Assembly (NCBI RefSeq): GCF_013408525.1
Contig: NZ_JACBZM010000001.1
Coordinates: forward strand, 4,402,001 to 4,466,000
DNA: 64,000 nucleotides
From: Nocardioides aromaticivorans
Lineage (GTDB): Bacteria; Actinomycetota; Actinomycetes; Propionibacteriales; Nocardioidaceae
Direction: 5' to 3'
Position numbers and translations under genes: made by a program. Positions 1-64,000 of this stretch are shown here, piece after piece; position 1 is the first letter of the stretch, and the number at the start of each line of letters is the position of its first letter. The notes beneath the pieces were generated by a model, which saw only the letters and a list, made by a program, of their open reading frames with translations, searched no databases and was not told the DNA's origin.

Positions 1-770
1 ACCACCGCAAGATCCTCGTCGTCGACGACAACGTGGGCTTCGTCGGCGGCTACAACATCGGCTCGGCCTACGAGACCGAGTGGCGCGACACCCACGTCCG
101 GATCACCGGCCCGGCCGTGTGGGACCTCAAGCGGGCGTTCGCCGACTTCTGGAACCTGAACCGTCGCCGGCGGCTGCGCGGCTCGGAGCGGCCCCTGCTG
201 CTCGAGACGGCGTCGACGTGGGAGCCCCGCGTGCGCGTGCAGCGCAACGTGCCGCGGCTGTGGATGTTCCCGATCCGGGCGATGTACATCGAGGCGATCA
301 ACCGGGCCAGCCGCAACGTGTGGCTGACCCAGGCCTACTTCCTGCCCGACGAGGACTTCATCGACGCGGTGAAGGACGCGGCCCGGCGCGGCGTCGACGT
401 ACGCCTCCTGCTGCCGCTGAAGTCCAACCACATCGTCGCCGACTGGATCTCGCGGGGCTACTTCAGCCAGCTCCTCGACGCCGGCGTGCGGATCCTGCGC
501 TACCGCGACGCGATGGTGCACGCCAAGACCGCCACCGTCGACGGGACGTGGGCCACCGTCGGCACGGCCAACATCGACCGGCTCAGCCTCCAGGGCAACT
601 TCGAGATCAACATCGAGGTCATCGACGAGTCGTTCGCCAAGGAGCTCGAGGCGATCTTCGAGGTCGACCAGTCCCACTGCCTCGAGCTCACCAGCGGGGA
701 GTGGGAGGCGCGGGACATGCACCGCAAGTTCACCGAGCTGGTCCTGGCGCCGCTCCGCCCGCTCCTCTAG
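1..770 (+). CDS. phospholipase D / cardiolipin synthase family protein, 3' part only
   Basis: The reading frame is open from base 3, so the gene begins outside the window. The visible part starts inside the first HKD motif (HRKILVVDDN, followed by GGYNIG) and carries the second HKD motif near residue 170 (HAKTATVD, then GTANID). Two HxKx4D motifs are the paired catalytic half-sites of the PLD superfamily, in which the histidine forms a phosphatidyl-enzyme intermediate. Bacterial members with this layout usually make cardiolipin at the membrane; the N-terminal membrane segments that would support this lie upstream and cannot be seen. The stop is 15 bases before the next gene, so co-transcription is likely. 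A different phosphatidyltransferase or phospholipase role cannot be excluded. Confidence 0.85.
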   Translation, partial: HRKILVVDDNVGFVGGYNIGSAYETEWRDTHVRITGPAVWDLKRAFADFWNLNRRRRLRGSERPLLLETASTWEPRVRVQRNVPRLWMFPIRAMYIEAINRASRNVWLTQAYFLPDEDFIDAVKDAARRGVDVRLLLPLKSNHIVADWISRGYFSQLLDAGVRILRYRDAMVHAKTATVDGTWATVGTANIDRLSLQGNFEINIEVIDESFAKELEAIFEVDQSHCLELTSGEWEARDMHRKFTELVLAPLRPLL

Positions 771-785
771 CTCCCAGGAGGACCC

Positions 786-1673
786 ATGTGGTTCCGAGCC
801 CCCGTCCGCGACCTCGCCGGCAAGCAGGTCCTGGTCACCGGTGCGGCCAGCGGGATCGGCCGTGCCGTGGCGGAGTACGCCGCCGCACGCGGCGCGGTCC
901 TGCACCTGACCGACCTGCAGGGCGAGCTGCTCACGGAGGTCGCCGAGGCGATCCGGGCCGGCGGGGGAGAGGTGGCCACGGCCGAGGCGGCCGACGTCTC
1001 CGACCATGCGCAGGTCCGGGACCTGGCGCGAGGGGTGACCGAGCGGTCGGGGCCGATGGACGTCGTGCTCAACGTCGCCGGCATCGCGGTGTGGGGCACG
1101 GTGCGCAGCCTCGAGCCGGAGCACTGGCAGCGACTGGTCGACGTCAACCTGATGGGTCCGATCCACGTGATCGAGGAGTTCCTCCCGCCGATGATCGACG
1201 GCGGGCGCGGCGGCCAGCTGGTCAATGTGTCGTCGGCCGCCGGCATCATCGCGATGCCGTGGCACGCGGCCTACAGCGCCACGAAGTTCGGCCTCCGCGG
1301 TGTGTCGGAGGTGCTCCGCTACGACCTGCGCAAGCACCGGATCGGGGTCAGCCTGGTCTGCCCGGGCGGTGTCGACACCGGCCTGGTCGAGACGATCCGG
1401 ATCGCCGGCATCGACCAGCAGAGCAGGTCCTTCGTCCGCGCCCGGCGCCAGTTCCAGAAGCGGGCGGTGTCGCCGCAGCAGGCCGCCGAGTCGATCTGGA
1501 GGGGCGCGCTGCGCAACCGCTACTGGGTGTACACCTCGCCGGACATCCGGCTCGTGCACTGGTTGCAGCGCTACTTCCCGCCCGGCTACGCGGTGGCGAT
1601 GCGGGTGTTCAACTACGGGGCCAACCGGGTGCTCCCGGCCGTCGAGCAGGCCCGGCGCTCGGACCTGGCATGA
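786..1673 (+). CDS. short-chain dehydrogenase/reductase
   Basis: A 295-residue classical SDR. It has the Rossmann nucleotide-binding motif TGAASGIG near residue 20, the NVAG motif near residue 97, and the catalytic Ser (NVSSAAG) with YSATK near residues 147-165. The C-terminal extension (about residues 220-295) is longer than in a minimal SDR and ends in a basic, hydrophobic stretch, as in SDRs that act on lipid or steroid-like substrates. The start ATG has AGGAGG upstream (777-782). The stop overlaps the ATG of the next gene (ATGA), so the two are translationally coupled. The substrate cannot be told from sequence. Confidence 0.85.
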   Translation: MWFRAPVRDLAGKQVLVTGAASGIGRAVAEYAAARGAVLHLTDLQGELLTEVAEAIRAGGGEVATAEAADVSDHAQVRDLARGVTERSGPMDVVLNVAGIAVWGTVRSLEPEHWQRLVDVNLMGPIHVIEEFLPPMIDGGRGGQLVNVSSAAGIIAMPWHAAYSATKFGLRGVSEVLRYDLRKHRIGVSLVCPGGVDTGLVETIRIAGIDQQSRSFVRARRQFQKRAVSPQQAAESIWRGALRNRYWVYTSPDIRLVHWLQRYFPPGYAVAMRVFNYGANRVLPAVEQARRSDLA

Positions 1674-2230
1674 GCACGCCGGACACCCCGCCGGCGCAGC
1701 CGCGCATCCAGCCGGGCGGCTGGCGCGAGGTCGGCCTGTTCGTCGCTCTGTTCGCCCGCGTCGCCGGCCGGGTGCAGGGGACCGAGCCGCCGGCGGTGTT
1801 CCTCACCCTCGGGCGGCACCGCCGCCTGTTCTGGGGGTGGCTGCACTTCGCCGGCCGACTGATGCCCGGCGGACGACTGTCCCGACGGGAGTCGGAGCTG
1901 GTGATCCTGCGCGTCGCGAGTCGCCGCGGGTCGTCGTACGAGCTGACCCAGCACCGGCGGCTGGGGCGCCGCGCCGGGCTGTCCGTGGACGAGATCGCAG
2001 CGATCGAGGCGGGGGCGGTCGAGGGAGCCTTCAGCGACCGCGAGGTGCTGCTGCTCCGCGCCGCCGACGAGCTGCTGGCCGAGGGCGACCTGACCGATGC
2101 GCTGTGGAGCGAGCTCGGCGGGCAGTTCGACGACCGCGAGCGGATCGAGATCGTGATGCTCGTCGGGCACTACGCGATGCTCGCCACGGCGCTGCACGCC
2201 CTGCGGGTCCAGCCCGACCGGCCACGGTAG
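1670..2230 (+). CDS. carboxymuconolactone decarboxylase-like (AhpD-fold) protein
   Basis: A 186-residue protein coupled by ATGA overlap to the SDR before it. The central segment ([12 protein letters not shown], then [16 protein letters not shown] and DEI) is the signature of the all-helical carboxymuconolactone decarboxylase/AhpD fold. The CxxC pair of AhpD peroxidase-reductases is absent, so a thiol peroxidase partner role is unlikely. Such CxxC-less members are common next to dehydrogenases of aromatic or steroid metabolism, but their reaction is mostly unknown. The ATG at 1670 was chosen because it preserves coupling and begins just before a proline-rich lead-in to the conserved domain. 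Confidence 0.75.
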
Positions 2231-2264
2231 GCCCGCTGTCGGTGGCCGCCCGTACGCTGGATCC

Positions 2265-4394
<2,130 letters not shown>

Positions 4395-4397
4395 GGA

Positions 4398-4434
4398 GGG
4401 AGTGCCGAGCGAGGAACGAGCTCGAAGCACTCCC
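4398..4434 (+). terminator. hairpin downstream of uvrB
   Basis: GGGAGTGC-CGAGC (4398-4410) is complementary to GCTCG-AA-GCACTCCC (4420-4434), giving a 13-bp stem with a two-base bulge and a 9-base loop. It begins 4 bases after the uvrB stop. There is no clear U-run, so it may be a terminator without a U-tract, a stabilising 3' end, or a dispersed palindromic element. Confidence 0.5.
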
Positions 4435-4500
4435 GACGAGCGCGGGAGCCGCGCGAGCCCCGGCGAGCGGCGGCGACGGCGTAGTCGATAATCTCGGCTG

Positions 4501-5814
4501 GTGAGTCAACCGGGGACGCCGCGTCGCTACCTGGTCTGGGGCGTCGGCCTCGTCGTCTACGCCCTCGCGGTCTTCCACCGCAGCAGCCTCGCCGTCGCCG
4601 GTCTCGCGGCGACCGAGCGGTTCGACATCTCCGCCAGCCAGCTGGCGTCGTTCACGATGCTGCAGCTGCTGGTCTACGCGTCGATGCAGATCCCGGTCGG
4701 CCTCATGGTCGACCGCTACGGTTCGCGGACCGTGCTGACGGCCGCGGTCGCCGTGGTGAGCACCGGTCAGGCGGCGTTCGCCTTCGCCGGCGACTACCCG
4801 ACGGCGCTGGTGGCCCGGGCGCTCGTCGGCGTCGGCGACGCGATGACCTTCATCTGCGTCCTGCGCCTGGTGACGTCCTGGTTCCCGGCGCGGCAGGTGC
4901 CGCTGGTCAGCCAGCTGACGGGCAACCTGGGCCAGCTCGGCGCCCTGGGCGCGGCCGCGCCGATGACCTGGGCGCTGGGGCAGTTCGGCTGGACGCGCGC
5001 CTACCTCGCGGGCGCTGTCGCCGGCCTGGTGATGCTCGTCGTGCTGCGCCTGGTCCTGCACGACTCGCCGACCCAGGCCCACCTGCGCGGGGTCCCGATG
5101 TCCGCACGGGCGCTGGCGCGCAGCCTCGCCGCCTCCTGGGAGCAGCCGGGCACCCGGCTCGGCCTCTGGATCCACTTCTCGACGCCGTTCAGCCCGGCCC
5201 TGCTCGGCCTGCTGTGGGGCTTCCCGTTCCTGGTCAGCGCCGAGCACCGCTCCGAGGCGACCGCCGGTGCCCTGATCTCGCTGCTGTTCCTGACCAACCT
5301 GTTCTACGGGCCGTTCTTCGGCTGGCTGGTCGGCCGCCACCCGTGGCACCGCTCGACGCTCGGGCTCGTGATCATCGGCGCGATGGCGTCGGTGTGGGCG
5401 AGCGTGCTGCTGTGGCCGGGCGACGCCCCGCTGTGGCTGCTGGTCCTCCTCATCCTGGTCACGGGTGCGGGCGGGCCGGGCTCGATGGTGGGCTTCGACG
5501 TGGCGCGCACCAGCAACCCCGACCACCGCACGGCGAGCGCGAGCGGCATCATCAACGTCGGCGGGTTCACGTCCTCGCTGCTGGTGATCGTGGGCGTGGG
5601 GATCGTCCTCGACGCGCTGTCGCCGGGCTCGGACGGCAGCTACCCGCCCGAGGCGTTCCGCTGGGCGATGGCCGTGCAGTACGTCCTGTGGGGGCTCGGG
5701 ACGGTGCAGATCCGCCGCTACCGGCGGCGGATCCGCTCGCTCACCACCCGGGAGCAGGTCGCCGCCGGCAGCTCGATGGTCGAGATCAGTCCCGGGCCGC
5801 GCCCGAGCGCGTGA
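4501..5814 (+). CDS. MFS transporter
   Basis: A 437-residue major facilitator with about twelve hydrophobic segments. The loop after TM2 carries the family signature (GLMVDRYGSRTV, near residue 65-76). The central cytoplasmic loop is near residues 190-220. The substrate is not predictable; proteins of this shape are often annotated as nitrate/nitrite-like or drug/metabolite carriers. The start is GTG at 4501; TAATCT at 4489-4494 lies 6 bases upstream and no Shine-Dalgarno is present, so translation is probably leaderless. Its 3' end overlaps the convergent ion-channel gene by 29 bp. Confidence 0.85.
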   Translation: MSQPGTPRRYLVWGVGLVVYALAVFHRSSLAVAGLAATERFDISASQLASFTMLQLLVYASMQIPVGLMVDRYGSRTVLTAAVAVVSTGQAAFAFAGDYPTALVARALVGVGDAMTFICVLRLVTSWFPARQVPLVSQLTGNLGQLGALGAAAPMTWALGQFGWTRAYLAGAVAGLVMLVVLRLVLHDSPTQAHLRGVPMSARALARSLAASWEQPGTRLGLWIHFSTPFSPALLGLLWGFPFLVSAEHRSEATAGALISLLFLTNLFYGPFFGWLVGRHPWHRSTLGLVIIGAMASVWASVLLWPGDAPLWLLVLLILVTGAGGPGSMVGFDVARTSNPDHRTASASGIINVGGFTSSLLVIVGVGIVLDALSPGSDGSYPPEAFRWAMAVQYVLWGLGTVQIRRYRRRIRSLTTREQVAAGSSMVEISPGPRPSA

Positions 5815-6481
5815 GTCCGACGAGGCGGGCGACCACCAGCGCGACGTAGAAGACGCCGGCCACCTGCTCGAGCATCACCAACGAGCGCGCCTGGGCGACG
5901 ACGGGGTAGATGTCGGACAGGCCGACGCTGGTCAGCGTCGTGAACGACAGGTAGAGCAGCTCGAACCACGGCAGGTCGGTGCTGGCGTCCGGGCTGCTCC
6001 AGCCCACGAACGAGCCGGGCCAGATGACCTGCGCGGCGGCGTACAGGTAGGCGAAGCCCCAGGCGACGACGGTGAAGGCCGCGCCCGTGGCGAAGAGCTC
6101 GTCGCGGGTGACCTTCTCGTCGTGGAAGAGATAGCGGATCAGCGCGTAGGAGACGAAGAAGTAGAAGGGGACGTGGAACGCAGCCGAGGCGACGACGACC
6201 CAGCCGAGGTCCGGCTCGACCGCCTCGGCGACCGCGAGCACCACCGCGGGCGCGCCCAGCAGCAGGGCGACCCAGGTGAGGACCTCGGTGCGGCGTACGG
6301 CCCACACGGCGGCCAGCACGACCAGCATCTGGACCACACCGACGACCGCGCGACCGAAGGTCGAGCCGTCGAGACCCGGGTAGGCGAGCACCAGCACGAG
6401 CTGGGCCACGAGCAGGACGGCGGAGGGGTGCCTCGCCACCGCGCGCACCGGCGCCGGCAGGCGGGAGATCGGCGTCGTCAC
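5786..6481 (-). CDS. small ion channel protein (two-TM K+ channel-like pore)
   Basis: A 231-residue membrane protein with about six hydrophobic segments. Near residues 185-197 is a pore-loop-like sequence, TTLTSVGLSDIYP, set between two hydrophobic helices as in the Ion_trans_2 fold. The canonical filter TVGYGD reads SVGLSD here: the Tyr is Leu and the second Gly is Ser, so strict K+ selectivity is uncertain. No RCK/NAD-binding domain follows. The GTG start at 6481 sits 6 bases after TAGGAT (6493-6488 on this strand), suggesting a leaderless mRNA. It is convergent with, and overlaps, the MFS gene. Confidence 0.65.
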   Translation of the reverse strand: MTTPISRLPAPVRAVARHPSAVLLVAQLVLVLAYPGLDGSTFGRAVVGVVQMLVVLAAVWAVRRTEVLTWVALLLGAPAVVLAVAEAVEPDLGWVVVASAAFHVPFYFFVSYALIRYLFHDEKVTRDELFATGAAFTVVAWGFAYLYAAAQVIWPGSFVGWSSPDASTDLPWFELLYLSFTTLTSVGLSDIYPVVAQARSLVMLEQVAGVFYVALVVARLVGLTRSGAARD

Positions 6482-6492
6482 AGGAGGATCCT

Positions 6493-6577
6493 AGGGAGCA
6501 CCCTGTGAATGCCGTCGCCTCCCGTGACCCGACCCGCCGGCGGGCAGTTGTGCTCCCTGGAGGGTGACCACATGTGG
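6493..6577. repeat. inverted repeats between the channel gene and the mce promoter
   Basis: AGGGAGCAC (6493-6501) is the exact reverse complement of GTGCTCCCT (6550-6558), 48 bases apart. A further 10-bp perfect palindrome, CCACATGTGG, lies at 6568-6577. The left arm overlaps the predicted -10 of the divergent channel gene. This could be a regulatory dyad for the divergent pair; no regulator can be named. Confidence 0.4.
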
Positions 6578-6598
6578 CTCCAGTCACACGGTGTCGCG

Positions 6599-6627
6599 TT
6601 GGTCACAACAAGAACGTGTTCTAATAT
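6599..6627 (+). promoter_or_regulatory. mce promoter with KstR-type operator
   Basis: A promoter-like pair is visible: TTGGTC (6599-6604), a 17-base spacer, then TAATAT (6622-6627). Between and overlapping the -10 lies AAGAACGTGTTCTA (6610-6623), which matches the KstR consensus TnnAACnnGTTnnA except for the first base. KstR bound here would block RNA polymerase. The expected transcription start is near 6634, about 50 bases before the first yrbE gene. Confidence 0.7.
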
Positions 6628-6684
6628 TGCCCGGCGACGTGCTCAGGGAAGCGCGTCGGGCAGGCACGGGAGAGGAGCGCGGGC

Positions 6685-7458
6685 GTGGCGTTCAACGCCG
6701 TTTCGGTCGTTCGCGGCCCCGGTGAGATCGCGCTGATGGTCGTCGAGGTGACCAAGCGGATCTTCACCCGCCCGTTCCAGTTCCGGGAGTTCCTCGAGCA
6801 GGCCTGGTTCGTCACCAGCGTCACGCTGATGCCGACCATCATGGTCTCGATCCCCTTCGGGGCGGTCATCTCGCTGCAGGTCGGCAACCTGACCGGGCAG
6901 CTGGGCGCCCAGTCGTTCGCCGGTGCGACCGCGGTGCTCGCCACGGTGCGCGAGGCGGCCCCCATGGCCGCGGCGATGATCATCGCCGGCGCCGCGGGGT
7001 CCGCGATCTGCTCCGACCTCGGCGCGCGCAAGATCCGCGAGGAGATCGACGCGATGGAGGTGCTGGGCATCGACCCACTCGAGCGCCTGGTGGCTCCCCG
7101 GGTCGTCGCGACCATGTTCGTCGCGCTGATGATCAACGGCATCGTCATCGGGACCGGTATCGGAGGCGGCTACTTCTTCACCGTCATCGTCCAGGGCGGC
7201 TCGGCCGGTGCCTTCCTGTCGTCCTTCACCGCGCTCGCCTCGCTGCCCGACCTCTACATCGCCATGGTGAAGGCGGTCATCTTCGGGTGGCTGGCCGCGA
7301 TCATCGGCGCCTACAAGGGCCTCGGCGCCGGCGGCGGCCCGAGCGGCGTCGGCCGCGCCGTCAACGAGTCGGTGATCATCGCGTTCATGGCGCTGTTCTT
7401 CCTCAACGCCGTGATCACCGCCATCTACTTCCAGATCGCTCCGCCGGTGGGTCTCTGA
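6685..7458 (+). CDS. yrbEA: MlaE/YrbE-type permease A of the Mce transporter
   Basis: A 257-residue ABC-type permease of the MlaE/YrbE family, the first of the pair that forms the inner-membrane channel of Mce lipid importers. It has about five hydrophobic segments and the conserved family motif with SDLGARKIREEIDAMEVLGIDP near residues 112-133. The start is GTG at 6685, preceded by AGGAG (6673-6677). It is the first gene of an eleven-kilobase operon and lies behind a KstR-type site, which suggests a Mce4-like, sterol-importing system. The matching ATPase (MceG) is normally encoded elsewhere and is not in the window. Confidence 0.95.
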   Translation: MAFNAVSVVRGPGEIALMVVEVTKRIFTRPFQFREFLEQAWFVTSVTLMPTIMVSIPFGAVISLQVGNLTGQLGAQSFAGATAVLATVREAAPMAAAMIIAGAAGSAICSDLGARKIREEIDAMEVLGIDPLERLVAPRVVATMFVALMINGIVIGTGIGGGYFFTVIVQGGSAGAFLSSFTALASLPDLYIAMVKAVIFGWLAAIIGAYKGLGAGGGPSGVGRAVNESVIIAFMALFFLNAVITAIYFQIAPPVGL

Positions 7459-8297
7459 TGGCCGTCGCAGGGGAGATCGTGGGCGGCGCGGTCAAGAGCA
7501 GCCGTTCCGGCCTCGAGGGGTACGGCGACCAGCTGCTCTTCTACGCCAAGGCGCTCGTCTGGGCGCCGCGGGCCATCCGCCGCTACCCGCGCGAGATCAG
7601 CAACACCCTCGCCGAGGTCGCGTTCGGGGCCGGGGGCCTGAGCCTGATCGCCGGCTCCGTCGGCGTGATCGCGTTCATGGCCTTCTTCGCCGGCACCGAG
7701 GTCGGCATCCAGGGCTACGCCTCGCTGAGCCAGATCGGCGTCGCGAAGTTCAGCGCCTTCATCTCGGCCTACTTCAACACCCGCGAGGTCGCCCCGCTGG
7801 TCTCGTCGATCGCGCTGGCCGCGACCGTCGGCTGCGGCTACACCGCCCGCCTGGGTGCGATGCGGATCTCCGAGGAGATCGACGCGCTCGAGGTGATGGG
7901 CATCCCGTCGCTGCCCTTCCTCGTCACGACCCGGATGATCGCGGCCTTCGTCGCGGTGATCCCGCTCTACATCGTGGCCCTGTGCGCGTCGTACCTCTCG
8001 CCGCGGCTCATCGTCACCTTGATCTACGGGCAGTCGCCGGGCACCTACGACCACTACTTCCTGCAGTTCCTGCCGCCCATCGACATGGTGTGGTCCTTCT
8101 TCAAGCTGCTCTTCCTCGCGGTCGCGGTGATCCTCATCCACTGCTACTACGGCTACACCGCCTCCGGTGGCCCGGCCGGCGTGGGTCGCGCGGTCGGCAA
8201 GGCGATCCGGACCAGCATCGTGACCATCGTCGTCGCCGACTTCTTCCTCAGCTTCGCCATCTGGGGCTCGACGACCACGGTCCGGATCACGGGGTGA
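7458..8297 (+). CDS. yrbEB: MlaE/YrbE-type permease B of the Mce transporter
   Basis: A 279-residue second YrbE permease. The conserved motif (TARLGAMRISEEIDALEVMG) lies near residues 128-147, and the C-terminal half is strongly hydrophobic. It follows yrbEA with TGATG overlap of stop and start. YrbEA and YrbEB are expected to form a heterodimer in the plasma membrane, driven by a shared ATPase and receiving substrate from the MceA-F assembly. Confidence 0.95.
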   Translation: MAVAGEIVGGAVKSSRSGLEGYGDQLLFYAKALVWAPRAIRRYPREISNTLAEVAFGAGGLSLIAGSVGVIAFMAFFAGTEVGIQGYASLSQIGVAKFSAFISAYFNTREVAPLVSSIALAATVGCGYTARLGAMRISEEIDALEVMGIPSLPFLVTTRMIAAFVAVIPLYIVALCASYLSPRLIVTLIYGQSPGTYDHYFLQFLPPIDMVWSFFKLLFLAVAVILIHCYYGYTASGGPAGVGRAVGKAIRTSIVTIVVADFFLSFAIWGSTTTVRITG

Positions 8298-8304
8298 GGG
8301 CCTG

Positions 8305-9624
8305 ATGCTGGTCAACATCCACCACGACAGCGCCCGGGAGCACAATCGACTCCTGGTGGCCGGGATCGGCTTCCTCACCGCGATCGCGCTGCTCATCTGG
8401 CTGTCGATCGCGATCTACAACAAGGCGTTCGACAGCACCACGACGATCACGGTCAAGGCCGACCGGGCCGGTCTGCAGCTCGCCAAGTTCGGCGACGTCC
8501 GGATCCACGGGGTGCTGGTCGGCCGGGTCGAGAAGATCGACCAGGACGGCGAGCAGGCGGAGATCACCCTCGCCCTCGAGCCGGACGCGGCGAAGAAGAT
8601 CCCCGCCGACGTCGACGTGCAGATCCTGCCGACCACCCTGTTCGGCCAGAAGTTCGTCGCGCTCGTGCGCCCCGACGGCGGCGGCTCCTCGACCTCGCTC
8701 AAGGACGGCGACGTCATCCCCGCCGACCGGGTCGAGACCAATGTCGAGCTCAGCCAGGTGCTCGCCGACCTCTTCCCGCTGCTGCGCGCCGTCCGCCCGG
8801 CCGACCTCAACCTGACGCTCAACGCGCTGGCGACCGCGCTCGAGGGCCGGGGCAGCGAGATCGGCGAGACGATGGACCAGCTGGGGGAGTACCTCGGCGC
8901 CATCGAGGACCACCTGCCCACGCTGCGCGAGGACCTGATCGCGCTGGCCGACGTCGCCGACGCCTACGACCTCGCCGCGCCGGACCTGCTCGACATGCTC
9001 GACAACGTCACCGTCACCAGCAAGACGGTCACCGAGAAGGCGAAGGACCTCGACACCTTCTTCTCCGACCTCACCGGTCTGGCGAGGACGGGCACGCGGA
9101 TCCTCACCACCAACGAGCAGAACCTGGTCCGGATGGGCGAGGTCACCGAGCCGGTCATGGCCCTCCTGGCGGAGTACTCGCCGGAGTTCCCGTGCCTGAT
9201 CCGCGGCGCGGCCAACTACGCACCGATCCTGTCGAAGACCTTCGAGGGCAACTGGGTGAAGCAGTACATCGAGCTCGGCACCCCGCAGTACCGCGCCTAC
9301 GACGAGCGCGACCTGCCCGAGTACGGCGAGGTCGGCCACGGTCCGTGGTGCCTGGGCCTGCCGAAGTTCACCGTCCCGGCTCCCGCCACGCCGCTGGACC
9401 AGGGCTCCGACATCGACGAGAAGGGCGGCTACCTGCCCTTCCCGATCCCCGGCGTCGAGAACCCCAACGTGAGCCTCGACAGCGGGTACGCCGGCAGCGA
9501 GGCCGACCAGAAGGTGGTGAACGCGGTGCTGGCGAGCAAGGCCGGGGGCGAGCCGTCGTCGTACGGCGCCCTGGGGTCGCTGCTCTACGGGCCCGTCGTG
9601 CGTGAGGGGCGGGCGGCCGGATGA
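8305..9624 (+). CDS. mceA: Mce family protein A
   Basis: A 439-residue MCE protein. A single N-terminal hydrophobic segment (about residues 13-33) anchors it outside the membrane. The MCE/MlaD domain (about 42-120) binds hydrophobic ligand; the long helical region follows, and the C-terminal third is proline and glycine rich with paired cysteines, as in the actinobacterial MceA (DUF3407-containing) subtype. It starts 7 bases after yrbEB. In mycobacterial Mce4 this position is the cholesterol-transport subunit Mce4A; assignment of substrate here rests on the KstR-type promoter. Confidence 0.93.
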   Translation: MLVNIHHDSAREHNRLLVAGIGFLTAIALLIWLSIAIYNKAFDSTTTITVKADRAGLQLAKFGDVRIHGVLVGRVEKIDQDGEQAEITLALEPDAAKKIPADVDVQILPTTLFGQKFVALVRPDGGGSSTSLKDGDVIPADRVETNVELSQVLADLFPLLRAVRPADLNLTLNALATALEGRGSEIGETMDQLGEYLGAIEDHLPTLREDLIALADVADAYDLAAPDLLDMLDNVTVTSKTVTEKAKDLDTFFSDLTGLARTGTRILTTNEQNLVRMGEVTEPVMALLAEYSPEFPCLIRGAANYAPILSKTFEGNWVKQYIELGTPQYRAYDERDLPEYGEVGHGPWCLGLPKFTVPAPATPLDQGSDIDEKGGYLPFPIPGVENPNVSLDSGYAGSEADQKVVNAVLASKAGGEPSSYGALGSLLYGPVVREGRAAG

Positions 9625-10727
9625 GCAACACGTCCGCGAGCCACCTCCTCAACCGCCGCAACGCCGCGACCACGTCGGCCGCGATCAAGCTCGGCATCTT
9701 CACCGCGGTCTCGATCCTCGTCACCGGCACGCTGGCGGTGATCATGGGCAACATCGGCTTCGGTGACCGCAACGAGTTCAAGGCGGTCTTCACCAACGCG
9801 ACCATGCTCGAGAAGGGCGACGACGTCCGCGTCGCGGGCGTCAACGTCGGCGAGGTCAGCAAGGTCGAGCACTACAAGCGCTCGATGGCGCTGGTGACCT
9901 TCAAGGTCGACGCCGGCGTGCACATGACGACCGCCTCGCGCGCGGAGATCCGGTTCCTCAACCTCGTCGGCGACCGCTACATGGCGCTGGAGGAGGGCAC
10001 CGGCGCCGACGGCGCCGATCCGCTGCACGACGGCGACACGATCAAGGTCGAGAACACCAAGCCGGCCCTCGACCTGACCGTCCTCTTCGACGGCTTCAAG
10101 CCGCTGTTCGCCGCGCTCACCCCCGACCAGGTCAACGAGCTGAGCATGAACCTCGTCCAGGTGCTGCAGGGCGAGGGCGGCACGGTGAAGAGCCTGCTGG
10201 CCCACACCGCCTCCCTGACGACGACCCTCGCGGACCGCGACGCGCTCATCGGCGAGGTCATCACGAACCTGTCGTCGACGCTGAAGACGGTCGACGACCG
10301 CCACCAGCAGCTCAGCACGCTGGTCGTCGAGCTCAAGGACTGGATGACCGACCTCGCCAAGGACCGCGACACGATCGGGTCCTCGCTCGACAACATCTCG
10401 CAGCTGACCGTGACGGTCGCCGACCTCCTGCGTCGGGGCCGGCCGCTGCTCAAGGAGGACATCGCGGCGCTGCGGAGCCTCTCGAAGCTGCTCAACCGGC
10501 CCGAGAACCGCAAGAACCTCTCGCAGCTGCTCGACCGGATGCCCGAGACCATGACCGACCAGACCCGCACGGGCACCTACGGCTCCTGGTACCAGTACTA
10601 CGTCTGTGGTGTCTCCGCGTCCATCCGACTGCCGATCGTGGGGGAGCAGGCGCTGTTGAAGCGGATCTTCGGCTACCTGTCCGAGTTCTCGTTCAAGTCC
10701 ACCGCTCCCCGGTGCCAGGACCATTGA
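9621..10727 (+). CDS. mceB: Mce family protein B
   Basis: A 368-residue MCE protein with an N-terminal membrane segment (about residues 22-44), an MCE domain (about 50-125) and a helical middle region built to stack with the other five Mce subunits into a periplasm-spanning tube. It overlaps mceA by 4 bases (ATGA) and ends with a cysteine-bearing tail (YYVCGVSASIRLP). Position and overlap identify it as the B subunit. Confidence 0.9.
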   Translation: MSNTSASHLLNRRNAATTSAAIKLGIFTAVSILVTGTLAVIMGNIGFGDRNEFKAVFTNATMLEKGDDVRVAGVNVGEVSKVEHYKRSMALVTFKVDAGVHMTTASRAEIRFLNLVGDRYMALEEGTGADGADPLHDGDTIKVENTKPALDLTVLFDGFKPLFAALTPDQVNELSMNLVQVLQGEGGTVKSLLAHTASLTTTLADRDALIGEVITNLSSTLKTVDDRHQQLSTLVVELKDWMTDLAKDRDTIGSSLDNISQLTVTVADLLRRGRPLLKEDIAALRSLSKLLNRPENRKNLSQLLDRMPETMTDQTRTGTYGSWYQYYVCGVSASIRLPIVGEQALLKRIFGYLSEFSFKSTAPRCQDH

Positions 10728-11707
10728 TGGCCAACACGAGCGACGCCCGCATCCTGCGCCTCGGCGTGATCACCCTGGTGGTCATGGCCGTGGTCTCCGC
10801 CGCCACCTTCAACCTGGGCAAGTTCCCGGGCTTCCGCGGTACGACGTACTACGCCGAGTTCTCCGACGCCAGCGGCATCCACAAGGGCAATATCGTCCAG
10901 GTCGGCGGCATCCGCGTCGGCCGGGTCTCCGACGTGACGCTGTCCGGTGACCGGGTCAAGGTGAAGTTCGAGCTCGACGGCGACGTCGACTTCGGCAAGG
11001 AGAGCACCGCCTCGATCGAGGTGCTCAACCTCCTCGGCGAGAAGTTCCTCGACGTCCAGCCGGCCGGAGGAGGCCAGCTCGCGTCGGGGGGCACCATCCC
11101 GCTCGAGCGCACGGAGGCGGCGTACGACATCGTCGGGGTGTTCAGCGACCTGACGACCACGACCGAGGAGATCGACACCGAGCAGCTCTCCCAGGCGCTC
11201 GACACGGTGGCGGACACCCTCGACGTGTCCGCGCCGGAGATCCAGGCGTCCTTCGACGGCATCGCGCGGCTCTCCCAGAGCGTGGCCTCCCGCGACGCCG
11301 AGATCCAGACGCTCTTCGACAGCTCGCAGCAGGTGAGCAAGGTGCTGGCCGACCGCAGCGGCGACATCGTCTCGCTGATGAAGAACAGCGACCTCGTCTT
11401 CAAGGAGCTCACCAAGCGCAAGGCGGCAGTGCACGACCTGCTCGTCAACGCCCGCAGCCTCGCCGTCGAGCTGCGCGGCCTGGTGAAGGACAACGAGAAG
11501 CAGATCGGACCCGCGCTGGCCGAGGTCGACGGGCTGGTGTCCTTCCTGGTGTCGAAGAAGAAGAAGCTCAAGGAGACGCTCGCCGCGCTCGGGCCCTACG
11601 TCTCCATCCTCAGCAACATCATCGGAACCGGTCCCTGGTTCGACGCCTACGCGTCCAACCTGCTGGCCCTGCCGTCCGGTGAGTTCGTTCCCGGGTTCCC
11701 GGAGTGA
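10727..11707 (+). CDS. mceC: Mce family protein C
   Basis: A 326-residue MCE protein: N-terminal hydrophobic anchor (about residues 11-30), MCE domain (about 38-112), then long amphipathic helices. The ATG at 10727 gives a TGATG junction with mceB, the same coupling seen elsewhere in the operon, so it was preferred over a start 15 bases upstream. Confidence 0.9.
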   Translation: MANTSDARILRLGVITLVVMAVVSAATFNLGKFPGFRGTTYYAEFSDASGIHKGNIVQVGGIRVGRVSDVTLSGDRVKVKFELDGDVDFGKESTASIEVLNLLGEKFLDVQPAGGGQLASGGTIPLERTEAAYDIVGVFSDLTTTTEEIDTEQLSQALDTVADTLDVSAPEIQASFDGIARLSQSVASRDAEIQTLFDSSQQVSKVLADRSGDIVSLMKNSDLVFKELTKRKAAVHDLLVNARSLAVELRGLVKDNEKQIGPALAEVDGLVSFLVSKKKKLKETLAALGPYVSILSNIIGTGPWFDAYASNLLALPSGEFVPGFPE

Positions 11708-12957
11708 TGGCGATGGTGACCACGATCCTCAAGCGCATCGACCGGCGGGTGCTCGCGCTCCTCGCCGTCGTCCTGCTCGTCGCCGTGTCGCTCAACCTGC
11801 TGCGCTCGCCGGCGGAGATGAAGACGGTGACCGCCCACTTCCCGCGCGCGGTCAGCGTGTTCGAGGGCACCGACGTCCGGGTGCTCGGAGTCAACGTCGG
11901 CAAGGTCACCGCGGTGATCCCGGAGGGCAACTCCGTGCGCGTCGAGATGGAGTACGACGCCCAGTACCGCATCCCGGAGGACGCGAAGGCGGTCATCGTC
12001 ACCCCGACGCTCGTCGCCGACCGCTTCGTGCAGCTGACGCCGGTCTTCGAGGACGGCGACGCGGTGCTGGCCGACGGCGCCGACATCGCCTTGCCCGAGA
12101 CAGCCGTGCCGGTGGAGCTGGACCGGATCTACAGCAGCCTGCAGAGCCTCACCCAGGCCCTCGGCCCCAACGGCGTCAACAAGGACGGCACGCTCGACCA
12201 CCTGCTCGAGGCGGGGGAGAAGGCCTTCGACGGCCAGGGCTCCCGCGGCAACAAGATGATCGAGGACCTCGCCCAGGCGGCCGAGACCTTCGGCAACGGG
12301 GCCGGGCCGCTCTTCGAGACCGTGACCCAGCTGGCGAAGTTCACCGACACGCTGGCGAAGAACGACAAGCTGGTCCGGGCCTTCATGCAGGACCTCACCG
12401 GCGTCTCGGCCATGCTGGCCGAGGAGAGCGACGAGCTCGAGCAGGCAGTCGCCGCGGTCGCCAAGGCGGTCGGTGGCGTGAAGGGCTTCGTCAACGACAA
12501 CCGCGACGCCTTCGTGACCGACGTCCGCAAGCTGACCGACGTCATGAACACGATCGTCTCGGAGAAGGACAACATCGAGACGGCGGTGAAGATCGCCCCC
12601 ACCGCCATGGCCAACCTCCAGATGGGCTTCGACCACGTGGCCGACGGCCAGAACAGCCGGGTCGCGATCGGTGGCTACGTGTGGGACGCCGACGGCATCG
12701 TCTGCGCGATCATCCAGCAGCACCCGACCATGCCGAAGGCGCTCAAGGACACCGCGTGCGACCTGGTCGAGAAGGTCATGGAGCCGATCCTGGCCAAGCT
12801 CCCGTGGCTGCCGCCGGAGTACAAGTCCTACCTGCCGAAGGCCAAGACCGCCGGGGCGGACACCAGCCAGGGCATCCGGCGACCGGAGAGCACGCCGGTG
12901 ACCTACGCGAGCGGTGACGGCGCGACCGTCGAGGATCTCCTGGGAGGTACGTCGTGA
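11707..12957 (+). CDS. mceD: Mce family protein D
   Basis: A 416-residue MCE protein with a hydrophobic N-terminal anchor (about residues 11-28), an MCE domain (about 35-110) and a helical middle, followed by a proline-rich segment with a cysteine pair (about 325-350). ATG 11707 overlaps the mceC stop by one base; GTG 11704 is the alternative start and would add one residue. The C-terminus is degenerate and short of known motifs, as is normal for the D subunit. Confidence 0.9.
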   Translation: MAMVTTILKRIDRRVLALLAVVLLVAVSLNLLRSPAEMKTVTAHFPRAVSVFEGTDVRVLGVNVGKVTAVIPEGNSVRVEMEYDAQYRIPEDAKAVIVTPTLVADRFVQLTPVFEDGDAVLADGADIALPETAVPVELDRIYSSLQSLTQALGPNGVNKDGTLDHLLEAGEKAFDGQGSRGNKMIEDLAQAAETFGNGAGPLFETVTQLAKFTDTLAKNDKLVRAFMQDLTGVSAMLAEESDELEQAVAAVAKAVGGVKGFVNDNRDAFVTDVRKLTDVMNTIVSEKDNIETAVKIAPTAMANLQMGFDHVADGQNSRVAIGGYVWDADGIVCAIIQQHPTMPKALKDTACDLVEKVMEPILAKLPWLPPEYKSYLPKAKTAGADTSQGIRRPESTPVTYASGDGATVEDLLGGTS

Positions 12958-14300
12958 CCCGCCCCGCCGCGCGCAGCTGGCGCGCGAAGACGCTCGCGGC
13001 CCTCGCCGGGCTGGTCGTGCTGACCGGCTGCAGCAGCTTCGACGGCGCCTACGACCTTCCCCTGCCCGGGCACGAGGTGGACGCCGACGACGCCTTCGAG
13101 GTGACCGTCTACTTCAAGGACGTGCTCAACGTCGTACCGCGCTCGCCGGTGATGGTCGACGACGTCACCGTCGGCGAGGTCTCCGAGGTGGAGCGGGCCG
13201 GCTGGAACGCCAAGGTCAAGCTGCTCATCCGCAAGGACGTCGAGCTGCCCGACAACGCGATCGCCGACATCCGGCAGGTCTCCCTCCTCGGTGAGAAGTA
13301 CGTCGCCCTGGAGGAGCCGACCGAGCAGGAGCCGACCGGCCGGCTGGCCGAGGGCGACACCATCGAGCTGGCGGCCACCGGACGCAACCCGGAGGTCGAG
13401 GAGGTGCTCGGCGCGCTGTCCTTCCTGCTGAGCGGCGGCGGTGTGGCCCAGCTCGGCACCATCACGCAGGAGGCCAACCAGGTGATGTCGGGCCGCGAGG
13501 GCCGGCTGCGCAACCTGCTGTCGTCGCTGGACTCCGTGGTCGGCACGCTGGACCAGCAGAAGGTCCAGATCATCAGCGCGCTCGAGTCGATGAACAACCT
13601 CACCGCGACGCTCAACGCGGAGAAGGACACCATCGGCGACGCGCTCGACGCGACGGGCCCCGCGATCAAGGTGCTCGCCGACCAGCACGACGAGCTGATC
13701 GAGATGCTCAAGGCGCTCGACCAGCTCGGCAAGGTCGGCACCCGCGTCATCAACGCCAGCAAGGAGGACGTGCTCAAGATCCTCGAGGAGCTGAGCCCGA
13801 TCCTGCGCAAGCTGCGCGAGGCCGACGAGCAGCTGGCGCCCGGTCTCAACCTGCTGGTCAGCTTCCCGTTCCCGCAGGCCGCCAACAAGATCGTGCAGGG
13901 TGACTACGCCGACACGATCGCGCGCGCCGACCTCAACTTCGCCAACGTCTTCCACTCCCTCGGCATCCCGGACCTGCAGCTGCCCGACCTCGTCGAGGTG
14001 GTCAACCAGGTGACGCGCTGCCTCAAGAGCGGCAGCCTCACCAGCTCGGCGTGCGCGAAGGTGCTCAGCGACCTCGACCTGCTCAAGCAGCTCAAGGCGG
14101 AGTGCCGGACCCAGGCGCTCAAGGGCAGCCCGGTCTGCAAGCTGCTCAACTCCCTGCCGGACCTCGACCTCGGCAAGCTGCTGCAGGGCGGCCTGCTCGG
14201 GCCCAACGGGATGCTGTCGGGCCTGACCAGCGGGCTCGTCCAGCCGGGGCTCACCCGGCAGGGCGGATCGACCGACGAGCTGCTCGGAGGCACGGCATGA
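12954..14300 (+). CDS. mceE: Mce family lipoprotein E
   Basis: A 448-residue MCE protein that is a lipoprotein: basic N-terminus, hydrophobic stretch and lipobox LTGC (Cys near residue 24). This is diagnostic of the E subunit (LprN-like in mycobacteria). The MCE domain lies about 45-120, followed by long helices and four cysteines in the C-terminal third. It starts at a GTG that overlaps the mceD stop. As the only lipid-anchored subunit it would tether the Mce tube to the outer leaflet of the plasma membrane. Confidence 0.93.
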   Translation: MTRPAARSWRAKTLAALAGLVVLTGCSSFDGAYDLPLPGHEVDADDAFEVTVYFKDVLNVVPRSPVMVDDVTVGEVSEVERAGWNAKVKLLIRKDVELPDNAIADIRQVSLLGEKYVALEEPTEQEPTGRLAEGDTIELAATGRNPEVEEVLGALSFLLSGGGVAQLGTITQEANQVMSGREGRLRNLLSSLDSVVGTLDQQKVQIISALESMNNLTATLNAEKDTIGDALDATGPAIKVLADQHDELIEMLKALDQLGKVGTRVINASKEDVLKILEELSPILRKLREADEQLAPGLNLLVSFPFPQAANKIVQGDYADTIARADLNFANVFHSLGIPDLQLPDLVEVVNQVTRCLKSGSLTSSACAKVLSDLDLLKQLKAECRTQALKGSPVCKLLNSLPDLDLGKLLQGGLLGPNGMLSGLTSGLVQPGLTRQGGSTDELLGGTA

Positions 14301-15568
14301 GCCAGGGCGTACGCATCCGGCTGATGGCCTTCGTCGTCCTCAGCGCCGTCGGCATCACCTACATCACCGCGAGCTATCTCGGCATCGTCGACCGGGTGAC
14401 CGGCCGCAACATCACGGTGACCGCGAGCCTGCCCGGCTCGGGCGGCCTGTTCGAGGGCAGCGAGGTGACCTACCGCGGCGTGAAGGTCGGCAAGGTCACG
14501 AAGATGGACGCGACCGAGGACGGCGTCGACCTGACCCTGGACCTCGAGCACGGCACGAAGCTGCCGCTCGACGCCGAGATCTTCGTGCACAACCTCTCCG
14601 CGGTCGGCGAGCAGTACCTCGACTTCCAGCCGAAGAGCACCGACGGCCCGTACGCCGCCGACGGCGCCCGCTACGAGGGCAACGAGAAGTCGCTGCCCGT
14701 CGACGAGGGCGACCTGCTCGTCGACCTCAGCCGGTTCGTCGACTCCGTCGACAAGGAGAGCCTGCAGAAGGTCGTCAAGGAGCTCGGGCTGATGTTCGGC
14801 GACACGGGCCGCGACCTGCAGCGCCTGCTCGACGGCGGCTCGGCCTTCATCGAGGAGGCGAACGCCCACACCGAGGAGACGATCGCGCTCCTGGACAACA
14901 GCCTCACCGTGCTCCGCACGCAGCGCGGCCAGAAGGAGAACATCCGCAAGTTCGCCGCCGACCTCAACACGGTCACCACGATGCTGCGCGGGCAGAACGG
15001 CAACCTCAAGTCGGTGCTGAGCGACACGCCCGGCGCCGCCCGCGCCCTCGACCGGCTGCTGAAGGACCTCGAGCCCACCCTGCCGGTCCTCCTCGGCGAC
15101 CTCGTCACCGTCGGCCAGATCATGGTGAGCGAGCTGCCGGGCCTCGAGCAGCTGCTGGTGACCTATCCCGCCCTGATCGCCGGCGGCCCGACCGGCAGCA
15201 CCGCGGACGGCTGGGGCCACGTGACGCTGCAGTATGACTACAGCGTGCCGCCCTGCACGGCCGGCTACGTGCCGCCGGAGGACTGGCGCTCGACGCAGGA
15301 CCTCACCGACCGCGAGCCCGCCGACGTCAGCTGCACGTCCGGGCCGCCGTACAACATGCGTGGTGCCAAGTACGCTCCGGGCATGCGCGGTGGATCGGCG
15401 TCGCCGGGACGCGTCTACAGTGGCGTCTACGACACGGAGACCGGCATCGTCCCCGGGCTCGTCGACGGGGAGGGCACGCAGGTGCGGTTGAACAGGCCCG
15501 AGGACTACTCGGTGCTGGGAGGGGATGCGTGGAAGTGGCTGCTGATCGGTCCGGTCGCGAGCAAGTGA
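14297..15568 (+). CDS. mceF: Mce family protein F
   Basis: A 423-residue MCE protein, sixth and last of the set. It has an N-terminal hydrophobic anchor (about residues 9-27), an MCE domain (about 36-112), helical region and a C-terminal domain with four cysteines (about 315-355). It overlaps mceE by 4 bases. The order A-F with E as lipoprotein matches canonical actinobacterial mce operons with no missing subunit. Confidence 0.92.
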   Translation: MSQGVRIRLMAFVVLSAVGITYITASYLGIVDRVTGRNITVTASLPGSGGLFEGSEVTYRGVKVGKVTKMDATEDGVDLTLDLEHGTKLPLDAEIFVHNLSAVGEQYLDFQPKSTDGPYAADGARYEGNEKSLPVDEGDLLVDLSRFVDSVDKESLQKVVKELGLMFGDTGRDLQRLLDGGSAFIEEANAHTEETIALLDNSLTVLRTQRGQKENIRKFAADLNTVTTMLRGQNGNLKSVLSDTPGAARALDRLLKDLEPTLPVLLGDLVTVGQIMVSELPGLEQLLVTYPALIAGGPTGSTADGWGHVTLQYDYSVPPCTAGYVPPEDWRSTQDLTDREPADVSCTSGPPYNMRGAKYAPGMRGGSASPGRVYSGVYDTETGIVPGLVDGEGTQVRLNRPEDYSVLGGDAWKWLLIGPVASK

Positions 15569-16146
15569 CCCCGACGTCTCCCGACAGCTCCAGCCGGGTC
15601 CGCCTCAACATCACCCTGTACGCCGCCACGGTCGTGCTGGCCTGCGCGGCCATCTTCCTCGGCTTCGTGCTGTGGCAGGACAAGGACGACGAGGCGACGC
15701 CCCAGCTCGGCGCCGACGTGGGGCGTGGCGTGGTCACCGAGGTCGGCGAGGCGCCCGACGACGTGCAGGCGCGCGTCGCCGCCCAGCTGGACTCGGCCAG
15801 CGAGATGGCCGCGGCGATGACGAACCTCGACTACCGCGATCCCGACAAGGCGATCACGACGGTGCAGGCGCTCGCGTCGGGCGACTTCCTCAAGCAGTAC
15901 AACTCCGCGACCTCGGACCTCAAGAAGCTCGCCGCCCAGGCGAAGTCGACGATGACCGGCAAGGTCGTCTGGACCGGCCTGGTCTCCGGTGACAAGGACT
16001 CGGCGACCGTGATCGTGGCGACGACCGGCACGGTCTCCAACAAGCAGACGGACTTCAAGGAGCGGGAGAACAACTACCGCATCCAGATCGAGCTGGTCCT
16101 CGACAAGGGCAAGTGGCTGACCCGCGACCTCCAGTTCGTGACGTAG
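15565..16146 (+). CDS. Mce-associated membrane protein
   Basis: A 193-residue protein in the position of Mas proteins (for example the mycobacterial Mce4-associated pair). It has one membrane segment (about residues 13-32, ending VLWQDKD) and an extracytoplasmic domain of the NTF2/SnoaL-like kind typical of Mas and VirB8 folds. The GTG at 15565 overlaps the mceF stop (GTGA). Mas proteins stabilise or assist the Mce complex; no enzymatic motif is present. Confidence 0.8.
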   Translation: MTPTSPDSSSRVRLNITLYAATVVLACAAIFLGFVLWQDKDDEATPQLGADVGRGVVTEVGEAPDDVQARVAAQLDSASEMAAAMTNLDYRDPDKAITTVQALASGDFLKQYNSATSDLKKLAAQAKSTMTGKVVWTGLVSGDKDSATVIVATTGTVSNKQTDFKERENNYRIQIELVLDKGKWLTRDLQFVT

Positions 16147-16163
16147 GGCGAGGACGGATTTCG

Positions 16164-16979
16164 ATGAGTGGTTCCACCCCCCGGCGCCCCGCCAGCTCGC
16201 GCGGCGGCGTCCAGCGTCCCCGCAAGATCGCGGGCCAGCGCGACACCGCGCGTCCCGACGAGGCGGTCGAGCCTGCCGCGACCTCGACGAAGGCCCCGAC
16301 CGCGAAGACCCCGACCGCGAAGGCTCCGAGGACCGCGGGCGTGTCGCTCGCGAAGGCCGCCGGCACGCCCCCGCCCGCGCCCCGCCCGGGCGTGCTCGCC
16401 CGGCAGAAGACCACCCGCGTCCTCATCGCCACCCTGATCCTGGTGGCCCTGGCGCTGGGCAGCGAGACCGTGCTCTTCGTGCTCGACAAGATCGGCGACG
16501 ACGACCCGCCGGCGGCGCGCGAGGCGAGCGGCGTCGCCGGTGTCGAGGTGCCCGAGGGCCGGCCGGTGGTCGCGGCCGACATCGACGTCAAGGAAGGTGT
16601 CGACGCGGCGGCCAAGGCGGCCAAGGACATCGTCGCCGTCGACTTCCAGAAGTACGACGCCGAGGTCGACGAGGCCGCCGACCTGATGACGACCACGTTC
16701 GAGTCGAGCTACCGCAAGACGGCGGAGGCGATCAAGCAGGACTTCATCGCCAACAAGACCGTCGTGGTCGCGAGCGTCGTCGCGCAGGGTGTGGTCCGGG
16801 CCAATCGCACCCGGCTGCAGGCCCTGGTCTTCCTCGACCAGAACGTGCAGCGCACGCGCGAGGGCAAGGCCGAGGTCGTGTCCACGCCGTTCAAGGTGCT
16901 GGTCACCATGGTCCACACCGACCAGGGCTGGCTCGTCGACGGTCTCGACACGAACACGGCGCAAGACAAAACAAACTAG
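16164..16979 (+). CDS. Mce-associated membrane protein with low-complexity N-terminus
   Basis: A 271-residue second Mas-type protein. The first 90 residues are basic, Ala/Pro/Thr rich and contain short repeats of the form TAKxP; then a membrane segment (about 92-113) and an external NTF2-like domain (about 150-265). GAGGA precedes the ATG at 16164. Its TAG stop codon forms the first three bases of the next KstR-type operator, so the end of this operon and the start of the next promoter are fused. Confidence 0.78.
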   Translation: MSGSTPRRPASSRGGVQRPRKIAGQRDTARPDEAVEPAATSTKAPTAKTPTAKAPRTAGVSLAKAAGTPPPAPRPGVLARQKTTRVLIATLILVALALGSETVLFVLDKIGDDDPPAAREASGVAGVEVPEGRPVVAADIDVKEGVDAAAKAAKDIVAVDFQKYDAEVDEAADLMTTTFESSYRKTAEAIKQDFIANKTVVVASVVAQGVVRANRTRLQALVFLDQNVQRTREGKAEVVSTPFKVLVTMVHTDQGWLVDGLDTNTAQDKTN

Positions 16980-16992
16980 AACACGTTACAGT
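16963..16992 (+). promoter_or_regulatory. KstR-type operator and leaderless promoter of the ferredoxin reductase operon
   Basis: TAGAACACGTTACA (16977-16990) is a full match to TnnAACnnGTTnnA. A -10 hexamer TACAGT (16987-16992) overlaps its right arm; a weak -35 (AAGACA, 16963-16968) lies 18 bases upstream. The reductase GTG begins 6 bases after the -10, where transcription should start, so the transcript is probably leaderless. The first three operator bases are the stop codon of the preceding gene. Confidence 0.75.
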
Positions 16993-16998
16993 TCGGGT

Positions 16999-17991
16999 GT
17001 GGACCACCCCGTGAGCTGTGACGTCGCCATCGTCGGCGCCGGACCTGCCGGACTGTTCGCGACGTACTACGCCGGCTTCCGCGGCCTGCGCGTCGCCCTG
17101 GTCGACTCGCTGCCGGAGCTCGGCGGCCAGGTCACCGCAATGTACCCCGAGAAGGCGATCCTCGACGTCGCCGGATTCCCGGACGTCAAGGGGCGCGACC
17201 TCGTCGACGGCCTCGTCGCGCAGGCGCTGACGGCCGAACCGGTCCAGCTGCTCGGCCGGACCGCCTCGGGACTGAAGGTCGACGAGGAGACGGGCGTGGA
17301 GCTCACCCTCGACGACGGCACCCTGGTCAAGGCCAAGGCCCTCATCGTCACGGCGGGCATCGGCAAGTTCAGCCCCCGCCCGCTGCCGGCCGCCGAGGGC
17401 TGGATCGGTCGGGGCGTCGAGTTCTTCGTCCCGAGCTTCGACCCGTACGCCGACAAGGACGTCGTCATCGTCGGCGGTGGCGACAGCGCCTTCGACTGGG
17501 CCCACCACCTCGAGCCGATCGCGCGCTCGGTGACCCTGGTCCACCGGCGCGACGCGTTCCGCGCCCACCAGCGGACCGTCGAGCAGGTCCAGGCCTCGTC
17601 GGTCGACATCGTCACCCGTGCCGAGGTGACCGCGCTCCGCGACGCCGACGGCGGCGACCGGGGCGCGCTGGCCGAGGTGGAGATCACCGTCGACGGCGAG
17701 CCGACCGTGCGTCCAGTCCAGGCCGTCGTCGCGGCGCTCGGCTTCGTCGCCGACCTCGGTCCGCTCCAGCAGTGGGGCCTAGAGACCCAGCGCCGCCACA
17801 TCGTGGTCGACACCGCGATGCGCACCAGCCTGCCGCGGGTCTTCGCCGCCGGCGACATCACCGAGTACGACGGCAAGGTGCGCCTGATCGCGGTCGGCTT
17901 CGGCGAGGCCGCGACCGCCGTCAACAACGCCGCCGTGGTGATCGACCCCTCGGCCCACGTCTTCCCCGGACACTCCTCGGAAGGGAGCTGA
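16999..17991 (+). CDS. ferredoxin/flavodoxin-NADP+ reductase (thioredoxin-reductase-like type)
   Basis: A 330-residue flavoprotein. It has the N-terminal FAD dinucleotide-binding motif (VGAGPAGLFATYYA, about residues 12-25), the NADP-binding motif VGGGDSAFDWA (about 157-167), and the late FAD motif with FAAGDI (about 283). The CxxC of true thioredoxin reductases is missing, which is diagnostic of the YumC-like ferredoxin-NADP reductases. A 3Fe-4S ferredoxin gene two genes downstream is its likely partner, supplying a steroid-active P450 or oxygenase. GTG 16999 fits the leaderless promoter; GTG 17011 is an alternative. Confidence 0.85.
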   Translation: MDHPVSCDVAIVGAGPAGLFATYYAGFRGLRVALVDSLPELGGQVTAMYPEKAILDVAGFPDVKGRDLVDGLVAQALTAEPVQLLGRTASGLKVDEETGVELTLDDGTLVKAKALIVTAGIGKFSPRPLPAAEGWIGRGVEFFVPSFDPYADKDVVIVGGGDSAFDWAHHLEPIARSVTLVHRRDAFRAHQRTVEQVQASSVDIVTRAEVTALRDADGGDRGALAEVEITVDGEPTVRPVQAVVAALGFVADLGPLQQWGLETQRRHIVVDTAMRTSLPRVFAAGDITEYDGKVRLIAVGFGEAATAVNNAAVVIDPSAHVFPGHSSEGS

Positions 17992-17992
17992 C

Positions 17993-18460
17993 ATGAGCAG
18001 CGGACGCGACCAGGTCAAGCTGACCGACGCGGAGGTCGAGCAGCTCCTGAAGGAGAACATGAAGGTGCAGGTCGCCGCCAACGGCCGCGACGGGTTCCCG
18101 CACCTGACCACGCTCTTCTACGTCGTCATGGACGGGAAGATCGCGTTCTGGACGTACGGCCGGAGCCAGAAGATCCTCAACCTCGAGCGCGACCCGCGGG
18201 TGAGCGCGCTCGTGGAGGACGGCGTCGACTACTTCGAGCTGCGCGGCGTCTCCATCGAGGGACGGGCGGAGATCGTCCGCGACCACGACGCGATCCTGGA
18301 GATCGGCAAGGCGGTCTCGACCCGCATCTTCAACGTCGAGTCGTTCGAGGCGCTCGGCGACTTCGGGATGCAGACCGTCGAGAAGCAGGCGACCAAGCGG
18401 GTGGGCGTGATCATCCATCCCGAGCGGGTCGCGTCCTGGGACCACCGGAAGATGACCTGA
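17993..18460 (+). CDS. PPOX-class flavin/F420-binding protein
   Basis: A 155-residue split-barrel protein of the pyridoxamine 5'-phosphate oxidase class, with the typical segments GFPHLTTLFYVVMDGKIAFWTY (split here by position, residues 33-54), SQKILNLERDPRVSALVE (about 57-74) and a C-terminal RVASWD. Such proteins bind FMN or F420 and reduce diverse substrates; in this KstR-type operon a steroid intermediate is a reasonable but unproven substrate. One base separates it from the reductase stop; GGAAGGGAG lies upstream as ribosome-binding site. Confidence 0.75.
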   Translation: MSSGRDQVKLTDAEVEQLLKENMKVQVAANGRDGFPHLTTLFYVVMDGKIAFWTYGRSQKILNLERDPRVSALVEDGVDYFELRGVSIEGRAEIVRDHDAILEIGKAVSTRIFNVESFEALGDFGMQTVEKQATKRVGVIIHPERVASWDHRKMT

Positions 18461-18471
18461 GAGGCAACACG

Positions 18472-18666
18472 ATGAAGATCAAGGTCGACTTCGACCTCTG
18501 CGAGTCGAACGGGCTGTGCGAGGCCATGGCCCCCGAGGTGTTCGAGCTGGACGACGACGACTTCCTCCAGCTGCACACCGAGGAGACCACCGACGAGAAC
18601 ATCGAGAACGTCCGGCGTGCGGTCGCCGCGTGCCCCCGGGCCGCGATCACGCTGGTGGAGGAGTGA
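18472..18666 (+). CDS. 3Fe-4S ferredoxin
   Basis: A 64-residue ferredoxin. Cysteines are spaced C-x5-C (CESNGLC, residues 11-17) followed by CP near residue 55, the three-cysteine pattern of 3Fe-4S ferredoxins that donate electrons to actinobacterial P450s. It corresponds in context to FdxD, which is encoded next to the mce4 locus and an SDR in Mycobacterium. The reductase is encoded upstream in the same operon. Confidence 0.88.
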   Translation: MKIKVDFDLCESNGLCEAMAPEVFELDDDDFLQLHTEETTDENIENVRRAVAACPRAAITLVEE

Positions 18667-18668
18667 GC

Positions 18669-19574
18669 ATGGCTGCAGGGACCTCGCTCGAGGGCAAGGT
18701 CGCGATCGTCACGGGCGCCGGTGCCGGTCTCGGCCGCGCCGAGGCGGTCGCGCTGGCCCGGGCCGGCGCACGGGTGGTCGTCAACGACCTCCCCGGCGCC
18801 GGGGACGAGGCGGTCGAGGAGATCCGTGCCTTCGGGGGAGAAGCAGTCGTCGTACCGGGTGACGTGAGCCGGCGCGAGACCGCCGACGCCATGGTCGCCG
18901 CGGCCGTCGAGCAGCTCGGCGGCCTCGACATCGTCGTCAACAACGCCGGCATGACGCGTGACCGGATGCTCTTCAACCTGTCCGACGAGGAGTGGGACGC
19001 GGTCATCGCGGTCCACCTGCGCGGCCACTTCCTGCTCTCGCGCAATGCCGCGTCGTACTGGCGCGAGCAGTCGAAGCAGAGCGAGACCGGCACGGTCTAC
19101 GGCAGCATCGTCAACACCGCGTCGGAGGCCTTCCTCGGCGGCTCGCCGGGCCAGGCCAACTACGCCGCTGCGAAGGCCGGCATCGCCGCACTGACCCTGT
19201 CGACGGCGCGTGGCCTGTCGAAGATCGGCGTGCGTGCCAACGCGATCTGCCCGCGGGCCCGGACCGCGATGACGGCTGCCGTCTTCGGTGAGGACCAGTC
19301 CGGCGAGGCCGTCGACCCGTACTCCGCCGACCACGTCGCGCCGCTCGTCGCCTATCTCGCCTCGCCGGCCGCCGAGCGGATCACCGGCCAGGTCTTCGTC
19401 GTGTACGGCGGCATGGTGGCCCTCGTCGCGGCGCCGGTCGTGGAGCAGCGCTTCGACGCCTCCGGGGACCTGTGGACCGGCGACGACCTCGACAAGCAGC
19501 TCGGCGGCTTCTTCGCCGACCGGGACCCGCACGTCGGCTTCGCCGCCGACTCGATCATGAGGCTGACCGTATGA
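18669..19574 (+). CDS. SDR family dehydrogenase, Hsd4A-like
   Basis: A 301-residue SDR with TGAGAGLGRAEA (about residues 16-27), NNAG (about 94), catalytic Ser (NTASEA) and YAAAK (about 170). The substrate region and C-terminal 45-residue extension resemble the multifunctional 17-beta-hydroxysteroid/beta-hydroxyacyl-CoA dehydrogenases. In M. tuberculosis the gene beside fdxD and yrbE4A is hsd4A; the same neighbourhood here (ferredoxin directly upstream, mce operon before it) supports the same role in the sterol side-chain beta-oxidation. Exact substrate is inferred. Confidence 0.72.
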   Translation: MAAGTSLEGKVAIVTGAGAGLGRAEAVALARAGARVVVNDLPGAGDEAVEEIRAFGGEAVVVPGDVSRRETADAMVAAAVEQLGGLDIVVNNAGMTRDRMLFNLSDEEWDAVIAVHLRGHFLLSRNAASYWREQSKQSETGTVYGSIVNTASEAFLGGSPGQANYAAAKAGIAALTLSTARGLSKIGVRANAICPRARTAMTAAVFGEDQSGEAVDPYSADHVAPLVAYLASPAAERITGQVFVVYGGMVALVAAPVVEQRFDASGDLWTGDDLDKQLGGFFADRDPHVGFAADSIMRLTV

Positions 19575-20323
19575 GACTCGAGAACAAGGTCGCCATCGTG
19601 ACCGGTGGCGCGCAGGGCCAGGGCGCCGCGATCGCCCGCGCCTATGTCGCCGAGGGCGCGAAGGTCGTCATCGCCGACGTGGCGAAGGACGAGGGCCAGG
19701 CGCTGGCCGACGAGCTGGGTGCGAACGCCCACTTCGCCCACCACGACGTGAGCGACGAGGCCTCCTGGACGGCGCTGGTCGAGGACACCAACAACCGCTT
19801 CGGCCCCGTCAACGTGCTCGCCAACAACGCCGGCATCCTCCGCTTCGGCGACATCGAGCGGATGCCCGCCGCCGAGGTCGAGCTGGTCTGGCGCGTCAAC
19901 CAGCTGGGCGTCTTCCTCGGGATGCAGGCCGTCAGCCGCACCATGCGCAAGAACGGCGGCGGCTCGATCATCAACGCCTCGTCGGTCGAGGGGCTCGCCG
20001 GCATGCCGTCGTGCACCGCGTACGCCGCCACCAAGTGGGCGATCCGCGGGATGACCAAGTGCGCGGCGATGGAGCTCGGGCCGAAGGGCATCCGCGTGAA
20101 CTCGGTGCACCCCGGCATGATCGACACCCCGATGACGCGGGTGCACGGTGGCGACGCCGCGATGGAGTACGGCGCCAGCAAGGTCCCGCTGCGCCGGGTC
20201 GGCCTGCCCGAGGACATCGCCCCGGTCTACGTGTTCCTGGCGAGCGACGAGTCGTCGTACATCAACGGTGCCGAGATCGCGGTCGACGGCGGCGTGACGA
20301 GCACGCACGCCTTCGGCGCATAG
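19571..20323 (+). CDS. SDR family dehydrogenase, hydroxysteroid dehydrogenase-like
   Basis: A 250-residue classical SDR starting in ATGA overlap with the previous SDR. It has TGGAQGQG (residues 12-19), NNAG (about 86), NASSVEG and YAATK (about 150), and the C-terminal NGAEIAVDGG typical of 3-alpha/20-beta-hydroxysteroid dehydrogenases and FabG3-like enzymes. Its location at the end of a KstR-type operon supports a steroid alcohol substrate; a general 3-oxoacyl reductase role is the alternative. Confidence 0.75.
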   Translation: MRLENKVAIVTGGAQGQGAAIARAYVAEGAKVVIADVAKDEGQALADELGANAHFAHHDVSDEASWTALVEDTNNRFGPVNVLANNAGILRFGDIERMPAAEVELVWRVNQLGVFLGMQAVSRTMRKNGGGSIINASSVEGLAGMPSCTAYAATKWAIRGMTKCAAMELGPKGIRVNSVHPGMIDTPMTRVHGGDAAMEYGASKVPLRRVGLPEDIAPVYVFLASDESSYINGAEIAVDGGVTSTHAFGA

Positions 20324-20336
20324 CGGGAATGGAGCG

Positions 20337-20398
20337 GCAGCGCGGCGGGAGCCGGCGCCCGGCAGCTTGCTGCCGCCCTTTCGGCGTAGACGCGCTCG
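20337..20398. repeat. dispersed repeat, copy A
   Basis: A 62-bp intergenic stretch that shares three identical blocks, in order and with nearly equal spacing, with 27171-27233: an 11-base block at the left end, the 16-base block around GGCAGCTTGCTGCC, and an 11-base block ending GCGCTCG. The central block forms a hairpin. Both copies lie at the 3' ends of converging or neighbouring genes. Confidence 0.55.
20360..20375. terminator. hairpin between convergent SDR and kstR genes
   Basis: CGGCAGC-TT-GCTGCCG is a perfect inverted repeat in the 77-bp gap between convergent genes, followed by CCCTTT on the plus strand. It could act as a bidirectional terminator. The same hairpin core recurs in the repeat at 27171-27233. 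Confidence 0.5.
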
Positions 20399-20400
20399 CT

Positions 20401-21012
20401 TCAGTCCCGCAAGATGAGATGCACCGCGGTCTCCATGTGGGCCGCGGTCTCCGCCGCCGTGGAGCGGCCGGTCACCCACGCCACCAGGGCGGACAGCCAC
20501 ACGTCGCCGAGGACGCGGGCGATCGCCACGTCCTGGTCGGTCAGCGCGCCCTCGGCGGGCTCCCCACCGTGCATGGCGTGCGTGACGATCGAGGTCATCG
20601 CCATGCCGACGACGTGGATCTCGTTGGAGACGCTGCTGTCGGCGAACATGAAGGCGCGGGTCAGCGCCTCGGTCAGCTTGGGGTCGCCCTGCATGCCGCG
20701 GGCCATCCGCTTGAGCACGTAGAGCACCCGGTCGGCCTGGGTGTCGCCGGGGATCTCGCGCTCGTTGAGCCGCACCGCGGCCTCGTCGAACTGGCGGCCC
20801 AAGGCGCTGACCAGCAGGTGGATCTTCGACGGGAAGTAGCGGTAGAGCGTGCCGAGGGCGACGTCGGCCTGCTCGGCGACGGCGCGCATCTGCACGGCGT
20901 CGAAGCCGCCGGACTTCGCCAGCTCGTAGGTGGCGTCGAGGATCCGCTTGCGGCGCTCCCGCTGCGCTGCCGATCCGAGGTCCTCGGACGTGGACGGGTT
21001 CGCGATGCTCAC
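20401..21012 (-). CDS. kstR: TetR-family repressor of steroid catabolism
   Basis: A 203-residue TetR regulator. The DNA-binding domain (about residues 14-66) contains SAAQRERRKRILDA, AVQMRAVAEQADVA and GTLYRYFPSKIHLLVSAL, which I recognise as very close to mycobacterial KstR. KstR represses cholesterol-degradation genes and is released by a steroid acyl-CoA intermediate. GTG 21012 was chosen as start: AGGGGGA lies 7 bases upstream, and a longer frame from 21111 would begin inside the operator at 21094-21107. The operator on its own promoter implies autoregulation. Confidence 0.9.
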   Translation of the reverse strand: MSIANPSTSEDLGSAAQRERRKRILDATYELAKSGGFDAVQMRAVAEQADVALGTLYRYFPSKIHLLVSALGRQFDEAAVRLNEREIPGDTQADRVLYVLKRMARGMQGDPKLTEALTRAFMFADSSVSNEIHVVGMAMTSIVTHAMHGGEPAEGALTDQDVAIARVLGDVWLSALVAWVTGRSTAAETAAHMETAVHLILRD

Positions 21013-21093
21013 GGAATGTCCCCCTGGGGTGAAGATGACGAGGCGGTCTGTTGAGGACCCAGTCGATAGGCTACCGGCAGGTAGCGCATAATT

Positions 21094-21107
21094 TGGAACA
21101 CGTTCCA
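21094..21107. promoter_or_regulatory. KstR-type operator between kstR and the glycosyltransferase
   Basis: TGGAACACGTTCCA matches TnnAACnnGTTnnA fully and is palindromic except for the two central bases. It sits 82 bases before the kstR start and 57 bases before the divergent glycosyltransferase start, so one site may control both. Confidence 0.8.
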
Positions 21108-21163
21108 CCACGATTTTGTTACATCCCTGCTCCCCGGGAGCACGACTTGGGGAGAAGTACCTG

Positions 21164-22447
21164 ATGCGAATTGCAATGCTGTCCTACCGCAGCAAGCCCC
21201 ACGTGGGCGGGCAGGGGATCTACATCCGCCGCCTGACCCGCGAGCTCGTGGCGCTGGGGCACACGGTCGAGGTGTTCTCCGGCCAGCCCTATCCCGAGCT
21301 CGACGAGGGCGTCACGCTGACCAAGGTCCCGAGCCTGGACCTCTACAAGCCCGGCGACGAGTTCCGGAACCCGCGTCCCCGCGAGTTCCGCGACCTGGTG
21401 GACGTGGAGGAGTGGCTGACGATGCGCAGCGGCGCCTTCCCGGAGCCGCTCACCTTCAGCCGGCGCGTGGTCAAGCTCCTGAAGGCGCGTCGCGACGACT
21501 TCGACATCGTCTTCGACAACCAGACCCTCGCCACCCCGCTGCTCGGCGTCGAGGACCCGGCGATCGGCCTGCCGCTGGCGGCGACGATCCACCACCCGAT
21601 CACGATGGACCGCCGCATCGAGCTGGCGTCGGCCGTGTGGGCCAAGCGCAAGCACGGCTCGAGGTGGCGTTTCGAGCTGCCGAAGATCGGCGTGTGGCGC
21701 TGGTACTCCTTCCTGGGCCAGCAGAAGCGCACCGCCCCGCAGCTGCGCCGGGTGATCGTCCCGTCGGAGTCGTCGAAGCGCGACGTCGTACGCGAGTTCA
21801 AGGTCGACCCGGCCCGCATCGAGACGATCCTGCTCGGCGTCGACGACCGCTTCGTGCCGCCGACCGAGCCGCGCGTGGCCGGTCGCATCCTCGCGATGGC
21901 CAGCGCCGACGCGCCGCTCAAGGGCATCTCGGTGCTCCTCGAGGCCTTCGCGAAGCTCGTCGTCGAGCGCGACCTCGAGCTGGTGCTGGTCACCAAGCCC
22001 AAGGAGGGCGGGGTCACCGAGAAGCTCATCGACAAGCTCGGCATCGCCGACCGGGTCTCCTTCGCCAGCGGCCTGACCGACGACGAGCTCGTTGCCCTGA
22101 TGGGCTCCGCGGAGCTGGCCTGCGTGCCGTCGCTCTACGAGGGCTTCTCGCTCCCGACCGCGGAGCTGATGGCCTGCGAGACCCCGCTCGTGGTGTCCCG
22201 GGCCGGCGCGATCCCCGAGGTCGTCGGCCCCGACGGCCTGTGCGCCGACGTGGTGGAGCCCGGTGACGTGGGCGCCCTGACCGCGGCCGTCGCCGCGCTG
22301 CTCGACGACCCCACTCGCCGTGCCGAGATGGGCGCCGCGGGACGCCGCCGCGTGAAGGAGCTGTTCAGCTGGAGCGCCGTCGCGGCGAGCACCGCGGCCG
22401 TGCTGGAGGACGTCATCGCCGAGTACGCGGCCGAGAAGGAGAACTGA
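21164..22447 (+). CDS. family 4 glycosyltransferase
   Basis: A 427-residue GT-B fold transferase. The N-terminal domain begins MRIAMLSYRSKPHVGGQGIY with the glycine-rich acceptor-side loop. The C-terminal domain has the GT4 donor-binding signature, with VPSLYEGFSLPTAELMAC (about residues 320-337) and the E-x7-E spacing. It would move a sugar from a nucleotide donor to an unknown acceptor, probably a lipid or polyketide-like alcohol. The start at 21164 has GGGGAGA (21149-21155) upstream. Three further genes follow, coupled to it, including a methyltransferase. Confidence 0.88.
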   Translation: MRIAMLSYRSKPHVGGQGIYIRRLTRELVALGHTVEVFSGQPYPELDEGVTLTKVPSLDLYKPGDEFRNPRPREFRDLVDVEEWLTMRSGAFPEPLTFSRRVVKLLKARRDDFDIVFDNQTLATPLLGVEDPAIGLPLAATIHHPITMDRRIELASAVWAKRKHGSRWRFELPKIGVWRWYSFLGQQKRTAPQLRRVIVPSESSKRDVVREFKVDPARIETILLGVDDRFVPPTEPRVAGRILAMASADAPLKGISVLLEAFAKLVVERDLELVLVTKPKEGGVTEKLIDKLGIADRVSFASGLTDDELVALMGSAELACVPSLYEGFSLPTAELMACETPLVVSRAGAIPEVVGPDGLCADVVEPGDVGALTAAVAALLDDPTRRAEMGAAGRRRVKELFSWSAVAASTAAVLEDVIAEYAAEKEN

Positions 22448-22449
22448 AA

Positions 22450-23199
22450 GTGCTGACCGTTGACTTCGACCGCCTGGGCCTCAAGGCCGGGGACCGCGTG
22501 CTCGACATGGGTGCCGGTGCCGGTCGCCACAGCTTCGAGATGTACCGCCGCGGCGCGGACGTGATCGCGTTCGACATCGACGCCGAGGAGCTCGAGGGCG
22601 TCCGCAACCTGTTCGTCGCGATGAAGGAGGCCGGGGAGGTGCCCGAGGGCGCCGAGGCGGACGTCAAGCAGGGTGACGCGCTCGCCCTGCCCTTCGCCGA
22701 CGGCGAGTTCGACCGGATCGTCTGCTCGGAGGTGCTCGAGCACATCCACGACGACGTCGCCGCGATCCGCGAGCTGATCCGCGTGCTGCGCCCCGGCGGC
22801 ACGCTCGCCGTGACGGTGCCCCGCTGGCTGCCGGAGGTCGTCAACTGGCGCCTGTCGGCCGACTACCACAACGCCGAGGGCGGCCACATCCGCATCTACA
22901 CCGACCACGAGCTCATCGACAAGGTCACTAAGGGCGGTCGCTCCAACGACGGCACGCCCGGCGACGCCATGCTCTTCGAGGGCAAGAGCTACACCCACGG
23001 CCTGCACACGCCGTACTGGTGGATCAAGTGCGCCGTCGGGGTCGACAACGACAACCACCCGCTCGCGAAGGCCTACCACAAGCTCCTGGTGTGGGAGATC
23101 ATGAAGCAGCCCAAGGCCCTCCAGGTCGCCGGCAAGGTGCTCGACCCGACGATCGGCAAGAGCATGGTCCTGTACTTCCGGAAGCCGGAGGCCGCATGA
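22450..23199 (+). CDS. class I SAM-dependent methyltransferase
   Basis: A 249-residue methyltransferase. Motif I is VLDMGAGAGRHSFEM (about residues 17-31), the acidic residue after beta-2 is in AFDIDAEELE, and the post-I motif is FDRIVCSEVLEHIHDD (about 88-103). It is of the Methyltransf_11 type that methylates small molecules. It starts with GTG two bases after the glycosyltransferase stop, with AAGGAGAA upstream. The pairing suggests methylation of a sugar or the glycosylated product. Confidence 0.85.
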   Translation: MLTVDFDRLGLKAGDRVLDMGAGAGRHSFEMYRRGADVIAFDIDAEELEGVRNLFVAMKEAGEVPEGAEADVKQGDALALPFADGEFDRIVCSEVLEHIHDDVAAIRELIRVLRPGGTLAVTVPRWLPEVVNWRLSADYHNAEGGHIRIYTDHELIDKVTKGGRSNDGTPGDAMLFEGKSYTHGLHTPYWWIKCAVGVDNDNHPLAKAYHKLLVWEIMKQPKALQVAGKVLDPTIGKSMVLYFRKPEAA

Positions 23200-24341
23200 C
23201 CCGGGACACCACGCCCGAGGTCCCGCTCAGCCGCCTGCCGTACGTCGAGGGCGTGCTCTCGGCGCAGGAGGTCGCCGACACGGCGGCCGCCATCGCGGCG
23301 ATGCAGGAGCCGTGGGGCGCCGTACCGTGGACGACGGGCGAGCACGTCGACATCTGGAACCACGTCGAGGCCGCGATGGCGATGCTCGTCGGCGGCCAGG
23401 TCGAGGCCGCCGAGCGCGCCTACGCCTGGGTCCCGACGATGCAGCGTGCCGACGGCTCGTGGCCGATGAAGATCGTCGGCGGCGAGCCGGACGACGAGCG
23501 CGGCGAGGTCAACATGTCGGCGTACTTCGCCGTCGGCCTGTGGCACCACTGGCTGGTGCGCCGCGACATCAGGTTCGTCGAGCGCTACTGGCCCTCGGTC
23601 CGCGCCGGCCTCGACTTCGTGGTGTCCCTGCAGGAGCCCTTCGGCGGGATCCGGTGGACGCCGGTCGACGACTTCTGCCTGCTGACCGGCAACTCGTCGA
23701 TCTACCACTCACTGCGTGCGGGCGTCGCGCTGGCCGACCTGATGGACGACCCGCAGCCCGAGTGGGAGCTCGCCGGCGGCCGCCTGGGCCACGCCGTCCG
23801 CTCGCACGCCGACCTGTTCGCGGACAAGTCGACGTACTCGATGGACTGGTACTACCCGGTCCTCGGCGGCCCCGTCCGCGGCGACGCCGCGCGGGAGCTG
23901 CTCGAGCGGCGCTGGGACCGGTTCGTCGTGCCGGGGCTCGGCATCCACTGCGTCGACACCAATCCCTGGGTGACCGGCGCGGAGACCTGTGAGCTGGCGA
24001 TGGCGCTCGACGTCATCAGCGACCAGCGGCGCGCGCTGGCCCTGCTCAGCGACATGCAGCACCTGCGCGAGGACGACGGTCGCTACTGGACCGGATGGGT
24101 GTACGACGACCCGGCCCGGCCCGCCCCCGACGACGAGCCCCGCAACGTGCACTGGCCCCACGAGCACACGACGTACACCGCGGCCGCCGTGGTGCTCGCC
24201 GTCGATGCGCTGGGGGAGACCTACGGCCACGCGACCCCGGGGTCCGGGATCATGCGCGGCACCTCCCTCGCCCCGCACTTCGACGAGATCGCGCTGGAGT
24301 GCGACTGCCCGTCAAGCGAGCGGGTCTCCGGCCGCGCCTGA
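23196..24341 (+). CDS. six-hairpin / prenyltransferase-like protein of unknown function
   Basis: A 381-residue protein whose start overlaps the methyltransferase stop (ATGA). Repeated helical segments with aromatic and Gly-Trp patches (for example ADGSWPMKI, GLWHHWLVRRD, GGIRWTPVDD, TNPWVTG) suggest an (alpha/alpha)6 barrel, as in six-hairpin glycosidases or terpene cyclase-like proteins. Similar actinobacterial proteins are often labelled prenyltransferase without experimental support. No DxDD cyclase motif is seen. Coupling to a glycosyltransferase and methyltransferase suggests work on the same glycolipid or glycan. Its last 30 bases overlap the convergent methyltransferase. Confidence 0.6.
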   Translation: MTRDTTPEVPLSRLPYVEGVLSAQEVADTAAAIAAMQEPWGAVPWTTGEHVDIWNHVEAAMAMLVGGQVEAAERAYAWVPTMQRADGSWPMKIVGGEPDDERGEVNMSAYFAVGLWHHWLVRRDIRFVERYWPSVRAGLDFVVSLQEPFGGIRWTPVDDFCLLTGNSSIYHSLRAGVALADLMDDPQPEWELAGGRLGHAVRSHADLFADKSTYSMDWYYPVLGGPVRGDAARELLERRWDRFVVPGLGIHCVDTNPWVTGAETCELAMALDVISDQRRALALLSDMQHLREDDGRYWTGWVYDDPARPAPDDEPRNVHWPHEHTTYTAAAVVLAVDALGETYGHATPGSGIMRGTSLAPHFDEIALECDCPSSERVSGRA

Positions 24342-24995
24342 GGTGCGCTGCAGCACGCGCAGCGAGCCGACCGCCTCCACCTCGGTGAAGGCGCCGCTCG
24401 CGAGCGCGGGCAGGTAGATCAGCTCGTACGGCGGGCGGCCGCCGTCGGCCGGGTCCGGGAAGACGTCGTGGATGGCGAGATAGCCGCCCGCGTCGACCCA
24501 GTGAGCCCAGCCGGCGAAGTCGTCACGCGCCGGCTGCTCGCCGTGGCCGCCGTCGATGAACAGCAGCGACAGCGGCGTGCGCCAGTGCGCCGCCACCGAC
24601 GTCGACTGGCCGACGATCGCGATCACGTGGTCCTCGAGCCCGGCCCGGGCGATATTCCTGCGGAACTCGCCGAGGGTGTCCATCAGGCCGAGTTCGGGGT
24701 CGACGACGCTGGCGTCGTGGTGCTCCCAGCCGGCCTGGTTCTCCTCGGAGCCGCGGTGGTGGTCGACGGTGAAGACGACGGCCGTCGTACCGGTGGCGGC
24801 GGTGACCTGCTGCGCGGCCGCGCCGAGGTAGATGCCCGACTTGCCGCAGTAGGTGCCGACCTCGAGGGCGGGACCGTGCGGGAGGCGCTCGAGGGCGACC
24901 CGGTGGAGGAGCGCGCCCTCGTCCTCGGGCATGAAGCCCTTGGCGTCGCGGGCGTGTTCCAGCAGGTCGGACGGCATGGTGTCGGTCACCCGCAC
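24312..24995 (-). CDS. class I SAM-dependent methyltransferase (Methyltransf_24 type)
   Basis: A 227-residue methyltransferase of the TylF/Methyltransf_24 type: motif I ALEVGTYCGKSGIYLG (about residues 40-55), the acidic VFTVDHHRG (about 72-80), and LLFIDGGH (about 146-153), which in this family places a metal-binding or catalytic Asp. GTG at 24995 opens the frame; GTG 24989 lies 7 bases after TAGAGT (25001-24996 on this strand) and would be a leaderless start; ATG 24977 is a third option. A palindromic KstR-type site lies just upstream. Confidence 0.78.
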   Translation of the reverse strand: MRVTDTMPSDLLEHARDAKGFMPEDEGALLHRVALERLPHGPALEVGTYCGKSGIYLGAAAQQVTAATGTTAVVFTVDHHRGSEENQAGWEHHDASVVDPELGLMDTLGEFRRNIARAGLEDHVIAIVGQSTSVAAHWRTPLSLLFIDGGHGEQPARDDFAGWAHWVDAGGYLAIHDVFPDPADGGRPPYELIYLPALASGAFTEVEAVGSLRVLQRTSGAAGDPLA

Positions 24996-25008
24996 ACTCT
25001 AGTAGAGT

Positions 25009-25026
25009 TAGAACGCGTTCTAGTTT
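25009..25026. promoter_or_regulatory. perfect palindromic KstR-type operator with divergent promoters
   Basis: TAGAACGCGTTCTA (25009-25022) is a 14-bp perfect palindrome and a full match to TnnAACnnGTTnnA. A -10-like TAGTTT (25021-25026) overlaps the right end for the acyl-CoA dehydrogenase, and TAGAGT (25001-24996, minus strand) lies on the other side for the methyltransferase. Confidence 0.82.
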
Positions 25027-25071
25027 CTCGCTCCGCTGGTTGAGGTGCGAGCGCAGCGAGCCTCGAGACCC
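25027..25071. repeat. imperfect palindromic repeat element in the 5' leader
   Basis: The stretch holds GGTTGAGG, GCGAGCGCAGCGAGC and CCTCGAGACC. From memory this arrangement matches a dispersed intergenic repeat common in high-GC actinobacteria. Only this copy is seen in the window. It lies between the KstR-type operator and the start of the FadE34-like gene, in the transcribed leader. Confidence 0.45.
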
Positions 25072-25081
25072 CAGGAGTGCC

Positions 25082-27121
25082 ATGTCCCTCGGTATCAGTG
25101 ACGACCAGGTCGAGCTCGCCGACAGCCTGCGCAAGTGGGCCGCCAGCATCGGGCCGGTCGAGGCCGTGCGCGCGGCCGAGGGCGACGCGGGCGCCGACTT
25201 CGCGGCCGTGTGGGCGGCCGTCGAGGAGATGGGTGTCGCGGCGATCGCCGCCCCGGAGTCGGCCGGCGGTGGGGGCGGCACCGTCCTCGACCAGGCGGTC
25301 GCGCTCGAGGCGTGCGCCCACGAGCTGGTCCCCGGTGGCCTGCTCGGCGCGGCGATCGGCGGCGTGCTCACCGGCCGACCGGGCCGCCACGGCGTGCAGG
25401 TCCACCCCGGTGGTGCGGTCTGGGACGGCGGTACGGCGACCGAGCTGCTGCTGCTCGACGACGGGGAGGTCGCGGCCGAGGTCGGCGTCGACCTCAGCGC
25501 CCGGCACGCGCGCGTGTCGGGTGGCACGCCGGCCGCCGCGGCGGACGAGCGACGACGCCTGCTCGCGGTGACCCTCGCTGCGGCCGAAGCCGCCGGCGTG
25601 GCCCGCTGGTGCCTCGAGACCGCCGTCGACTACGCGAAGGTGCGCGAGCAGTTCGGGCAGAGGATCGGTGCCTTCCAGGCCATCAAGCACCTCTGTGCGC
25701 AGATGCTCGAGACCGCCGAGTCGGTGACCGCGGCCGCGTGGGACGCCGCGGCCGCCGCCACGGCGCTGGACGAGGGCGCAGGCGACGACGCCCAGTGGGC
25801 CTTCGCCGCCGACGTCGCCCAGGCCACGTGCTTCGACGGCGCCGTCGAGGTCGCCAAGTCCTGCATCCAGGTGCTCGGCGGCATCGGGTTCACCTACGAG
25901 CACGACGCCCACCTCTACCTGCGCCGGGCGCTGACCCTGCGCGCGCTCGTCGGCTCCTCCGACGCCGCGGCCGAGCGGATCACCGCCGCCGCCGTCTCCG
26001 GTGTACGACGCCAGGTCGACGTCGACCTCGAGGGCCGCGACGCCGCGGTCCGACCCGAGGCCCGGGCCACCGCGGAGCGGATCGGGTCGCTGGAGCCGGC
26101 GGACCAGCGCGCGGCGCTGGTCGATGCGGGCTACCTGACACCGCACTGGCCGGCGCCCTACGGGCTCGGCGCCGATCCGACCCTGCAGATCGTGATCGAC
26201 CAGGAGCTGGGCCGGGCCGGCGTCGTACGGCCGGACCTGGTGATCGCCGGCTGGGCGGTCCCGACGATCCTGTCCCACGGCACGGACGCCCAGCGCGAGC
26301 GCTTCGTGCGCCCGTCACTGCTCGGCGAGCTGACCTGGTGCCAGCTGTTCTCGGAGCCCGGCTCCGGGTCCGACCTCGCGTCGCTGCGCACCCGTGCGAC
26401 CCGGGTCGAGGGGGGTTGGTCGCTGACCGGCCAGAAGGTGTGGACGTCGGTGGCCGAGCGGGCGGACTGGGGCATCTGCCTGGCCCGCACGGACCCGGAC
26501 GCGCCGCAGCACAAGGGCATCACCTACTTCCTGGTCGACATGCGCTCGGCCGGCATCGAGGTCCGCCCGCTGCGGGAGATCACCGGCGAGGCGCTCTTCA
26601 ACGAGGTCTTCCTCGACGAGGTGTTCGTGCCCGACGAGTGCGTCGTGGCCGAGCCCGGCGACGGCTGGCGGCTGGCCCGCACCACGCTCGCCAACGAGCG
26701 GGTCGCGATGGCGAGCGCCCGGCTCACCAAGAGCGTCGAGCGGGCCGTCGAGCTGGCCGCGTCGCGCGACCTCGGCGCCGTCGCCCGGGTCCAGGTCGGC
26801 CACCAGGTCGCGCTGGCGACGGTCTGCGCCCTGCTCGGCGTGCGGACCACCCTGCGCGCCCTCGGCGGCCACGGCCCCGGCGCGGAGTCGAGCGTGGCGA
26901 AGCTGCTCGGCGTCCGCAGCCGTCAGGACTCCTCCGAGCTGGTCGTGAGGCTGCAGGGTGACGAGCTCGCCCTGCTCGGCGCGATCGGCAAGGAGTCGGG
27001 CGACCCGCTCGCCGCCGACGTGTGGGAGCAGCTCAACACCCGGTGCCTCTCGATCGCCGGCGGCACCACGCAGATCCTGCGCAATGTGGCGGGGGAGCGG
27101 ATCCTGGGCCTGCCGCGCTAG
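25082..27121 (+). CDS. tandem-domain acyl-CoA dehydrogenase, FadE34/ChsE3-like
   Basis: A 679-residue protein made of two acyl-CoA dehydrogenase domains: one at residues 1-300 (with REQFGQRIGAFQAIKH near 193) and one at 330-679 (with QLFSEPGSGSDLASL near 420, GQKVWTS, and the C-terminal AGGTTQILRN). This double length is the mark of FadE34 (ChsE3), which oxidises C24 steroid-side-chain CoA esters and in M. tuberculosis is encoded beside kstR. FAD binding is expected mainly in the second domain. ATG 25082 has AGGAG at 25073-25077. A perfect KstR-type operator lies upstream. Confidence 0.82.
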   Translation: MSLGISDDQVELADSLRKWAASIGPVEAVRAAEGDAGADFAAVWAAVEEMGVAAIAAPESAGGGGGTVLDQAVALEACAHELVPGGLLGAAIGGVLTGRPGRHGVQVHPGGAVWDGGTATELLLLDDGEVAAEVGVDLSARHARVSGGTPAAAADERRRLLAVTLAAAEAAGVARWCLETAVDYAKVREQFGQRIGAFQAIKHLCAQMLETAESVTAAAWDAAAAATALDEGAGDDAQWAFAADVAQATCFDGAVEVAKSCIQVLGGIGFTYEHDAHLYLRRALTLRALVGSSDAAAERITAAAVSGVRRQVDVDLEGRDAAVRPEARATAERIGSLEPADQRAALVDAGYLTPHWPAPYGLGADPTLQIVIDQELGRAGVVRPDLVIAGWAVPTILSHGTDAQRERFVRPSLLGELTWCQLFSEPGSGSDLASLRTRATRVEGGWSLTGQKVWTSVAERADWGICLARTDPDAPQHKGITYFLVDMRSAGIEVRPLREITGEALFNEVFLDEVFVPDECVVAEPGDGWRLARTTLANERVAMASARLTKSVERAVELAASRDLGAVARVQVGHQVALATVCALLGVRTTLRALGGHGPGAESSVAKLLGVRSRQDSSELVVRLQGDELALLGAIGKESGDPLAADVWEQLNTRCLSIAGGTTQILRNVAGERILGLPR

Positions 27122-27157
27122 TCAAGTGAGCTCCGCGGGAGCCTGCTGCTCCCGGCG

Positions 27158-28459
27158 CTACGGCTGGCCGGCAGCGCGGCGAGAGGCACTCTCCGGCAGC
27201 TTGCTGCCTCCACCGGTGCCGGAGACGCGCTCGGCCCGATGGCGGAGCCAGTGCCAGGTCAGGAACCGGTCGGTCGCGCGCACGAGGTGCTGCGAGCGGA
27301 TCGACGGGAACACGTCGAACGCGTGCTGGGCGCCCGGCAGCTCGGCGTACACGACCGTCCGCTTGGACGTGGCGCGCAGCGCCTGCGCGAACGCGCGCGC
27401 CTGCCCGGGGTCGACGAGCGTGTCGCGGGAGCCGTGGACGACGAAGAAGTCCGGGTCGTCCGGCGTCACCCGCAGCAGGGGAGAGGCCGCCTCGAACAGC
27501 TCCGGGTCGTCGGCGAACCGGCGCTTCGCGATCCGGGGCGCGAGGAACTTGTCGCGCATCAGCTCGGCCGACCGCAACCCGGTCGCGCCGGCCCAGTCGT
27601 AGACCCCGTAGTAGGGCACGGCCGCCTGGACCGCGGTGTCGGCGTCCTCGAACCCGGGCTGGAACTCGGGGGCGTTGGGCGTCACGGCCGCCAGGGCGGT
27701 GAGGTGCCCGCCGGCGGAGCCGCCGGTGATCGCGATGTACGACGGGTCGCCGCCGTAGTCGGCGATGTTCTCCCGGATCCACGCGATCGCCGCCTTGACG
27801 TCGATGATCTGCGCCGGCCACGGGTCGCGCGGGGCGAGCCGGTAGTTGATGGCCACGCACACCCAGCCCTTGGCGGCCATGTGCTGCATCAGCGGGAGAC
27901 CCTGCTGGTCCTTGTTGCCGATCGTCCAGCCACCGCCGTGGACCTGCAGCAGGACGGGTGCGCCGCTGCCGGGGGTGACCTCCGAGGTGTAGACGTCGAG
28001 CAGGCCGCGCCGGCCGTGCGGCGCGAACCGGATGTTGCGGTGCACCTCGACGCCGGCCCTGCGGGCGGCCCGGCCGAAGGCGAACGGGTTGGCGATGCTC
28101 CGCCACGGCGTGGCCAGGTCCGCCGGGGTCGGCTTGGCGTCCAGCTGCTCCACGTAGTCGACGCCGAGCCCCTCGACCAGCGCGTCCTCCGCGTCGCGGA
28201 CGGCCTCGCGGCTCTGCTTGACGAGGTAGGCCAGGCCGGCGGCCGAGGCGCCGGCGAGCGCCAGGCCCCGCCAGTCCCGGCGCGAGGCGCGCAGGTGTGC
28301 TGCGGCATCGGCGGCGGTCAGCCCCAGCACGTGGGGGGCGAGCTCACCGGTGAGCCAGCCGGCGAAGAAGGCCGGGATGCCGGCGCGGAAGCCGGGGAGG
28401 GGACGGATGGCGTTGGCTGTCAACGCGGCGGTGATCGCCTGGCGCCGTACGAATCCCAT
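27158..28459 (-). CDS. alpha/beta hydrolase, LipC-like esterase of the HSL family
   Basis: A 433-residue esterase. After a helical N-terminus with one hydrophobic segment (about residues 75-92), the catalytic domain shows the oxyanion motif HGGGW (about 195), nucleophile GGSAGG (about 270), acid in GSRDTLVD (about 365), and the histidine in AQHAFDVF (about 398). In M. tuberculosis LipC sits beside a WS/DGAT acyltransferase gene; the same pair is divergent here. The ATG 28459 lies 6 bases after TACCCT (28471-28466 on this strand), a leaderless arrangement. It would hydrolyse ester lipids. Confidence 0.83.
   Translation of the reverse strand: MGFVRRQAITAALTANAIRPLPGFRAGIPAFFAGWLTGELAPHVLGLTAADAAAHLRASRRDWRGLALAGASAAGLAYLVKQSREAVRDAEDALVEGLGVDYVEQLDAKPTPADLATPWRSIANPFAFGRAARRAGVEVHRNIRFAPHGRRGLLDVYTSEVTPGSGAPVLLQVHGGGWTIGNKDQQGLPLMQHMAAKGWVCVAINYRLAPRDPWPAQIIDVKAAIAWIRENIADYGGDPSYIAITGGSAGGHLTALAAVTPNAPEFQPGFEDADTAVQAAVPYYGVYDWAGATGLRSAELMRDKFLAPRIAKRRFADDPELFEAASPLLRVTPDDPDFFVVHGSRDTLVDPGQARAFAQALRATSKRTVVYAELPGAQHAFDVFPSIRSQHLVRATDRFLTWHWLRHRAERVSGTGGGSKLPESASRRAAGQP
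27171..27233. repeat. dispersed repeat, copy B
   Basis: A 63-bp stretch sharing three identical blocks with 20337-20398, including the CCGGCAGCTTGCTGCC hairpin core. It forms the last codons of the LipC-like esterase (residues after GTGGGSKLPE), suggesting the gene's tail has run into the element. Confidence 0.55.
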
Positions 28460-28491
28460 GACCCGAGGGTATCCGGATCGTTGTGGGAAAC

Positions 28492-28509
28492 TGATACCCG
28501 TTCTAGTTT
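28492..28509. promoter_or_regulatory. degenerate KstR-type operator between esterase and WS/DGAT
   Basis: TGATACCCGTTCTA (28492-28505) differs from TnnAACnnGTTnnA in one fixed base (T for the first A). TAGTTT (28504-28509) overlaps its right end, exactly as at 25021-25026, and would serve as -10 for the acyltransferase. Confidence 0.55.
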
Positions 28510-28525
28510 CTATGGGGGTCACGGA

Positions 28526-29926
28526 ATGGACCGGCTGTCGGGGCTCGACGCGAGCTTCCTCTACCTCGAGACGCCCGCGCAGCTGATGCACGTGTGCGCG
28601 GTGATGGTGCTCGACCCGGCGACGATGACGTCGCCGTACACGTTCGCAGCGCTCCAGGACAGGATCGGCGAGGCCGTCCGCGACGTCCCCGGCTTCACGC
28701 GCAAGATCCGCGGCGTCCCGCTCGGCCTGGACCACCCGGTCTGGGTGCGCGACCGCAACTTCGACATCGAGCGCCACGTGCACCGGCTCGCGGTCCCCAC
28801 CCCGGGCGGGTACGCCGAGCTGATGGACCTGTGCGCCCACCTGGCCTCGCTCCCGCTCGACCGCTCGCGGCCGCTGTGGGAGATGTGGGTGATCGAGGGC
28901 TACCGCGACGCCGACGGCGACGAGAAGGTCGTCGTCTTCGCCAAGATGCACCACGCCACCGTCGACGGCGTCTCCGGCGCCAACCTGATCTCCCACCTGT
29001 GCTCGATCGAGCCGGACGCCGCGCCGCTGGCGCCCGTCGAGCAGCGCCACCCCCGCGACCCGGGCCGCGGCGAGCTGCTCGGCCGTGCCGTCATCGGTAC
29101 GGCGACCCGGCCGGTCACCCTCGTCAAGGTGCTCAAGCCGTCGGCCGAGCTGGTCACCAAGAGCATCGGCCGCGCCCGCCGCGGCACGGCGATGGCCGCC
29201 CCGTTCTCCGCGCCGCGGACCTCGTTCAACGGCACGATCACCTCGCACCGCTCGATTGCCATGGCGGACCTCGACCTCGACGAGATCCGGCGGATCAAGA
29301 AGGCGACCGGGACCACGGTCAACGACGTCGTCCTCGCGATCGCCGGAGGGGCGCTGCGGGCCTACCTTGCCGAGCGCGACGAGCTGCCGTCGTCCTCCCT
29401 GCTCGCCACCGTGCCGGTGAGCGTGCGCGACTCCTCGCGCCGCTCGGGCGGCGCCAACAAGGTGTCGGCGCTGTTCACCAAGCTCGGCACCGACATCGAC
29501 GACCCGCTCGAGCGGCTGCACATGCTCGCCGAGCGCAACCAGAACGCCAAGGAGCACCACAACGCGATCAGCGCCGACGCGCTGCAGGACTGGGCGGAGT
29601 TCGCCGCGCCGCGGACCTTCGGCCTCGCGGTGCGGACCTACGCCAACCTGCGCCTCGCCGAGCGGCACCCGGTCGTGCACAACCTCGTCATCTCCAACGT
29701 GCCCGGCCCGCCGATCCCGCTCTACTTCATGGGGGCGCGCATCGAGGCGCTCTGCCCGCTCGGGCCGGTCTTCCACGGCGCCGGGCTGAACATCACGGTG
29801 ATGTCCAACGCCGGCCAGATGCACGTCGGCGCCATCGCCTGCCGGGAGTCGATGCCGGACACCGACGCCCTGGTCCGGCACTTCCCGGCCGAGCTCGAGC
29901 GGCTCAGCGAGGCCGTCGGCGACTGA
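28526..29926 (+). CDS. wax ester synthase / diacylglycerol O-acyltransferase family protein
   Basis: A 466-residue WS/DGAT protein. The catalytic motif HHxxxDG is present as HHATVDG (about residues 143-149), and the second conserved region has NNDVVLAI-like sequence (TTVNDVVLAIAGGALR, about 263-278) and the NVPGPP segment near 391. These enzymes move an acyl group from acyl-CoA to diacylglycerol or a long-chain alcohol at the membrane surface, making storage lipid. GGGGG (28514-28518) precedes the ATG. Sterol-derived acyl-CoA may supply it, given the KstR-type site. Confidence 0.88.
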   Translation: MDRLSGLDASFLYLETPAQLMHVCAVMVLDPATMTSPYTFAALQDRIGEAVRDVPGFTRKIRGVPLGLDHPVWVRDRNFDIERHVHRLAVPTPGGYAELMDLCAHLASLPLDRSRPLWEMWVIEGYRDADGDEKVVVFAKMHHATVDGVSGANLISHLCSIEPDAAPLAPVEQRHPRDPGRGELLGRAVIGTATRPVTLVKVLKPSAELVTKSIGRARRGTAMAAPFSAPRTSFNGTITSHRSIAMADLDLDEIRRIKKATGTTVNDVVLAIAGGALRAYLAERDELPSSSLLATVPVSVRDSSRRSGGANKVSALFTKLGTDIDDPLERLHMLAERNQNAKEHHNAISADALQDWAEFAAPRTFGLAVRTYANLRLAERHPVVHNLVISNVPGPPIPLYFMGARIEALCPLGPVFHGAGLNITVMSNAGQMHVGAIACRESMPDTDALVRHFPAELERLSEAVGD

Positions 29927-30000
29927 ACGGGTCGTGAACGCTCCGGGCCGGTCCGCTGCTGAATGGTTGAGGTCGGCCCTGCCCGGATAGGCTGCGCGCC

Positions 30001-31110
30001 ATGATCTTGAGGACCTTCGGGTGGTCGTTCCTGTTCACTGTCGTCGGTGTACTGGGAGCGCTGTGGTACGGCGGTGCCGAGGGCGCCTTCATCGCGGCGA
30101 TCCTGATCGTCCTCGAGGTGTCGCTGTCCTTCGACAACGCCGTGGTGAACGCCAAGGTGCTCGAGCGGATGTCGGAGTTCTGGCGCCACGTCTTCCTGAC
30201 GGTCGGCGTCGTGATCGCCGTGTTCGGCATGCGCCTGGTGTTCCCCTTCGTGGTCGTCGCGGTCGCGGCGAGCCTGTCGCCGGTCGAGGTCATCGACCTG
30301 GCGCTGGAGAAGGGTGACCCGGACACGCCCGGCACCTACGGCTACATCCTCGCCCACGCGCACCACACGATCGCCGCCTTCGGCGGCATGTTCCTGATGA
30401 TGATCTTCCTCAACTGGGTCTTCGAGGAGAAGGACATCCTCTGGCTGCGCTTCATCGAGAAGCCGCTGGAGAAGGCCGGCAAGATCGACGCGCTCTCGGT
30501 GATCATCGCCATCGCCGCCCTGTTCGGCTCGGCCAAGGCCTTCGCGGGTGAGCACGAGGCGGCGGTCCTGACGGCCGGCCTGCTCGGCATGCTGTCCTAT
30601 CTCGTGGTCAACGGCCTGGCGACGGCGTTCGAGCACGAGGAGGAGGTCCTCGAGGAGCGCTTCGACGAGGACACCAAGGCGCACGGCGGGCAGGTGACGC
30701 TGGCGGTCGGCAAGGCGGCGTTCTTCCTCTTCCTCTACCTCGAGGTCCTCGACGCGAGCTTCAGCTTCGACGGCGTGATCGGCGCGTTCGCCATCACGAC
30801 CGACCCGATCATCATCGCGATCGGCCTCGGCGTGGGCGCTCTCTACGTGCGGTCGCTGACGATCTACCTGGTCCGCAAGGGCACGCTCTCGGACTACGTC
30901 TACCTCGAGCACGGCGCGCACTGGGCCATCGGTGCCCTCGCGGTGCTGCTGATGGTGTCGATCGGCCACGAGATCCCCGAGGTCGTCACCGGCCTGATCG
31001 GTGTCGCGTTCATCGGCGCCGCGTTCATCATGAGCATCGCCCGCAACCGCCGCGAGGGCGACGCGGACGACAACGACACCGACGAGGAGCCGCAGGAGGC
31101 CCTCGCCTGA
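30001..31110 (+). CDS. DUF475 integral membrane protein (TerC-related)
   Basis: A 369-residue membrane protein with about nine hydrophobic segments. The pair of acidic motifs SFDNAVVNAK (about residues 41-50) and SFSFDGVIGAF (about 253-263) is typical of the DUF475/TerC group, thought to be involved in metal-ion efflux or loading of exported metalloproteins. The C-terminus is acidic and soluble. TAGGCT at 29988-29993 lies 7 bases before the ATG, a leaderless arrangement. A strong hairpin terminator follows. Confidence 0.85.
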   Translation: MILRTFGWSFLFTVVGVLGALWYGGAEGAFIAAILIVLEVSLSFDNAVVNAKVLERMSEFWRHVFLTVGVVIAVFGMRLVFPFVVVAVAASLSPVEVIDLALEKGDPDTPGTYGYILAHAHHTIAAFGGMFLMMIFLNWVFEEKDILWLRFIEKPLEKAGKIDALSVIIAIAALFGSAKAFAGEHEAAVLTAGLLGMLSYLVVNGLATAFEHEEEVLEERFDEDTKAHGGQVTLAVGKAAFFLFLYLEVLDASFSFDGVIGAFAITTDPIIIAIGLGVGALYVRSLTIYLVRKGTLSDYVYLEHGAHWAIGALAVLLMVSIGHEIPEVVTGLIGVAFIGAAFIMSIARNRREGDADDNDTDEEPQEALA

Positions 31111-31130
31111 GCGCAGCCCGTCCGCGGGCG

Positions 31131-31162
31131 AGGGGCGTGACGTCGTACGACGTCGCGCCCCT
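31131..31162. terminator. strong bidirectional terminator hairpin
   Basis: Bases 31131-31146 pair along their whole length with 31147-31162 (16 pairs including one G-T wobble), centred on GACGTCGTACGACGTC, with TT and a short T-rich run after it. It lies between convergent genes, 20 bases after the DUF475 stop and 34 bases from the hydrolase stop. Confidence 0.8.
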
Positions 31163-31195
31163 TCTGCGTTTCCCGAGGGTCGTTCAGGTGGTCGC

Positions 31196-32122
31196 TCAGG
31201 CGGGCGCCGACGGGCGCTGCCGGAAGTCGCGGCGGCGCGCGTTGACCGTCGCCGCGGCCTCGACGAGCTTCGGCACGAACTTCTCCGACGCCAGCACGCA
31301 GCCGGCGTGCCCGTCGTCGACCTCGTGGATCGTCGCGCCCGGGATGGAGCGGGCGAGCGCGATCTGCCGCGAGGTCGGGATCACCCGGTCGCGCATCATC
31401 ACCACGACGGCCGTCGGCACGTCGATCCGCCCGATCCACGGGCGGGAGTGGTGGCGGCCGAGCGCGGCCACCGCTTGCCCGACGGCCCAGGGACTGGTGG
31501 AGCGGAACTCCCGCAGCGCCCACTCGTGCATGTCGGACACCTCGATGTCGACGCCGCGCGCTGCCAGCCGTGCGGCCTTCAGGGCCGTCCGTGAGCGCGA
31601 CACGCCCCGCAGCGCCACCATGGTGGAGCCCATCCCCAGGAAGAAGCCGCGCTCGGCGGGGGTCAGCTGGAAGCGGTCCGTGGTCGCGGCGAGCACGAGT
31701 CCCCGCACGATCCCCGGGTGCTGGCGCCAGACCCGCTGGGCGATGATCGAGCCCATCGAGTAGCCGGCGACGACCACGTCGCGCAGGTCGAGCACCTCGA
31801 CGAGGGCCGCGACGTCGTCGGCGCAGTCGGCGAGCGAGAACTCCTCGCTGCGGATGCCCTGCCCGTGCCAGCGCTGGTCGAGGGTCACCACGCGGAACCG
31901 CCGCGACAGCGGCCGGATCGTCGGGAACCAGGTGAGCAGGCCGGTCGTCCCCAGCGCGTGCAGCAGCACGATGGTGGGGGAGTCGGGGCTCGGGCCGGGC
32001 GTGTCGGTCACCCAAGTCGCACCGCCGCGTCCCGGCAGCTCGACCATCCGGCCTGCCGGGATCGGGGTCCACGGCAGGTAGACCCGGTTGCGCGCGACAT
32101 CCGCGAGTGAGACGACACCCAT
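31196..32122 (-). CDS. alpha/beta hydrolase
   Basis: A 308-residue hydrolase. Visible catalytic features are the oxyanion segment LLHALGTTG (about residues 50-58), the nucleophile elbow GYSMGS (about 115-120), the acid in MMRDRVIP (about 253), and the histidine in DDGHAGC (about 281). ATG 32122 lies 7 bases after TAGTCT (32135-32130 on this strand), so the message should be leaderless. It shares a 34-bp intergenic region and KstR-type operator with the igr-like operon, which suggests a thioesterase or ring-cleavage-product hydrolase role in steroid catabolism. Confidence 0.78.
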   Translation of the reverse strand: MGVVSLADVARNRVYLPWTPIPAGRMVELPGRGGATWVTDTPGPSPDSPTIVLLHALGTTGLLTWFPTIRPLSRRFRVVTLDQRWHGQGIRSEEFSLADCADDVAALVEVLDLRDVVVAGYSMGSIIAQRVWRQHPGIVRGLVLAATTDRFQLTPAERGFFLGMGSTMVALRGVSRSRTALKAARLAARGVDIEVSDMHEWALREFRSTSPWAVGQAVAALGRHHSRPWIGRIDVPTAVVVMMRDRVIPTSRQIALARSIPGATIHEVDDGHAGCVLASEKFVPKLVEAAATVNARRRDFRQRPSAPA

Positions 32123-32129
32123 GCGCGTC

Positions 32130-32149
32130 AGACTAGAACACGTTACAGT
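32130..32149. promoter_or_regulatory. KstR-type operator with overlapping divergent leaderless promoters
   Basis: TAGAACACGTTACA (32134-32147) matches TnnAACnnGTTnnA. The -10 of each divergent gene overlaps an operator end: TACAGT (32144-32149, plus) 7 bases before GTG 32157, and TAGTCT (32135-32130, minus) 7 bases before ATG 32122. The whole intergenic region is only 34 bp. Confidence 0.82.
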
Positions 32150-32156
32150 TTGTGTC

Positions 32157-34325
32157 GTGGATGCTGAGGCGATCAATGAGGCGAGGGAGGCGGTCCGCGC
32201 CGTCGCCGGCGAGGTGCTCGAGCGCGAGGCCGACGCCCGCGACTGGGCGGCCTGGGCCGCTGCCGGCCTGACCGCGCTGCCGGTCCCCGAGGAGTACGGC
32301 GGGGAGGGGCTCGGCCTGTCCGAGGTGGCCGTGCTGCTGCGCGAGGCCGGGTGCAGGGCCGTGCAGGTGCCCGCGTGGGAGACCCTGTGCTGCGGCGCGC
32401 TGACCCTGGCGTCGTACGGCACGGACGCGCAGCGCAAGGACCTGCTGCCGGGCATCGCGACCGGAGAGGTCGTCGTGACGCCGGCGCTCCGCGGCCCCGC
32501 CGTGTACGACGCCGGCCGGGTCTCCGGCCGCAAGCTGGCCGTGACGCACGCGGACCTCGCCGACCGGCTCCTGGTCGCGGCGACCGAGGGCGACCGCGAC
32601 GTCGTCGTCCTCGTCGATCCCCGGGGCGCGGGCGTGGAGCTGCTGGAGGCCCATGCCTCGAGCGGGCGCCAGCACACCGTCGTCCTCGACGGCGCGCCGG
32701 CCGAGCTGCTCGAGGACGGTGCCGCCACCCGGTTGCACGACCTCGCCCGCGCCGGCCTGGCCGCGAGCGCCGCCGGTGTCCTCGCCGGTGCGCGCGACCT
32801 GACCGCCGACTACGTCAAGGGTCGCCAGCAGTTCGGCCGGGCGCTCGCGGAGTTCCAGGCCGTGTCCCTGCAGATGGCCGACGTCTACGTCACCTCGCGC
32901 ACCCTCGACCTCGCCGCCGACAACGCGGTGTGGCGCGTCGCCGAGGGCCTGCCGGCCGCCGACGACCTCGCTGTGGCGGGCTACTGGGCCAGCCAGGTGG
33001 CGCCCTACGCCTTCCGCACCTGCCACCATCTGCACGGCGGCATGGGCGTGGACATCACGTACCCCCTCGTCGCGCTGACGACGTGGGGCACCGACCTCGC
33101 CCACGCCCTCGACACCACCGCGGCGCAGGTCCCGGTCGAGGCTCCCGCGGCGAAGAACCTCGAGCTGACCGAGGAGCAGCGCGCGCTCAAGGCCCGCCTG
33201 CGCGACTACTTCGGCGGCGTCGCCGCCGACTTCGAGGGCCTCCACGACCCCGACCCGGTCGAGGGCGCGTGGAACCGGCACGGGCCGACCTACGAGCGGA
33301 TGATCCGGCGCCTCGGCACCGACGGCTGGATGGGCGTCGGCTGGCCGGAGGAGTACGGCGGCCACGGGCTCGGCGAGGTCGAGCAGACGATCTTCGCCAA
33401 CGAGGCGCAGTACGCCGACGTGCACCTGCCGTCCGTCACCCTGCAGACCGTCGGCCCGACGCTGATCAAGTACGGCACCCAGAAGCAGAAGGACCTCTTC
33501 CTCGAGCGCATCCTCAAGGGCGACGTGCACTTCGCGATCGGCTACAGCGAGCCCGACGCCGGCACCGACCTCGCCTCCCTGCGGACCACCGCGCGCCGCG
33601 ACGGCGACCACTACGTCGTCAACGGCCAGAAGATGTGGACGACCGGCGGCCACCAGGCCGACTACCTGTGGCTCGCGGTGCGCACCGACCCGGACGCCCC
33701 GAAGCACAAGGGCATCTCGATCCTGATCGTCGACACCAGCGACCCCGGCTACAGCTGGACGCCGATCATCACGGCCGACGGCTCGCACCACGTGAACGCG
33801 ACGTACTTCAACGACGTCCGGGTCCCGGTCGACATGCTCGTCGGCGAGGAGAACCAGGGCTGGAAGCTGATCACCACCCAGCTCAACCACGAGCGGGTCA
33901 TGCTCGGCCCCGCCGGCCGGATCGAGGGCCTGCGTGACCGCGTCGTTCGCTGGGCGGACGCTGCCGGCGTCCGTGACGAGCCCGACGTGCGCGACCTGCT
34001 GGGCAAGACCACGGCGGTCTTCCGGATCAACGAGCTGCTGAACTGGGAGGTCGCGCGGGCGGCGGCGGCCGGCGAGATCAAGGTCGCCGACGCCTCGTCC
34101 TCGAAGGTCTTCGCCTCCGACCAGGTCCAGCACCTGCTCGCCGACCTGATCACCCTCGTGCACCGCCACGGCGACGCGGGTGAGCCGGCGACCAAGGACC
34201 TGCTCGACTACCTCGACGCCCAGGCCAAGCGGAACCTCGTGCTCACCTTCGGTGGCGGGGTCCAGGAGGTCCAGCGCGAGCTGATCTCGATGTTCGGCCT
34301 CGGTCTGCCGCGGGTGCCGCGATGA
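32157..34325 (+). CDS. fused ChsE1-ChsE2 (FadE28-FadE29-like) acyl-CoA dehydrogenase
   Basis: A 722-residue protein of two acyl-CoA dehydrogenase domains. Residues 1-330 resemble the smaller FadE28/ChsE1 subunit; residues 337-722 closely resemble FadE29/ChsE2, with HFAIGYSEPDAGTDLASL (about 461-478), KHKGISILIVDT, NATYFNDVRVPVDML and C-terminal FGGGVQEVQREL. In M. tuberculosis these are two genes whose products form an alpha2beta2 enzyme that oxidises the three-carbon side chain of 3-oxo-4-pregnene-20-carboxyl-CoA. Here they are one chain. Start is GTG 32157, leaderless. The four following genes overlap in series. Confidence 0.82.
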   Translation: MDAEAINEAREAVRAVAGEVLEREADARDWAAWAAAGLTALPVPEEYGGEGLGLSEVAVLLREAGCRAVQVPAWETLCCGALTLASYGTDAQRKDLLPGIATGEVVVTPALRGPAVYDAGRVSGRKLAVTHADLADRLLVAATEGDRDVVVLVDPRGAGVELLEAHASSGRQHTVVLDGAPAELLEDGAATRLHDLARAGLAASAAGVLAGARDLTADYVKGRQQFGRALAEFQAVSLQMADVYVTSRTLDLAADNAVWRVAEGLPAADDLAVAGYWASQVAPYAFRTCHHLHGGMGVDITYPLVALTTWGTDLAHALDTTAAQVPVEAPAAKNLELTEEQRALKARLRDYFGGVAADFEGLHDPDPVEGAWNRHGPTYERMIRRLGTDGWMGVGWPEEYGGHGLGEVEQTIFANEAQYADVHLPSVTLQTVGPTLIKYGTQKQKDLFLERILKGDVHFAIGYSEPDAGTDLASLRTTARRDGDHYVVNGQKMWTTGGHQADYLWLAVRTDPDAPKHKGISILIVDTSDPGYSWTPIITADGSHHVNATYFNDVRVPVDMLVGEENQGWKLITTQLNHERVMLGPAGRIEGLRDRVVRWADAAGVRDEPDVRDLLGKTTAVFRINELLNWEVARAAAAGEIKVADASSSKVFASDQVQHLLADLITLVHRHGDAGEPATKDLLDYLDAQAKRNLVLTFGGGVQEVQRELISMFGLGLPRVPR

Positions 34326-34861
34326 GCGCCCCGTCGCAGGAGCTCGTGGACCCGGCGGTCCACGAGAAGGTGATGGCCGAGGCCGAGCGGATCAAGGCGT
34401 GGGGCGAGGCCGCCGAGCGGTTCGCCCGCGACGAGGTCAACCAGTCGACGATCAACAACTGGCTCGAGGCGATGGGCGTCGACAACCCCCGCTTCAGGGC
34501 GGGCGAGGCGCCGCCGTCGATGGCGCAGGTCTGGACGATGTACGGCCTGGGCGGCAGGCCGTCCGAGGACGACCCCCTGCACTCGATGATGCGCGCGCTG
34601 ACCGACGCCGGGTTCACGGCCGTCCTCGGCACCAACTGCGAGCAGTCCTACGAGCGCTACCTGCGGGTGGGCGAGCAGCTGCGCGTCACCACGGCGCTGG
34701 ACTCGGTCGTCGGCCCGAAGGCGACGGGCATGGGCGTCGGCTACTTCGTGACGTCGCGCAACACCTGGTACGTCGAGCACGAGGACGGCACCTCGGAGAA
34801 GGTCGCCACCATGCTCTTCCGCGTTCTCAAGTTCATCCCGCGCGCGAAGGCCGAGGCATGA
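34322..34861 (+). CDS. MaoC-like hydratase domain protein, ChsH2 N-terminal half
   Basis: A 179-residue hot-dog fold protein matching the N-terminal, non-catalytic MaoC-like half of ChsH2 (mycobacterial Rv3542c): RFRAGEAPPSMAQVWTMYGL (residues 55-74 region) and EQSYERYLRVGEQLRVTT. It should pair with the ChsH1 protein two genes downstream to hydrate the side-chain double bond. It overlaps the fused dehydrogenase by ATGA. The C-terminal DUF35 half, normally part of the same chain, is a separate gene here. Confidence 0.78.
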   Translation: MSAPSQELVDPAVHEKVMAEAERIKAWGEAAERFARDEVNQSTINNWLEAMGVDNPRFRAGEAPPSMAQVWTMYGLGGRPSEDDPLHSMMRALTDAGFTAVLGTNCEQSYERYLRVGEQLRVTTALDSVVGPKATGMGVGYFVTSRNTWYVEHEDGTSEKVATMLFRVLKFIPRAKAEA

Positions 34862-35244
34862 GCGGGCCGGTGCGGCCGGTCGTCAACCGGGACAACGCCT
34901 ACTTCTTCGAGGGTACGGCGAACGGCGAGCTGCGCATCCAGAGGTGCAACGCGTGCGGCGTGCTCCGGCACCCGCCCGGTCCGGCCTGCCCGGACTGCGG
35001 CGCCTTCGACCGCGGCTACGTGGTCGCCGGCGGCCGGGGCACCGTGTTCTCCTACCTGGTCCACCACGCCCCGCAGGTGCCCGGCAAGGAGCTGCCGCTG
35101 GTCATCGCGCTGCTCGACCTCGACGAGGGCGTGCGGATGGTGGCCGAGGTGACCGGTCCCGTCGAGATCGGCGACCGGCTGCAGGTGGGCTGGAACGTGA
35201 TCGACGACGAGCTGACCCTCCCGATCTGGACGAAGGTGGACTGA
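34858..35244 (+). CDS. OB-fold / zinc-ribbon (DUF35) protein, ChsH2 C-terminal half
   Basis: A 128-residue DUF35 protein. The rubredoxin-like zinc ribbon has CNACG and CPDCG (about residues 28-48), followed by an OB-fold (about 55-125). In ChsH2 this domain binds the Ltp2 aldolase and may channel acyl-CoA to it. Combined with the upstream protein (179 + 128) it equals the 311-residue mycobacterial ChsH2, so this is a natural split at the domain border. It overlaps both neighbours by ATGA or TGATG. Confidence 0.8.
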   Translation: MSGPVRPVVNRDNAYFFEGTANGELRIQRCNACGVLRHPPGPACPDCGAFDRGYVVAGGRGTVFSYLVHHAPQVPGKELPLVIALLDLDEGVRMVAEVTGPVEIGDRLQVGWNVIDDELTLPIWTKVD

Positions 35245-35651
35245 TGGGCACGACGCTCACCGTGGGGGACCGGCTGCCCGAGTGGAGCCTCCCGATCACG
35301 CCGACCCTCGTGGTCTCGACCGCGATCGCGACCCGCGACTTCCAGGACGTCCACCACGACCGCGACATCGCGCAGGCGGCGGGTTCGAAGGACATCTTCG
35401 TCAACATCCTCACCTCGACCGCGCTGTGCGAGCGCTATGTCACCGACTGGGCCGGACCCGACGTGCAGATCAAGGGCATCGCGATCCGGCTCGGCGCGCC
35501 GGCGTACCCCTACGACACGTTCACCTTCACCGGTGAGGTCACCGAGGTCGCCGACGGCGAGGCGACGATCAAGGTCGTCGGCGCGGTCTCGCTCGGCGAC
35601 CACGTCATCGGCACGGTGACGGTGCTCGACCCGAGGGGGCAGGCGGCATGA
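35244..35651 (+). CDS. MaoC-type enoyl-CoA hydratase, ChsH1-like
   Basis: A 135-residue single hot-dog hydratase. The catalytic hydratase-2 signature is visible as DFQDVHHDRDIAQ (about residues 32-44), with Asp and His in the active positions. It should form a heteromer with the 34322-34861 protein, as ChsH1-ChsH2 does. The reaction adds water to the side-chain enoyl-CoA made by the fused dehydrogenase. Confidence 0.82.
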   Translation: MGTTLTVGDRLPEWSLPITPTLVVSTAIATRDFQDVHHDRDIAQAAGSKDIFVNILTSTALCERYVTDWAGPDVQIKGIAIRLGAPAYPYDTFTFTGEVTEVADGEATIKVVGAVSLGDHVIGTVTVLDPRGQAA

Positions 35652-36820
35652 GCGAGCGCACCCTCTCCGGCAAGGCGGCCATCGCGGGCATCGGGGCGAC
35701 CGAGTTCTCCAAGGACTCCGGGCGCTCCGAGCTCCAGCTCTCGGTCGAGGCCGTCCGGCACGCGCTGGCCGACTGCGGCCTCACGCCGGCCGACGTCGAC
35801 GGCCTGGTCACGTTCACGATGGACACCTCCTCCGAGATCGCGGTGGCCCGTGAGCTCGGCATCCCCGAGCTGCGCTTCTTCAGCCGGATCAACTACGGCG
35901 GCGGCGCTGCCTGCGCGACCGTCCAGCAGGCCGCGATGGCCGTCGCCACCGGGGTCGCCGACGTGGTCGTCGCCTACCGCGGCTTCAACGAGCGCTCCGG
36001 CGACCGCTTCGGCCAGGTGTCGAAGTGGGCGGCCGCGCAGGTCAACACCAATGGCCTCGACAACGCGTGGACCTACCCGCTCGGGCTGTCCACGCCGGCC
36101 GCCACGGTCGCGATGCAGGCCCGCCGCTACATGCACGAGTACGGCGCGACCTCGGAGGACTTCGGCCGGGTGGCGGTCGCCGACCGCCGGCACGCCGCCA
36201 CCAACCCGGCCGCGTTCTTCCACGGCAGGCCGATCACGCTGGAGGACCACCAGGCCTCGCGCATGATCGCCGACCCGTTGCGCCTGCTCGACTGCTGCCA
36301 GGAGTCCGACGGAGCGGTCGCGCTCGTCGTCGTCTCGGCGGAGCGGGCGAGGGACCTCGCGCAGAAGCCGGCGTACATCACCGCGGCCGCGCAGGGCTCG
36401 GCGCGCGACCAGTTCGTGATGACGTCGTACTACCGCGACGACATCGGCATCCCCGAGATCGGGGTCGTGGGCCGCGAGCTGTGGAAGCAGTCCGGCCTCA
36501 CGCCCGCCGACCTGCCGATGGCGATCCTCTACGACCACTTCACGCCCTACGTGCTGATGCAGCTCGAGGAGCTCGGCTTCTGCGGCCGCGGCGAGGCGAA
36601 GGACTTCGTCCGCGACGGAGCCCTCGAGGTCGGCGGACGGCTCCCGATCAACACCCACGGCGGCCAGCTCGGCGAGGCCTACATCCACGGCATGAACGGC
36701 ATCGCCGAGGGCGTGCGCCAGGTGCGCGGCACCTCGGTCAACCCCGTGGCCGACGTGGAGAACGTCCTGGTCACGGCCGGCACGGGCGTGCCGACGAGCG
36801 GACTGATCCTCAGCGCCTGA
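35648..36820 (+). CDS. ltp2: thiolase-fold lipid-transfer-type aldolase, Ltp2-like
   Basis: A 390-residue thiolase-fold protein of the SCP-x/Ltp2 kind. Recognisable are GIGATEFSKDSGR near the N-terminus, the INYGGGAACATVQQAAMAV segment around residue 80-98, and the C-terminal NTHGGQLGEAYIHG (about 340-353). In the igr operon Ltp2 is a retro-aldolase that releases propionyl-CoA and the ring ketone from the hydrated side chain, and it works in complex with the DUF35 domain. It overlaps ChsH1 by ATGA and ends the operon; a convergent cupin gene follows 12 bases later. Confidence 0.83.
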   Translation: MSERTLSGKAAIAGIGATEFSKDSGRSELQLSVEAVRHALADCGLTPADVDGLVTFTMDTSSEIAVARELGIPELRFFSRINYGGGAACATVQQAAMAVATGVADVVVAYRGFNERSGDRFGQVSKWAAAQVNTNGLDNAWTYPLGLSTPAATVAMQARRYMHEYGATSEDFGRVAVADRRHAATNPAAFFHGRPITLEDHQASRMIADPLRLLDCCQESDGAVALVVVSAERARDLAQKPAYITAAAQGSARDQFVMTSYYRDDIGIPEIGVVGRELWKQSGLTPADLPMAILYDHFTPYVLMQLEELGFCGRGEAKDFVRDGALEVGGRLPINTHGGQLGEAYIHGMNGIAEGVRQVRGTSVNPVADVENVLVTAGTGVPTSGLILSA

Positions 36821-36832
36821 GCTGCCGGGGCG

Positions 36833-37327
36833 CTACTCCTCGACCCAGGTGTTGTCGTGCGCGCGCATGAACGCGTCGTACTCCTCGGGCGTCCACTCCT
36901 CGCCGCGCGCGAGCCGGTCCAGGCCCTCGAAGTAGGCCTCGCGCGGGGCGCCGGGGGAGAAGTGCAGCAGCATCGACGCCGGCGCCCCCGACTCGTTGCG
37001 GAACCCGTGCACGCCGCCGGCCGGCACGTGCAGGAAGTCGCCCGACCGCGCGCTCACCCAGCCGTTGCCGTCATGGATCCGGACCTCGCCCTCGAGGACG
37101 TAGAAGGACTCGGTGATGGTGCGGTGGAAGTGGGGGCCCGGGCCGCTCACGGCCTCCGAGAACTCCCAGCGGTAGAGGCCGAACAGGCCACCGGTCGCCT
37201 CGCCCCGGGCGAGGTGGTGGACCCTGTTCCCGTTGGGGTAGACGAGGTCGGGGGCGGCGTCACGGGGGCGGACCCAGGCCGAGGCCTCACCGCCGGCTCC
37301 GTCGTACAGGGGTGGGGGATACGACAT
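36833..37327 (-). CDS. cupin domain protein
   Basis: A 164-residue cupin. The first cupin motif is GPGPHFHRTITESFYVLEG (about residues 62-80), with His, His and Glu as metal ligands, and the second is GDFLHVPAGGVHGFRN (about 96-111). No further domain is present, so the reaction is unknown. ATG 37327 lies 6 bases after TAGGTT (37339-37334 on this strand), a leaderless arrangement. It converges on the Ltp2-like gene. Confidence 0.8.
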   Translation of the reverse strand: MSYPPPLYDGAGGEASAWVRPRDAAPDLVYPNGNRVHHLARGEATGGLFGLYRWEFSEAVSGPGPHFHRTITESFYVLEGEVRIHDGNGWVSARSGDFLHVPAGGVHGFRNESGAPASMLLHFSPGAPREAYFEGLDRLARGEEWTPEEYDAFMRAHDNTWVEE

Positions 37328-37359
37328 GGGGCCAACCTACGCGCGGCGGTCGCTCCGGC

Positions 37360-37503
37360 TCACTCGGATTTCGACCCGGCGCCGAAGCCGATGCCCAGCG
37401 CGATGCCCAGCAGCACGCCGAGCACGAGCAGCACGAACTGGTCGGTGGTGAACCACAGCAGCACGCCTGTCAGGCACCCCATGCCGAGCCACGTCCAGTT
37501 CAT
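37360..37503 (-). CDS. small membrane protein, 47 residues
   Basis: A short frame on the minus strand: MNWTWLGMGCLTG, then VLLWFTTDQFVLLVLG, then a glycine-rich hydrophobic end closing GAGSKSE. It contains two hydrophobic segments and the GxxxG-like GIALGIGFG. TAGGTT (37515-37510) lies 6 bases before the ATG, the same leaderless spacing as its neighbour, which supports it as a real gene. No family is recognised. Confidence 0.65.
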   Translation of the reverse strand: MNWTWLGMGCLTGVLLWFTTDQFVLLVLGVLLGIALGIGFGAGSKSE

Positions 37504-37584
37504 GCTCCGAACCTAGCCCCGGTGTCCCAGTGACCGGGCCCACATCGGTAAACCGGCGTGCTTGTGCCACCATGGACACCAAGA

Positions 37585-37747
37585 GCTCGCGTGCTCTGGG
37601 GTCGGTGAAACTCCGAGCCGGCGGTGATTGAGCGAAGCCCTGTGCCTCGCTCACAAGTCCGCGACCCGATCACAGCCAGTGGTCGGTTGACCAGGTGCGA
37701 ATCCTGGACCGACGGTCAAAGTCCGGATGGGAAGTGCACGCACGAGC
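37585..37747 (+). promoter_or_regulatory. FMN riboswitch (RFN element)
   Basis: Conserved RFN blocks occur in order: GGGGTCGGTGAAACTCC (37599-37615), GCCGGCGGTGAT (37617-37628), AGTCCGCGACCC (37656-37667), the GACCAGGTGCGAATCCTGGACC arm (37689-37710), GACGGTCAAAGTCCGGATGG (37711-37730). The closing P1 stem pairs 37585-37594 with 37736-37747. FMN binding should turn off ribD-ribE-ribBA-ribH. The rest of the 336-bp gap (37504-37584 and 37748-37839) holds its promoter and expression platform; no gene is seen there. Confidence 0.95.
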
Positions 37748-37839
37748 GTCCGACGGACGAGCCGGCCTCACGCCAGCCGTCCGCCCGACGTCCTGCAAGC
37801 CCCGGAGTCCGCAGCACCACGGACGACGAGAGGCCAGCA

Positions 37840-38895
37840 GTGACCAGCACATCGGGGGGATTCGCCCGCGAGTACGACGCCATGCGGCGTGCGCTCGCCC
37901 TCGCCGCGAGCCCGGGCGTCCCGCTCCACCCGAACCCCCGGGTCGGCTGCGTGCTGCTCGCCGACGACGGCACCGTCGTGGGCGAGGGCTTCCACCACGG
38001 CGCGGGCACGCCGCACGCCGAGGTCGAGGCGCTCCGGGTGGCCGGCGAGCGCGCCCGTGGTGCGACCGCGATCGTGACGCTGGAGCCGTGCAACCACACC
38101 GGCCGGACCGGCCCGTGCGCGCAGGCCCTCATCGCCGCCGGGGTACGACGGGTGGTGATCGCCCAGCGTGACCCGAACCCGCTCGCGTCCGGCGGCATGG
38201 AGACCCTGCTCGAGGCGGGCCTCGAGGTCGAGGCCGGCCTGCTCACCGACGAGGCGGAGGAGGTCAACCGGGCGTGGACCTTCGCGCACCGCAACGGCCG
38301 CCCGTTCGTCACCTGGAAGTTCGCCACCACGCTCGACGGCCGCAGCGCGGCGTCGGACGGCAGCTCCCGCTGGGTCTCCTCGCTGCCGGCCCGTCGTGAC
38401 ACCCACCTCCTCCGTGGGCTCTGCGACACGATGATGGTCGGCACCGGCACGGTCGAGGCCGACGACCCGCAGCTGACCGTCCGTGACGACGACGACCGGC
38501 CCCTGGCGAACCAGCCGCTGCGCGTCGTCATGGGCGACCGCGACCTGCCGGCCGAGCGCCGGATCTTCGACGACGCGGCCCCGACCGTGCACCTGCGCAC
38601 CCACGACCCGGTCGAGGCGCTGCGCACCCTCTACGCCGACCACGACCGCCACCACGTCTTCCTCGAGGGCGGGCCGACGCTCGCGGCGGCCTTCCTCAAG
38701 GCCGGTGTCGTCGACGAGGTCGTCGCCTACGTCGCCCCGCTGCTGCTGGGCTCGGGCAGGTCGGCCGTCGGCCGGCTCGGAATCCGGTCGATCGACAAGG
38801 CGTTGCGCCTCGAGATCACCGACACCACCGTCGTCGGGGAGGGCACGGACGCCAACGTCCGTCTGCTCCTCCGGCCCACTCGCAAGGAGAGCTGA
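37840..38895 (+). CDS. ribD: bifunctional riboflavin biosynthesis deaminase/reductase
   Basis: A 351-residue RibD. The N-terminal deaminase has zinc-binding HAEVEAL (about residues 65-71) and [11 protein letters not shown] (about 90-100). The C-terminal reductase domain (about 145-350) has [10 protein letters not shown] and [11 protein letters not shown]. It performs two successive steps after GTP cyclohydrolase II. GTG 37840 was chosen because earlier in-frame starts lie within the riboswitch. It leads a four-gene operon with short gaps. Confidence 0.95.
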
Positions 38896-38897
38896 CC

Positions 38898-39518
38898 GTG
38901 TTCACGGGAATCGTCGAGGAGTTCGGCACCATCGAGGCGATCGAGGACCAGGGGGACGCGATCCGCCTGACCATCGCCTCGGACATCACCCTGTCCGACG
39001 CCGGGCTCGGCGACTCGATCGCCGTCAACGGCTGCTGCCTCACCGTCGCCGAGCGGACCGACAGCACCTGGACGGCCGACGTGATGGCGGAGAGCCTCGC
39101 GAAGACCAGCCTCGGCGACCTCGCCGTCGGCGACCGGGTCAACCTCGAGCGTGCGGTCACCGCCGAGAAGCGGCTCGGCGGGCACATCGTCCAGGGCCAC
39201 GTCGACGGCGTCGGCGAGGTCGTCAGTCGCACCCCCAGCGAGCACTGGGAGGTCGTCGAGATCTCGCTGCCCGCCGGGATGGGCCGCTACCTCGTCGACA
39301 AGGGCTCGATCACCGTCGACGGCACCTCCCTGACCGTCGTCGAGGCGAAGGACGACACCTTCACGGTCAGCCTGATCCCCGAGACCCTCGCCCGCACCAC
39401 CCTCGGCTTCCGGGCCCCCGGCGACCGGGTGAACCTCGAGGTCGACGTCATCGCCAAGCACGTGGAGAAGCTCGTCCGCGCCTACACCGGCGCCGGCACC
39501 AAGGAGAACAACGCATGA
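38898..39518 (+). CDS. ribE: riboflavin synthase alpha chain
   Basis: A 206-residue riboflavin synthase with two tandem lumazine-binding beta-barrels (about residues 1-95 and 96-195). The N-terminus MFTGIVEE is the family signature, and [13 protein letters not shown] marks the second barrel. It dismutates two molecules of 6,7-dimethyl-8-ribityllumazine into riboflavin. GTG start, 3 bases after ribD. Confidence 0.95.
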
Positions 39519-40771
39519 GTGAGTCCAGCAGCCCCAGTGGCAAGGTCCGCCTCGACGACGTCGAGCGCGCGATCGCCGACATCGCCGCCGGCAGGGCGGT
39601 CGTGGTCGTCGACGACGAGGACCGCGAGAACGAGGGCGACATCATCTTCGCCGCCAGCAAGGCGACGCCGGAGCTGATGGCGTGGACGATCCGCTACTCC
39701 AGCGGCGTGATCTGCGCGCCGATGCCGGGCGCCATGCTCGACCGGCTGGAGATCCCGCTCATGACGCCGCACAACAAGGACGCCTACCGGACGGCGTACA
39801 CGATCTCGGTCGACGCCCGCGACGGTACGACGACCGGCATCTCCGCCGCCGACCGCGCCCGCACCGTGCGCACCCTCGCCGACTCGGCCACCGAGCCGTG
39901 GGAGCTCACGCGCCCGGGCCACGTGTTCCCGCTGCGCTACCGCGAGGGCGGCGTCCTGGTCCGCCGTGGCCACACCGAGGCCGCCGTCGACCTGTGCCGA
40001 CTCGCCGGGCTCACCCCGGCCGGCGTGCTGGTGGAGGTCGTCAACGACGACGGCACGATGAAGCGGGCGCCCGAGCTGCGCGCGTTCGCCGACGAGCACG
40101 GCCTCGCGATGATCTCCATCGAGGACCTGGTCCGCTACCGGCGGCGCGTCGAGCGCCACGTCGTCCGCGAGGCCGAGACCCGGCTGCCCACCAGCCACGG
40201 CGACTTCACCGCCATCGGCTACACGATCACCGTCGACGGCAGCGAGCACGTCGCCCTCGTGTACGGCGACCCGGCGACCCTGACCGAGGACGGCCCGGTG
40301 CTCACCCGGGTGCACTCGGAGTGCCTGACCGGCGACGTCTTCGGCTCCAGCCGCTGCGACTGCGGTCCCCAGCTCAACGAGGCGATGGACCGCATCGTCG
40401 AGGAGGGCCGCGGCGTCGTCGTCTACCTGCGGGGCCACGAGGGCCGGGGGATCGGCCTGGTCGCGAAGCTGCAGGCCTACCAGCTGCAGGACGGCGGCCG
40501 CGACACCGTCGACGCCAACCTCGACCTCGGCCTGCCGGCCGACGCACGGCACTACGGTGCCGCGACCCAGATCCTCAAGGACCTGGGCGTCGACGAGGTC
40601 CGGCTGCTGACCAACAACCCCGACAAGGTGTCCTCACTGGAGGACTACGGCATCAAGGTCGCCGAGCGCGTCCCCTTGACGCCGCACCCCAACGACCACA
40701 ACCTTGCCTACCTGCTGACCAAGCGCGACCGCATGGGGCACGACCTGCCCGACCTCGAAGGAGCCAACTGA
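39515..40771 (+). CDS. ribBA: bifunctional DHBP synthase / GTP cyclohydrolase II
   Basis: A 418-residue RibBA. Residues about 10-210 are 3,4-dihydroxy-2-butanone 4-phosphate synthase, with [15 protein letters not shown] and RPGHVFPL. Residues about 215-400 are GTP cyclohydrolase II, with [18 protein letters not shown] holding the three zinc cysteines and [10 protein letters not shown]. It supplies both precursors of riboflavin. It overlaps ribE by ATGA. Confidence 0.96.
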
Positions 40772-40772
40772 C

Positions 40773-41261
40773 ATGGCCGGACACGGCGCCCCCGACATCG
40801 CCCCGATCGACTGCCACGACCTCCGGGTCGCGGTCGTCGCCGCCAGCTGGCACAGCGTGGTGATGGACGGCCTCATCGCCGGCGCCCAGCGGGCGTTCGC
40901 CGACCACAAGCTCGAGGCGCCCGTGGTCGTTCGGGTCCCGGGCGTCTTCGAGCTGCCCGTCACCGCCGGAGCCCTCGCGCCGTCGTACGACGCCGTGATC
41001 GCGCTGGGCGTCGTCATCCGGGGCGGGACGCCCCACTTCGACTACGTCTGCAACGCCGCGACGGACGGGCTCACCCGCGTCTCGCTCGACCACCACACCC
41101 CGGTCGGCTTCGGAGTCCTCACCTGCGACAACGAGCAGCAGGCGCTGGACCGCGCCGGCCTCGAGGGATCGAACGAGGACAAGGGCTACGAGGCGGCCTC
41201 CGCCGCGCTGCAGACCGCGGCCACGCTGAAGAAGATCCGCTCGCGCGGCTTCGTGGGCTGA
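40773..41261 (+). CDS. ribH: 6,7-dimethyl-8-ribityllumazine synthase
   Basis: A 162-residue lumazine synthase. Visible are [18 protein letters not shown] near the N-terminus, [14 protein letters not shown] (about residues 74-87), and the catalytic His in [12 protein letters not shown] (about 104-115). It forms the penultimate compound of the riboflavin pathway and usually assembles as a 5- or 60-mer shell. It starts one base after the ribBA stop. Confidence 0.96.
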
Positions 41262-41320
41262 GCCCTCGGGGGTGAGACCGGCGCAGGTCGGCCTGCGGCC
41301 ACGCCGTAGGCTGACCTCCC

Positions 41321-41584
41321 GTGAAGACGTTCGACGAGCTGTTCGCAGAGCTCAGCGAGAAGGCACAGACGCGGCCCGAGGGGTCCGGCACCGTCCGGGC
41401 GCTCGACGCCGGCGTCCATGCGATCGGCAAGAAGCTGATCGAGGAGGCCGCTGAGTCCTGGATGGCCGCCGAGCACGAGGGCAAGGAAGCCACCGCGCTG
41501 GAGATCAGCCAGCTGCTGTACCACGCCCAGGTCCTCATGATCGCGAGCGGACTCTCGCTCGAGGACGTCTACACCCACCTCTGA
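41321..41584 (+). CDS. hisE: phosphoribosyl-ATP diphosphatase
   Basis: An 87-residue HisE with the helical MazG-like fold: [14 protein letters not shown] (about residues 41-54) and [13 protein letters not shown] (about 60-72), carrying the metal-binding Glu residues. It removes pyrophosphate from phosphoribosyl-ATP in step two of histidine synthesis. The GTG start lies 8 bases after TAGGCT (41307-41312), close to a leaderless arrangement. hisG follows after 11 bases. Confidence 0.93.
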
Positions 41585-41595
41585 GGAACATCTCC

Positions 41596-42438
41596 ATGCT
41601 GAAGATCGCCGTCCCCAACAAGGGCGCCCTGTCCGAGGCCGCCTCGGGCATGCTGCGGGAGGCGGGCTACGCCCAGCGCTCCGAGTCCAAGCAGCTGACC
41701 AAGATCGACCCCGACAACGAGGTCGAGTTCTTCTACCTCCGCCCCCGCGACATCGCGCTGTACGTCGGCGAGGGCACCCTCGACGCGGGCATCACCGGCC
41801 GCGACCTGCTGCTCGACTCCCACGCCACGGCGGCCGAGTCGCTGCAGCTCGGCTTCGGCCGGTCCAAGTTCCGCTTCGCCGCCCGCCCCGGCACCGCCGA
41901 GACGGTCGAGGACCTCAAGGGCCTGCGGATCGCGACGTCGTACGACGGCGTGGTGAAGCGCTACCTCGCCGAGCGTGGCGTCGAGGCGTCCGTCGTCCGG
42001 CTCGACGGCGCGGTCGAGACCAGCATCCAGCTCGGTGTCGCCGACGTGATCGCGGACGTCGTGGAGACGGGCAGCACCCTGCGCAACGCGGGGCTCGAGG
42101 TCTTCGGCGACGTCATCCTCGAGTCCGAGGCCGTGATGATCACCCGTGAGGGTGCGGACGAGTCCGCGCTCGAGGTCTTCACCCGCCGGCTGCAGGGCGT
42201 CCTCGTCGCCCGCGCCTACGTGATGATGGACTACGACATCCGCGCCGAGAAGGTCGAGCAGGCGATCGGGCTGACGCCCGGCATCGAGAGCCCGACGGTC
42301 AGCCCGCTCCATCGGGAGGGCTGGGTCGCGGTCCGCTCGATGGTGCCGCGAGCCACCGCCCAGCGGGTCATGGACGAGCTCTTCGCGCTCGGCGCCCGGG
42401 CGATCCTCACCACCGACATCCACGCCTGCCGGCTCTAG
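41596..42438 (+). CDS. hisG: ATP phosphoribosyltransferase, long form
   Basis: A 280-residue HisG of the long type, which carries a C-terminal regulatory domain (about residues 205-280) and does not need HisZ. The catalytic part shows IAVPNKGALSEAA at the N-terminus, GITGRDLL (about 58) and the PRPP loop DVVETGSTLRNAGLE (about 153-167). It catalyses the first, histidine-inhibited step. The hisE-hisG order is usual in actinobacteria. Confidence 0.95.
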   Translation: MLKIAVPNKGALSEAASGMLREAGYAQRSESKQLTKIDPDNEVEFFYLRPRDIALYVGEGTLDAGITGRDLLLDSHATAAESLQLGFGRSKFRFAARPGTAETVEDLKGLRIATSYDGVVKRYLAERGVEASVVRLDGAVETSIQLGVADVIADVVETGSTLRNAGLEVFGDVILESEAVMITREGADESALEVFTRRLQGVLVARAYVMMDYDIRAEKVEQAIGLTPGIESPTVSPLHREGWVAVRSMVPRATAQRVMDELFALGARAILTTDIHACRL

Positions 42439-42443
42439 GTCCG

Positions 42444-42902
42444 ATGAGCCAGCAGCCCGTCGTACCCCCTGCACTGCCGCACACCTGGCGACCCTTCGGG
42501 CCGCGGATGGCGGCGGTCGTCTTCGGCGTCGTGCTCGTCGGCGCCTTCGTGTGGCTGTGGGTCAACTTCGACGACGACACCCGGGCGTCGGTCAACGTCT
42601 ACGAGCGGGGCACGGTGATCGGCCTGGTCCTGCTCGGCCTGGCACTGCTGAACGGACTGGCCCGTTCCCGGGTCGTGGCGCGCGAGGACGGCCTGACGAT
42701 CGTCAACGGCTACCGCAAGCGGGAGCTGGCGTGGAGCGAGGTCGGACGCGTCCGGATGCCCCAGGGGGCGCCGTGGCCGCACCTCGACATGGGTGAGGAC
42801 GAGCGGGTCTCGCTGCTCGGGATCCACGCGTCCGACGGCCAGCGCGCGGCGGACGCGATCCGCGAGCTGCGCGCGGTGGTCGCGGCACACACCACGGCCT
42901 GA
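42444..42902 (+). CDS. PH-domain membrane protein
   Basis: A 152-residue protein with two hydrophobic segments (about residues 26-45 and 62-80) followed by a bacterial PH-like domain (VAREDGLTIVNGYRKRELAWSEV, residues about 84-106, split by function). This arrangement is common beside hisG in actinobacteria. Its function is unknown. It begins 5 bases after hisG. Confidence 0.75.
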   Translation: MSQQPVVPPALPHTWRPFGPRMAAVVFGVVLVGAFVWLWVNFDDDTRASVNVYERGTVIGLVLLGLALLNGLARSRVVAREDGLTIVNGYRKRELAWSEVGRVRMPQGAPWPHLDMGEDERVSLLGIHASDGQRAADAIRELRAVVAAHTTA

Positions 42903-43067
42903 GGCCGGATCGGGCCGCGCGGACCGTCGCAGCGTTCGCCCCACGACCACGTCCCGTTCGCCGTTCGTTGGTTCTTCGACTGTTTGGTGCGTTCGATGGT
43001 GGGCAGTTGTGCCGTTGTCTAGAGTCAGACCTACCCCGATCCCTGCTGCGAAAAGGACCAAGCACCA

Positions 43068-43643
43068 ATGGCTGTTTCCCTCACCAAGGGTGGCAATGTC
43101 TCCCTCACCAAGGAGGCCCCGGGCCTCTCGGCCGTCGACGTGGGCCTCGGTTGGGACGCGAACTCGTTCTCCGGTGGCGAGTTCGACCTCGACGCGTCCG
43201 CCATCATGCTCAAGGCGGACGGCAAGGCCCTCTCCGACTCGCACTTCATCTTCTTCAACAACCTGAAGAGCCCCGACGGCTCGCTCGAGCACACCGGTGA
43301 CAACACCACCGGTGAGGGCGACGGCGACGACGAGCTCCTCAAGGTCAACCTCGGGGTCGTCCCGCCGGACGTCGACAAGATCGTCTTCCCCGTGTCGATC
43401 TACGACGCCGACGCCCGCGGCCAGAACTTCGGCATGGTGCGCAACGCCTACATCCGCGTGATGAACCAGGCCGGCGGCGCCGAGATCGCCCGCTACGACC
43501 TCAGCGAGGACGCCTCGACCGAGACCGCCATGGTCTTCGGCGAGCTCTACCGCAACGGCGCCGAGTGGAAGTTCCGCGCGGTCGGCCAGGGCTACGCGTC
43601 GGGTCTGCGCGGCATCGCGCAGGACTTCGGCGTCAACGTCTGA
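43068..43643 (+). CDS. terD: TerD family protein
   Basis: A 191-residue TerD domain. Recognisable are [19 protein letters not shown] at the N-terminus, LGWDANSF, the Ca2+-site region DLDASAIML (about residues 41-49), and [12 protein letters not shown] (about 80-91), where acidic side chains bind two calcium ions. TerD proteins act in tellurite and other stress responses at the membrane. GGACC precedes the ATG; TAGAGT (43020-43025) is a possible -10 in the 165-bp gap before it. Confidence 0.93.
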
Positions 43644-43726
43644 CACACCCTTCGACGGCGTGCCGGTCCGGGAGAACCGGACCGGCGCGCCGAGGCACCA
43701 CCCCCCCGTACCCCAGGAGCAGCACG

Positions 43727-44479
43727 ATGGTCGACTACGTCAAGAGGCCCAAGCCGACGCCCGCCTCGGCACCCCCGCCGCCGCCTCCGCCGGCGCCCGC
43801 CTCGGCGACTCCTCCGCCCCCTCCGCCGCCGCCCCCGGGCGTGCCCGCCGGTGGTGGCGTGAACCTCTCGAAGGTGTCGCTGACCAAGTCGAGCCCGACC
43901 GTGTCCCTGACCAAGGGCGGCGGCGGCGCCAGCGGCCAGCTCCGCATCAACCTCAACTGGTCGCAGGGCGGCAAGCCCGCCGGCGGCTTCCTCAAGCGGG
44001 CGATGGGTGGCGGCGGCAGCGTCGACCTCGACCTCGGCTGCCTGTGGGAGACCATGGACGGCGACAAGGGCGTCGTCCAGGCCCTCGGCAACGCGTTCGG
44101 TGCGCTCGACCGGCCGCCGTACGTCTTCCTCGACGGTGACGACCGCTCGGGCACCGCCACGGGCGGCGAGAACCTCATCGTCAACCTCGACCGCCTCGCC
44201 CAGATCCGCCGGGTCCTGGTGTTCGCCTACATCTACGAGGGCGTGCCGAACTGGGCGGCCGCGGACGGCGTGGTCACCATGTACCCCGTCGGCGCCGCCC
44301 CGATCGAGATCCGTCTCGACGAGGCCGCCAACGACAAGCGCTTCTGTGCGATCGCGATGCTCACCAACACGGGGGGCGACCTGCGCATCGACCGCGAGGT
44401 CCGCTACATCTCGGGCACCCAGCGCAATGTCGACGAGGCCTACGGCTGGGGCATGAACTGGACGGCCGCCCGCAAGTGA
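43727..44479 (+). CDS. TerD-domain protein with polyproline N-terminus
   Basis: A 250-residue protein. Residues 10-45 are a low-complexity linker of two proline runs separated by APASAT. Two copies of the SLTK motif follow, then a TerD domain (about 70-248) with LDLGCLWETMDGDKG and DRSGTATGGEN at the calcium-site positions. The proline run could be a spacer or bind partners. AGGAG lies upstream of the ATG. It follows the simple TerD gene and precedes the lyase gene. Confidence 0.85.
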   Translation: MVDYVKRPKPTPASAPPPPPPPAPASATPPPPPPPPPGVPAGGGVNLSKVSLTKSSPTVSLTKGGGGASGQLRINLNWSQGGKPAGGFLKRAMGGGGSVDLDLGCLWETMDGDKGVVQALGNAFGALDRPPYVFLDGDDRSGTATGGENLIVNLDRLAQIRRVLVFAYIYEGVPNWAAADGVVTMYPVGAAPIEIRLDEAANDKRFCAIAMLTNTGGDLRIDREVRYISGTQRNVDEAYGWGMNWTAARK

Positions 44480-44492
44480 AGCGGCCGGAGGG

Positions 44493-45701
44493 GTGAAGCA
44501 CTTCGCTTACCTCGCAGACGACGTTCGGGATCGTCTGTTCGAGGTGGCACCCGAGGACGTCACTCCCGACAGCGACCGGCAGCGCATCGCGCTCGCGCTC
44601 GGCGCGACGCTGTACATGCCCGGGACGCGGCCCGACCTGGTCGGTGACTCGCTGCGCGTCGCCTCGGTGGGTGCCACCTCGGTCGTGTGGTGCCTCGAGG
44701 ACGCCATCGAGCACGATGCCGTCGAGCGTGCCGAGCGCGGCGTGGTCGAGGCGCTGGAGTCGATCCGGTCCATGCCGGCCCACCGCCGCTCGCGGATGCC
44801 GCTGGTCTTCGTCCGGGTCCGCGACGCCGACCAGATCCGTCGGGTCGCCGCGGCCGCCGGCGGTGCGCTGACCGGGCTGACCGGGTTCAGCCTCGCCAAG
44901 TCGGCCGTCGACCGGGTCGAGCCGATGCTGGCGGCGACCCGCGAGGTCTCCGCCGGGCTGCACCGGCCGATGTACGCGATGCCGATCCTGGAGAGCCCGG
45001 AGATCGCCTACGTCGAGTCGCGGCGACCGGCCCTGGCCCAGCTCGCGGAGCTGTTCGCGGCGTACGACGAGCACGTCCTGTGCGTGCGGGTCGGTGGGAC
45101 CGACCTGTCGGGGATCTTCGGTCTCCGGCGTGACCGGGACACGACGATCTGGGACGTCGCCGTCGTGCGCGACGCGCTCTCCGACATCCTCAACCAGTTC
45201 ACCCGCAACGGCGACCACGTCGTGACCGGCCCCGTCTGGGAGCACATCCCGGGCCCGCGCTTCCTCAAGCCGCAGCTGCGCACGACCCCCTTCGCGGAGC
45301 ACCACGCGACGTCGCTGCGGCGCCAGCTGATCAACAACGACGTCGACGGCCTGATGCGCGAGATCAACCTCGACAAGACCAACGGCATGTACGGCAAGAC
45401 CGTCATCCACCCCTCGCACATCTCGGTGGTCAACAGCCTGCTCGCCGTCCACGTCGACGAGTACGACGACGCGGTGGCGATCGACCAGCTGCGGGAGCGT
45501 GGCGGGGTGGCGGCCTCGCGCCACGGCCGGATGAACGAGGTCGGGCCGCACGGGCGCTGGGCGGACCAGATGCTCGCCCGGGCCGCCGTCTACGGCGTGC
45601 TCGCCGACGACGCCTCCCTCGTCGACCTGCTCGCGATCGGCCAGCGGGTCACCGCCGACGAGTTCAACCTCGGCGACGCGCCCGTCCGGGTGGTCTCGTG
45701 A
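44493..45701 (+). CDS. HpcH/HpaI- or citrate-lyase-like C-C bond lyase of the ter cluster
   Basis: A 402-residue TIM-barrel protein (GTG start). It has the barrel motifs SVVWCLEDAIEHDAVERAE (about residues 64-82), FVRVRDADQ (about 108) and KTVIHPSHISVVN (about 303-315), as in the citrate-lyase beta/HpcH group. In published comparative work on ter gene clusters such a lyase is grouped with phosphoribosyltransferase-like and HAD proteins and is thought to help make a nucleoside-like metabolite. The reaction is unknown. It overlaps the next gene by 4 bases. Confidence 0.8.
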   Translation: MKHFAYLADDVRDRLFEVAPEDVTPDSDRQRIALALGATLYMPGTRPDLVGDSLRVASVGATSVVWCLEDAIEHDAVERAERGVVEALESIRSMPAHRRSRMPLVFVRVRDADQIRRVAAAAGGALTGLTGFSLAKSAVDRVEPMLAATREVSAGLHRPMYAMPILESPEIAYVESRRPALAQLAELFAAYDEHVLCVRVGGTDLSGIFGLRRDRDTTIWDVAVVRDALSDILNQFTRNGDHVVTGPVWEHIPGPRFLKPQLRTTPFAEHHATSLRRQLINNDVDGLMREINLDKTNGMYGKTVIHPSHISVVNSLLAVHVDEYDDAVAIDQLRERGGVAASRHGRMNEVGPHGRWADQMLARAAVYGVLADDASLVDLLAIGQRVTADEFNLGDAPVRVVS

Positions 45702-46978
45702 CGCTGACCCGGCCGGCGTCGCCGTCGGCGGACGTCCGCGCGCTCCTGGGACTGGACATCCGGTCCGGCGGAGCGGTCGCGTTCGACGACCTCGCCGGGC
45801 TGGCGCTGCGCGACAACCCGCGACGCGCGCACCTGATCGTCTCCCGCATCCTCGGCAAGCACATCCCGGTGCCGGGCGCGACCGTGCTCGACGGCGGCCA
45901 CCGGCTCGGGGACCTGGTGGCGGCAGAGCTCGCCGCGCAGGGGCCGGCGGGCGACGTCGACGACGCGCTGGTGATCGGCTACTGCGAGACCGCGACCGGA
46001 CTGGGCCACGCGGTCGCGCAGCGGCTGGGCATGTCCTACCTCCACTCGACCCGCGAGCCGGTGGCCGACCTGCCCGTGGCCGTGAGCTTCGAGGAGGAGC
46101 ACTCCCATGCGGTGGCGCACCACCTGCAGCCCGGGCCCTCCGTCCGGCTCGCGGGGGCCGGTCCGCTCGTCCTCGTCGACGACGAGCTGACGACCGGCCG
46201 CACGGCGCTGAACACCATCGAGGCGCTCCACGCCCGCTTCCCGCGCCCGGCCTATGTCGTCGCCGCGCTGATCGACGCCCGGACCCCCGCCCAGCGGAAG
46301 GCCTTCGACCAGCGCGCCGCGGAGATCGGGGTCGACGTGCGGGTCGCGTCGCTCGCGGCGATCGCGGTCGACGTACCGGACGACGTGCTGGACCGCGCGG
46401 CGCGCGCCCGTGCCGAGCTGGCCCCCGGCGCGCCGTCGCCGGCAGGTGCCCCCGCCCCCGTCCACGTGTACGACGACAGGTGGCCCGCGGACCAGCCGAC
46501 GGGTGCTCGCAACGGCCTCACCGCGGGGGAGACCGCGCGCCTCGACGACGCCGCTGCGGGGGTCGCCCGGTGGCTGGGCCCGGAGCTGTCGGGTCGGGTG
46601 CTCGTGGTCGGGACGGAGGAGCTGATGTTCCTGCCGACCCTGGTCGCGGCGCACCTCGCCGACCAGCACCCGGCGCTCGACGTGGTCACGCAGTCGACGA
46701 CGCGGTCGCCGGTGCACGCCGCCGACCAGCCTGGCTACGCCGTGCGCCGCACCCTCGAGTTCGCCGCGCCGACCGAGCCCGGTCGGCCGGCCCGCCTCCA
46801 CAACGTCGTGGACCCCTCGGCCGCCGTCCCCGACGGCGCCGCCTGGTCGGACCTGCGCCACGACCACGTCGTCGTGGTCGTGGACACGCCGGCCGACGCG
46901 GCGGCTCCGCTGGCCGAGGCGTTGCGCCCGTTCGCCGACGTCGTGCACGTCGTCACCGTCACCGGAGGACCCCGATGA
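45698..46978 (+). CDS. phosphoribosyltransferase domain + TRSP domain protein of the ter cluster
   Basis: A 426-residue protein. The N-terminal half is a PRTase-type fold with the PRPP loop LVLVDDELTTGRTALNTIEA (about residues 157-176). The C-terminal part, from about 265, includes YDDRWPADQPTGARNGL and matches the TRSP domain found in ter-linked enzymes. It should use PRPP and an unknown base-like acceptor. It is coupled to genes on both sides by 4-base overlaps. Confidence 0.78.
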   Translation: MTLTRPASPSADVRALLGLDIRSGGAVAFDDLAGLALRDNPRRAHLIVSRILGKHIPVPGATVLDGGHRLGDLVAAELAAQGPAGDVDDALVIGYCETATGLGHAVAQRLGMSYLHSTREPVADLPVAVSFEEEHSHAVAHHLQPGPSVRLAGAGPLVLVDDELTTGRTALNTIEALHARFPRPAYVVAALIDARTPAQRKAFDQRAAEIGVDVRVASLAAIAVDVPDDVLDRAARARAELAPGAPSPAGAPAPVHVYDDRWPADQPTGARNGLTAGETARLDDAAAGVARWLGPELSGRVLVVGTEELMFLPTLVAAHLADQHPALDVVTQSTTRSPVHAADQPGYAVRRTLEFAAPTEPGRPARLHNVVDPSAAVPDGAAWSDLRHDHVVVVVDTPADAAAPLAEALRPFADVVHVVTVTGGPR

Positions 46979-48090
46979 CCGCCACTGCCGCCGCCCTGTT
47001 CGGCTCCTATCCCGCCGCCGACGTCACCTGGCTGCTGACCGACCTGTCCGGGGTCGACCTCGAGCGCAGCACCGAGCACCGGGAGGCCGCCATCCAGGGC
47101 GGCACCCACTACTCGGAGATGCTGCCGGTCGAGTTCCAGCCCGACGCCGCCTACCTCGAGCTCTTCCACGAGGCGCTCGAGCTGAGCGCCGACCGGGTCG
47201 CCACGGCCGTCGGTGTCGTGGGAGAGCTGCTGTGGGAGCGGCACGCAGCGCGCGGCCACCAGCCGGTGCTGGTCTCGCTCGCGCGGGCCGGCACGCCGAT
47301 TGGCGTCCTGCTGCGGCGCTACTACGAGGCCACCCGCGGGATCGCCGTCCCGCACTACACGATCTCGATCATCCGCGGCCGAGGCATCGACGAGGTGGCA
47401 CTCGCCCACGTGCTCGAGCGCCACCCGGCCGGCGCGGTGGCCTTCGTCGACGGCTGGACCGGCAAGGGCGCGATCCAGCGCGAGCTCGACGCGGCAGTGA
47501 CGGACTGGGTCGCCGCGCACCCGGAGCACGCCGGCCTCGACGGCGAGCTCGCCGTGCTGGCCGACCCGGGTGGCTGCACCGCGATCCACGGCACCCGCGA
47601 CGACTTCCTGATCCCGTCCGCCTGCCTCAACTCGACCGTCTCCGGCCTGGTCTCGCGCACCGTCTACCGCGACGACCTGATCGGCGAGGGCATGTTCCAC
47701 GGCGCGAAGTTCTACGCCGAGTGGGCCGAGGACGACGTGTCCAACCACTTCGTCGACACGATCGCCTCCCGCTTCGACGCCGTCCGCGCCGACGTCGACG
47801 CCGGGCTCGAGGTGCCGCCGGCCGACCGTGCCGTCACCTGGGCCGGCCACCGGGCCGTCGAAGCGATCGCGCGCGAGTTCGGCATCAGCGACATCAACCT
47901 CGCCAAGCCGGGCGTGGGGGAGACGACCCGGGTCCTGCTGCGCCGCGTGCCGTGGCAGGTCCTCGTCCGCCCCGACCGCCTGCCGGACCTGCGGCACGTG
48001 ATCGCGCTCGCGGAGGCCCGCGACGTGCCCGTCGTACCAACGCCCGACCTGCCGTACTCCTGCATCGGCCTCATCCGCCAGGTGGCCTGA
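46975..48090 (+). CDS. second phosphoribosyltransferase-like protein (StiP/PELOTA type)
   Basis: A 371-residue protein. Residues about 1-270 are the ter-linked PRTase-like domain (earlier called cysteine protease StiP): YPAADVTWLLTDL, GGTHYSEMLP, VSLARAGTPIGVLLRR and FVDGWTGKGAI. Residues about 280-371 are a PELOTA-like RNA-binding domain. The conserved pairing with the TRSP protein argues for one pathway that makes a modified nucleoside or nucleotide. Overlaps the upstream gene by ATGA. Confidence 0.78.
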   Translation: MTATAAALFGSYPAADVTWLLTDLSGVDLERSTEHREAAIQGGTHYSEMLPVEFQPDAAYLELFHEALELSADRVATAVGVVGELLWERHAARGHQPVLVSLARAGTPIGVLLRRYYEATRGIAVPHYTISIIRGRGIDEVALAHVLERHPAGAVAFVDGWTGKGAIQRELDAAVTDWVAAHPEHAGLDGELAVLADPGGCTAIHGTRDDFLIPSACLNSTVSGLVSRTVYRDDLIGEGMFHGAKFYAEWAEDDVSNHFVDTIASRFDAVRADVDAGLEVPPADRAVTWAGHRAVEAIAREFGISDINLAKPGVGETTRVLLRRVPWQVLVRPDRLPDLRHVIALAEARDVPVVPTPDLPYSCIGLIRQVA

Positions 48091-48091
48091 C

Positions 48092-48922
48092 GTGTCCGGT
48101 TCCTTCCTCGTGGCGTTCGACCTCGACCGCACGCTGATCTACTCCGCCGGCTCCGCGGGCCCGGACGCGCCCGCCGACGCCCGCGTCGTCGAGGTGTACG
48201 ACGGCGCGCCCCTCTCACGCATGACGCAGCGCTCGTGGTCGCTGCTCGGCGACCTCATGCGCCGCGACGTGGTCGTCCCCGTGACGACCCGCAGCGTCGC
48301 CCAGTACCAGCGCGTCGGCCTGCCCGCGGTCCCGCGCCACGCCATCACCACCAACGGCGGCACGCTGCTGGTCGACGGCGTCGCAGACCCGGAGTGGCGC
48401 GACGAGTCCTTCGCGCTCGCCGCCCGGTCGGCGCCGCTGGCGGAGATGAACGCCGTGCTCGCCGCGGTCGCCGACGAGCCGTGGGTCAAGCTGGTCCGCG
48501 ACGTCGAGGACCTGTTCTGCTACCTGGTCGCCCACAGCCGCGAGGTCATCCCCGAGGCGTGGGTCGCCGAGCTGGAGACGCTCGCGGAGCAGGGCGGCTG
48601 GAAGGTCTCGGTGCAGGGGCGCAAGGTCTACCTCGTCCCCGAGGGGCTCGGCAAGGGCAGCGCCGTCGAGCGACTGGTCCGGCGGCTCCCGGACGGCGCG
48701 TCGACGGTGACCCTCGCCAGCGGCGACAGCCTGCTCGACGCAGGCATGCTCGAGGTCGCCCACCACGCGCTGCGGCCCGCGCACGGCGAGCTGCACGACG
48801 CCGGCTGGGCAGCCGACCACGTCCGGGTCACCACGACCACGGGCATCCTTGCCGGCGAGGAGATCCTCGCCTGGGCTCTGGAGCACGTGACCTCCGCGGT
48901 CAGTGCCCCCGTGCCGTCCTGA
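48092..48922 (+). CDS. HAD family hydrolase of the ter cluster
   Basis: A 276-residue HAD phosphatase. Motif I is AFDLDRTLIY (about residues 8-17), motif II is in VPVTTRS (about 66-72), and motif IV is LASGDSLLDAGML (about 208-220). The sucrose-phosphatase-like C2 cap is expected. As last enzyme of the set it would remove a phosphate from the product. GTG start one base after the upstream stop. The stop lies inside the first copy of a 49-bp tandem duplication. Confidence 0.83.
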   Translation: MSGSFLVAFDLDRTLIYSAGSAGPDAPADARVVEVYDGAPLSRMTQRSWSLLGDLMRRDVVVPVTTRSVAQYQRVGLPAVPRHAITTNGGTLLVDGVADPEWRDESFALAARSAPLAEMNAVLAAVADEPWVKLVRDVEDLFCYLVAHSREVIPEAWVAELETLAEQGGWKVSVQGRKVYLVPEGLGKGSAVERLVRRLPDGASTVTLASGDSLLDAGMLEVAHHALRPAHGELHDAGWAADHVRVTTTTGILAGEEILAWALEHVTSAVSAPVPS

Positions 48923-48994
48923 TCATCGCGTCCAGGCCGGCCTCGGGGTCAGTGCCCCCGTGCCGTCCTGATCATCGCGTCCAGGCCGGCCTCG
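48898..48994. repeat. 49-bp tandem duplication at the meeting point of two convergent genes
   Basis: Bases 48898-48945 and 48947-48994 are identical (48 bp each, one base between, period 49). The unit contains both the end of the HAD gene (stop in copy 1) and the end of the convergent helical gene (stop in copy 2). No mismatch is seen, so the duplication is recent. Confidence 0.95.
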
Positions 48995-50220
48995 ACCGCG
49001 TCCGCCTCGGCGATCACGGCGCCCCAGTCGGGCCGGGTCGCGCCGACCTTCTCACGCAGCTGCTCGGTGCGCCGGGCGAGGGCGTCGAGGGTCGGGCCGT
49101 AGCGGTGCGGGTCCGACCCGGGCAGCGCCGAGACGAACCGGCGCGCGTCGACCAGGCGGCGGCGCAGCCGCTCGAGCAGCACCTGCGGGTCGTCGGCCAG
49201 CGAGTCGAGGCGCTGCAGCCGGTCGGTCGCGGCGCGCAGGTCCTCGTTGGCGTCGTTGATGGCCGTGCGGACCGAGGCGAGGAGAGCCGTACCGGCCGGG
49301 ACGTCGAGCGGGCGCTGCGCGACCAGCCGGTCGAGCTCGACCAGGCCGTCCTCCACCTGCTTGAGGGCGGCCGCCACCCGCTCGGGCGCGCCGTCGACGT
49401 CGCGCCAGGCGTCCACGGTGTAGCGGCGGCGCAGCTGGCTCATCACCTCGGGGAGCCGGGCCTGCTGGGTGAGGATCGCGTCGCGCCGGGTGCGCACCGA
49501 CAGGTGGCCGGTCCGGATCCGCTCGGCCCGATCAGGGAGGTCGGTCGCCAGCCTGCGCGCCTCGCCGGCGGCGGCGACCGCTCCGGTCGCGGCGGTGTGG
49601 GCGTCGACCCACCGGCGCTCCTCGGCAGCCGCGCGGGCCGTGCCGATGAGGGTGGAGGCCCGCACCAGGGCGTCACTCGCGGCGCCGTCGCGCAGGCCCT
49701 GGTTGGACGCTGCTGCCAGCGCGAGGCTGGCCTCGGTCCGCGTCGTGTCGGCCCGCTCGATGAGCCCCGGGGTGTCCTCGCGGATGGCCGCGGCGGCCGC
49801 GAGTGCGTCGGCGTGCGTCGCACGGAAGCGCTCGACCTCGGGCAGGAGCTCGCGCAGCCGCGCCGCAGCCGCGCCGAACCCGGCCGCGATCCGGCGGGCC
49901 TCGTCCTCCTCGTGGTCCACCCGGGCGTCGTACGCCGCGTCGAGCTCGTAGAACTGCAGCGCCGGGATGCCGGTCTCCACCGAGATCCGGTCCCACTCCT
50001 GCGAGAGCGGTGTCGTGAAGCCGATGCGCTCGGCCCCGGCCCGCGCGGCCGCCGCCGCGGCGTCGATCTCGCTCAGCTCGTTGAGGTCGACCTCGAGCGA
50101 CTCGAGGTGGGACATCGCCTGCGCCGCGTCGGCCTGGGCGGCGCGGGCCTGCTGCTGGGCGAGGTCCCGGGAACGACGCCACCAGCGGACACCGCTGCCC
50201 CCGGCATCGCTCGTCGCCAT
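48949..50220 (-). CDS. coiled-coil / helical protein of unknown function
   Basis: A 423-residue protein, rich in Ala, Arg, Glu and Leu and almost wholly predicted helical, with long coiled-coil-like stretches (residues 15-65, 110-165, 175-290 and 300-400). No signal peptide or membrane segment is apparent and no catalytic motif is seen. It converges with the ter-linked HAD gene, and similar helical proteins are often seen near TerD genes, so a role in a stress assembly is possible but unproven. Confidence 0.65.
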   Translation of the reverse strand: MATSDAGGSGVRWWRRSRDLAQQQARAAQADAAQAMSHLESLEVDLNELSEIDAAAAAARAGAERIGFTTPLSQEWDRISVETGIPALQFYELDAAYDARVDHEEDEARRIAAGFGAAAARLRELLPEVERFRATHADALAAAAAIREDTPGLIERADTTRTEASLALAAASNQGLRDGAASDALVRASTLIGTARAAAEERRWVDAHTAATGAVAAAGEARRLATDLPDRAERIRTGHLSVRTRRDAILTQQARLPEVMSQLRRRYTVDAWRDVDGAPERVAAALKQVEDGLVELDRLVAQRPLDVPAGTALLASVRTAINDANEDLRAATDRLQRLDSLADDPQVLLERLRRRLVDARRFVSALPGSDPHRYGPTLDALARRTEQLREKVGATRPDWGAVIAEADAVEAGLDAMIRTARGH

Positions 50221-50280
50221 CGTCGTCCGTCCCGTCCCGTCAGTGCGGCTGATCGCGGTCCAACGTTATCGACCGCACGG

Positions 50281-51171
50281 TCACAGCGAACGGATGCCCC
50301 ACGACGCGGAGAATGATGCCCCCGGGTCGAGGACGACGAGGTCCTCGCCGGAGTTGAAGGCGTCCGGGGGAGCGGTCATCGGCTCCACGGCGACGCTCAC
50401 CCGCGGGGTCGGGGTGTCGTCGCCGGTGTAGACCTGCAGCCAGCGGTGGTGCGCGTCGACCCAGAGCTCGGTGCCGGTGCCGTCGGTCCCGTTCCGGAGC
50501 CGGACCGACGCGACGCCGTCGGCGTCGCGCTGCAGGTCGGTCACGGCGTGGTTGAGCACCGTGCTGCCCAGCGGATCGCTGACGATCCCCTCGAAGGAGG
50601 CCCGCCCGGTCGGCAGCAGCCGCTCCTCGTCGACGGTCAGGTAGGTCGCCGCCGGGAGCTCCAGCTCCCACCCGTCGCAGGGTCCCGGGCCCGCCAGCAG
50701 GTAGGGGTGCGCGCCCGAGGCGTACGGCGCCGCGGAGTCCGAGCGGTTGGTGGCGGCCTGGGTCACGGTCAGTCCGCCGGCGCCCACCTCCCACGTGGTC
50801 CGCAGGTCGAGCGCCCACGGATAGCCGGTCTGGGCCGGCAGGAAGTAGCGCAGCTCGACGAGGGCCGGGTCGTGCCGGAACACCGACCACGACGCCCAGC
50901 GGACCAGCCCGTGGGAGGCGTTGCCCCGCTTCGGCTCGGTCAGCGCGAGCTGGTGCGTGGTCCCGCCGAACTCGTAGCGGCCGTCACGGATCCGGTTCGG
51001 CCACGGCACCAGCAGCTGGCCGCGACCGGCGGCCGGCATCGCGTCCTCGGCGAACCCGTCGACGAGCTCGCGCCCGTCGTGACGCAACCGGCGCAGCACG
51101 CCGGTCTGGGTGACGACGGCTCGGTAGCCGTGGGACGCGATGACGTACTGCTCGCCGGTCGGCCTGATCAC
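50281..51171 (-). CDS. aldose 1-epimerase family protein
   Basis: A 296-residue galactose-mutarotase-fold protein. Conserved pieces are LLVPWPNRIRDGRYEFGG (about residues 60-77), NASHGLVRWASW (about 89-100), the catalytic His in ASGAHPYLL (about 158-166), and a late VAVEPMTAPPDAFNSG (about 254-269) with the catalytic Glu. It interconverts anomers of hexoses. GTG 51171 lies 7 bases after TAGGGT (51184-51179 on this strand), a leaderless arrangement. Confidence 0.85.
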   Translation of the reverse strand: MIRPTGEQYVIASHGYRAVVTQTGVLRRLRHDGRELVDGFAEDAMPAAGRGQLLVPWPNRIRDGRYEFGGTTHQLALTEPKRGNASHGLVRWASWSVFRHDPALVELRYFLPAQTGYPWALDLRTTWEVGAGGLTVTQAATNRSDSAAPYASGAHPYLLAGPGPCDGWELELPAATYLTVDEERLLPTGRASFEGIVSDPLGSTVLNHAVTDLQRDADGVASVRLRNGTDGTGTELWVDAHHRWLQVYTGDDTPTPRVSVAVEPMTAPPDAFNSGEDLVVLDPGASFSASWGIRSL

Positions 51172-51180
51172 GTGCCCAAC

Positions 51181-51199
51181 CCTAGGGACGTTCCCTAGG
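51181..51199. promoter_or_regulatory. 8-bp perfect inverted repeat at the epimerase promoter
   Basis: CCTAGGGA (51181-51188) and TCCCTAGG (51192-51199) are exact inverted repeats 3 bases apart. The dyad covers the stop codon of the kinase gene and the predicted -10 (TAGGGT) of the epimerase gene, so it could be an operator. Confidence 0.5.
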
Positions 51200-51752
51200 T
51201 CCTGATGACGATGTCGGCCCGCGACCGCGTGTCGTCCCGCTCGTGCAGGGCGGCCTCGTCGGCCAGCCAGTCGGCCCAGTGCGGTCGCTGGTCCTCGCCG
51301 TCGCGCGCCAGCCACCGCGCCAACCGGGTCTCCCGGTCGGCCTCGACCCACACGAGCAGCGTCACCAGGTCGTCGTACGCCGCTGCCGCGGAGCCGACAC
51401 CCTCGAGCACCAGCAACGGGACCGGGTGCACCGTCCGCGTCTCGGCCCACCGGTCGTCGTACCAGTCCCAGCGTCGCCAGGTCCCGGGGCGGTCCGCCGC
51501 GAGCGGACGCAGCAGCGCCTCGACCGAGGCGCCGAGCCCGGGCAGCCCGCGCCAGCCCTCGAGCATCTCGTCGGTCCCGAGGACCACCGCGTCGGGCGCC
51601 AGCGCGGCGAGCTCGCGCGCCAGGGTGGTCTTGCCGGACCCGGCGAGCCCGTCGATGCAGATCAGGCGCCCGGTGCCGAGCGTCGGGGGAGCGGCGAGCG
51701 CGCGCGCCAGCACCGTGGCCGCGCGGGACTCAGAAGGCGAGTCCGTGCCCAC
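51195..51752 (-). CDS. P-loop nucleoside/uridine kinase-like protein
   Basis: A 185-residue P-loop protein with Walker A CIDGLAGSGKTTLAREL (about residues 32-48) and the Asp of ALAPDAVVLGTDEML in the place of a kinase catalytic base. The later LLVLEGVGSAA and LVWVEADRETRLARWLARD match uridine kinase-like enzymes. The substrate is unknown. GTG start; its first 23 bases overlap the end of the upstream PLP gene. Confidence 0.75.
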   Translation of the reverse strand: MGTDSPSESRAATVLARALAAPPTLGTGRLICIDGLAGSGKTTLARELAALAPDAVVLGTDEMLEGWRGLPGLGASVEALLRPLAADRPGTWRRWDWYDDRWAETRTVHPVPLLVLEGVGSAAAAYDDLVTLLVWVEADRETRLARWLARDGEDQRPHWADWLADEAALHERDDTRSRADIVIRT

Positions 51753-52974
51753 GGTAGGTCGGGACCTCCTCGACGAACCGGTCGCCCCGGGCGAGCAGCA
51801 CGGTGCGGCCGTGCTCGAAGGGCTCGCCCGACTTCGCGTGCCGGAACCACACGAGGTCGCCGATCGCGAGGATGCCGGCGTTGGTGCCGACGAGCGGGGT
51901 CTGGACCTCGCCCGCGCCCTCGAGGCCGGTCAGGTGCAGTCCGGCCGGCGCCCACGGCGTCGGCGCCCGGTCGGCATTGGTCGGGCCGGAGGCGATCAGC
52001 CCGCCGCCGTGCACGGTGGCCACGTCCGCCGCCGGACGCCGGGTGACGGGCAGCCCGAAGAAGGCGGCCGGGCGCGGGGTGAACGACCGGTAGTGGTCGA
52101 AGAGCGTGGGGCCGAGGAGTCCGGAGCCCGCCGTCACCTCGGTCACGACCGGGTCGGCGGCGGAGGACTCGATCGAGCCGGAGCCGCCCGCGTTCCAGAA
52201 GGCCAGCCCGGTGAAGTCGCCATGGCCGGCGAGCGCGTCGAGCGCATCCGCGATCGCCGTACGACGGAACTCGAGCTGCCGCACCGACAGCTCCTTGATC
52301 TTGCGGACCACTGCTGACTTCGCCCGCTGGGTCGGCACGTCGTCGGGGACGCCGGCGACCTGGCCCTCGTAGGTCATCGCCCCGACCAGCTGGAAGCCCG
52401 GACGGTCGATGACGTGGCGGGCCAGCTCGGTGACGGAACCGACGTCGAAGAGCGGCGAGCGGCGCGGACCGACCTGCTGGCCGCCCCACCGCAGACCGGC
52501 GTCGATGTCGATCGCTACCCGCACCGGCACGGCGGTGGACGCCCTGAGCGCGTCCACCGCGTCGAGGTGCGCGACGTCGTCGACCATGATCGCGATCCGC
52601 GACGCCGCCCTGGGCGAGGCGACCAGCGCTGCCAGCGCGGCGCGGTCGACGCTCGGGTAGGCGACGACCACGTCGTCGCTCACGTCGTTGTCGACGAGCC
52701 ACAGGGCCTCGGCGAGCGTGTAGGCGAGCACGCCGGCGAACCCCGGCGTCGCGAGCGCCCGGCTGACCAGCGCGGGCACGCGCAGCGACTTCGAGGCCAC
52801 CCGGATCGGGGTCCCGCCCGCGCGCTGGACGAGGTCGGCGGCGTTGGCGTCGAAGGCGTCGAGGTCGACGACGAAGACCGGGGTGGACAGGGGCTCGGGC
52901 CAGGCCTGGACGGCCTCACCCAGTCTCCGCCAGAGGCGGTTGCGGGCGACGAACGAGTGGTGCACGACCGTCAT
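51730..52974 (-). CDS. PLP-dependent fold-type III enzyme (amino-acid aldolase/deaminase-like)
   Basis: A 414-residue protein with an alanine-racemase-type barrel. The Lys that binds PLP is likely in PIRVASKSLRVP (about residues 56-67), with FVVDLDAFDAN just before. A C-terminal barrel (about 300-410) carries DVATVHGGGLIASG and LVWFRHAKSGEP, as in D-threonine aldolase and D-serine dehydratase-like proteins with a metal site. Its substrate is not evident. ATG 52974 has GGAAG upstream. Confidence 0.78.
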   Translation of the reverse strand: MTVVHHSFVARNRLWRRLGEAVQAWPEPLSTPVFVVDLDAFDANAADLVQRAGGTPIRVASKSLRVPALVSRALATPGFAGVLAYTLAEALWLVDNDVSDDVVVAYPSVDRAALAALVASPRAASRIAIMVDDVAHLDAVDALRASTAVPVRVAIDIDAGLRWGGQQVGPRRSPLFDVGSVTELARHVIDRPGFQLVGAMTYEGQVAGVPDDVPTQRAKSAVVRKIKELSVRQLEFRRTAIADALDALAGHGDFTGLAFWNAGGSGSIESSAADPVVTEVTAGSGLLGPTLFDHYRSFTPRPAAFFGLPVTRRPAADVATVHGGGLIASGPTNADRAPTPWAPAGLHLTGLEGAGEVQTPLVGTNAGILAIGDLVWFRHAKSGEPFEHGRTVLLARGDRFVEEVPTYRGHGLAF

Positions 52975-53000
52975 GCTTCCACGGATGCGAGAATCCGCCG

Positions 53001-53591
53001 GTGAGCGAACCGCGGAATCCCGACGCCGGCGAACGTCCCGACGCCAAGCGCCTCCAGGGATCCGCCTACGTCGATGACGACGGCTCGGCCGATGCCGCGC
53101 TCGCCGCCGCGCTCAAGGGGTACGACGCCGGCACCACGTCGTACCCGGAGGTGCTCGGCATGCTCGCCGGCGCCCGCCTGCTGGTGCCCGTGGTGGCCCT
53201 GCTGGGCGAGGTCGAGACCGGCCCCGACGGTTGGGCGCGCGACAAGTCGAGCGACATGGCGGCCGTGCTGCTGACCGGTGCCGACGGCCGGCTGGCGCTG
53301 CTGGCCTTCTCCGACCTCGCGGCGCTCGCCGCCTGGGACCCGGCGGCGCGCCCAGTGCCGGTGGCGGCCCACCTGGCCGCCGCGACGGCGGTCCAGGAGG
53401 GCGCGCACGCGCTGGTCGTGGACGTGGCCGGCCCGCACCGCTTCGTGCTCGCCGACGACGACCTCCACCGGGTGGCCGCGGGCTGGCGCCCGGTGCGGCT
53501 CGAGGACGGCGCCTGGGCCTGGCTGGGCGCGGCAGGGGACGCCGAGGGCGAGGGTGCCGCGGATTCGCCCGCCGGGGAACAACTCGGGTAG
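53001..53591 (+). CDS. SseB family protein
   Basis: A 196-residue protein matching the SseB N-terminal domain family: LLVPVVALLGEVETG (about residues 58-72), SSDMAAVLLTGADGRLALLAFSD (about 82-104). It stands directly before infC, a common position for this gene in actinobacteria; its function is unknown. The GTG at 53001 lies 6 bases after GAGAAT, a partial -10, so translation may be leaderless. Confidence 0.75.
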   Translation: MSEPRNPDAGERPDAKRLQGSAYVDDDGSADAALAAALKGYDAGTTSYPEVLGMLAGARLLVPVVALLGEVETGPDGWARDKSSDMAAVLLTGADGRLALLAFSDLAALAAWDPAARPVPVAAHLAAATAVQEGAHALVVDVAGPHRFVLADDDLHRVAAGWRPVRLEDGAWAWLGAAGDAEGEGAADSPAGEQLG

Positions 53592-53799
53592 CATCTGGCA
53601 TTGACCGATCCGTCATGCCCGCGCGAGTGGGGATGGCAGATCCACAAGCGGGGACCAGCACCATCGTCTCCCACCCGCAGCGGCCGCCAGGTCGTCGGGT
53701 CCGGTCCATGGAGAGCCCCGCCCGGGCGCACGACTTCCGGGATCCACGGGGCTCGTGACTGGCTTCCGCTTGCACCAGCGGGAGCCTCTTCTCATTTGT
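53589..53799 (+). promoter_or_regulatory. infC leader with promoter and attenuator-like hairpin
   Basis: TAGCAT (53589-53594), overlapping the SseB-like stop codon, is a likely -10. About 160 bases later GGCTTCCGC (53761-53769) pairs with GCGGGAGCC (53778-53786) to give a 9-bp stem with an 8-base loop, followed by TCTTCTCATTTG. This is an intrinsic-terminator-like structure 54 bases before the infC start. It could provide attenuation control of infC-rpmI-rplT. No gene is seen in 53592-53839. Confidence 0.65.
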
Positions 53800-53839
53800 A
53801 GCGCTGAAGGACTCCCGACCGAACGAGTTTGGAGGACAC

Positions 53840-54514
53840 ATCAGCACCGAGCTGCGTATCAACGAGCGGATCCGGGTTCCCGAGGTCCGGCTCGTGGGAC
53901 CCAACGGCGAGACCGTCGGCATCGTCCCCACCGACCAGGCCCTCAAGCTTGCCCAGGAGGCCGACCTGGACCTGGTGGAGGTGGCGCCCATGGCCCGCCC
54001 GCCCGTCTGCAAGCTCATGGACTACGGGAAGTTCAAGTACGAGAACGCCCAGAAGGCCCGTGAGGCACGACGCAATCAGACCAACGTCATCATCAAGGAG
54101 ATGAAGCTCCGGCCGAAGATCGACGCGCACGACTACGAGACCAAGAAGGGTCACGTCGTTCGCTTCCTCAAGGCCGGCGACAAGGTCAAGATCACCATCA
54201 TGTTCCGCGGCCGCGAGCAGCACCGCCCCGAGCTGGGCTACCGGCTGCTGCAGAAGCTGGCCGAGGACGTCCAGGAGCTGGGCTTCATCGAGTCCAACCC
54301 CAAGCAGGACGGCCGCAACATGATCATGGTGCTGGGCCCGCACAAGAAGAAGGCCGAGGCCAAGGCCGAGGTCAAGGCCGCCAAGGTGGAGGCCGCTGCC
54401 GAGCGCGACGCCGAGAAGGCCGCCGAGCACGCCGAGCGCACCGCGGTCCAGCCCTCGAGCACCAAGAAGGCCAAGCGGGCGAACGAGGCACTCGACCCCG
54501 ACATCGACCTGTAA
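53840..54514 (+). CDS. infC: translation initiation factor IF-3
   Basis: A 224-residue IF-3. The frame is open upstream of the first ATG or GTG, and conserved IF-3 sequence ([19 protein letters not shown]) extends back to an ATC at 53840 that has GGAGG (53831-53835) just before it. infC is known to use rare start codons for autoregulation, so ATC is taken as start. The N domain runs to about residue 90, with [11 protein letters not shown] linker; the C domain follows (KMRPKI-like [19 protein letters not shown]). The tail from about 170 is a charged Ala/Lys/Glu helix. IF-3 keeps 30S subunits free and proofreads start codons. Confidence 0.95.
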
Positions 54515-54547
54515 GACGAAGTACGACGAGACAGAGCGGACACACAG

Positions 54548-54742
54548 ATGCCCAAGAACAAGACGCACTCCGGGGCCAGCAAGCGGTTCAAGGTGACCGG
54601 CAGCGGCAAGATCCTTCGCGAGAAGGCCGGCAAGCGCCACAACCTCGAGAAGAAGGCCTCCAAGGTCACCCGTCGCCTCACCGGCACGGTCGAGGTCGCC
54701 AAGAACGACGTCCCGCGCGCGAAGAAGATGCTCGGTCTCTGA
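54548..54742 (+). CDS. rpmI: 50S ribosomal protein L35
   Basis: A 64-residue L35, very basic: [20 protein letters not shown], then [14 protein letters not shown] and the C-terminal KMLGL. It follows infC after 33 bases as in nearly all bacteria and is part of the same transcript. Confidence 0.97.
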
Positions 54743-54782
54743 CCGGCTCCACGCACCAGAGCACCGAAACAAGGAGTAAGAG

Positions 54783-55169
54783 ATGGCACGCGTCAAGCGC
54801 GCAGTGAACGCTCAGAAGAAGCGTCGTACCACCCTCGAGCGGGCCAGCGGCTACCGCGGCCAGCGCTCGCGTCTGTACCGCAAGGCCAAGGAGCAGGTCA
54901 CCCACTCCCTGGTCTACAGCTACAACGACCGCAAGAAGAACAAGGGCAACTTCCGCCGCCTGTGGATCCAGCGGATCAACGCGGCCGCCCGCGCGGAGGG
55001 CATGACCTACAACCGCTTCATCCAGGGCCTGAACCTGGCGGGCATCGAGGTCGACCGCAAGATCCTCGCCGACCTCGCCGTCAACGAGCCGGCCGCCTTC
55101 TCGGCCCTCGTGGCGCAGGCCAAGGCCGCGCTGCCCGAGGACGTCAACGCGCCCAAGGTCTCTGCCTGA
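54783..55169 (+). CDS. rplT: 50S ribosomal protein L20
   Basis: A 128-residue L20, early-assembly protein of the large subunit that also represses its own operon in several bacteria. Recognisable are [37 protein letters not shown] and [26 protein letters not shown] lies before the ATG. Confidence 0.98.
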
Positions 55170-55181
55170 TCGCGTCCTGAC

Positions 55182-55964
55182 ATGACCGCGCCCCTGACCG
55201 CCGGCAACGCCAGGGTCAAGGAAGCACGGAAGTTGCACCGCCGCCCGGAACGCTCCGGGCGGCGGTGTTTCCTTGCTGACGGACCCAAGGCTGTCGAAGG
55301 TGCCCTCGCCGAGCCCGGACGCGTCCGGGAGGTCTTCGCGACCCCGGCCGCGGCCGTCGAGTACGCCGCCCTGCTCGGCGCCACCCCCGTCACGCTGGTC
55401 GACGAGCGCGCCATGAGCGGTCTCAGCGACAGCGTGAGCCCCGCGGGCCTCGTGGCGGTCTGCGACTTCCTCGACGTCGCGCTTCCCGAGGCGCTCGACG
55501 GACGCCTGGTCGCCCTCTGCGCCGACGTGCGCGACCCCGGCAACGCCGGCACCGTGATCCGCACCGCCGACGCCGCAGGTGCCGCGGGCGTCGTCCTCGC
55601 GGGCGACGCCGTCGACCTCTACAACCCCAAGACGATCCGGGCCTCGGTCGGCAGCGCCTTCCACCTGCCGATCGCCGTCGAGCGCGACCCGGCCGCCGCC
55701 GTGCGCGCCGCGCAGGCCGCCGGCCTCACCGTCCTCGCCGCCGACGGCGGGGGAGAGGTGGACCTCTTCGCGGCCGACGACCTCCTCACCCGCCCCACCG
55801 CGTGGCTCTTCGGCAACGAGGCGTGGGGCCTGCCCCACGAGCTCGCGGCCCTCGCCGACCATCGCGTGAGCATCCCGATCCTCGGCCGTGCCGAGTCCCT
55901 CAATCTCGCCACGGCCGCGGCGGTCTGTCTCTATGCCAGTGCCCGCGCCATGATGGCGGGGTGA
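55182..55964 (+). CDS. TrmH/SpoU-family RNA 2'-O-methyltransferase
   Basis: A 260-residue SPOUT methyltransferase with N-terminal substrate-binding domain (NARVKEARKLHRR, about residues 9-21) and C-terminal knotted domain: ADVRDPGNAGTVIRTADA (about 111-128), LYNPKTIRASVGSAFHLP (about 146-163), LFGNEAWGLP (about 207-216) and SLNLATAAAVCLY (about 239-251). It methylates rRNA or tRNA. It starts 12 bases after rplT, and its codons 19-29 form a strong hairpin (see 55236-55267). It overlaps the next gene by 4 bases. Confidence 0.9.
   Translation: MTAPLTAGNARVKEARKLHRRPERSGRRCFLADGPKAVEGALAEPGRVREVFATPAAAVEYAALLGATPVTLVDERAMSGLSDSVSPAGLVAVCDFLDVALPEALDGRLVALCADVRDPGNAGTVIRTADAAGAAGVVLAGDAVDLYNPKTIRASVGSAFHLPIAVERDPAAAVRAAQAAGLTVLAADGGGEVDLFAADDLLTRPTAWLFGNEAWGLPHELAALADHRVSIPILGRAESLNLATAAAVCLYASARAMMAG
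55236..55267 (+). terminator. 14-bp hairpin inside the trmH-like coding region
   Basis: Bases 55236-55249 pair perfectly with 55254-55267 around a 4-base loop, followed by TTTCCTTG. It has the form of an intrinsic terminator and lies 67 bases after rplT, within codons 19-29 of the methyltransferase gene. It is likely the terminator or partial terminator of the infC-rpmI-rplT operon. Confidence 0.65.
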
Positions 55965-57004
55965 CGGACCCCCTCGACCTCCTGCCCGACGGCGTCGTCG
56001 TCGCCGATGCCGAGGGCCGGGTGACCGCGATCAACGCGGTCGCGGCCGAGATGCTGGACGTCGGCCCGGCCGGGTCGGCCGTCGGCCGCCCGCTGGACGA
56101 GGTGCTCGCCCTCACCGACCACGATGCGCAGGCGTGGACCGCCGCCAATGCGCCGTACGACGGGCTGCCGACCCGCAAGGCCGTGCCCGAGCAGGCCTGG
56201 CTGCTCCCCGACGGCACCGAGGTCCTCGTCACCGCTCGCCTGCATCGCGACGTGCGCATCGGACCGGTGCAGGCCGTGGCCATCTCGCTGCGATCGGGCC
56301 GGGGCCGGGCCCGGCTCGACCGGGACCGATCGGACCTGGTGGCGACCCTCGCGCACGAGCTCCGCTCCCCGCTCACCGGGGTGAAGGGCTTCGTCAACGC
56401 CCTCCTCGCGCGGTGGGACAAGCTCAGCGACGAGCAGAAGCGGCTGATGCTCACCACCGCCAGCGCCGACGCCGACCGGCTCAGCCGGCTGATCGCCGAG
56501 CTCCTCGACGTCGCGCGGATCGACACCGGCAGGCTCCAGCTGCACCGGCGCCCCACCGACCTCGCGCTCAAGGTGACGCGCGTGCACGACTCGATCACGC
56601 AGGCGACGTCCACACCCGTCGAGCTCGACATCGCCGACGGCATCCCGCCGGTCGATGCCGACCCCGACAAGGTGATGCAGGTCCTGACCAACCTCGTCGA
56701 GAACGCCGTGCGCCACGGCGAGGGCACCGTGCGCGTGCGCGTCGCGCCGTGGGCCGACGACCCGTCGTACGTCGCGGTGACCGTCACCGACGAGGGCGAG
56801 GGCATCCCCGTCGAGCTGCGGAAGCGGGTGTTCACGAAGTTCTGGACCGCGAGCCGTGGCGGCGGATCGGGCCTGGGCCTCTACATCGTCAGCGGGCTCG
56901 TGAAGGCACACGGCGGGGTCGTCACCGTCGACGACCGGCCGGGCGGGGGCGCGCGGGTCACCACCGCGTGGCCGGTCGCCGCTGGTGCGGCATCGGCACA
57001 ATGA
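55961..57004 (+). CDS. sensor histidine kinase with PAS domain
   Basis: A 347-residue soluble kinase with no membrane segment. Residues about 1-110 are a PAS-like domain; the HisKA box is DLVATLAHELRSPLTGVKGF (about 124-143, His phosphorylation site) and the ATPase domain has N-box NLVENAVRHGEG (about 241-252), DEGEGIP (about 273) and GSGLGLYIVSGL (about 302-313). It starts by GTG in overlap with the methyltransferase stop. No response regulator is adjacent, so its partner lies elsewhere. Confidence 0.88.
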   Translation: MTDPLDLLPDGVVVADAEGRVTAINAVAAEMLDVGPAGSAVGRPLDEVLALTDHDAQAWTAANAPYDGLPTRKAVPEQAWLLPDGTEVLVTARLHRDVRIGPVQAVAISLRSGRGRARLDRDRSDLVATLAHELRSPLTGVKGFVNALLARWDKLSDEQKRLMLTTASADADRLSRLIAELLDVARIDTGRLQLHRRPTDLALKVTRVHDSITQATSTPVELDIADGIPPVDADPDKVMQVLTNLVENAVRHGEGTVRVRVAPWADDPSYVAVTVTDEGEGIPVELRKRVFTKFWTASRGGGSGLGLYIVSGLVKAHGGVVTVDDRPGGGARVTTAWPVAAGAASAQ

Positions 57005-57008
57005 CGAC

Positions 57009-57620
57009 ATGACCGACCTGCCGCAGCCCGCCGACGACCTGCGGACCTACCTGGCCCGCGCGCGCGAGGCCATCCTCTGGAAGCTCGACGGGCTGGGGGA
57101 GCGGGCGGTGCGGTTGCCGCGCACGCCGACGGGCACCAGCCTGCTCGGCATCGTGCTGCACTGCGCCAACGTCGAGATCGGCTACTTCGCCCCCACCTTC
57201 GGGCGGACCTTCCCGGAGCGCGACCACCCGGCGGTCGTGCCCGAGGACGCCTACGACACCGACCCGCAGGCCGACTGGACCGTCCCCGCCGAGATCTCCA
57301 CGGCCGAGCTCGTCGCCTTCTACGGCCGGGTCGCCGCCTTCACCGACGCGGCCTTCGACGAGCTCCCACTCGACGCCAGGGGCCGGGTGCCGTGGTGGCC
57401 GGAGGGCCGTGCCGAGGCGAGCCTGCACCAGGTCGCGGTGCACGTGCTGGCCGACCTGCACCGCCACGCGGGGCACGCCGACATCCTCCGGGAGGGCATC
57501 GACGGCGCCGCCGGGCTGACCCCCGCCGTCCCCAACCTCCCCGACGCCGCCGGGTGGCCGTCGTACGTCGCCCGGGTCACCACGATCGCCGAGCAGTTCC
57601 CGGCTGACGACGCCGGCTGA
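57009..57620 (+). CDS. DinB/DUF664 family protein
   Basis: A 203-residue four-helix-bundle protein. Metal-ligand histidines are at IVLHCANVEIGYF (about residue 45) and HQVAVHVLADLHRHAGHADILRE (about 140-160), the pattern of the DUF664 branch of the DinB superfamily, which includes mycothiol- or bacillithiol-dependent transferases. ATG 57009 starts 4 bases after the kinase stop; ATG 57001 is out of the preferred position. Confidence 0.78.
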   Translation: MTDLPQPADDLRTYLARAREAILWKLDGLGERAVRLPRTPTGTSLLGIVLHCANVEIGYFAPTFGRTFPERDHPAVVPEDAYDTDPQADWTVPAEISTAELVAFYGRVAAFTDAAFDELPLDARGRVPWWPEGRAEASLHQVAVHVLADLHRHAGHADILREGIDGAAGLTPAVPNLPDAAGWPSYVARVTTIAEQFPADDAG

Positions 57621-57646
57621 GGACGCCAGCCGATACCGGTTCGCGG

Positions 57647-57670
57647 GCAGGGGCCCCTGCTTCCTAGACT
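57647..57670. promoter_or_regulatory. 14-bp palindrome and -10 element before pheS
   Basis: GCAGGGGCCCCTGC (57647-57660) is a perfect palindrome. TAGACT (57665-57670) follows and lies 9 bases before the pheS ATG. The palindrome may be an operator or the tail of a terminator for the preceding gene. Confidence 0.45.
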
Positions 57671-57679
57671 TGCCGCACG

Positions 57680-58800
57680 ATGTCTGGCCCTAACACTGAC
57701 TACGACCCCGTGGAGGTCGCCGCCGTGAGCCCTGCCGAGGTGGAGGCCGCGCGCGACGCCGCACTGGCCGCGATCGCCGCCGCCGCCGACCTGGAGCAGC
57801 TCAAGGCGGTGCGCACCGAGCACGCCGGTGACCGCTCTCCGCTGGCGCTGGCCAACCGCGAGATCGGCGCGCTGCCGCCGCAGGCCCGCAAGGAGGCCGG
57901 CCAGCGGGTCGGCCAGGCCCGGGGTGCCGTCAACCAGGCGCTCGCCGCCCGCCAGGTCGAGCTCGAGGCCGAGAACGAGGCGCGGATCCTGGTCGAGGAG
58001 GCCGTGGACGTCACGCTGCCCACGGACCGCGACCCGGTCGGTGCGCGCCACCCGCTCACCACGGGCTCCGAGCTGATCGCGGACATCTTCGTCGCCATGG
58101 GCTGGGAGGTCGCCGAGGGTCCGGTCATCGAGGCCGAGTGGCTCAACTTCGACGCGCTCAACCTCGGCCCGGACCACCCGGCCCGCACCATGCAGGACAC
58201 CTTCTGGACCGACCCCGCGGACGACCACCTCGTCCTGCGCACGCACACCAGCCCGGTCCAGGCGCGCACCATGCTGACCCGCGGTGTCAGCGAAGGGGCC
58301 CCGATCTACGTCGTGTGCCCCGGTCGCGTCTTCCGCACCGACGAGTACGACGCCACGCACTCGCCGATGTTCCACCAGGTCGAGGGCCTCGCCATCGACG
58401 AGGGCATCTCGATGGCCCACCTCAAGGGCACGCTCGACCACTTCGCGAGCCAGATGTTCGGCGAGGGCATCACGACGCGCTTCCGGCCGTCGTACTTCCC
58501 GTTCACCGAGCCGTCGGCCGAGGTCGACCTGGTCTGCTTCGTCTGCCGGGGCACCGGGCTCAACGACGCCGGCTCCGACCCGTGCCGCACCTGTCGCGGC
58601 GAGGGCTGGATCGAGTGGGGTGGCTGCGGCATCGTCAACCCGCGCGTCCTCCAGGCCTGTGGCGTCGACTCGACGCGCTACTCCGGCTTCGCGTTCGGCA
58701 TGGGCATCGACCGGACCCTGATGTTCCGGCACGGCCTCGAGGACCTGCGCACCCTCTTCGAGGGCGACGTGCGCTTCACGACTGCATTCGGGAGTGAACT

Positions 58801-58804
<4 letters not shown>
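57680..58804 (+). CDS. pheS: phenylalanyl-tRNA synthetase alpha subunit
   Basis: A 374-residue class II synthetase subunit. The N-terminal coiled coil (about residues 15-110) binds tRNA. Class II motifs are visible: LNFDALNLGPDHPARTMQDTF (about 155-175), the VCPGRVFRTDEYDATHSPMFHQVEG motif 2 (about 213-237), and GFAFGMGIDRTLM motif 3 (about 335-347). It works as (alpha-beta)2 with PheT. Confidence 0.98.
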
Positions 58805-62794
<3,990 letters not shown>

Positions 62795-62817
62795 CCCTCC
62801 GCAAAGGAACCACCACC

Positions 62818-63975
62818 ATGAGCGTCACCCACCCCGCCGGCTTCGTCGCCGCCGGCGCCGCGATCGGCCTGAAGGCCAGCGGCAACAAGGACTTCGCCCT
62901 CGTCGTCAACCAGGGTCCCACCTTCGACTCCGCGACCGTCTTCACCAGCAATCGGTGCAAGGCCAACCCGGTGCTATGGAGCGAGCAGGTCGTCAAGGAC
63001 GGCGTCGTGCGCGCCGTCATCCTCAACTCCGGTGGCGCCAACTGCTACACCGGTCCCGAGGGCTTCCTGACCACCCACCAGGTGGCCGAGGAGGTCGGCA
63101 AGGCCCTCGACATCGGCGCCGGCGACGTCGTGGTCTGCTCGACCGGGCTGATCGGCCTGGCCAACGACCGGCAGCAGCTGCTCGACGGTGTCCACACCCT
63201 GCACGCGCAGCTGTCCGCCGACGGCGGCAACGACGCGGCCGAGGCGATCATGACGACCGACACCGTCAGCAAGCAGGTGGTCGTCGAGGGTCCCGACGGC
63301 GCCTGGTCGATCGGCGGCATGGCCAAGGGGGCCGGCATGCTGGCCCCGGCGCTGGCCACGATGCTCGTCGTCATCACCACCGACGCCGTCGTGCCCGCCG
63401 CGCAGCTTGACGCCTCGCTGCGGGCCGCGACCCGGGTCAGCTTCGACCGGCTCGACTCCGACGGCTGCCAGTCGACCAACGACACCGTGACCCTGATGGC
63501 GAGCGGCGCGTCGGGGGTGACGCCGACGGCCGAGGAGTTCACCGCGGCGCTGACCGACCTGTGCACCCAGCTCGCCCGCCAGCTGCTCGCCGACGCCGAG
63601 GGCGCGGACCACGAGATCGCGATCACCACCCTGAACGCCGCCACCGAGGACGACGCCGTCGAGGTCGGCCGGAGCGTGGCGCGGAGCAACCTCTTCAAGG
63701 CCGCCGTGTTCGGCAAGGACCCCAACTGGGGCCGGGTCCTGGCCTCGGTCGGTACGACGAGCGCCGCCTTCGACCCCGCCGACCTCGACGTCGCGATGAA
63801 CGGCGTCTGGGTGTGCCGCAACAGCACCCCCGCCGAGGACCCGTCCCTCGTCGACCTGAGCCCCCGGGCCGTGACGGTCACCATCGACCTCAAGGCCGGC
63901 GACGCGGAGGCCACGGTGTGGACGAACGACCTCACCCACGCCTACGTCCACGAGAACAGCGCCTACAGCTCATGA
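62818..63975 (+). CDS. argJ: bifunctional ornithine acetyltransferase / N-acetylglutamate synthase
   Basis: A 385-residue ArgJ. The self-cleavage site is at the Ala-Thr bond in APALATMLVV (about residue 181-190), splitting alpha and beta chains. Also visible are NSGGANCYTG (about 70-79), MTTDTVSK (about 144), and late GKDPNWGRVLASVG (about 300-313). It recycles the acetyl group between ornithine and glutamate. GGAAC precedes the ATG. Confidence 0.97.
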   Translation: MSVTHPAGFVAAGAAIGLKASGNKDFALVVNQGPTFDSATVFTSNRCKANPVLWSEQVVKDGVVRAVILNSGGANCYTGPEGFLTTHQVAEEVGKALDIGAGDVVVCSTGLIGLANDRQQLLDGVHTLHAQLSADGGNDAAEAIMTTDTVSKQVVVEGPDGAWSIGGMAKGAGMLAPALATMLVVITTDAVVPAAQLDASLRAATRVSFDRLDSDGCQSTNDTVTLMASGASGVTPTAEEFTAALTDLCTQLARQLLADAEGADHEIAITTLNAATEDDAVEVGRSVARSNLFKAAVFGKDPNWGRVLASVGTTSAAFDPADLDVAMNGVWVCRNSTPAEDPSLVDLSPRAVTVTIDLKAGDAEATVWTNDLTHAYVHENSAYSS

Positions 63976-64000
63976 GCGAGGACAAGATGAGCGAGCCCGG
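63972..64000 (+). CDS. start of a following gene, probably acetylglutamate kinase
   Basis: An ATG at 63972 overlaps the argJ stop (ATGA) and opens a frame running off the window (MSEDKMSEP). An in-frame ATG at 63987 is an alternative start. The usual next gene after argJ is argB; only about nine residues are visible, so this rests on position. Confidence 0.5.

What the first reader, a model, noticed from the sequence alone, without database searches (positions are those of the whole stretch)
6599..32149. A KstR-type regulon: kstR plus six matching operator sites in 26 kb
Sites fitting TnnAACnnGTTnnA occur at 6610-6623 (one mismatch), 16977-16990, 21094-21107, 25009-25022, 28492-28505 (one mismatch) and 32134-32147, and only at promoter positions. 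The TetR gene at 20401-21012 has the conserved KstR DNA-binding region. Together they link an mce importer, a redox module, FadE34-like and igr-like enzymes, lipid enzymes and a glycosyltransferase cluster. The KstR consensus is established knowledge for mycobacteria; its use here is inferred.
Basis: partly seen in the sequence, partly recalled or inferred. Interest (0 to 1): 0.8.

Follow-up and report, generated by a model that had tools for sequence, protein, structure and literature searches.

The report
Sterol regulon that captured polysaccharide genes
A soil bacterium's cholesterol-sensing repressor sits among its own predicted control sites; one of them, kept in many relatives, faces genes for a sugar polymer proposed to modulate fat metabolism, and that link persists in relatives that appear to have lost sterol degradation.

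Summary
The window is from a Nocardioides species. All six sites are real and at the stated coordinates: 4 perfect matches against 0.05 expected, and 53 palindromes genome-wide against 5 for the reversed control. Each site is conserved in relatives. One correction: five more one-mismatch hits lie inside genes.

The TetR gene is kstR. The mce4, fadE34 and igr-type regulon is already described in the close relative Nocardioides simplex (cluster B, RNA-seq), so the headline finding is known.

What is new lies in the "glycosyltransferase cluster". It is the methylmannose polysaccharide (MMP) cluster manT-pmeT3-mmpH-meT1. Its kstR|manT operator is kept, with at most one core mismatch, in 60 of 61 relatives with that layout. 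In 10 of 10 genomes with manT away from kstR, manT has a KstR-like site (6 perfect); in 29 genomes without kstR, none does. Eight genomes that appear to have lost the sterol regulon keep kstR and a site at manT. Searches of the held library found no paper naming both methylmannose and KstR.

Also new: many operators end in the TA of a -10-like box exactly 10 bp before the start codon, implying leaderless mRNAs. Binding and regulation are inferred, not shown.

The parts
5786..6481 (-). Ion_trans_2 ion-channel protein, divergent from mce4; the half of site S1 facing it is the degenerate one, so probably not a KstR target
   Evidence: PF07885; site asymmetry in 11 of 15 relatives, the other 4 perfect
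6610..6623 (.). S1: predicted KstR operator of mce4, AAGAACGTGTTCTA, one mismatch in the half facing away from mce4
   Evidence: 15 of 15 mce4A orthologues examined have a site with at most 1 mismatch at the same position
6685..16979 (+). mce4-type steroid importer operon: yrbE4A, yrbE4B, six mce genes, two mas-like genes (coordinates of the block)
   Evidence: TIGR00056 152 bits, under its cut-off of 212, for 6685-7458; TIGR00996 186 bits, over its cut-off of 140, for 8305-9624; other members by order and blastp synteny
16977..16990 (.). S2: predicted KstR operator TAGAACACGTTACA inside the mce4-to-redox run; TACAGT is a -10-like hexamer ending 6 nt before the GTG start of the next gene
   Evidence: kept in 44 of 49 relatives (43 perfect)
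16999..17991 (+). YumC-type ferredoxin-NADP reductase (thioredoxin-reductase-like fold; no CXXC visible in the printed alignment)
   Evidence: 277 bits to 2zbw, 266 to 3lzw
17993..18460 (+). PPOX/F420-type oxidoreductase
   Evidence: PF01243; TIGR03618 under cut-off
18472..18666 (+). single-cluster 4Fe-4S ferredoxin
   Evidence: PF13459
18663..19574 (+). SDR (PRK07792 equivalog), Hsd4A-type (name by position in N. simplex, KR76_12260)
   Evidence: 458 bits, cut-off 414; PMC7807495 table
19571..20323 (+). SDR dehydrogenase
20401..21012 (-). kstR, TetR-family repressor
   Evidence: NF033703 262.9 bits; PDB KstR 193 bits
21094..21107 (.). S3: operator between kstR and manT, TGGAACACGTTCCA, 81 bp from kstR and 56 bp from manT
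   Evidence: 60 of 61 kstR|manT relatives keep it with at most 1 core mismatch
21164..22447 (+). manT, alpha-1,4-mannosyltransferase of MMP synthesis (start 21164 by homology, MRIA...; searches used the shorter frame from 21176)
   Evidence: 459 bits full length to 7qsg (the entry calls it D-inositol 3-phosphate glycosyltransferase; that this entry is ManT is recalled and fits the neighbours); start:
22450..23199 (+). pmeT3, putative 3-O-methyltransferase of MMP synthesis
   Evidence: SAM methyltransferase; name by cluster order
23196..24341 (+). mmpH, MMP endomannosidase
   Evidence: 384 bits to 7qsj 'Methylmannose polysaccharide hydrolase (MmpH)'
24312..24995 (-). meT1, MMP 1-O-methyltransferase
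   Evidence: 257 bits to 6g7d/6g80/6h40, 'Methyltransferase domain protein' (that these are MeT1 is recalled); PF13578
25009..25022 (.). S4: TAGAACGCGTTCTA between meT1 and fadE34; by inference the inherited fadE34|kstR operator
   Evidence: 41 of 42 meT1|fadE34 relatives with at most 1 mismatch; 16 of 17 fadE34|kstR loci have a perfect site between the two genes
25082..27121 (+). fadE34/chsE3-type two-domain acyl-CoA dehydrogenase
   Evidence: N. simplex KR76_12295
27158..28459 (-). LipQ-like esterase
   Evidence: NF052354 352 bits, under its cut-off of 700
28492..28505 (.). S5: TGATACCCGTTCTA between the esterase and WS/DGAT genes, one mismatch
   Evidence: 24 of 27 divergent relatives with at most 1 mismatch
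28526..29926 (+). wax ester synthase/DGAT
   Evidence: TIGR02946 498 bits, cut-off 310
31196..32122 (-). alpha/beta hydrolase, divergent from chsE
   Evidence: PF00561
32134..32147 (.). S6: TAGAACACGTTACA between the hydrolase and the igr-type operon
   Evidence: perfect in 7 of 8 relatives and in 5 of 5 further orthologues L126-L130, own locus not counted and overlap of species possible
32157..34325 (+). chsE: fused sterol acyl-CoA dehydrogenase; N half like Tcur3481, C half like Tcur3483
34322..36820 (+). igr-type side-chain genes: MaoC-like, separate DUF35 (ChsH2 C-terminal), ChsH1-like MaoC, Ltp2 aldolase

Best explanation
The region is the kstR core of a genome-wide KstR regulon for sterol uptake and side-chain degradation. 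KstR (a dimer) sits on 14-bp palindromes that overlap the promoters and blocks RNA polymerase; acids or CoA-thioesters of early sterol breakdown release it. In most Nocardioides examined, the four MMP genes (manT-pmeT3-mmpH, meT1) lie in what was probably the kstR-fadE34 intergenic space, and manT is a KstR target in its own right. [quoted passage not shown] In some relatives the sterol pathway appears to be gone and KstR is kept, I infer, as the MMP regulator. At many targets the operator's outer TA is the start of a -10-like box (TANNNT) placed so that transcription would begin at the start codon (leaderless). Shown here: sites, their conservation, gene identities, and co-occurrence of the manT site with kstR. 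Inferred: binding, repression, ligand, MMP production, leaderless starts.
For: KstR identity. Sites beyond chance. Site conservation (at most 1 core mismatch): S1 15/15, S2 44/49, S5 24/27, S6 7/8, S3 60/61, S4 41/42; background 6/122. MMP genes: 7qsj 384 bits, 7qsg 459 bits, 6g7d 257 bits; gene order as in mycobacteria. manT site tracks kstR in 88 Nocardioides genomes: manT in 88/88 at E 1e-90, kstR in 59/88 at E 1e-45. Upstream of manT, a site with at most 1 core mismatch is present in 10/10 kstR+ genomes where manT is not beside kstR (6 perfect, 4 with one mismatch), and in 0/29 kstR- genomes. In two of these ten (G239, G225) the gene before manT runs in the same direction, so no divergent gene can own the site. 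Eight kstR+ genomes have at most 3 TNNAACNNGTTCTA hits and 0/8 have a chsE match at 1e-90, against 10/10 chosen controls. All eight keep a site with at most one core mismatch at manT and an open kstR frame with the VALGTLYRYFPSK helix. Other family genera: 6/6 genomes with kstR beside manT keep the site (1 perfect, 5 with one mismatch). Leaderless register: 13/13 starts at gap 10 read TANNNT. Class-wide, the same 148 genomes: 93 hits in 25 genomes for gap 10 with T (15 of them in the own genome), 9 in 8 for gap 12 with T, 16 in 16 for gap 10 without T. Sterol induction of the orthologous cluster in N. simplex.
Against: No binding or expression data for this organism. NCBIfam's KstR cut-off is just missed. 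The kstR|manT site could serve kstR autoregulation alone; its conserved mismatch (51 of 61) fits a kstR -10 box. The six perfect manT-only sites have near-identical surroundings and look like one clade; the other four have a core mismatch (three GTT to GAT, one GTT to GTG). Loss of the sterol regulon in the eight genomes rests on site counts and one marker gene. The main texts of the N. simplex RNA-seq papers do not name the genes in the MMP position, and only about a third of operons with predicted KstR/KstR2 motifs were induced. In the 10 genomes of family f4 with manT, 8 have no site with at most one mismatch within 500 bp and 2 have one only at 355 and 422 bp. The leaderless register is looser elsewhere: in the own genome 12 of 29 TA-ended half-sites at other gaps have the T, and 17 of 28 starts with gap 4-13 have a hexamer in place; in the kstR neighbourhoods of relatives 18 of 47 starts with gap up to 15.
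Confidence: 0.78

Rival explanations
1. Plain, already known KstR sterol regulon. The MMP genes are passengers between kstR and fadE34: S3 serves kstR autoregulation only and S4 serves fadE34 only.
For: The regulon is in print for N. simplex. S4 looks like the ancestral fadE34|kstR operator (16 of 17 loci without the insert have a perfect site there). The conserved S3 mismatch fits a kstR -10 box.
Against: 10 of 10 genomes with manT away from kstR have a site at manT, 0 of 29 without kstR. In G239 and G225 no divergent gene shares that site. kstR is kept with a manT site in 8 genomes that appear to lack the sterol regulon.
Confidence: 0.2
2. The manT-side sites belong to another TetR-type repressor with a similar palindrome, or are promoter elements that resemble the motif.
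For: The four non-perfect detached manT sites depart at a core base; -10 boxes contribute TA ends.
Against: Six detached sites are perfect KstR palindromes, and none is found in the 29 kstR-less genomes although manT stays.
Confidence: 0.08
3. Orphan kstR genes are decaying remnants after recent loss of sterol catabolism, without function.
For: Three orphans sit on long branches and the sensor part is more diverged (mean 53% identity to the window protein against 78% in 30 intact ones, which are nearer relatives by choice).
Against: 8 of 8 frames without stops and recognition helix identical; sites at manT kept; orphans are scattered over the KstR tree, though support is weak.
Confidence: 0.25

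Closest known systems
KstR regulon of M. smegmatis and M. tuberculosis (Kendall 2007, PMC1995591; passages and section 10 read)
   Same: TetR repressor, TnnAACnnGTTnnA, kstR beside fadE34, sterol genes as targets; the motif overlaps the putative -10 of kstR.
   Different: There kstR is directly divergent from fadE34; the M. smegmatis site list (31 entries) has none at the MMP genes MSMEG_6481-6484.
Nocardioides simplex VKM Ac-2033D cluster B, KR76_12190-12345 (PMC7807495: abstract, sections 13 and 15, passages; PMC7593942: passages)
   Same: The same cluster; KstR sites predicted and induction on phytosterol, cholesterol or lithocholate measured there.
   Different: In what I read, the MMP genes, orphan-KstR genomes and the fixed leaderless register are not mentioned; supplements were not read.
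Mycobacterial MMP cluster meT1-mmpH-pmeT3-manT (PMC9883506, passages)
   Same: Same four genes in the same order; solved relatives of three of the four proteins.
   Different: KstR and cholesterol do not occur in its main text; here the cluster lies between kstR and fadE34 and carries KstR-type sites.
M. smegmatis P5228 leaderless KstR promoter (Uhia 2011; content recalled, paper not held, seen only as a citation) and R. ruber kstD3 minimal 23-bp promoter (PMC5348764, section 13 and passages)
   Same: Operator overlapping the promoter, transcript starting at or near the start codon.
   Different: Single promoters; here a fixed 10-bp register recurs across the own regulon and in other genomes of the class.

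Membership tests
KstR | Sequence orthology to characterised KstR | tested here: met
   193 bits over residues 10-203 to M. tuberculosis KstR structures; next distinct protein 84 bits
KstR | NCBIfam NF033703 curated cut-off (a naming threshold, 280 bits) | tested here: inconclusive
   262.9 bits, under the cut-off; next family 42 bits
KstR | Operator palindrome in its own promoter region | tested here: met
   21094-21107 between kstR and manT
KstR | Genome-wide set of sterol uptake and catabolism genes under the same palindrome | tested here: met
   53 sites against 5 control; steroid 3-ketoacyl-CoA thiolase, EchA19 and FadD8 equivalogs beside sites (30 flanking genes scanned, 10 with any family at 1e-70); window genes
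KstR | Release from DNA by steroid acids or their CoA-thioesters | not testable with these tools
   needs purified protein
MMP biosynthesis cluster | MmpH, MeT1 and ManT orthologues | tested here: met
   (names of the MeT1 and ManT entries recalled)
MMP biosynthesis cluster | pMeT3 in the same conserved order | tested here: met
   SAM methyltransferase between manT and mmpH
MMP biosynthesis cluster | The organism makes MMP | not testable with these tools
   needs extraction and mass spectrometry
Leaderless promoter with operator/-10 overlap | TANNNT placed so that transcription would start at the codon | tested here: met
   13 of 13 at gap 10 in the own genome; class-wide 93 against 9 and 16; looser at other gaps
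Leaderless promoter with operator/-10 overlap | Mapped 5' end at the start codon | not testable with these tools
   no transcript ends available

The most novel reading that the evidence does not exclude
In Nocardioidaceae KstR is a conserved regulator of methylmannose polysaccharide synthesis. [quoted passage not shown]
Probability: 0.55. Interest if true: 0.75.

Novelty: new variant of a known kind. Interest (0 to 1): 0.55.

Why it matters
No regulator of MMP appears in the passages I read. A sterol-ligand repressor that controls it would give MMP a metabolic signal and a testable role, and would explain why KstR outlives sterol catabolism in some genomes. The operator/-10/start-codon register gives a simple rule for finding KstR targets and predicts their start codons.

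Tried and rejected
Plasmid origin: no match of window 24000-26000. Ion-channel gene as KstR target: rejected, since the half-site facing it is the degenerate one (11 of 15 relatives; the other 4 perfect). 'Thioredoxin reductase' for 16999-17991 (suggested by NCBIfam): rejected for ferredoxin-NADP reductase. Weak glucoamylase-like reading of 23196-24341: replaced by MmpH. Leaderless register in L001-L080 alone: not dominant at gap 10 (3 starts), I think because these loci hold few distinct targets. The KstR tree has weak support and long orphan branches; the number of orphan changes depends on labelling (3 on the unnamed-genome loci only, 7 on all rows, at least 4 forced by starred branches, but some unlabelled rows may be orphans too). 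Rows dropped: L058 from the S3 table because no kstR was found in it; 6 fadE34 loci whose neighbour is neither meT1 nor kstR are not in the S4 count (3 perfect, 1 one mismatch, 2 none); loci without the gene pair in question from S2, S5 and S6; L131, a 44% chsE relative without a site. S3 was not checked in the 43 sterol-intact genomes of the 88 where manT adjoins kstR, only in 61 loci of the named collection (best 80 of 559 kept) and in 6 orphans. My first gene model put the manT start 12 bp too far downstream; one search corrects it and the distances printed. Structure prediction and the large protein search were not used.
Full report
Check of the observation. The six sites are exactly where stated. 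Perfect matches to TnnAACnnGTTnnA: 4 in the window against 0.05 expected, 0 of 100 shuffles. Allowing one mismatch gives 11 against 2.18 expected; five of the seven one-mismatch hits lie inside genes, so 'only at promoter positions' holds for the perfect ones alone. In the 5.26-Mb genome there are 53 palindromes and 5 for the pattern read backwards; requiring a GTTCTA half gives 55 hits and 0. By my gene models 39 of 53 are intergenic, and 33 of the 36 with a TAGAAC half.

Organism and literature. KstR is 97% identical to that of Nocardioides sp. Root240 and 92% to Pimelobacter simplex. The region corresponds to cluster B (KR76_12190-12345) of N. simplex VKM Ac-2033D, where KstR control was predicted and 12 genes of the cluster were induced on phytosterol (PMC7807495); mce genes were induced on cholesterol and lithocholate (PMC7593942). 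The plain regulon is therefore known.

Genes. 20401-21012 is kstR. 6685-16979 is an mce4-type operon. 16999-17991 is a ferredoxin-NADP reductase of YumC type, followed by a PPOX protein, a 4Fe-4S ferredoxin and two SDRs: a plausible electron supply for sterol oxygenases (inference). 25082-27121 is fadE34-like. 32157-36820 is an igr-type operon with a fused acyl-CoA dehydrogenase (halves like Tcur3481 and Tcur3483) and a ChsH2 split into MaoC and DUF35 proteins. The 'glycosyltransferase cluster' is the MMP cluster: ManT 459 bits to 7qsg, MmpH 384 bits to 7qsj, MeT1 257 bits to 6g7d, pMeT3 by order. Only 7qsj carries the MMP name in the listing; that 7qsg is ManT and 6g7d is MeT1 is recalled. 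By homology manT starts at 21164.

Footprinting. In the 80 loci kept by the genome-collection scan I called genes, matched them to the window and scored the best site in each relevant intergenic region. S3 (kstR|manT): 9 perfect and 51 with one core mismatch out of 61. S4 (meT1|fadE34): 37 perfect and 4 with one mismatch out of 42. Where fadE34 adjoins kstR directly, 16 of 17 have a perfect site between them. With the M. tuberculosis layout this suggests that the MMP block lies inside an older kstR-fadE34 space. S2 44 of 49, S5 24 of 27, S6 7 of 8, background 6 of 122. S1 15 of 15; all 11 mismatches there fall in the half facing away from mce4, so S1 points at mce4.

KstR and MMP. Among 88 Nocardioides genomes at least 95% complete, manT is in 88 and kstR in 59 at E 1e-45. 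TNNAACNNGTTCTA hits, both strands, number 15-57 in 51 kstR+ genomes and 0-5 in the 29 kstR- genomes. Eight kstR+ genomes have at most 3 hits; none of these has a chsE match at 1e-90, while 10 of 10 chosen controls do (9 of them a true orthologue; G043 only a 46% relative). By coordinates kstR adjoins manT in 43 of the 51 and in 6 of the 8. In the 10 genomes where it does not, manT has a site 12-73 bp upstream: 6 perfect, 4 with one core mismatch. In the 29 kstR- genomes none has a site with fewer than 2 mismatches within 400 bp. The detached MMP clusters are complete in the 5 examined, and in two of them the upstream gene runs towards manT. The six adjacent orphans keep S3 with one core mismatch, and the recognition helix VALGTLYRYFPSK is identical in 8 of 8. 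Outside the genus, 25 genomes were searched and 21 have manT: 6 of 6 Nocardioidaceae with kstR beside manT keep a site (1 perfect, 5 with one mismatch); 2 without kstR beside it have none; of 10 in family f4, 8 have none within 500 bp and 2 have a one-mismatch hit at 355 and 422 bp; 3 in f15 have none. These genomes are not independent: the six perfect detached sites look like one clade. No paper in the held library contains both 'methylmannose' and 'KstR', 'methylmannose' and 'Nocardioides', or 'polymethylated polysaccharide' and 'KstR'; subscription papers are mostly not covered.

Promoter register. In the own genome 13 start codons lie exactly 10 bp after GTTCTA, and 13 of 13 read GTTCTA-NNNT-N6-RTG, which places a TANNNT hexamer at -12 to -7 of the codon; at other gaps 12 of 29 TA-ended half-sites have the T. 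At S2 the half-site is GTTACA and the gap is 8, with TACAGT in the same place; at S6 it ends 7 nt before the chsE codon. Over 148 genomes of the class: 93 hits in 25 genomes for this register with T (reversed control 1), 9 in 8 for a 2-bp shift, 16 in 16 without the T. Kendall 2007 noted the overlap with a putative -10 at kstR, and R. ruber kstD3 works with 23 bp upstream. I recall, without having it, that one M. smegmatis KstR promoter was shown to be leaderless. The recurrent register across the regulon is my addition; in the kstR-neighbourhood loci alone it is looser.

Verdict. The new content is the MMP identity and its probable KstR control, and the fixed leaderless register.

Noticed in passing
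37840-41261: Riboflavin genes ribD, riboflavin synthase, ribAB and lumazine synthase soon after the igr-type operon, without a KstR site.
   Followed up: no
30001-31110: DUF475/TerC membrane protein between the WS/DGAT and hydrolase genes with no operator of its own.
   Followed up: no
32157-35244: chsE is one fused two-domain protein while ChsH2 is split in two, the reverse of the mycobacterial layout (the mycobacterial layout is recalled).
   Followed up: partly
L231, L232, L233 (orphan kstR loci): KstR of three genomes without the sterol regulon has very long tree branches (about 1.0-2.4) but an unchanged recognition helix.
   Followed up: partly
L097:1052-2989, L112:3034-4479: KstR-type sites in the own genome lie beside a BaiCD/mycofactocin-type OYE flavoenzyme and an endoglycoceramidase-like protein, both under their curated cut-offs.
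   Followed up: no
L299, L301: In G239 and G225 the order ion channel, ferredoxin reductase, manT occurs away from kstR, hinting at an old neighbourhood of these genes.
   Followed up: no
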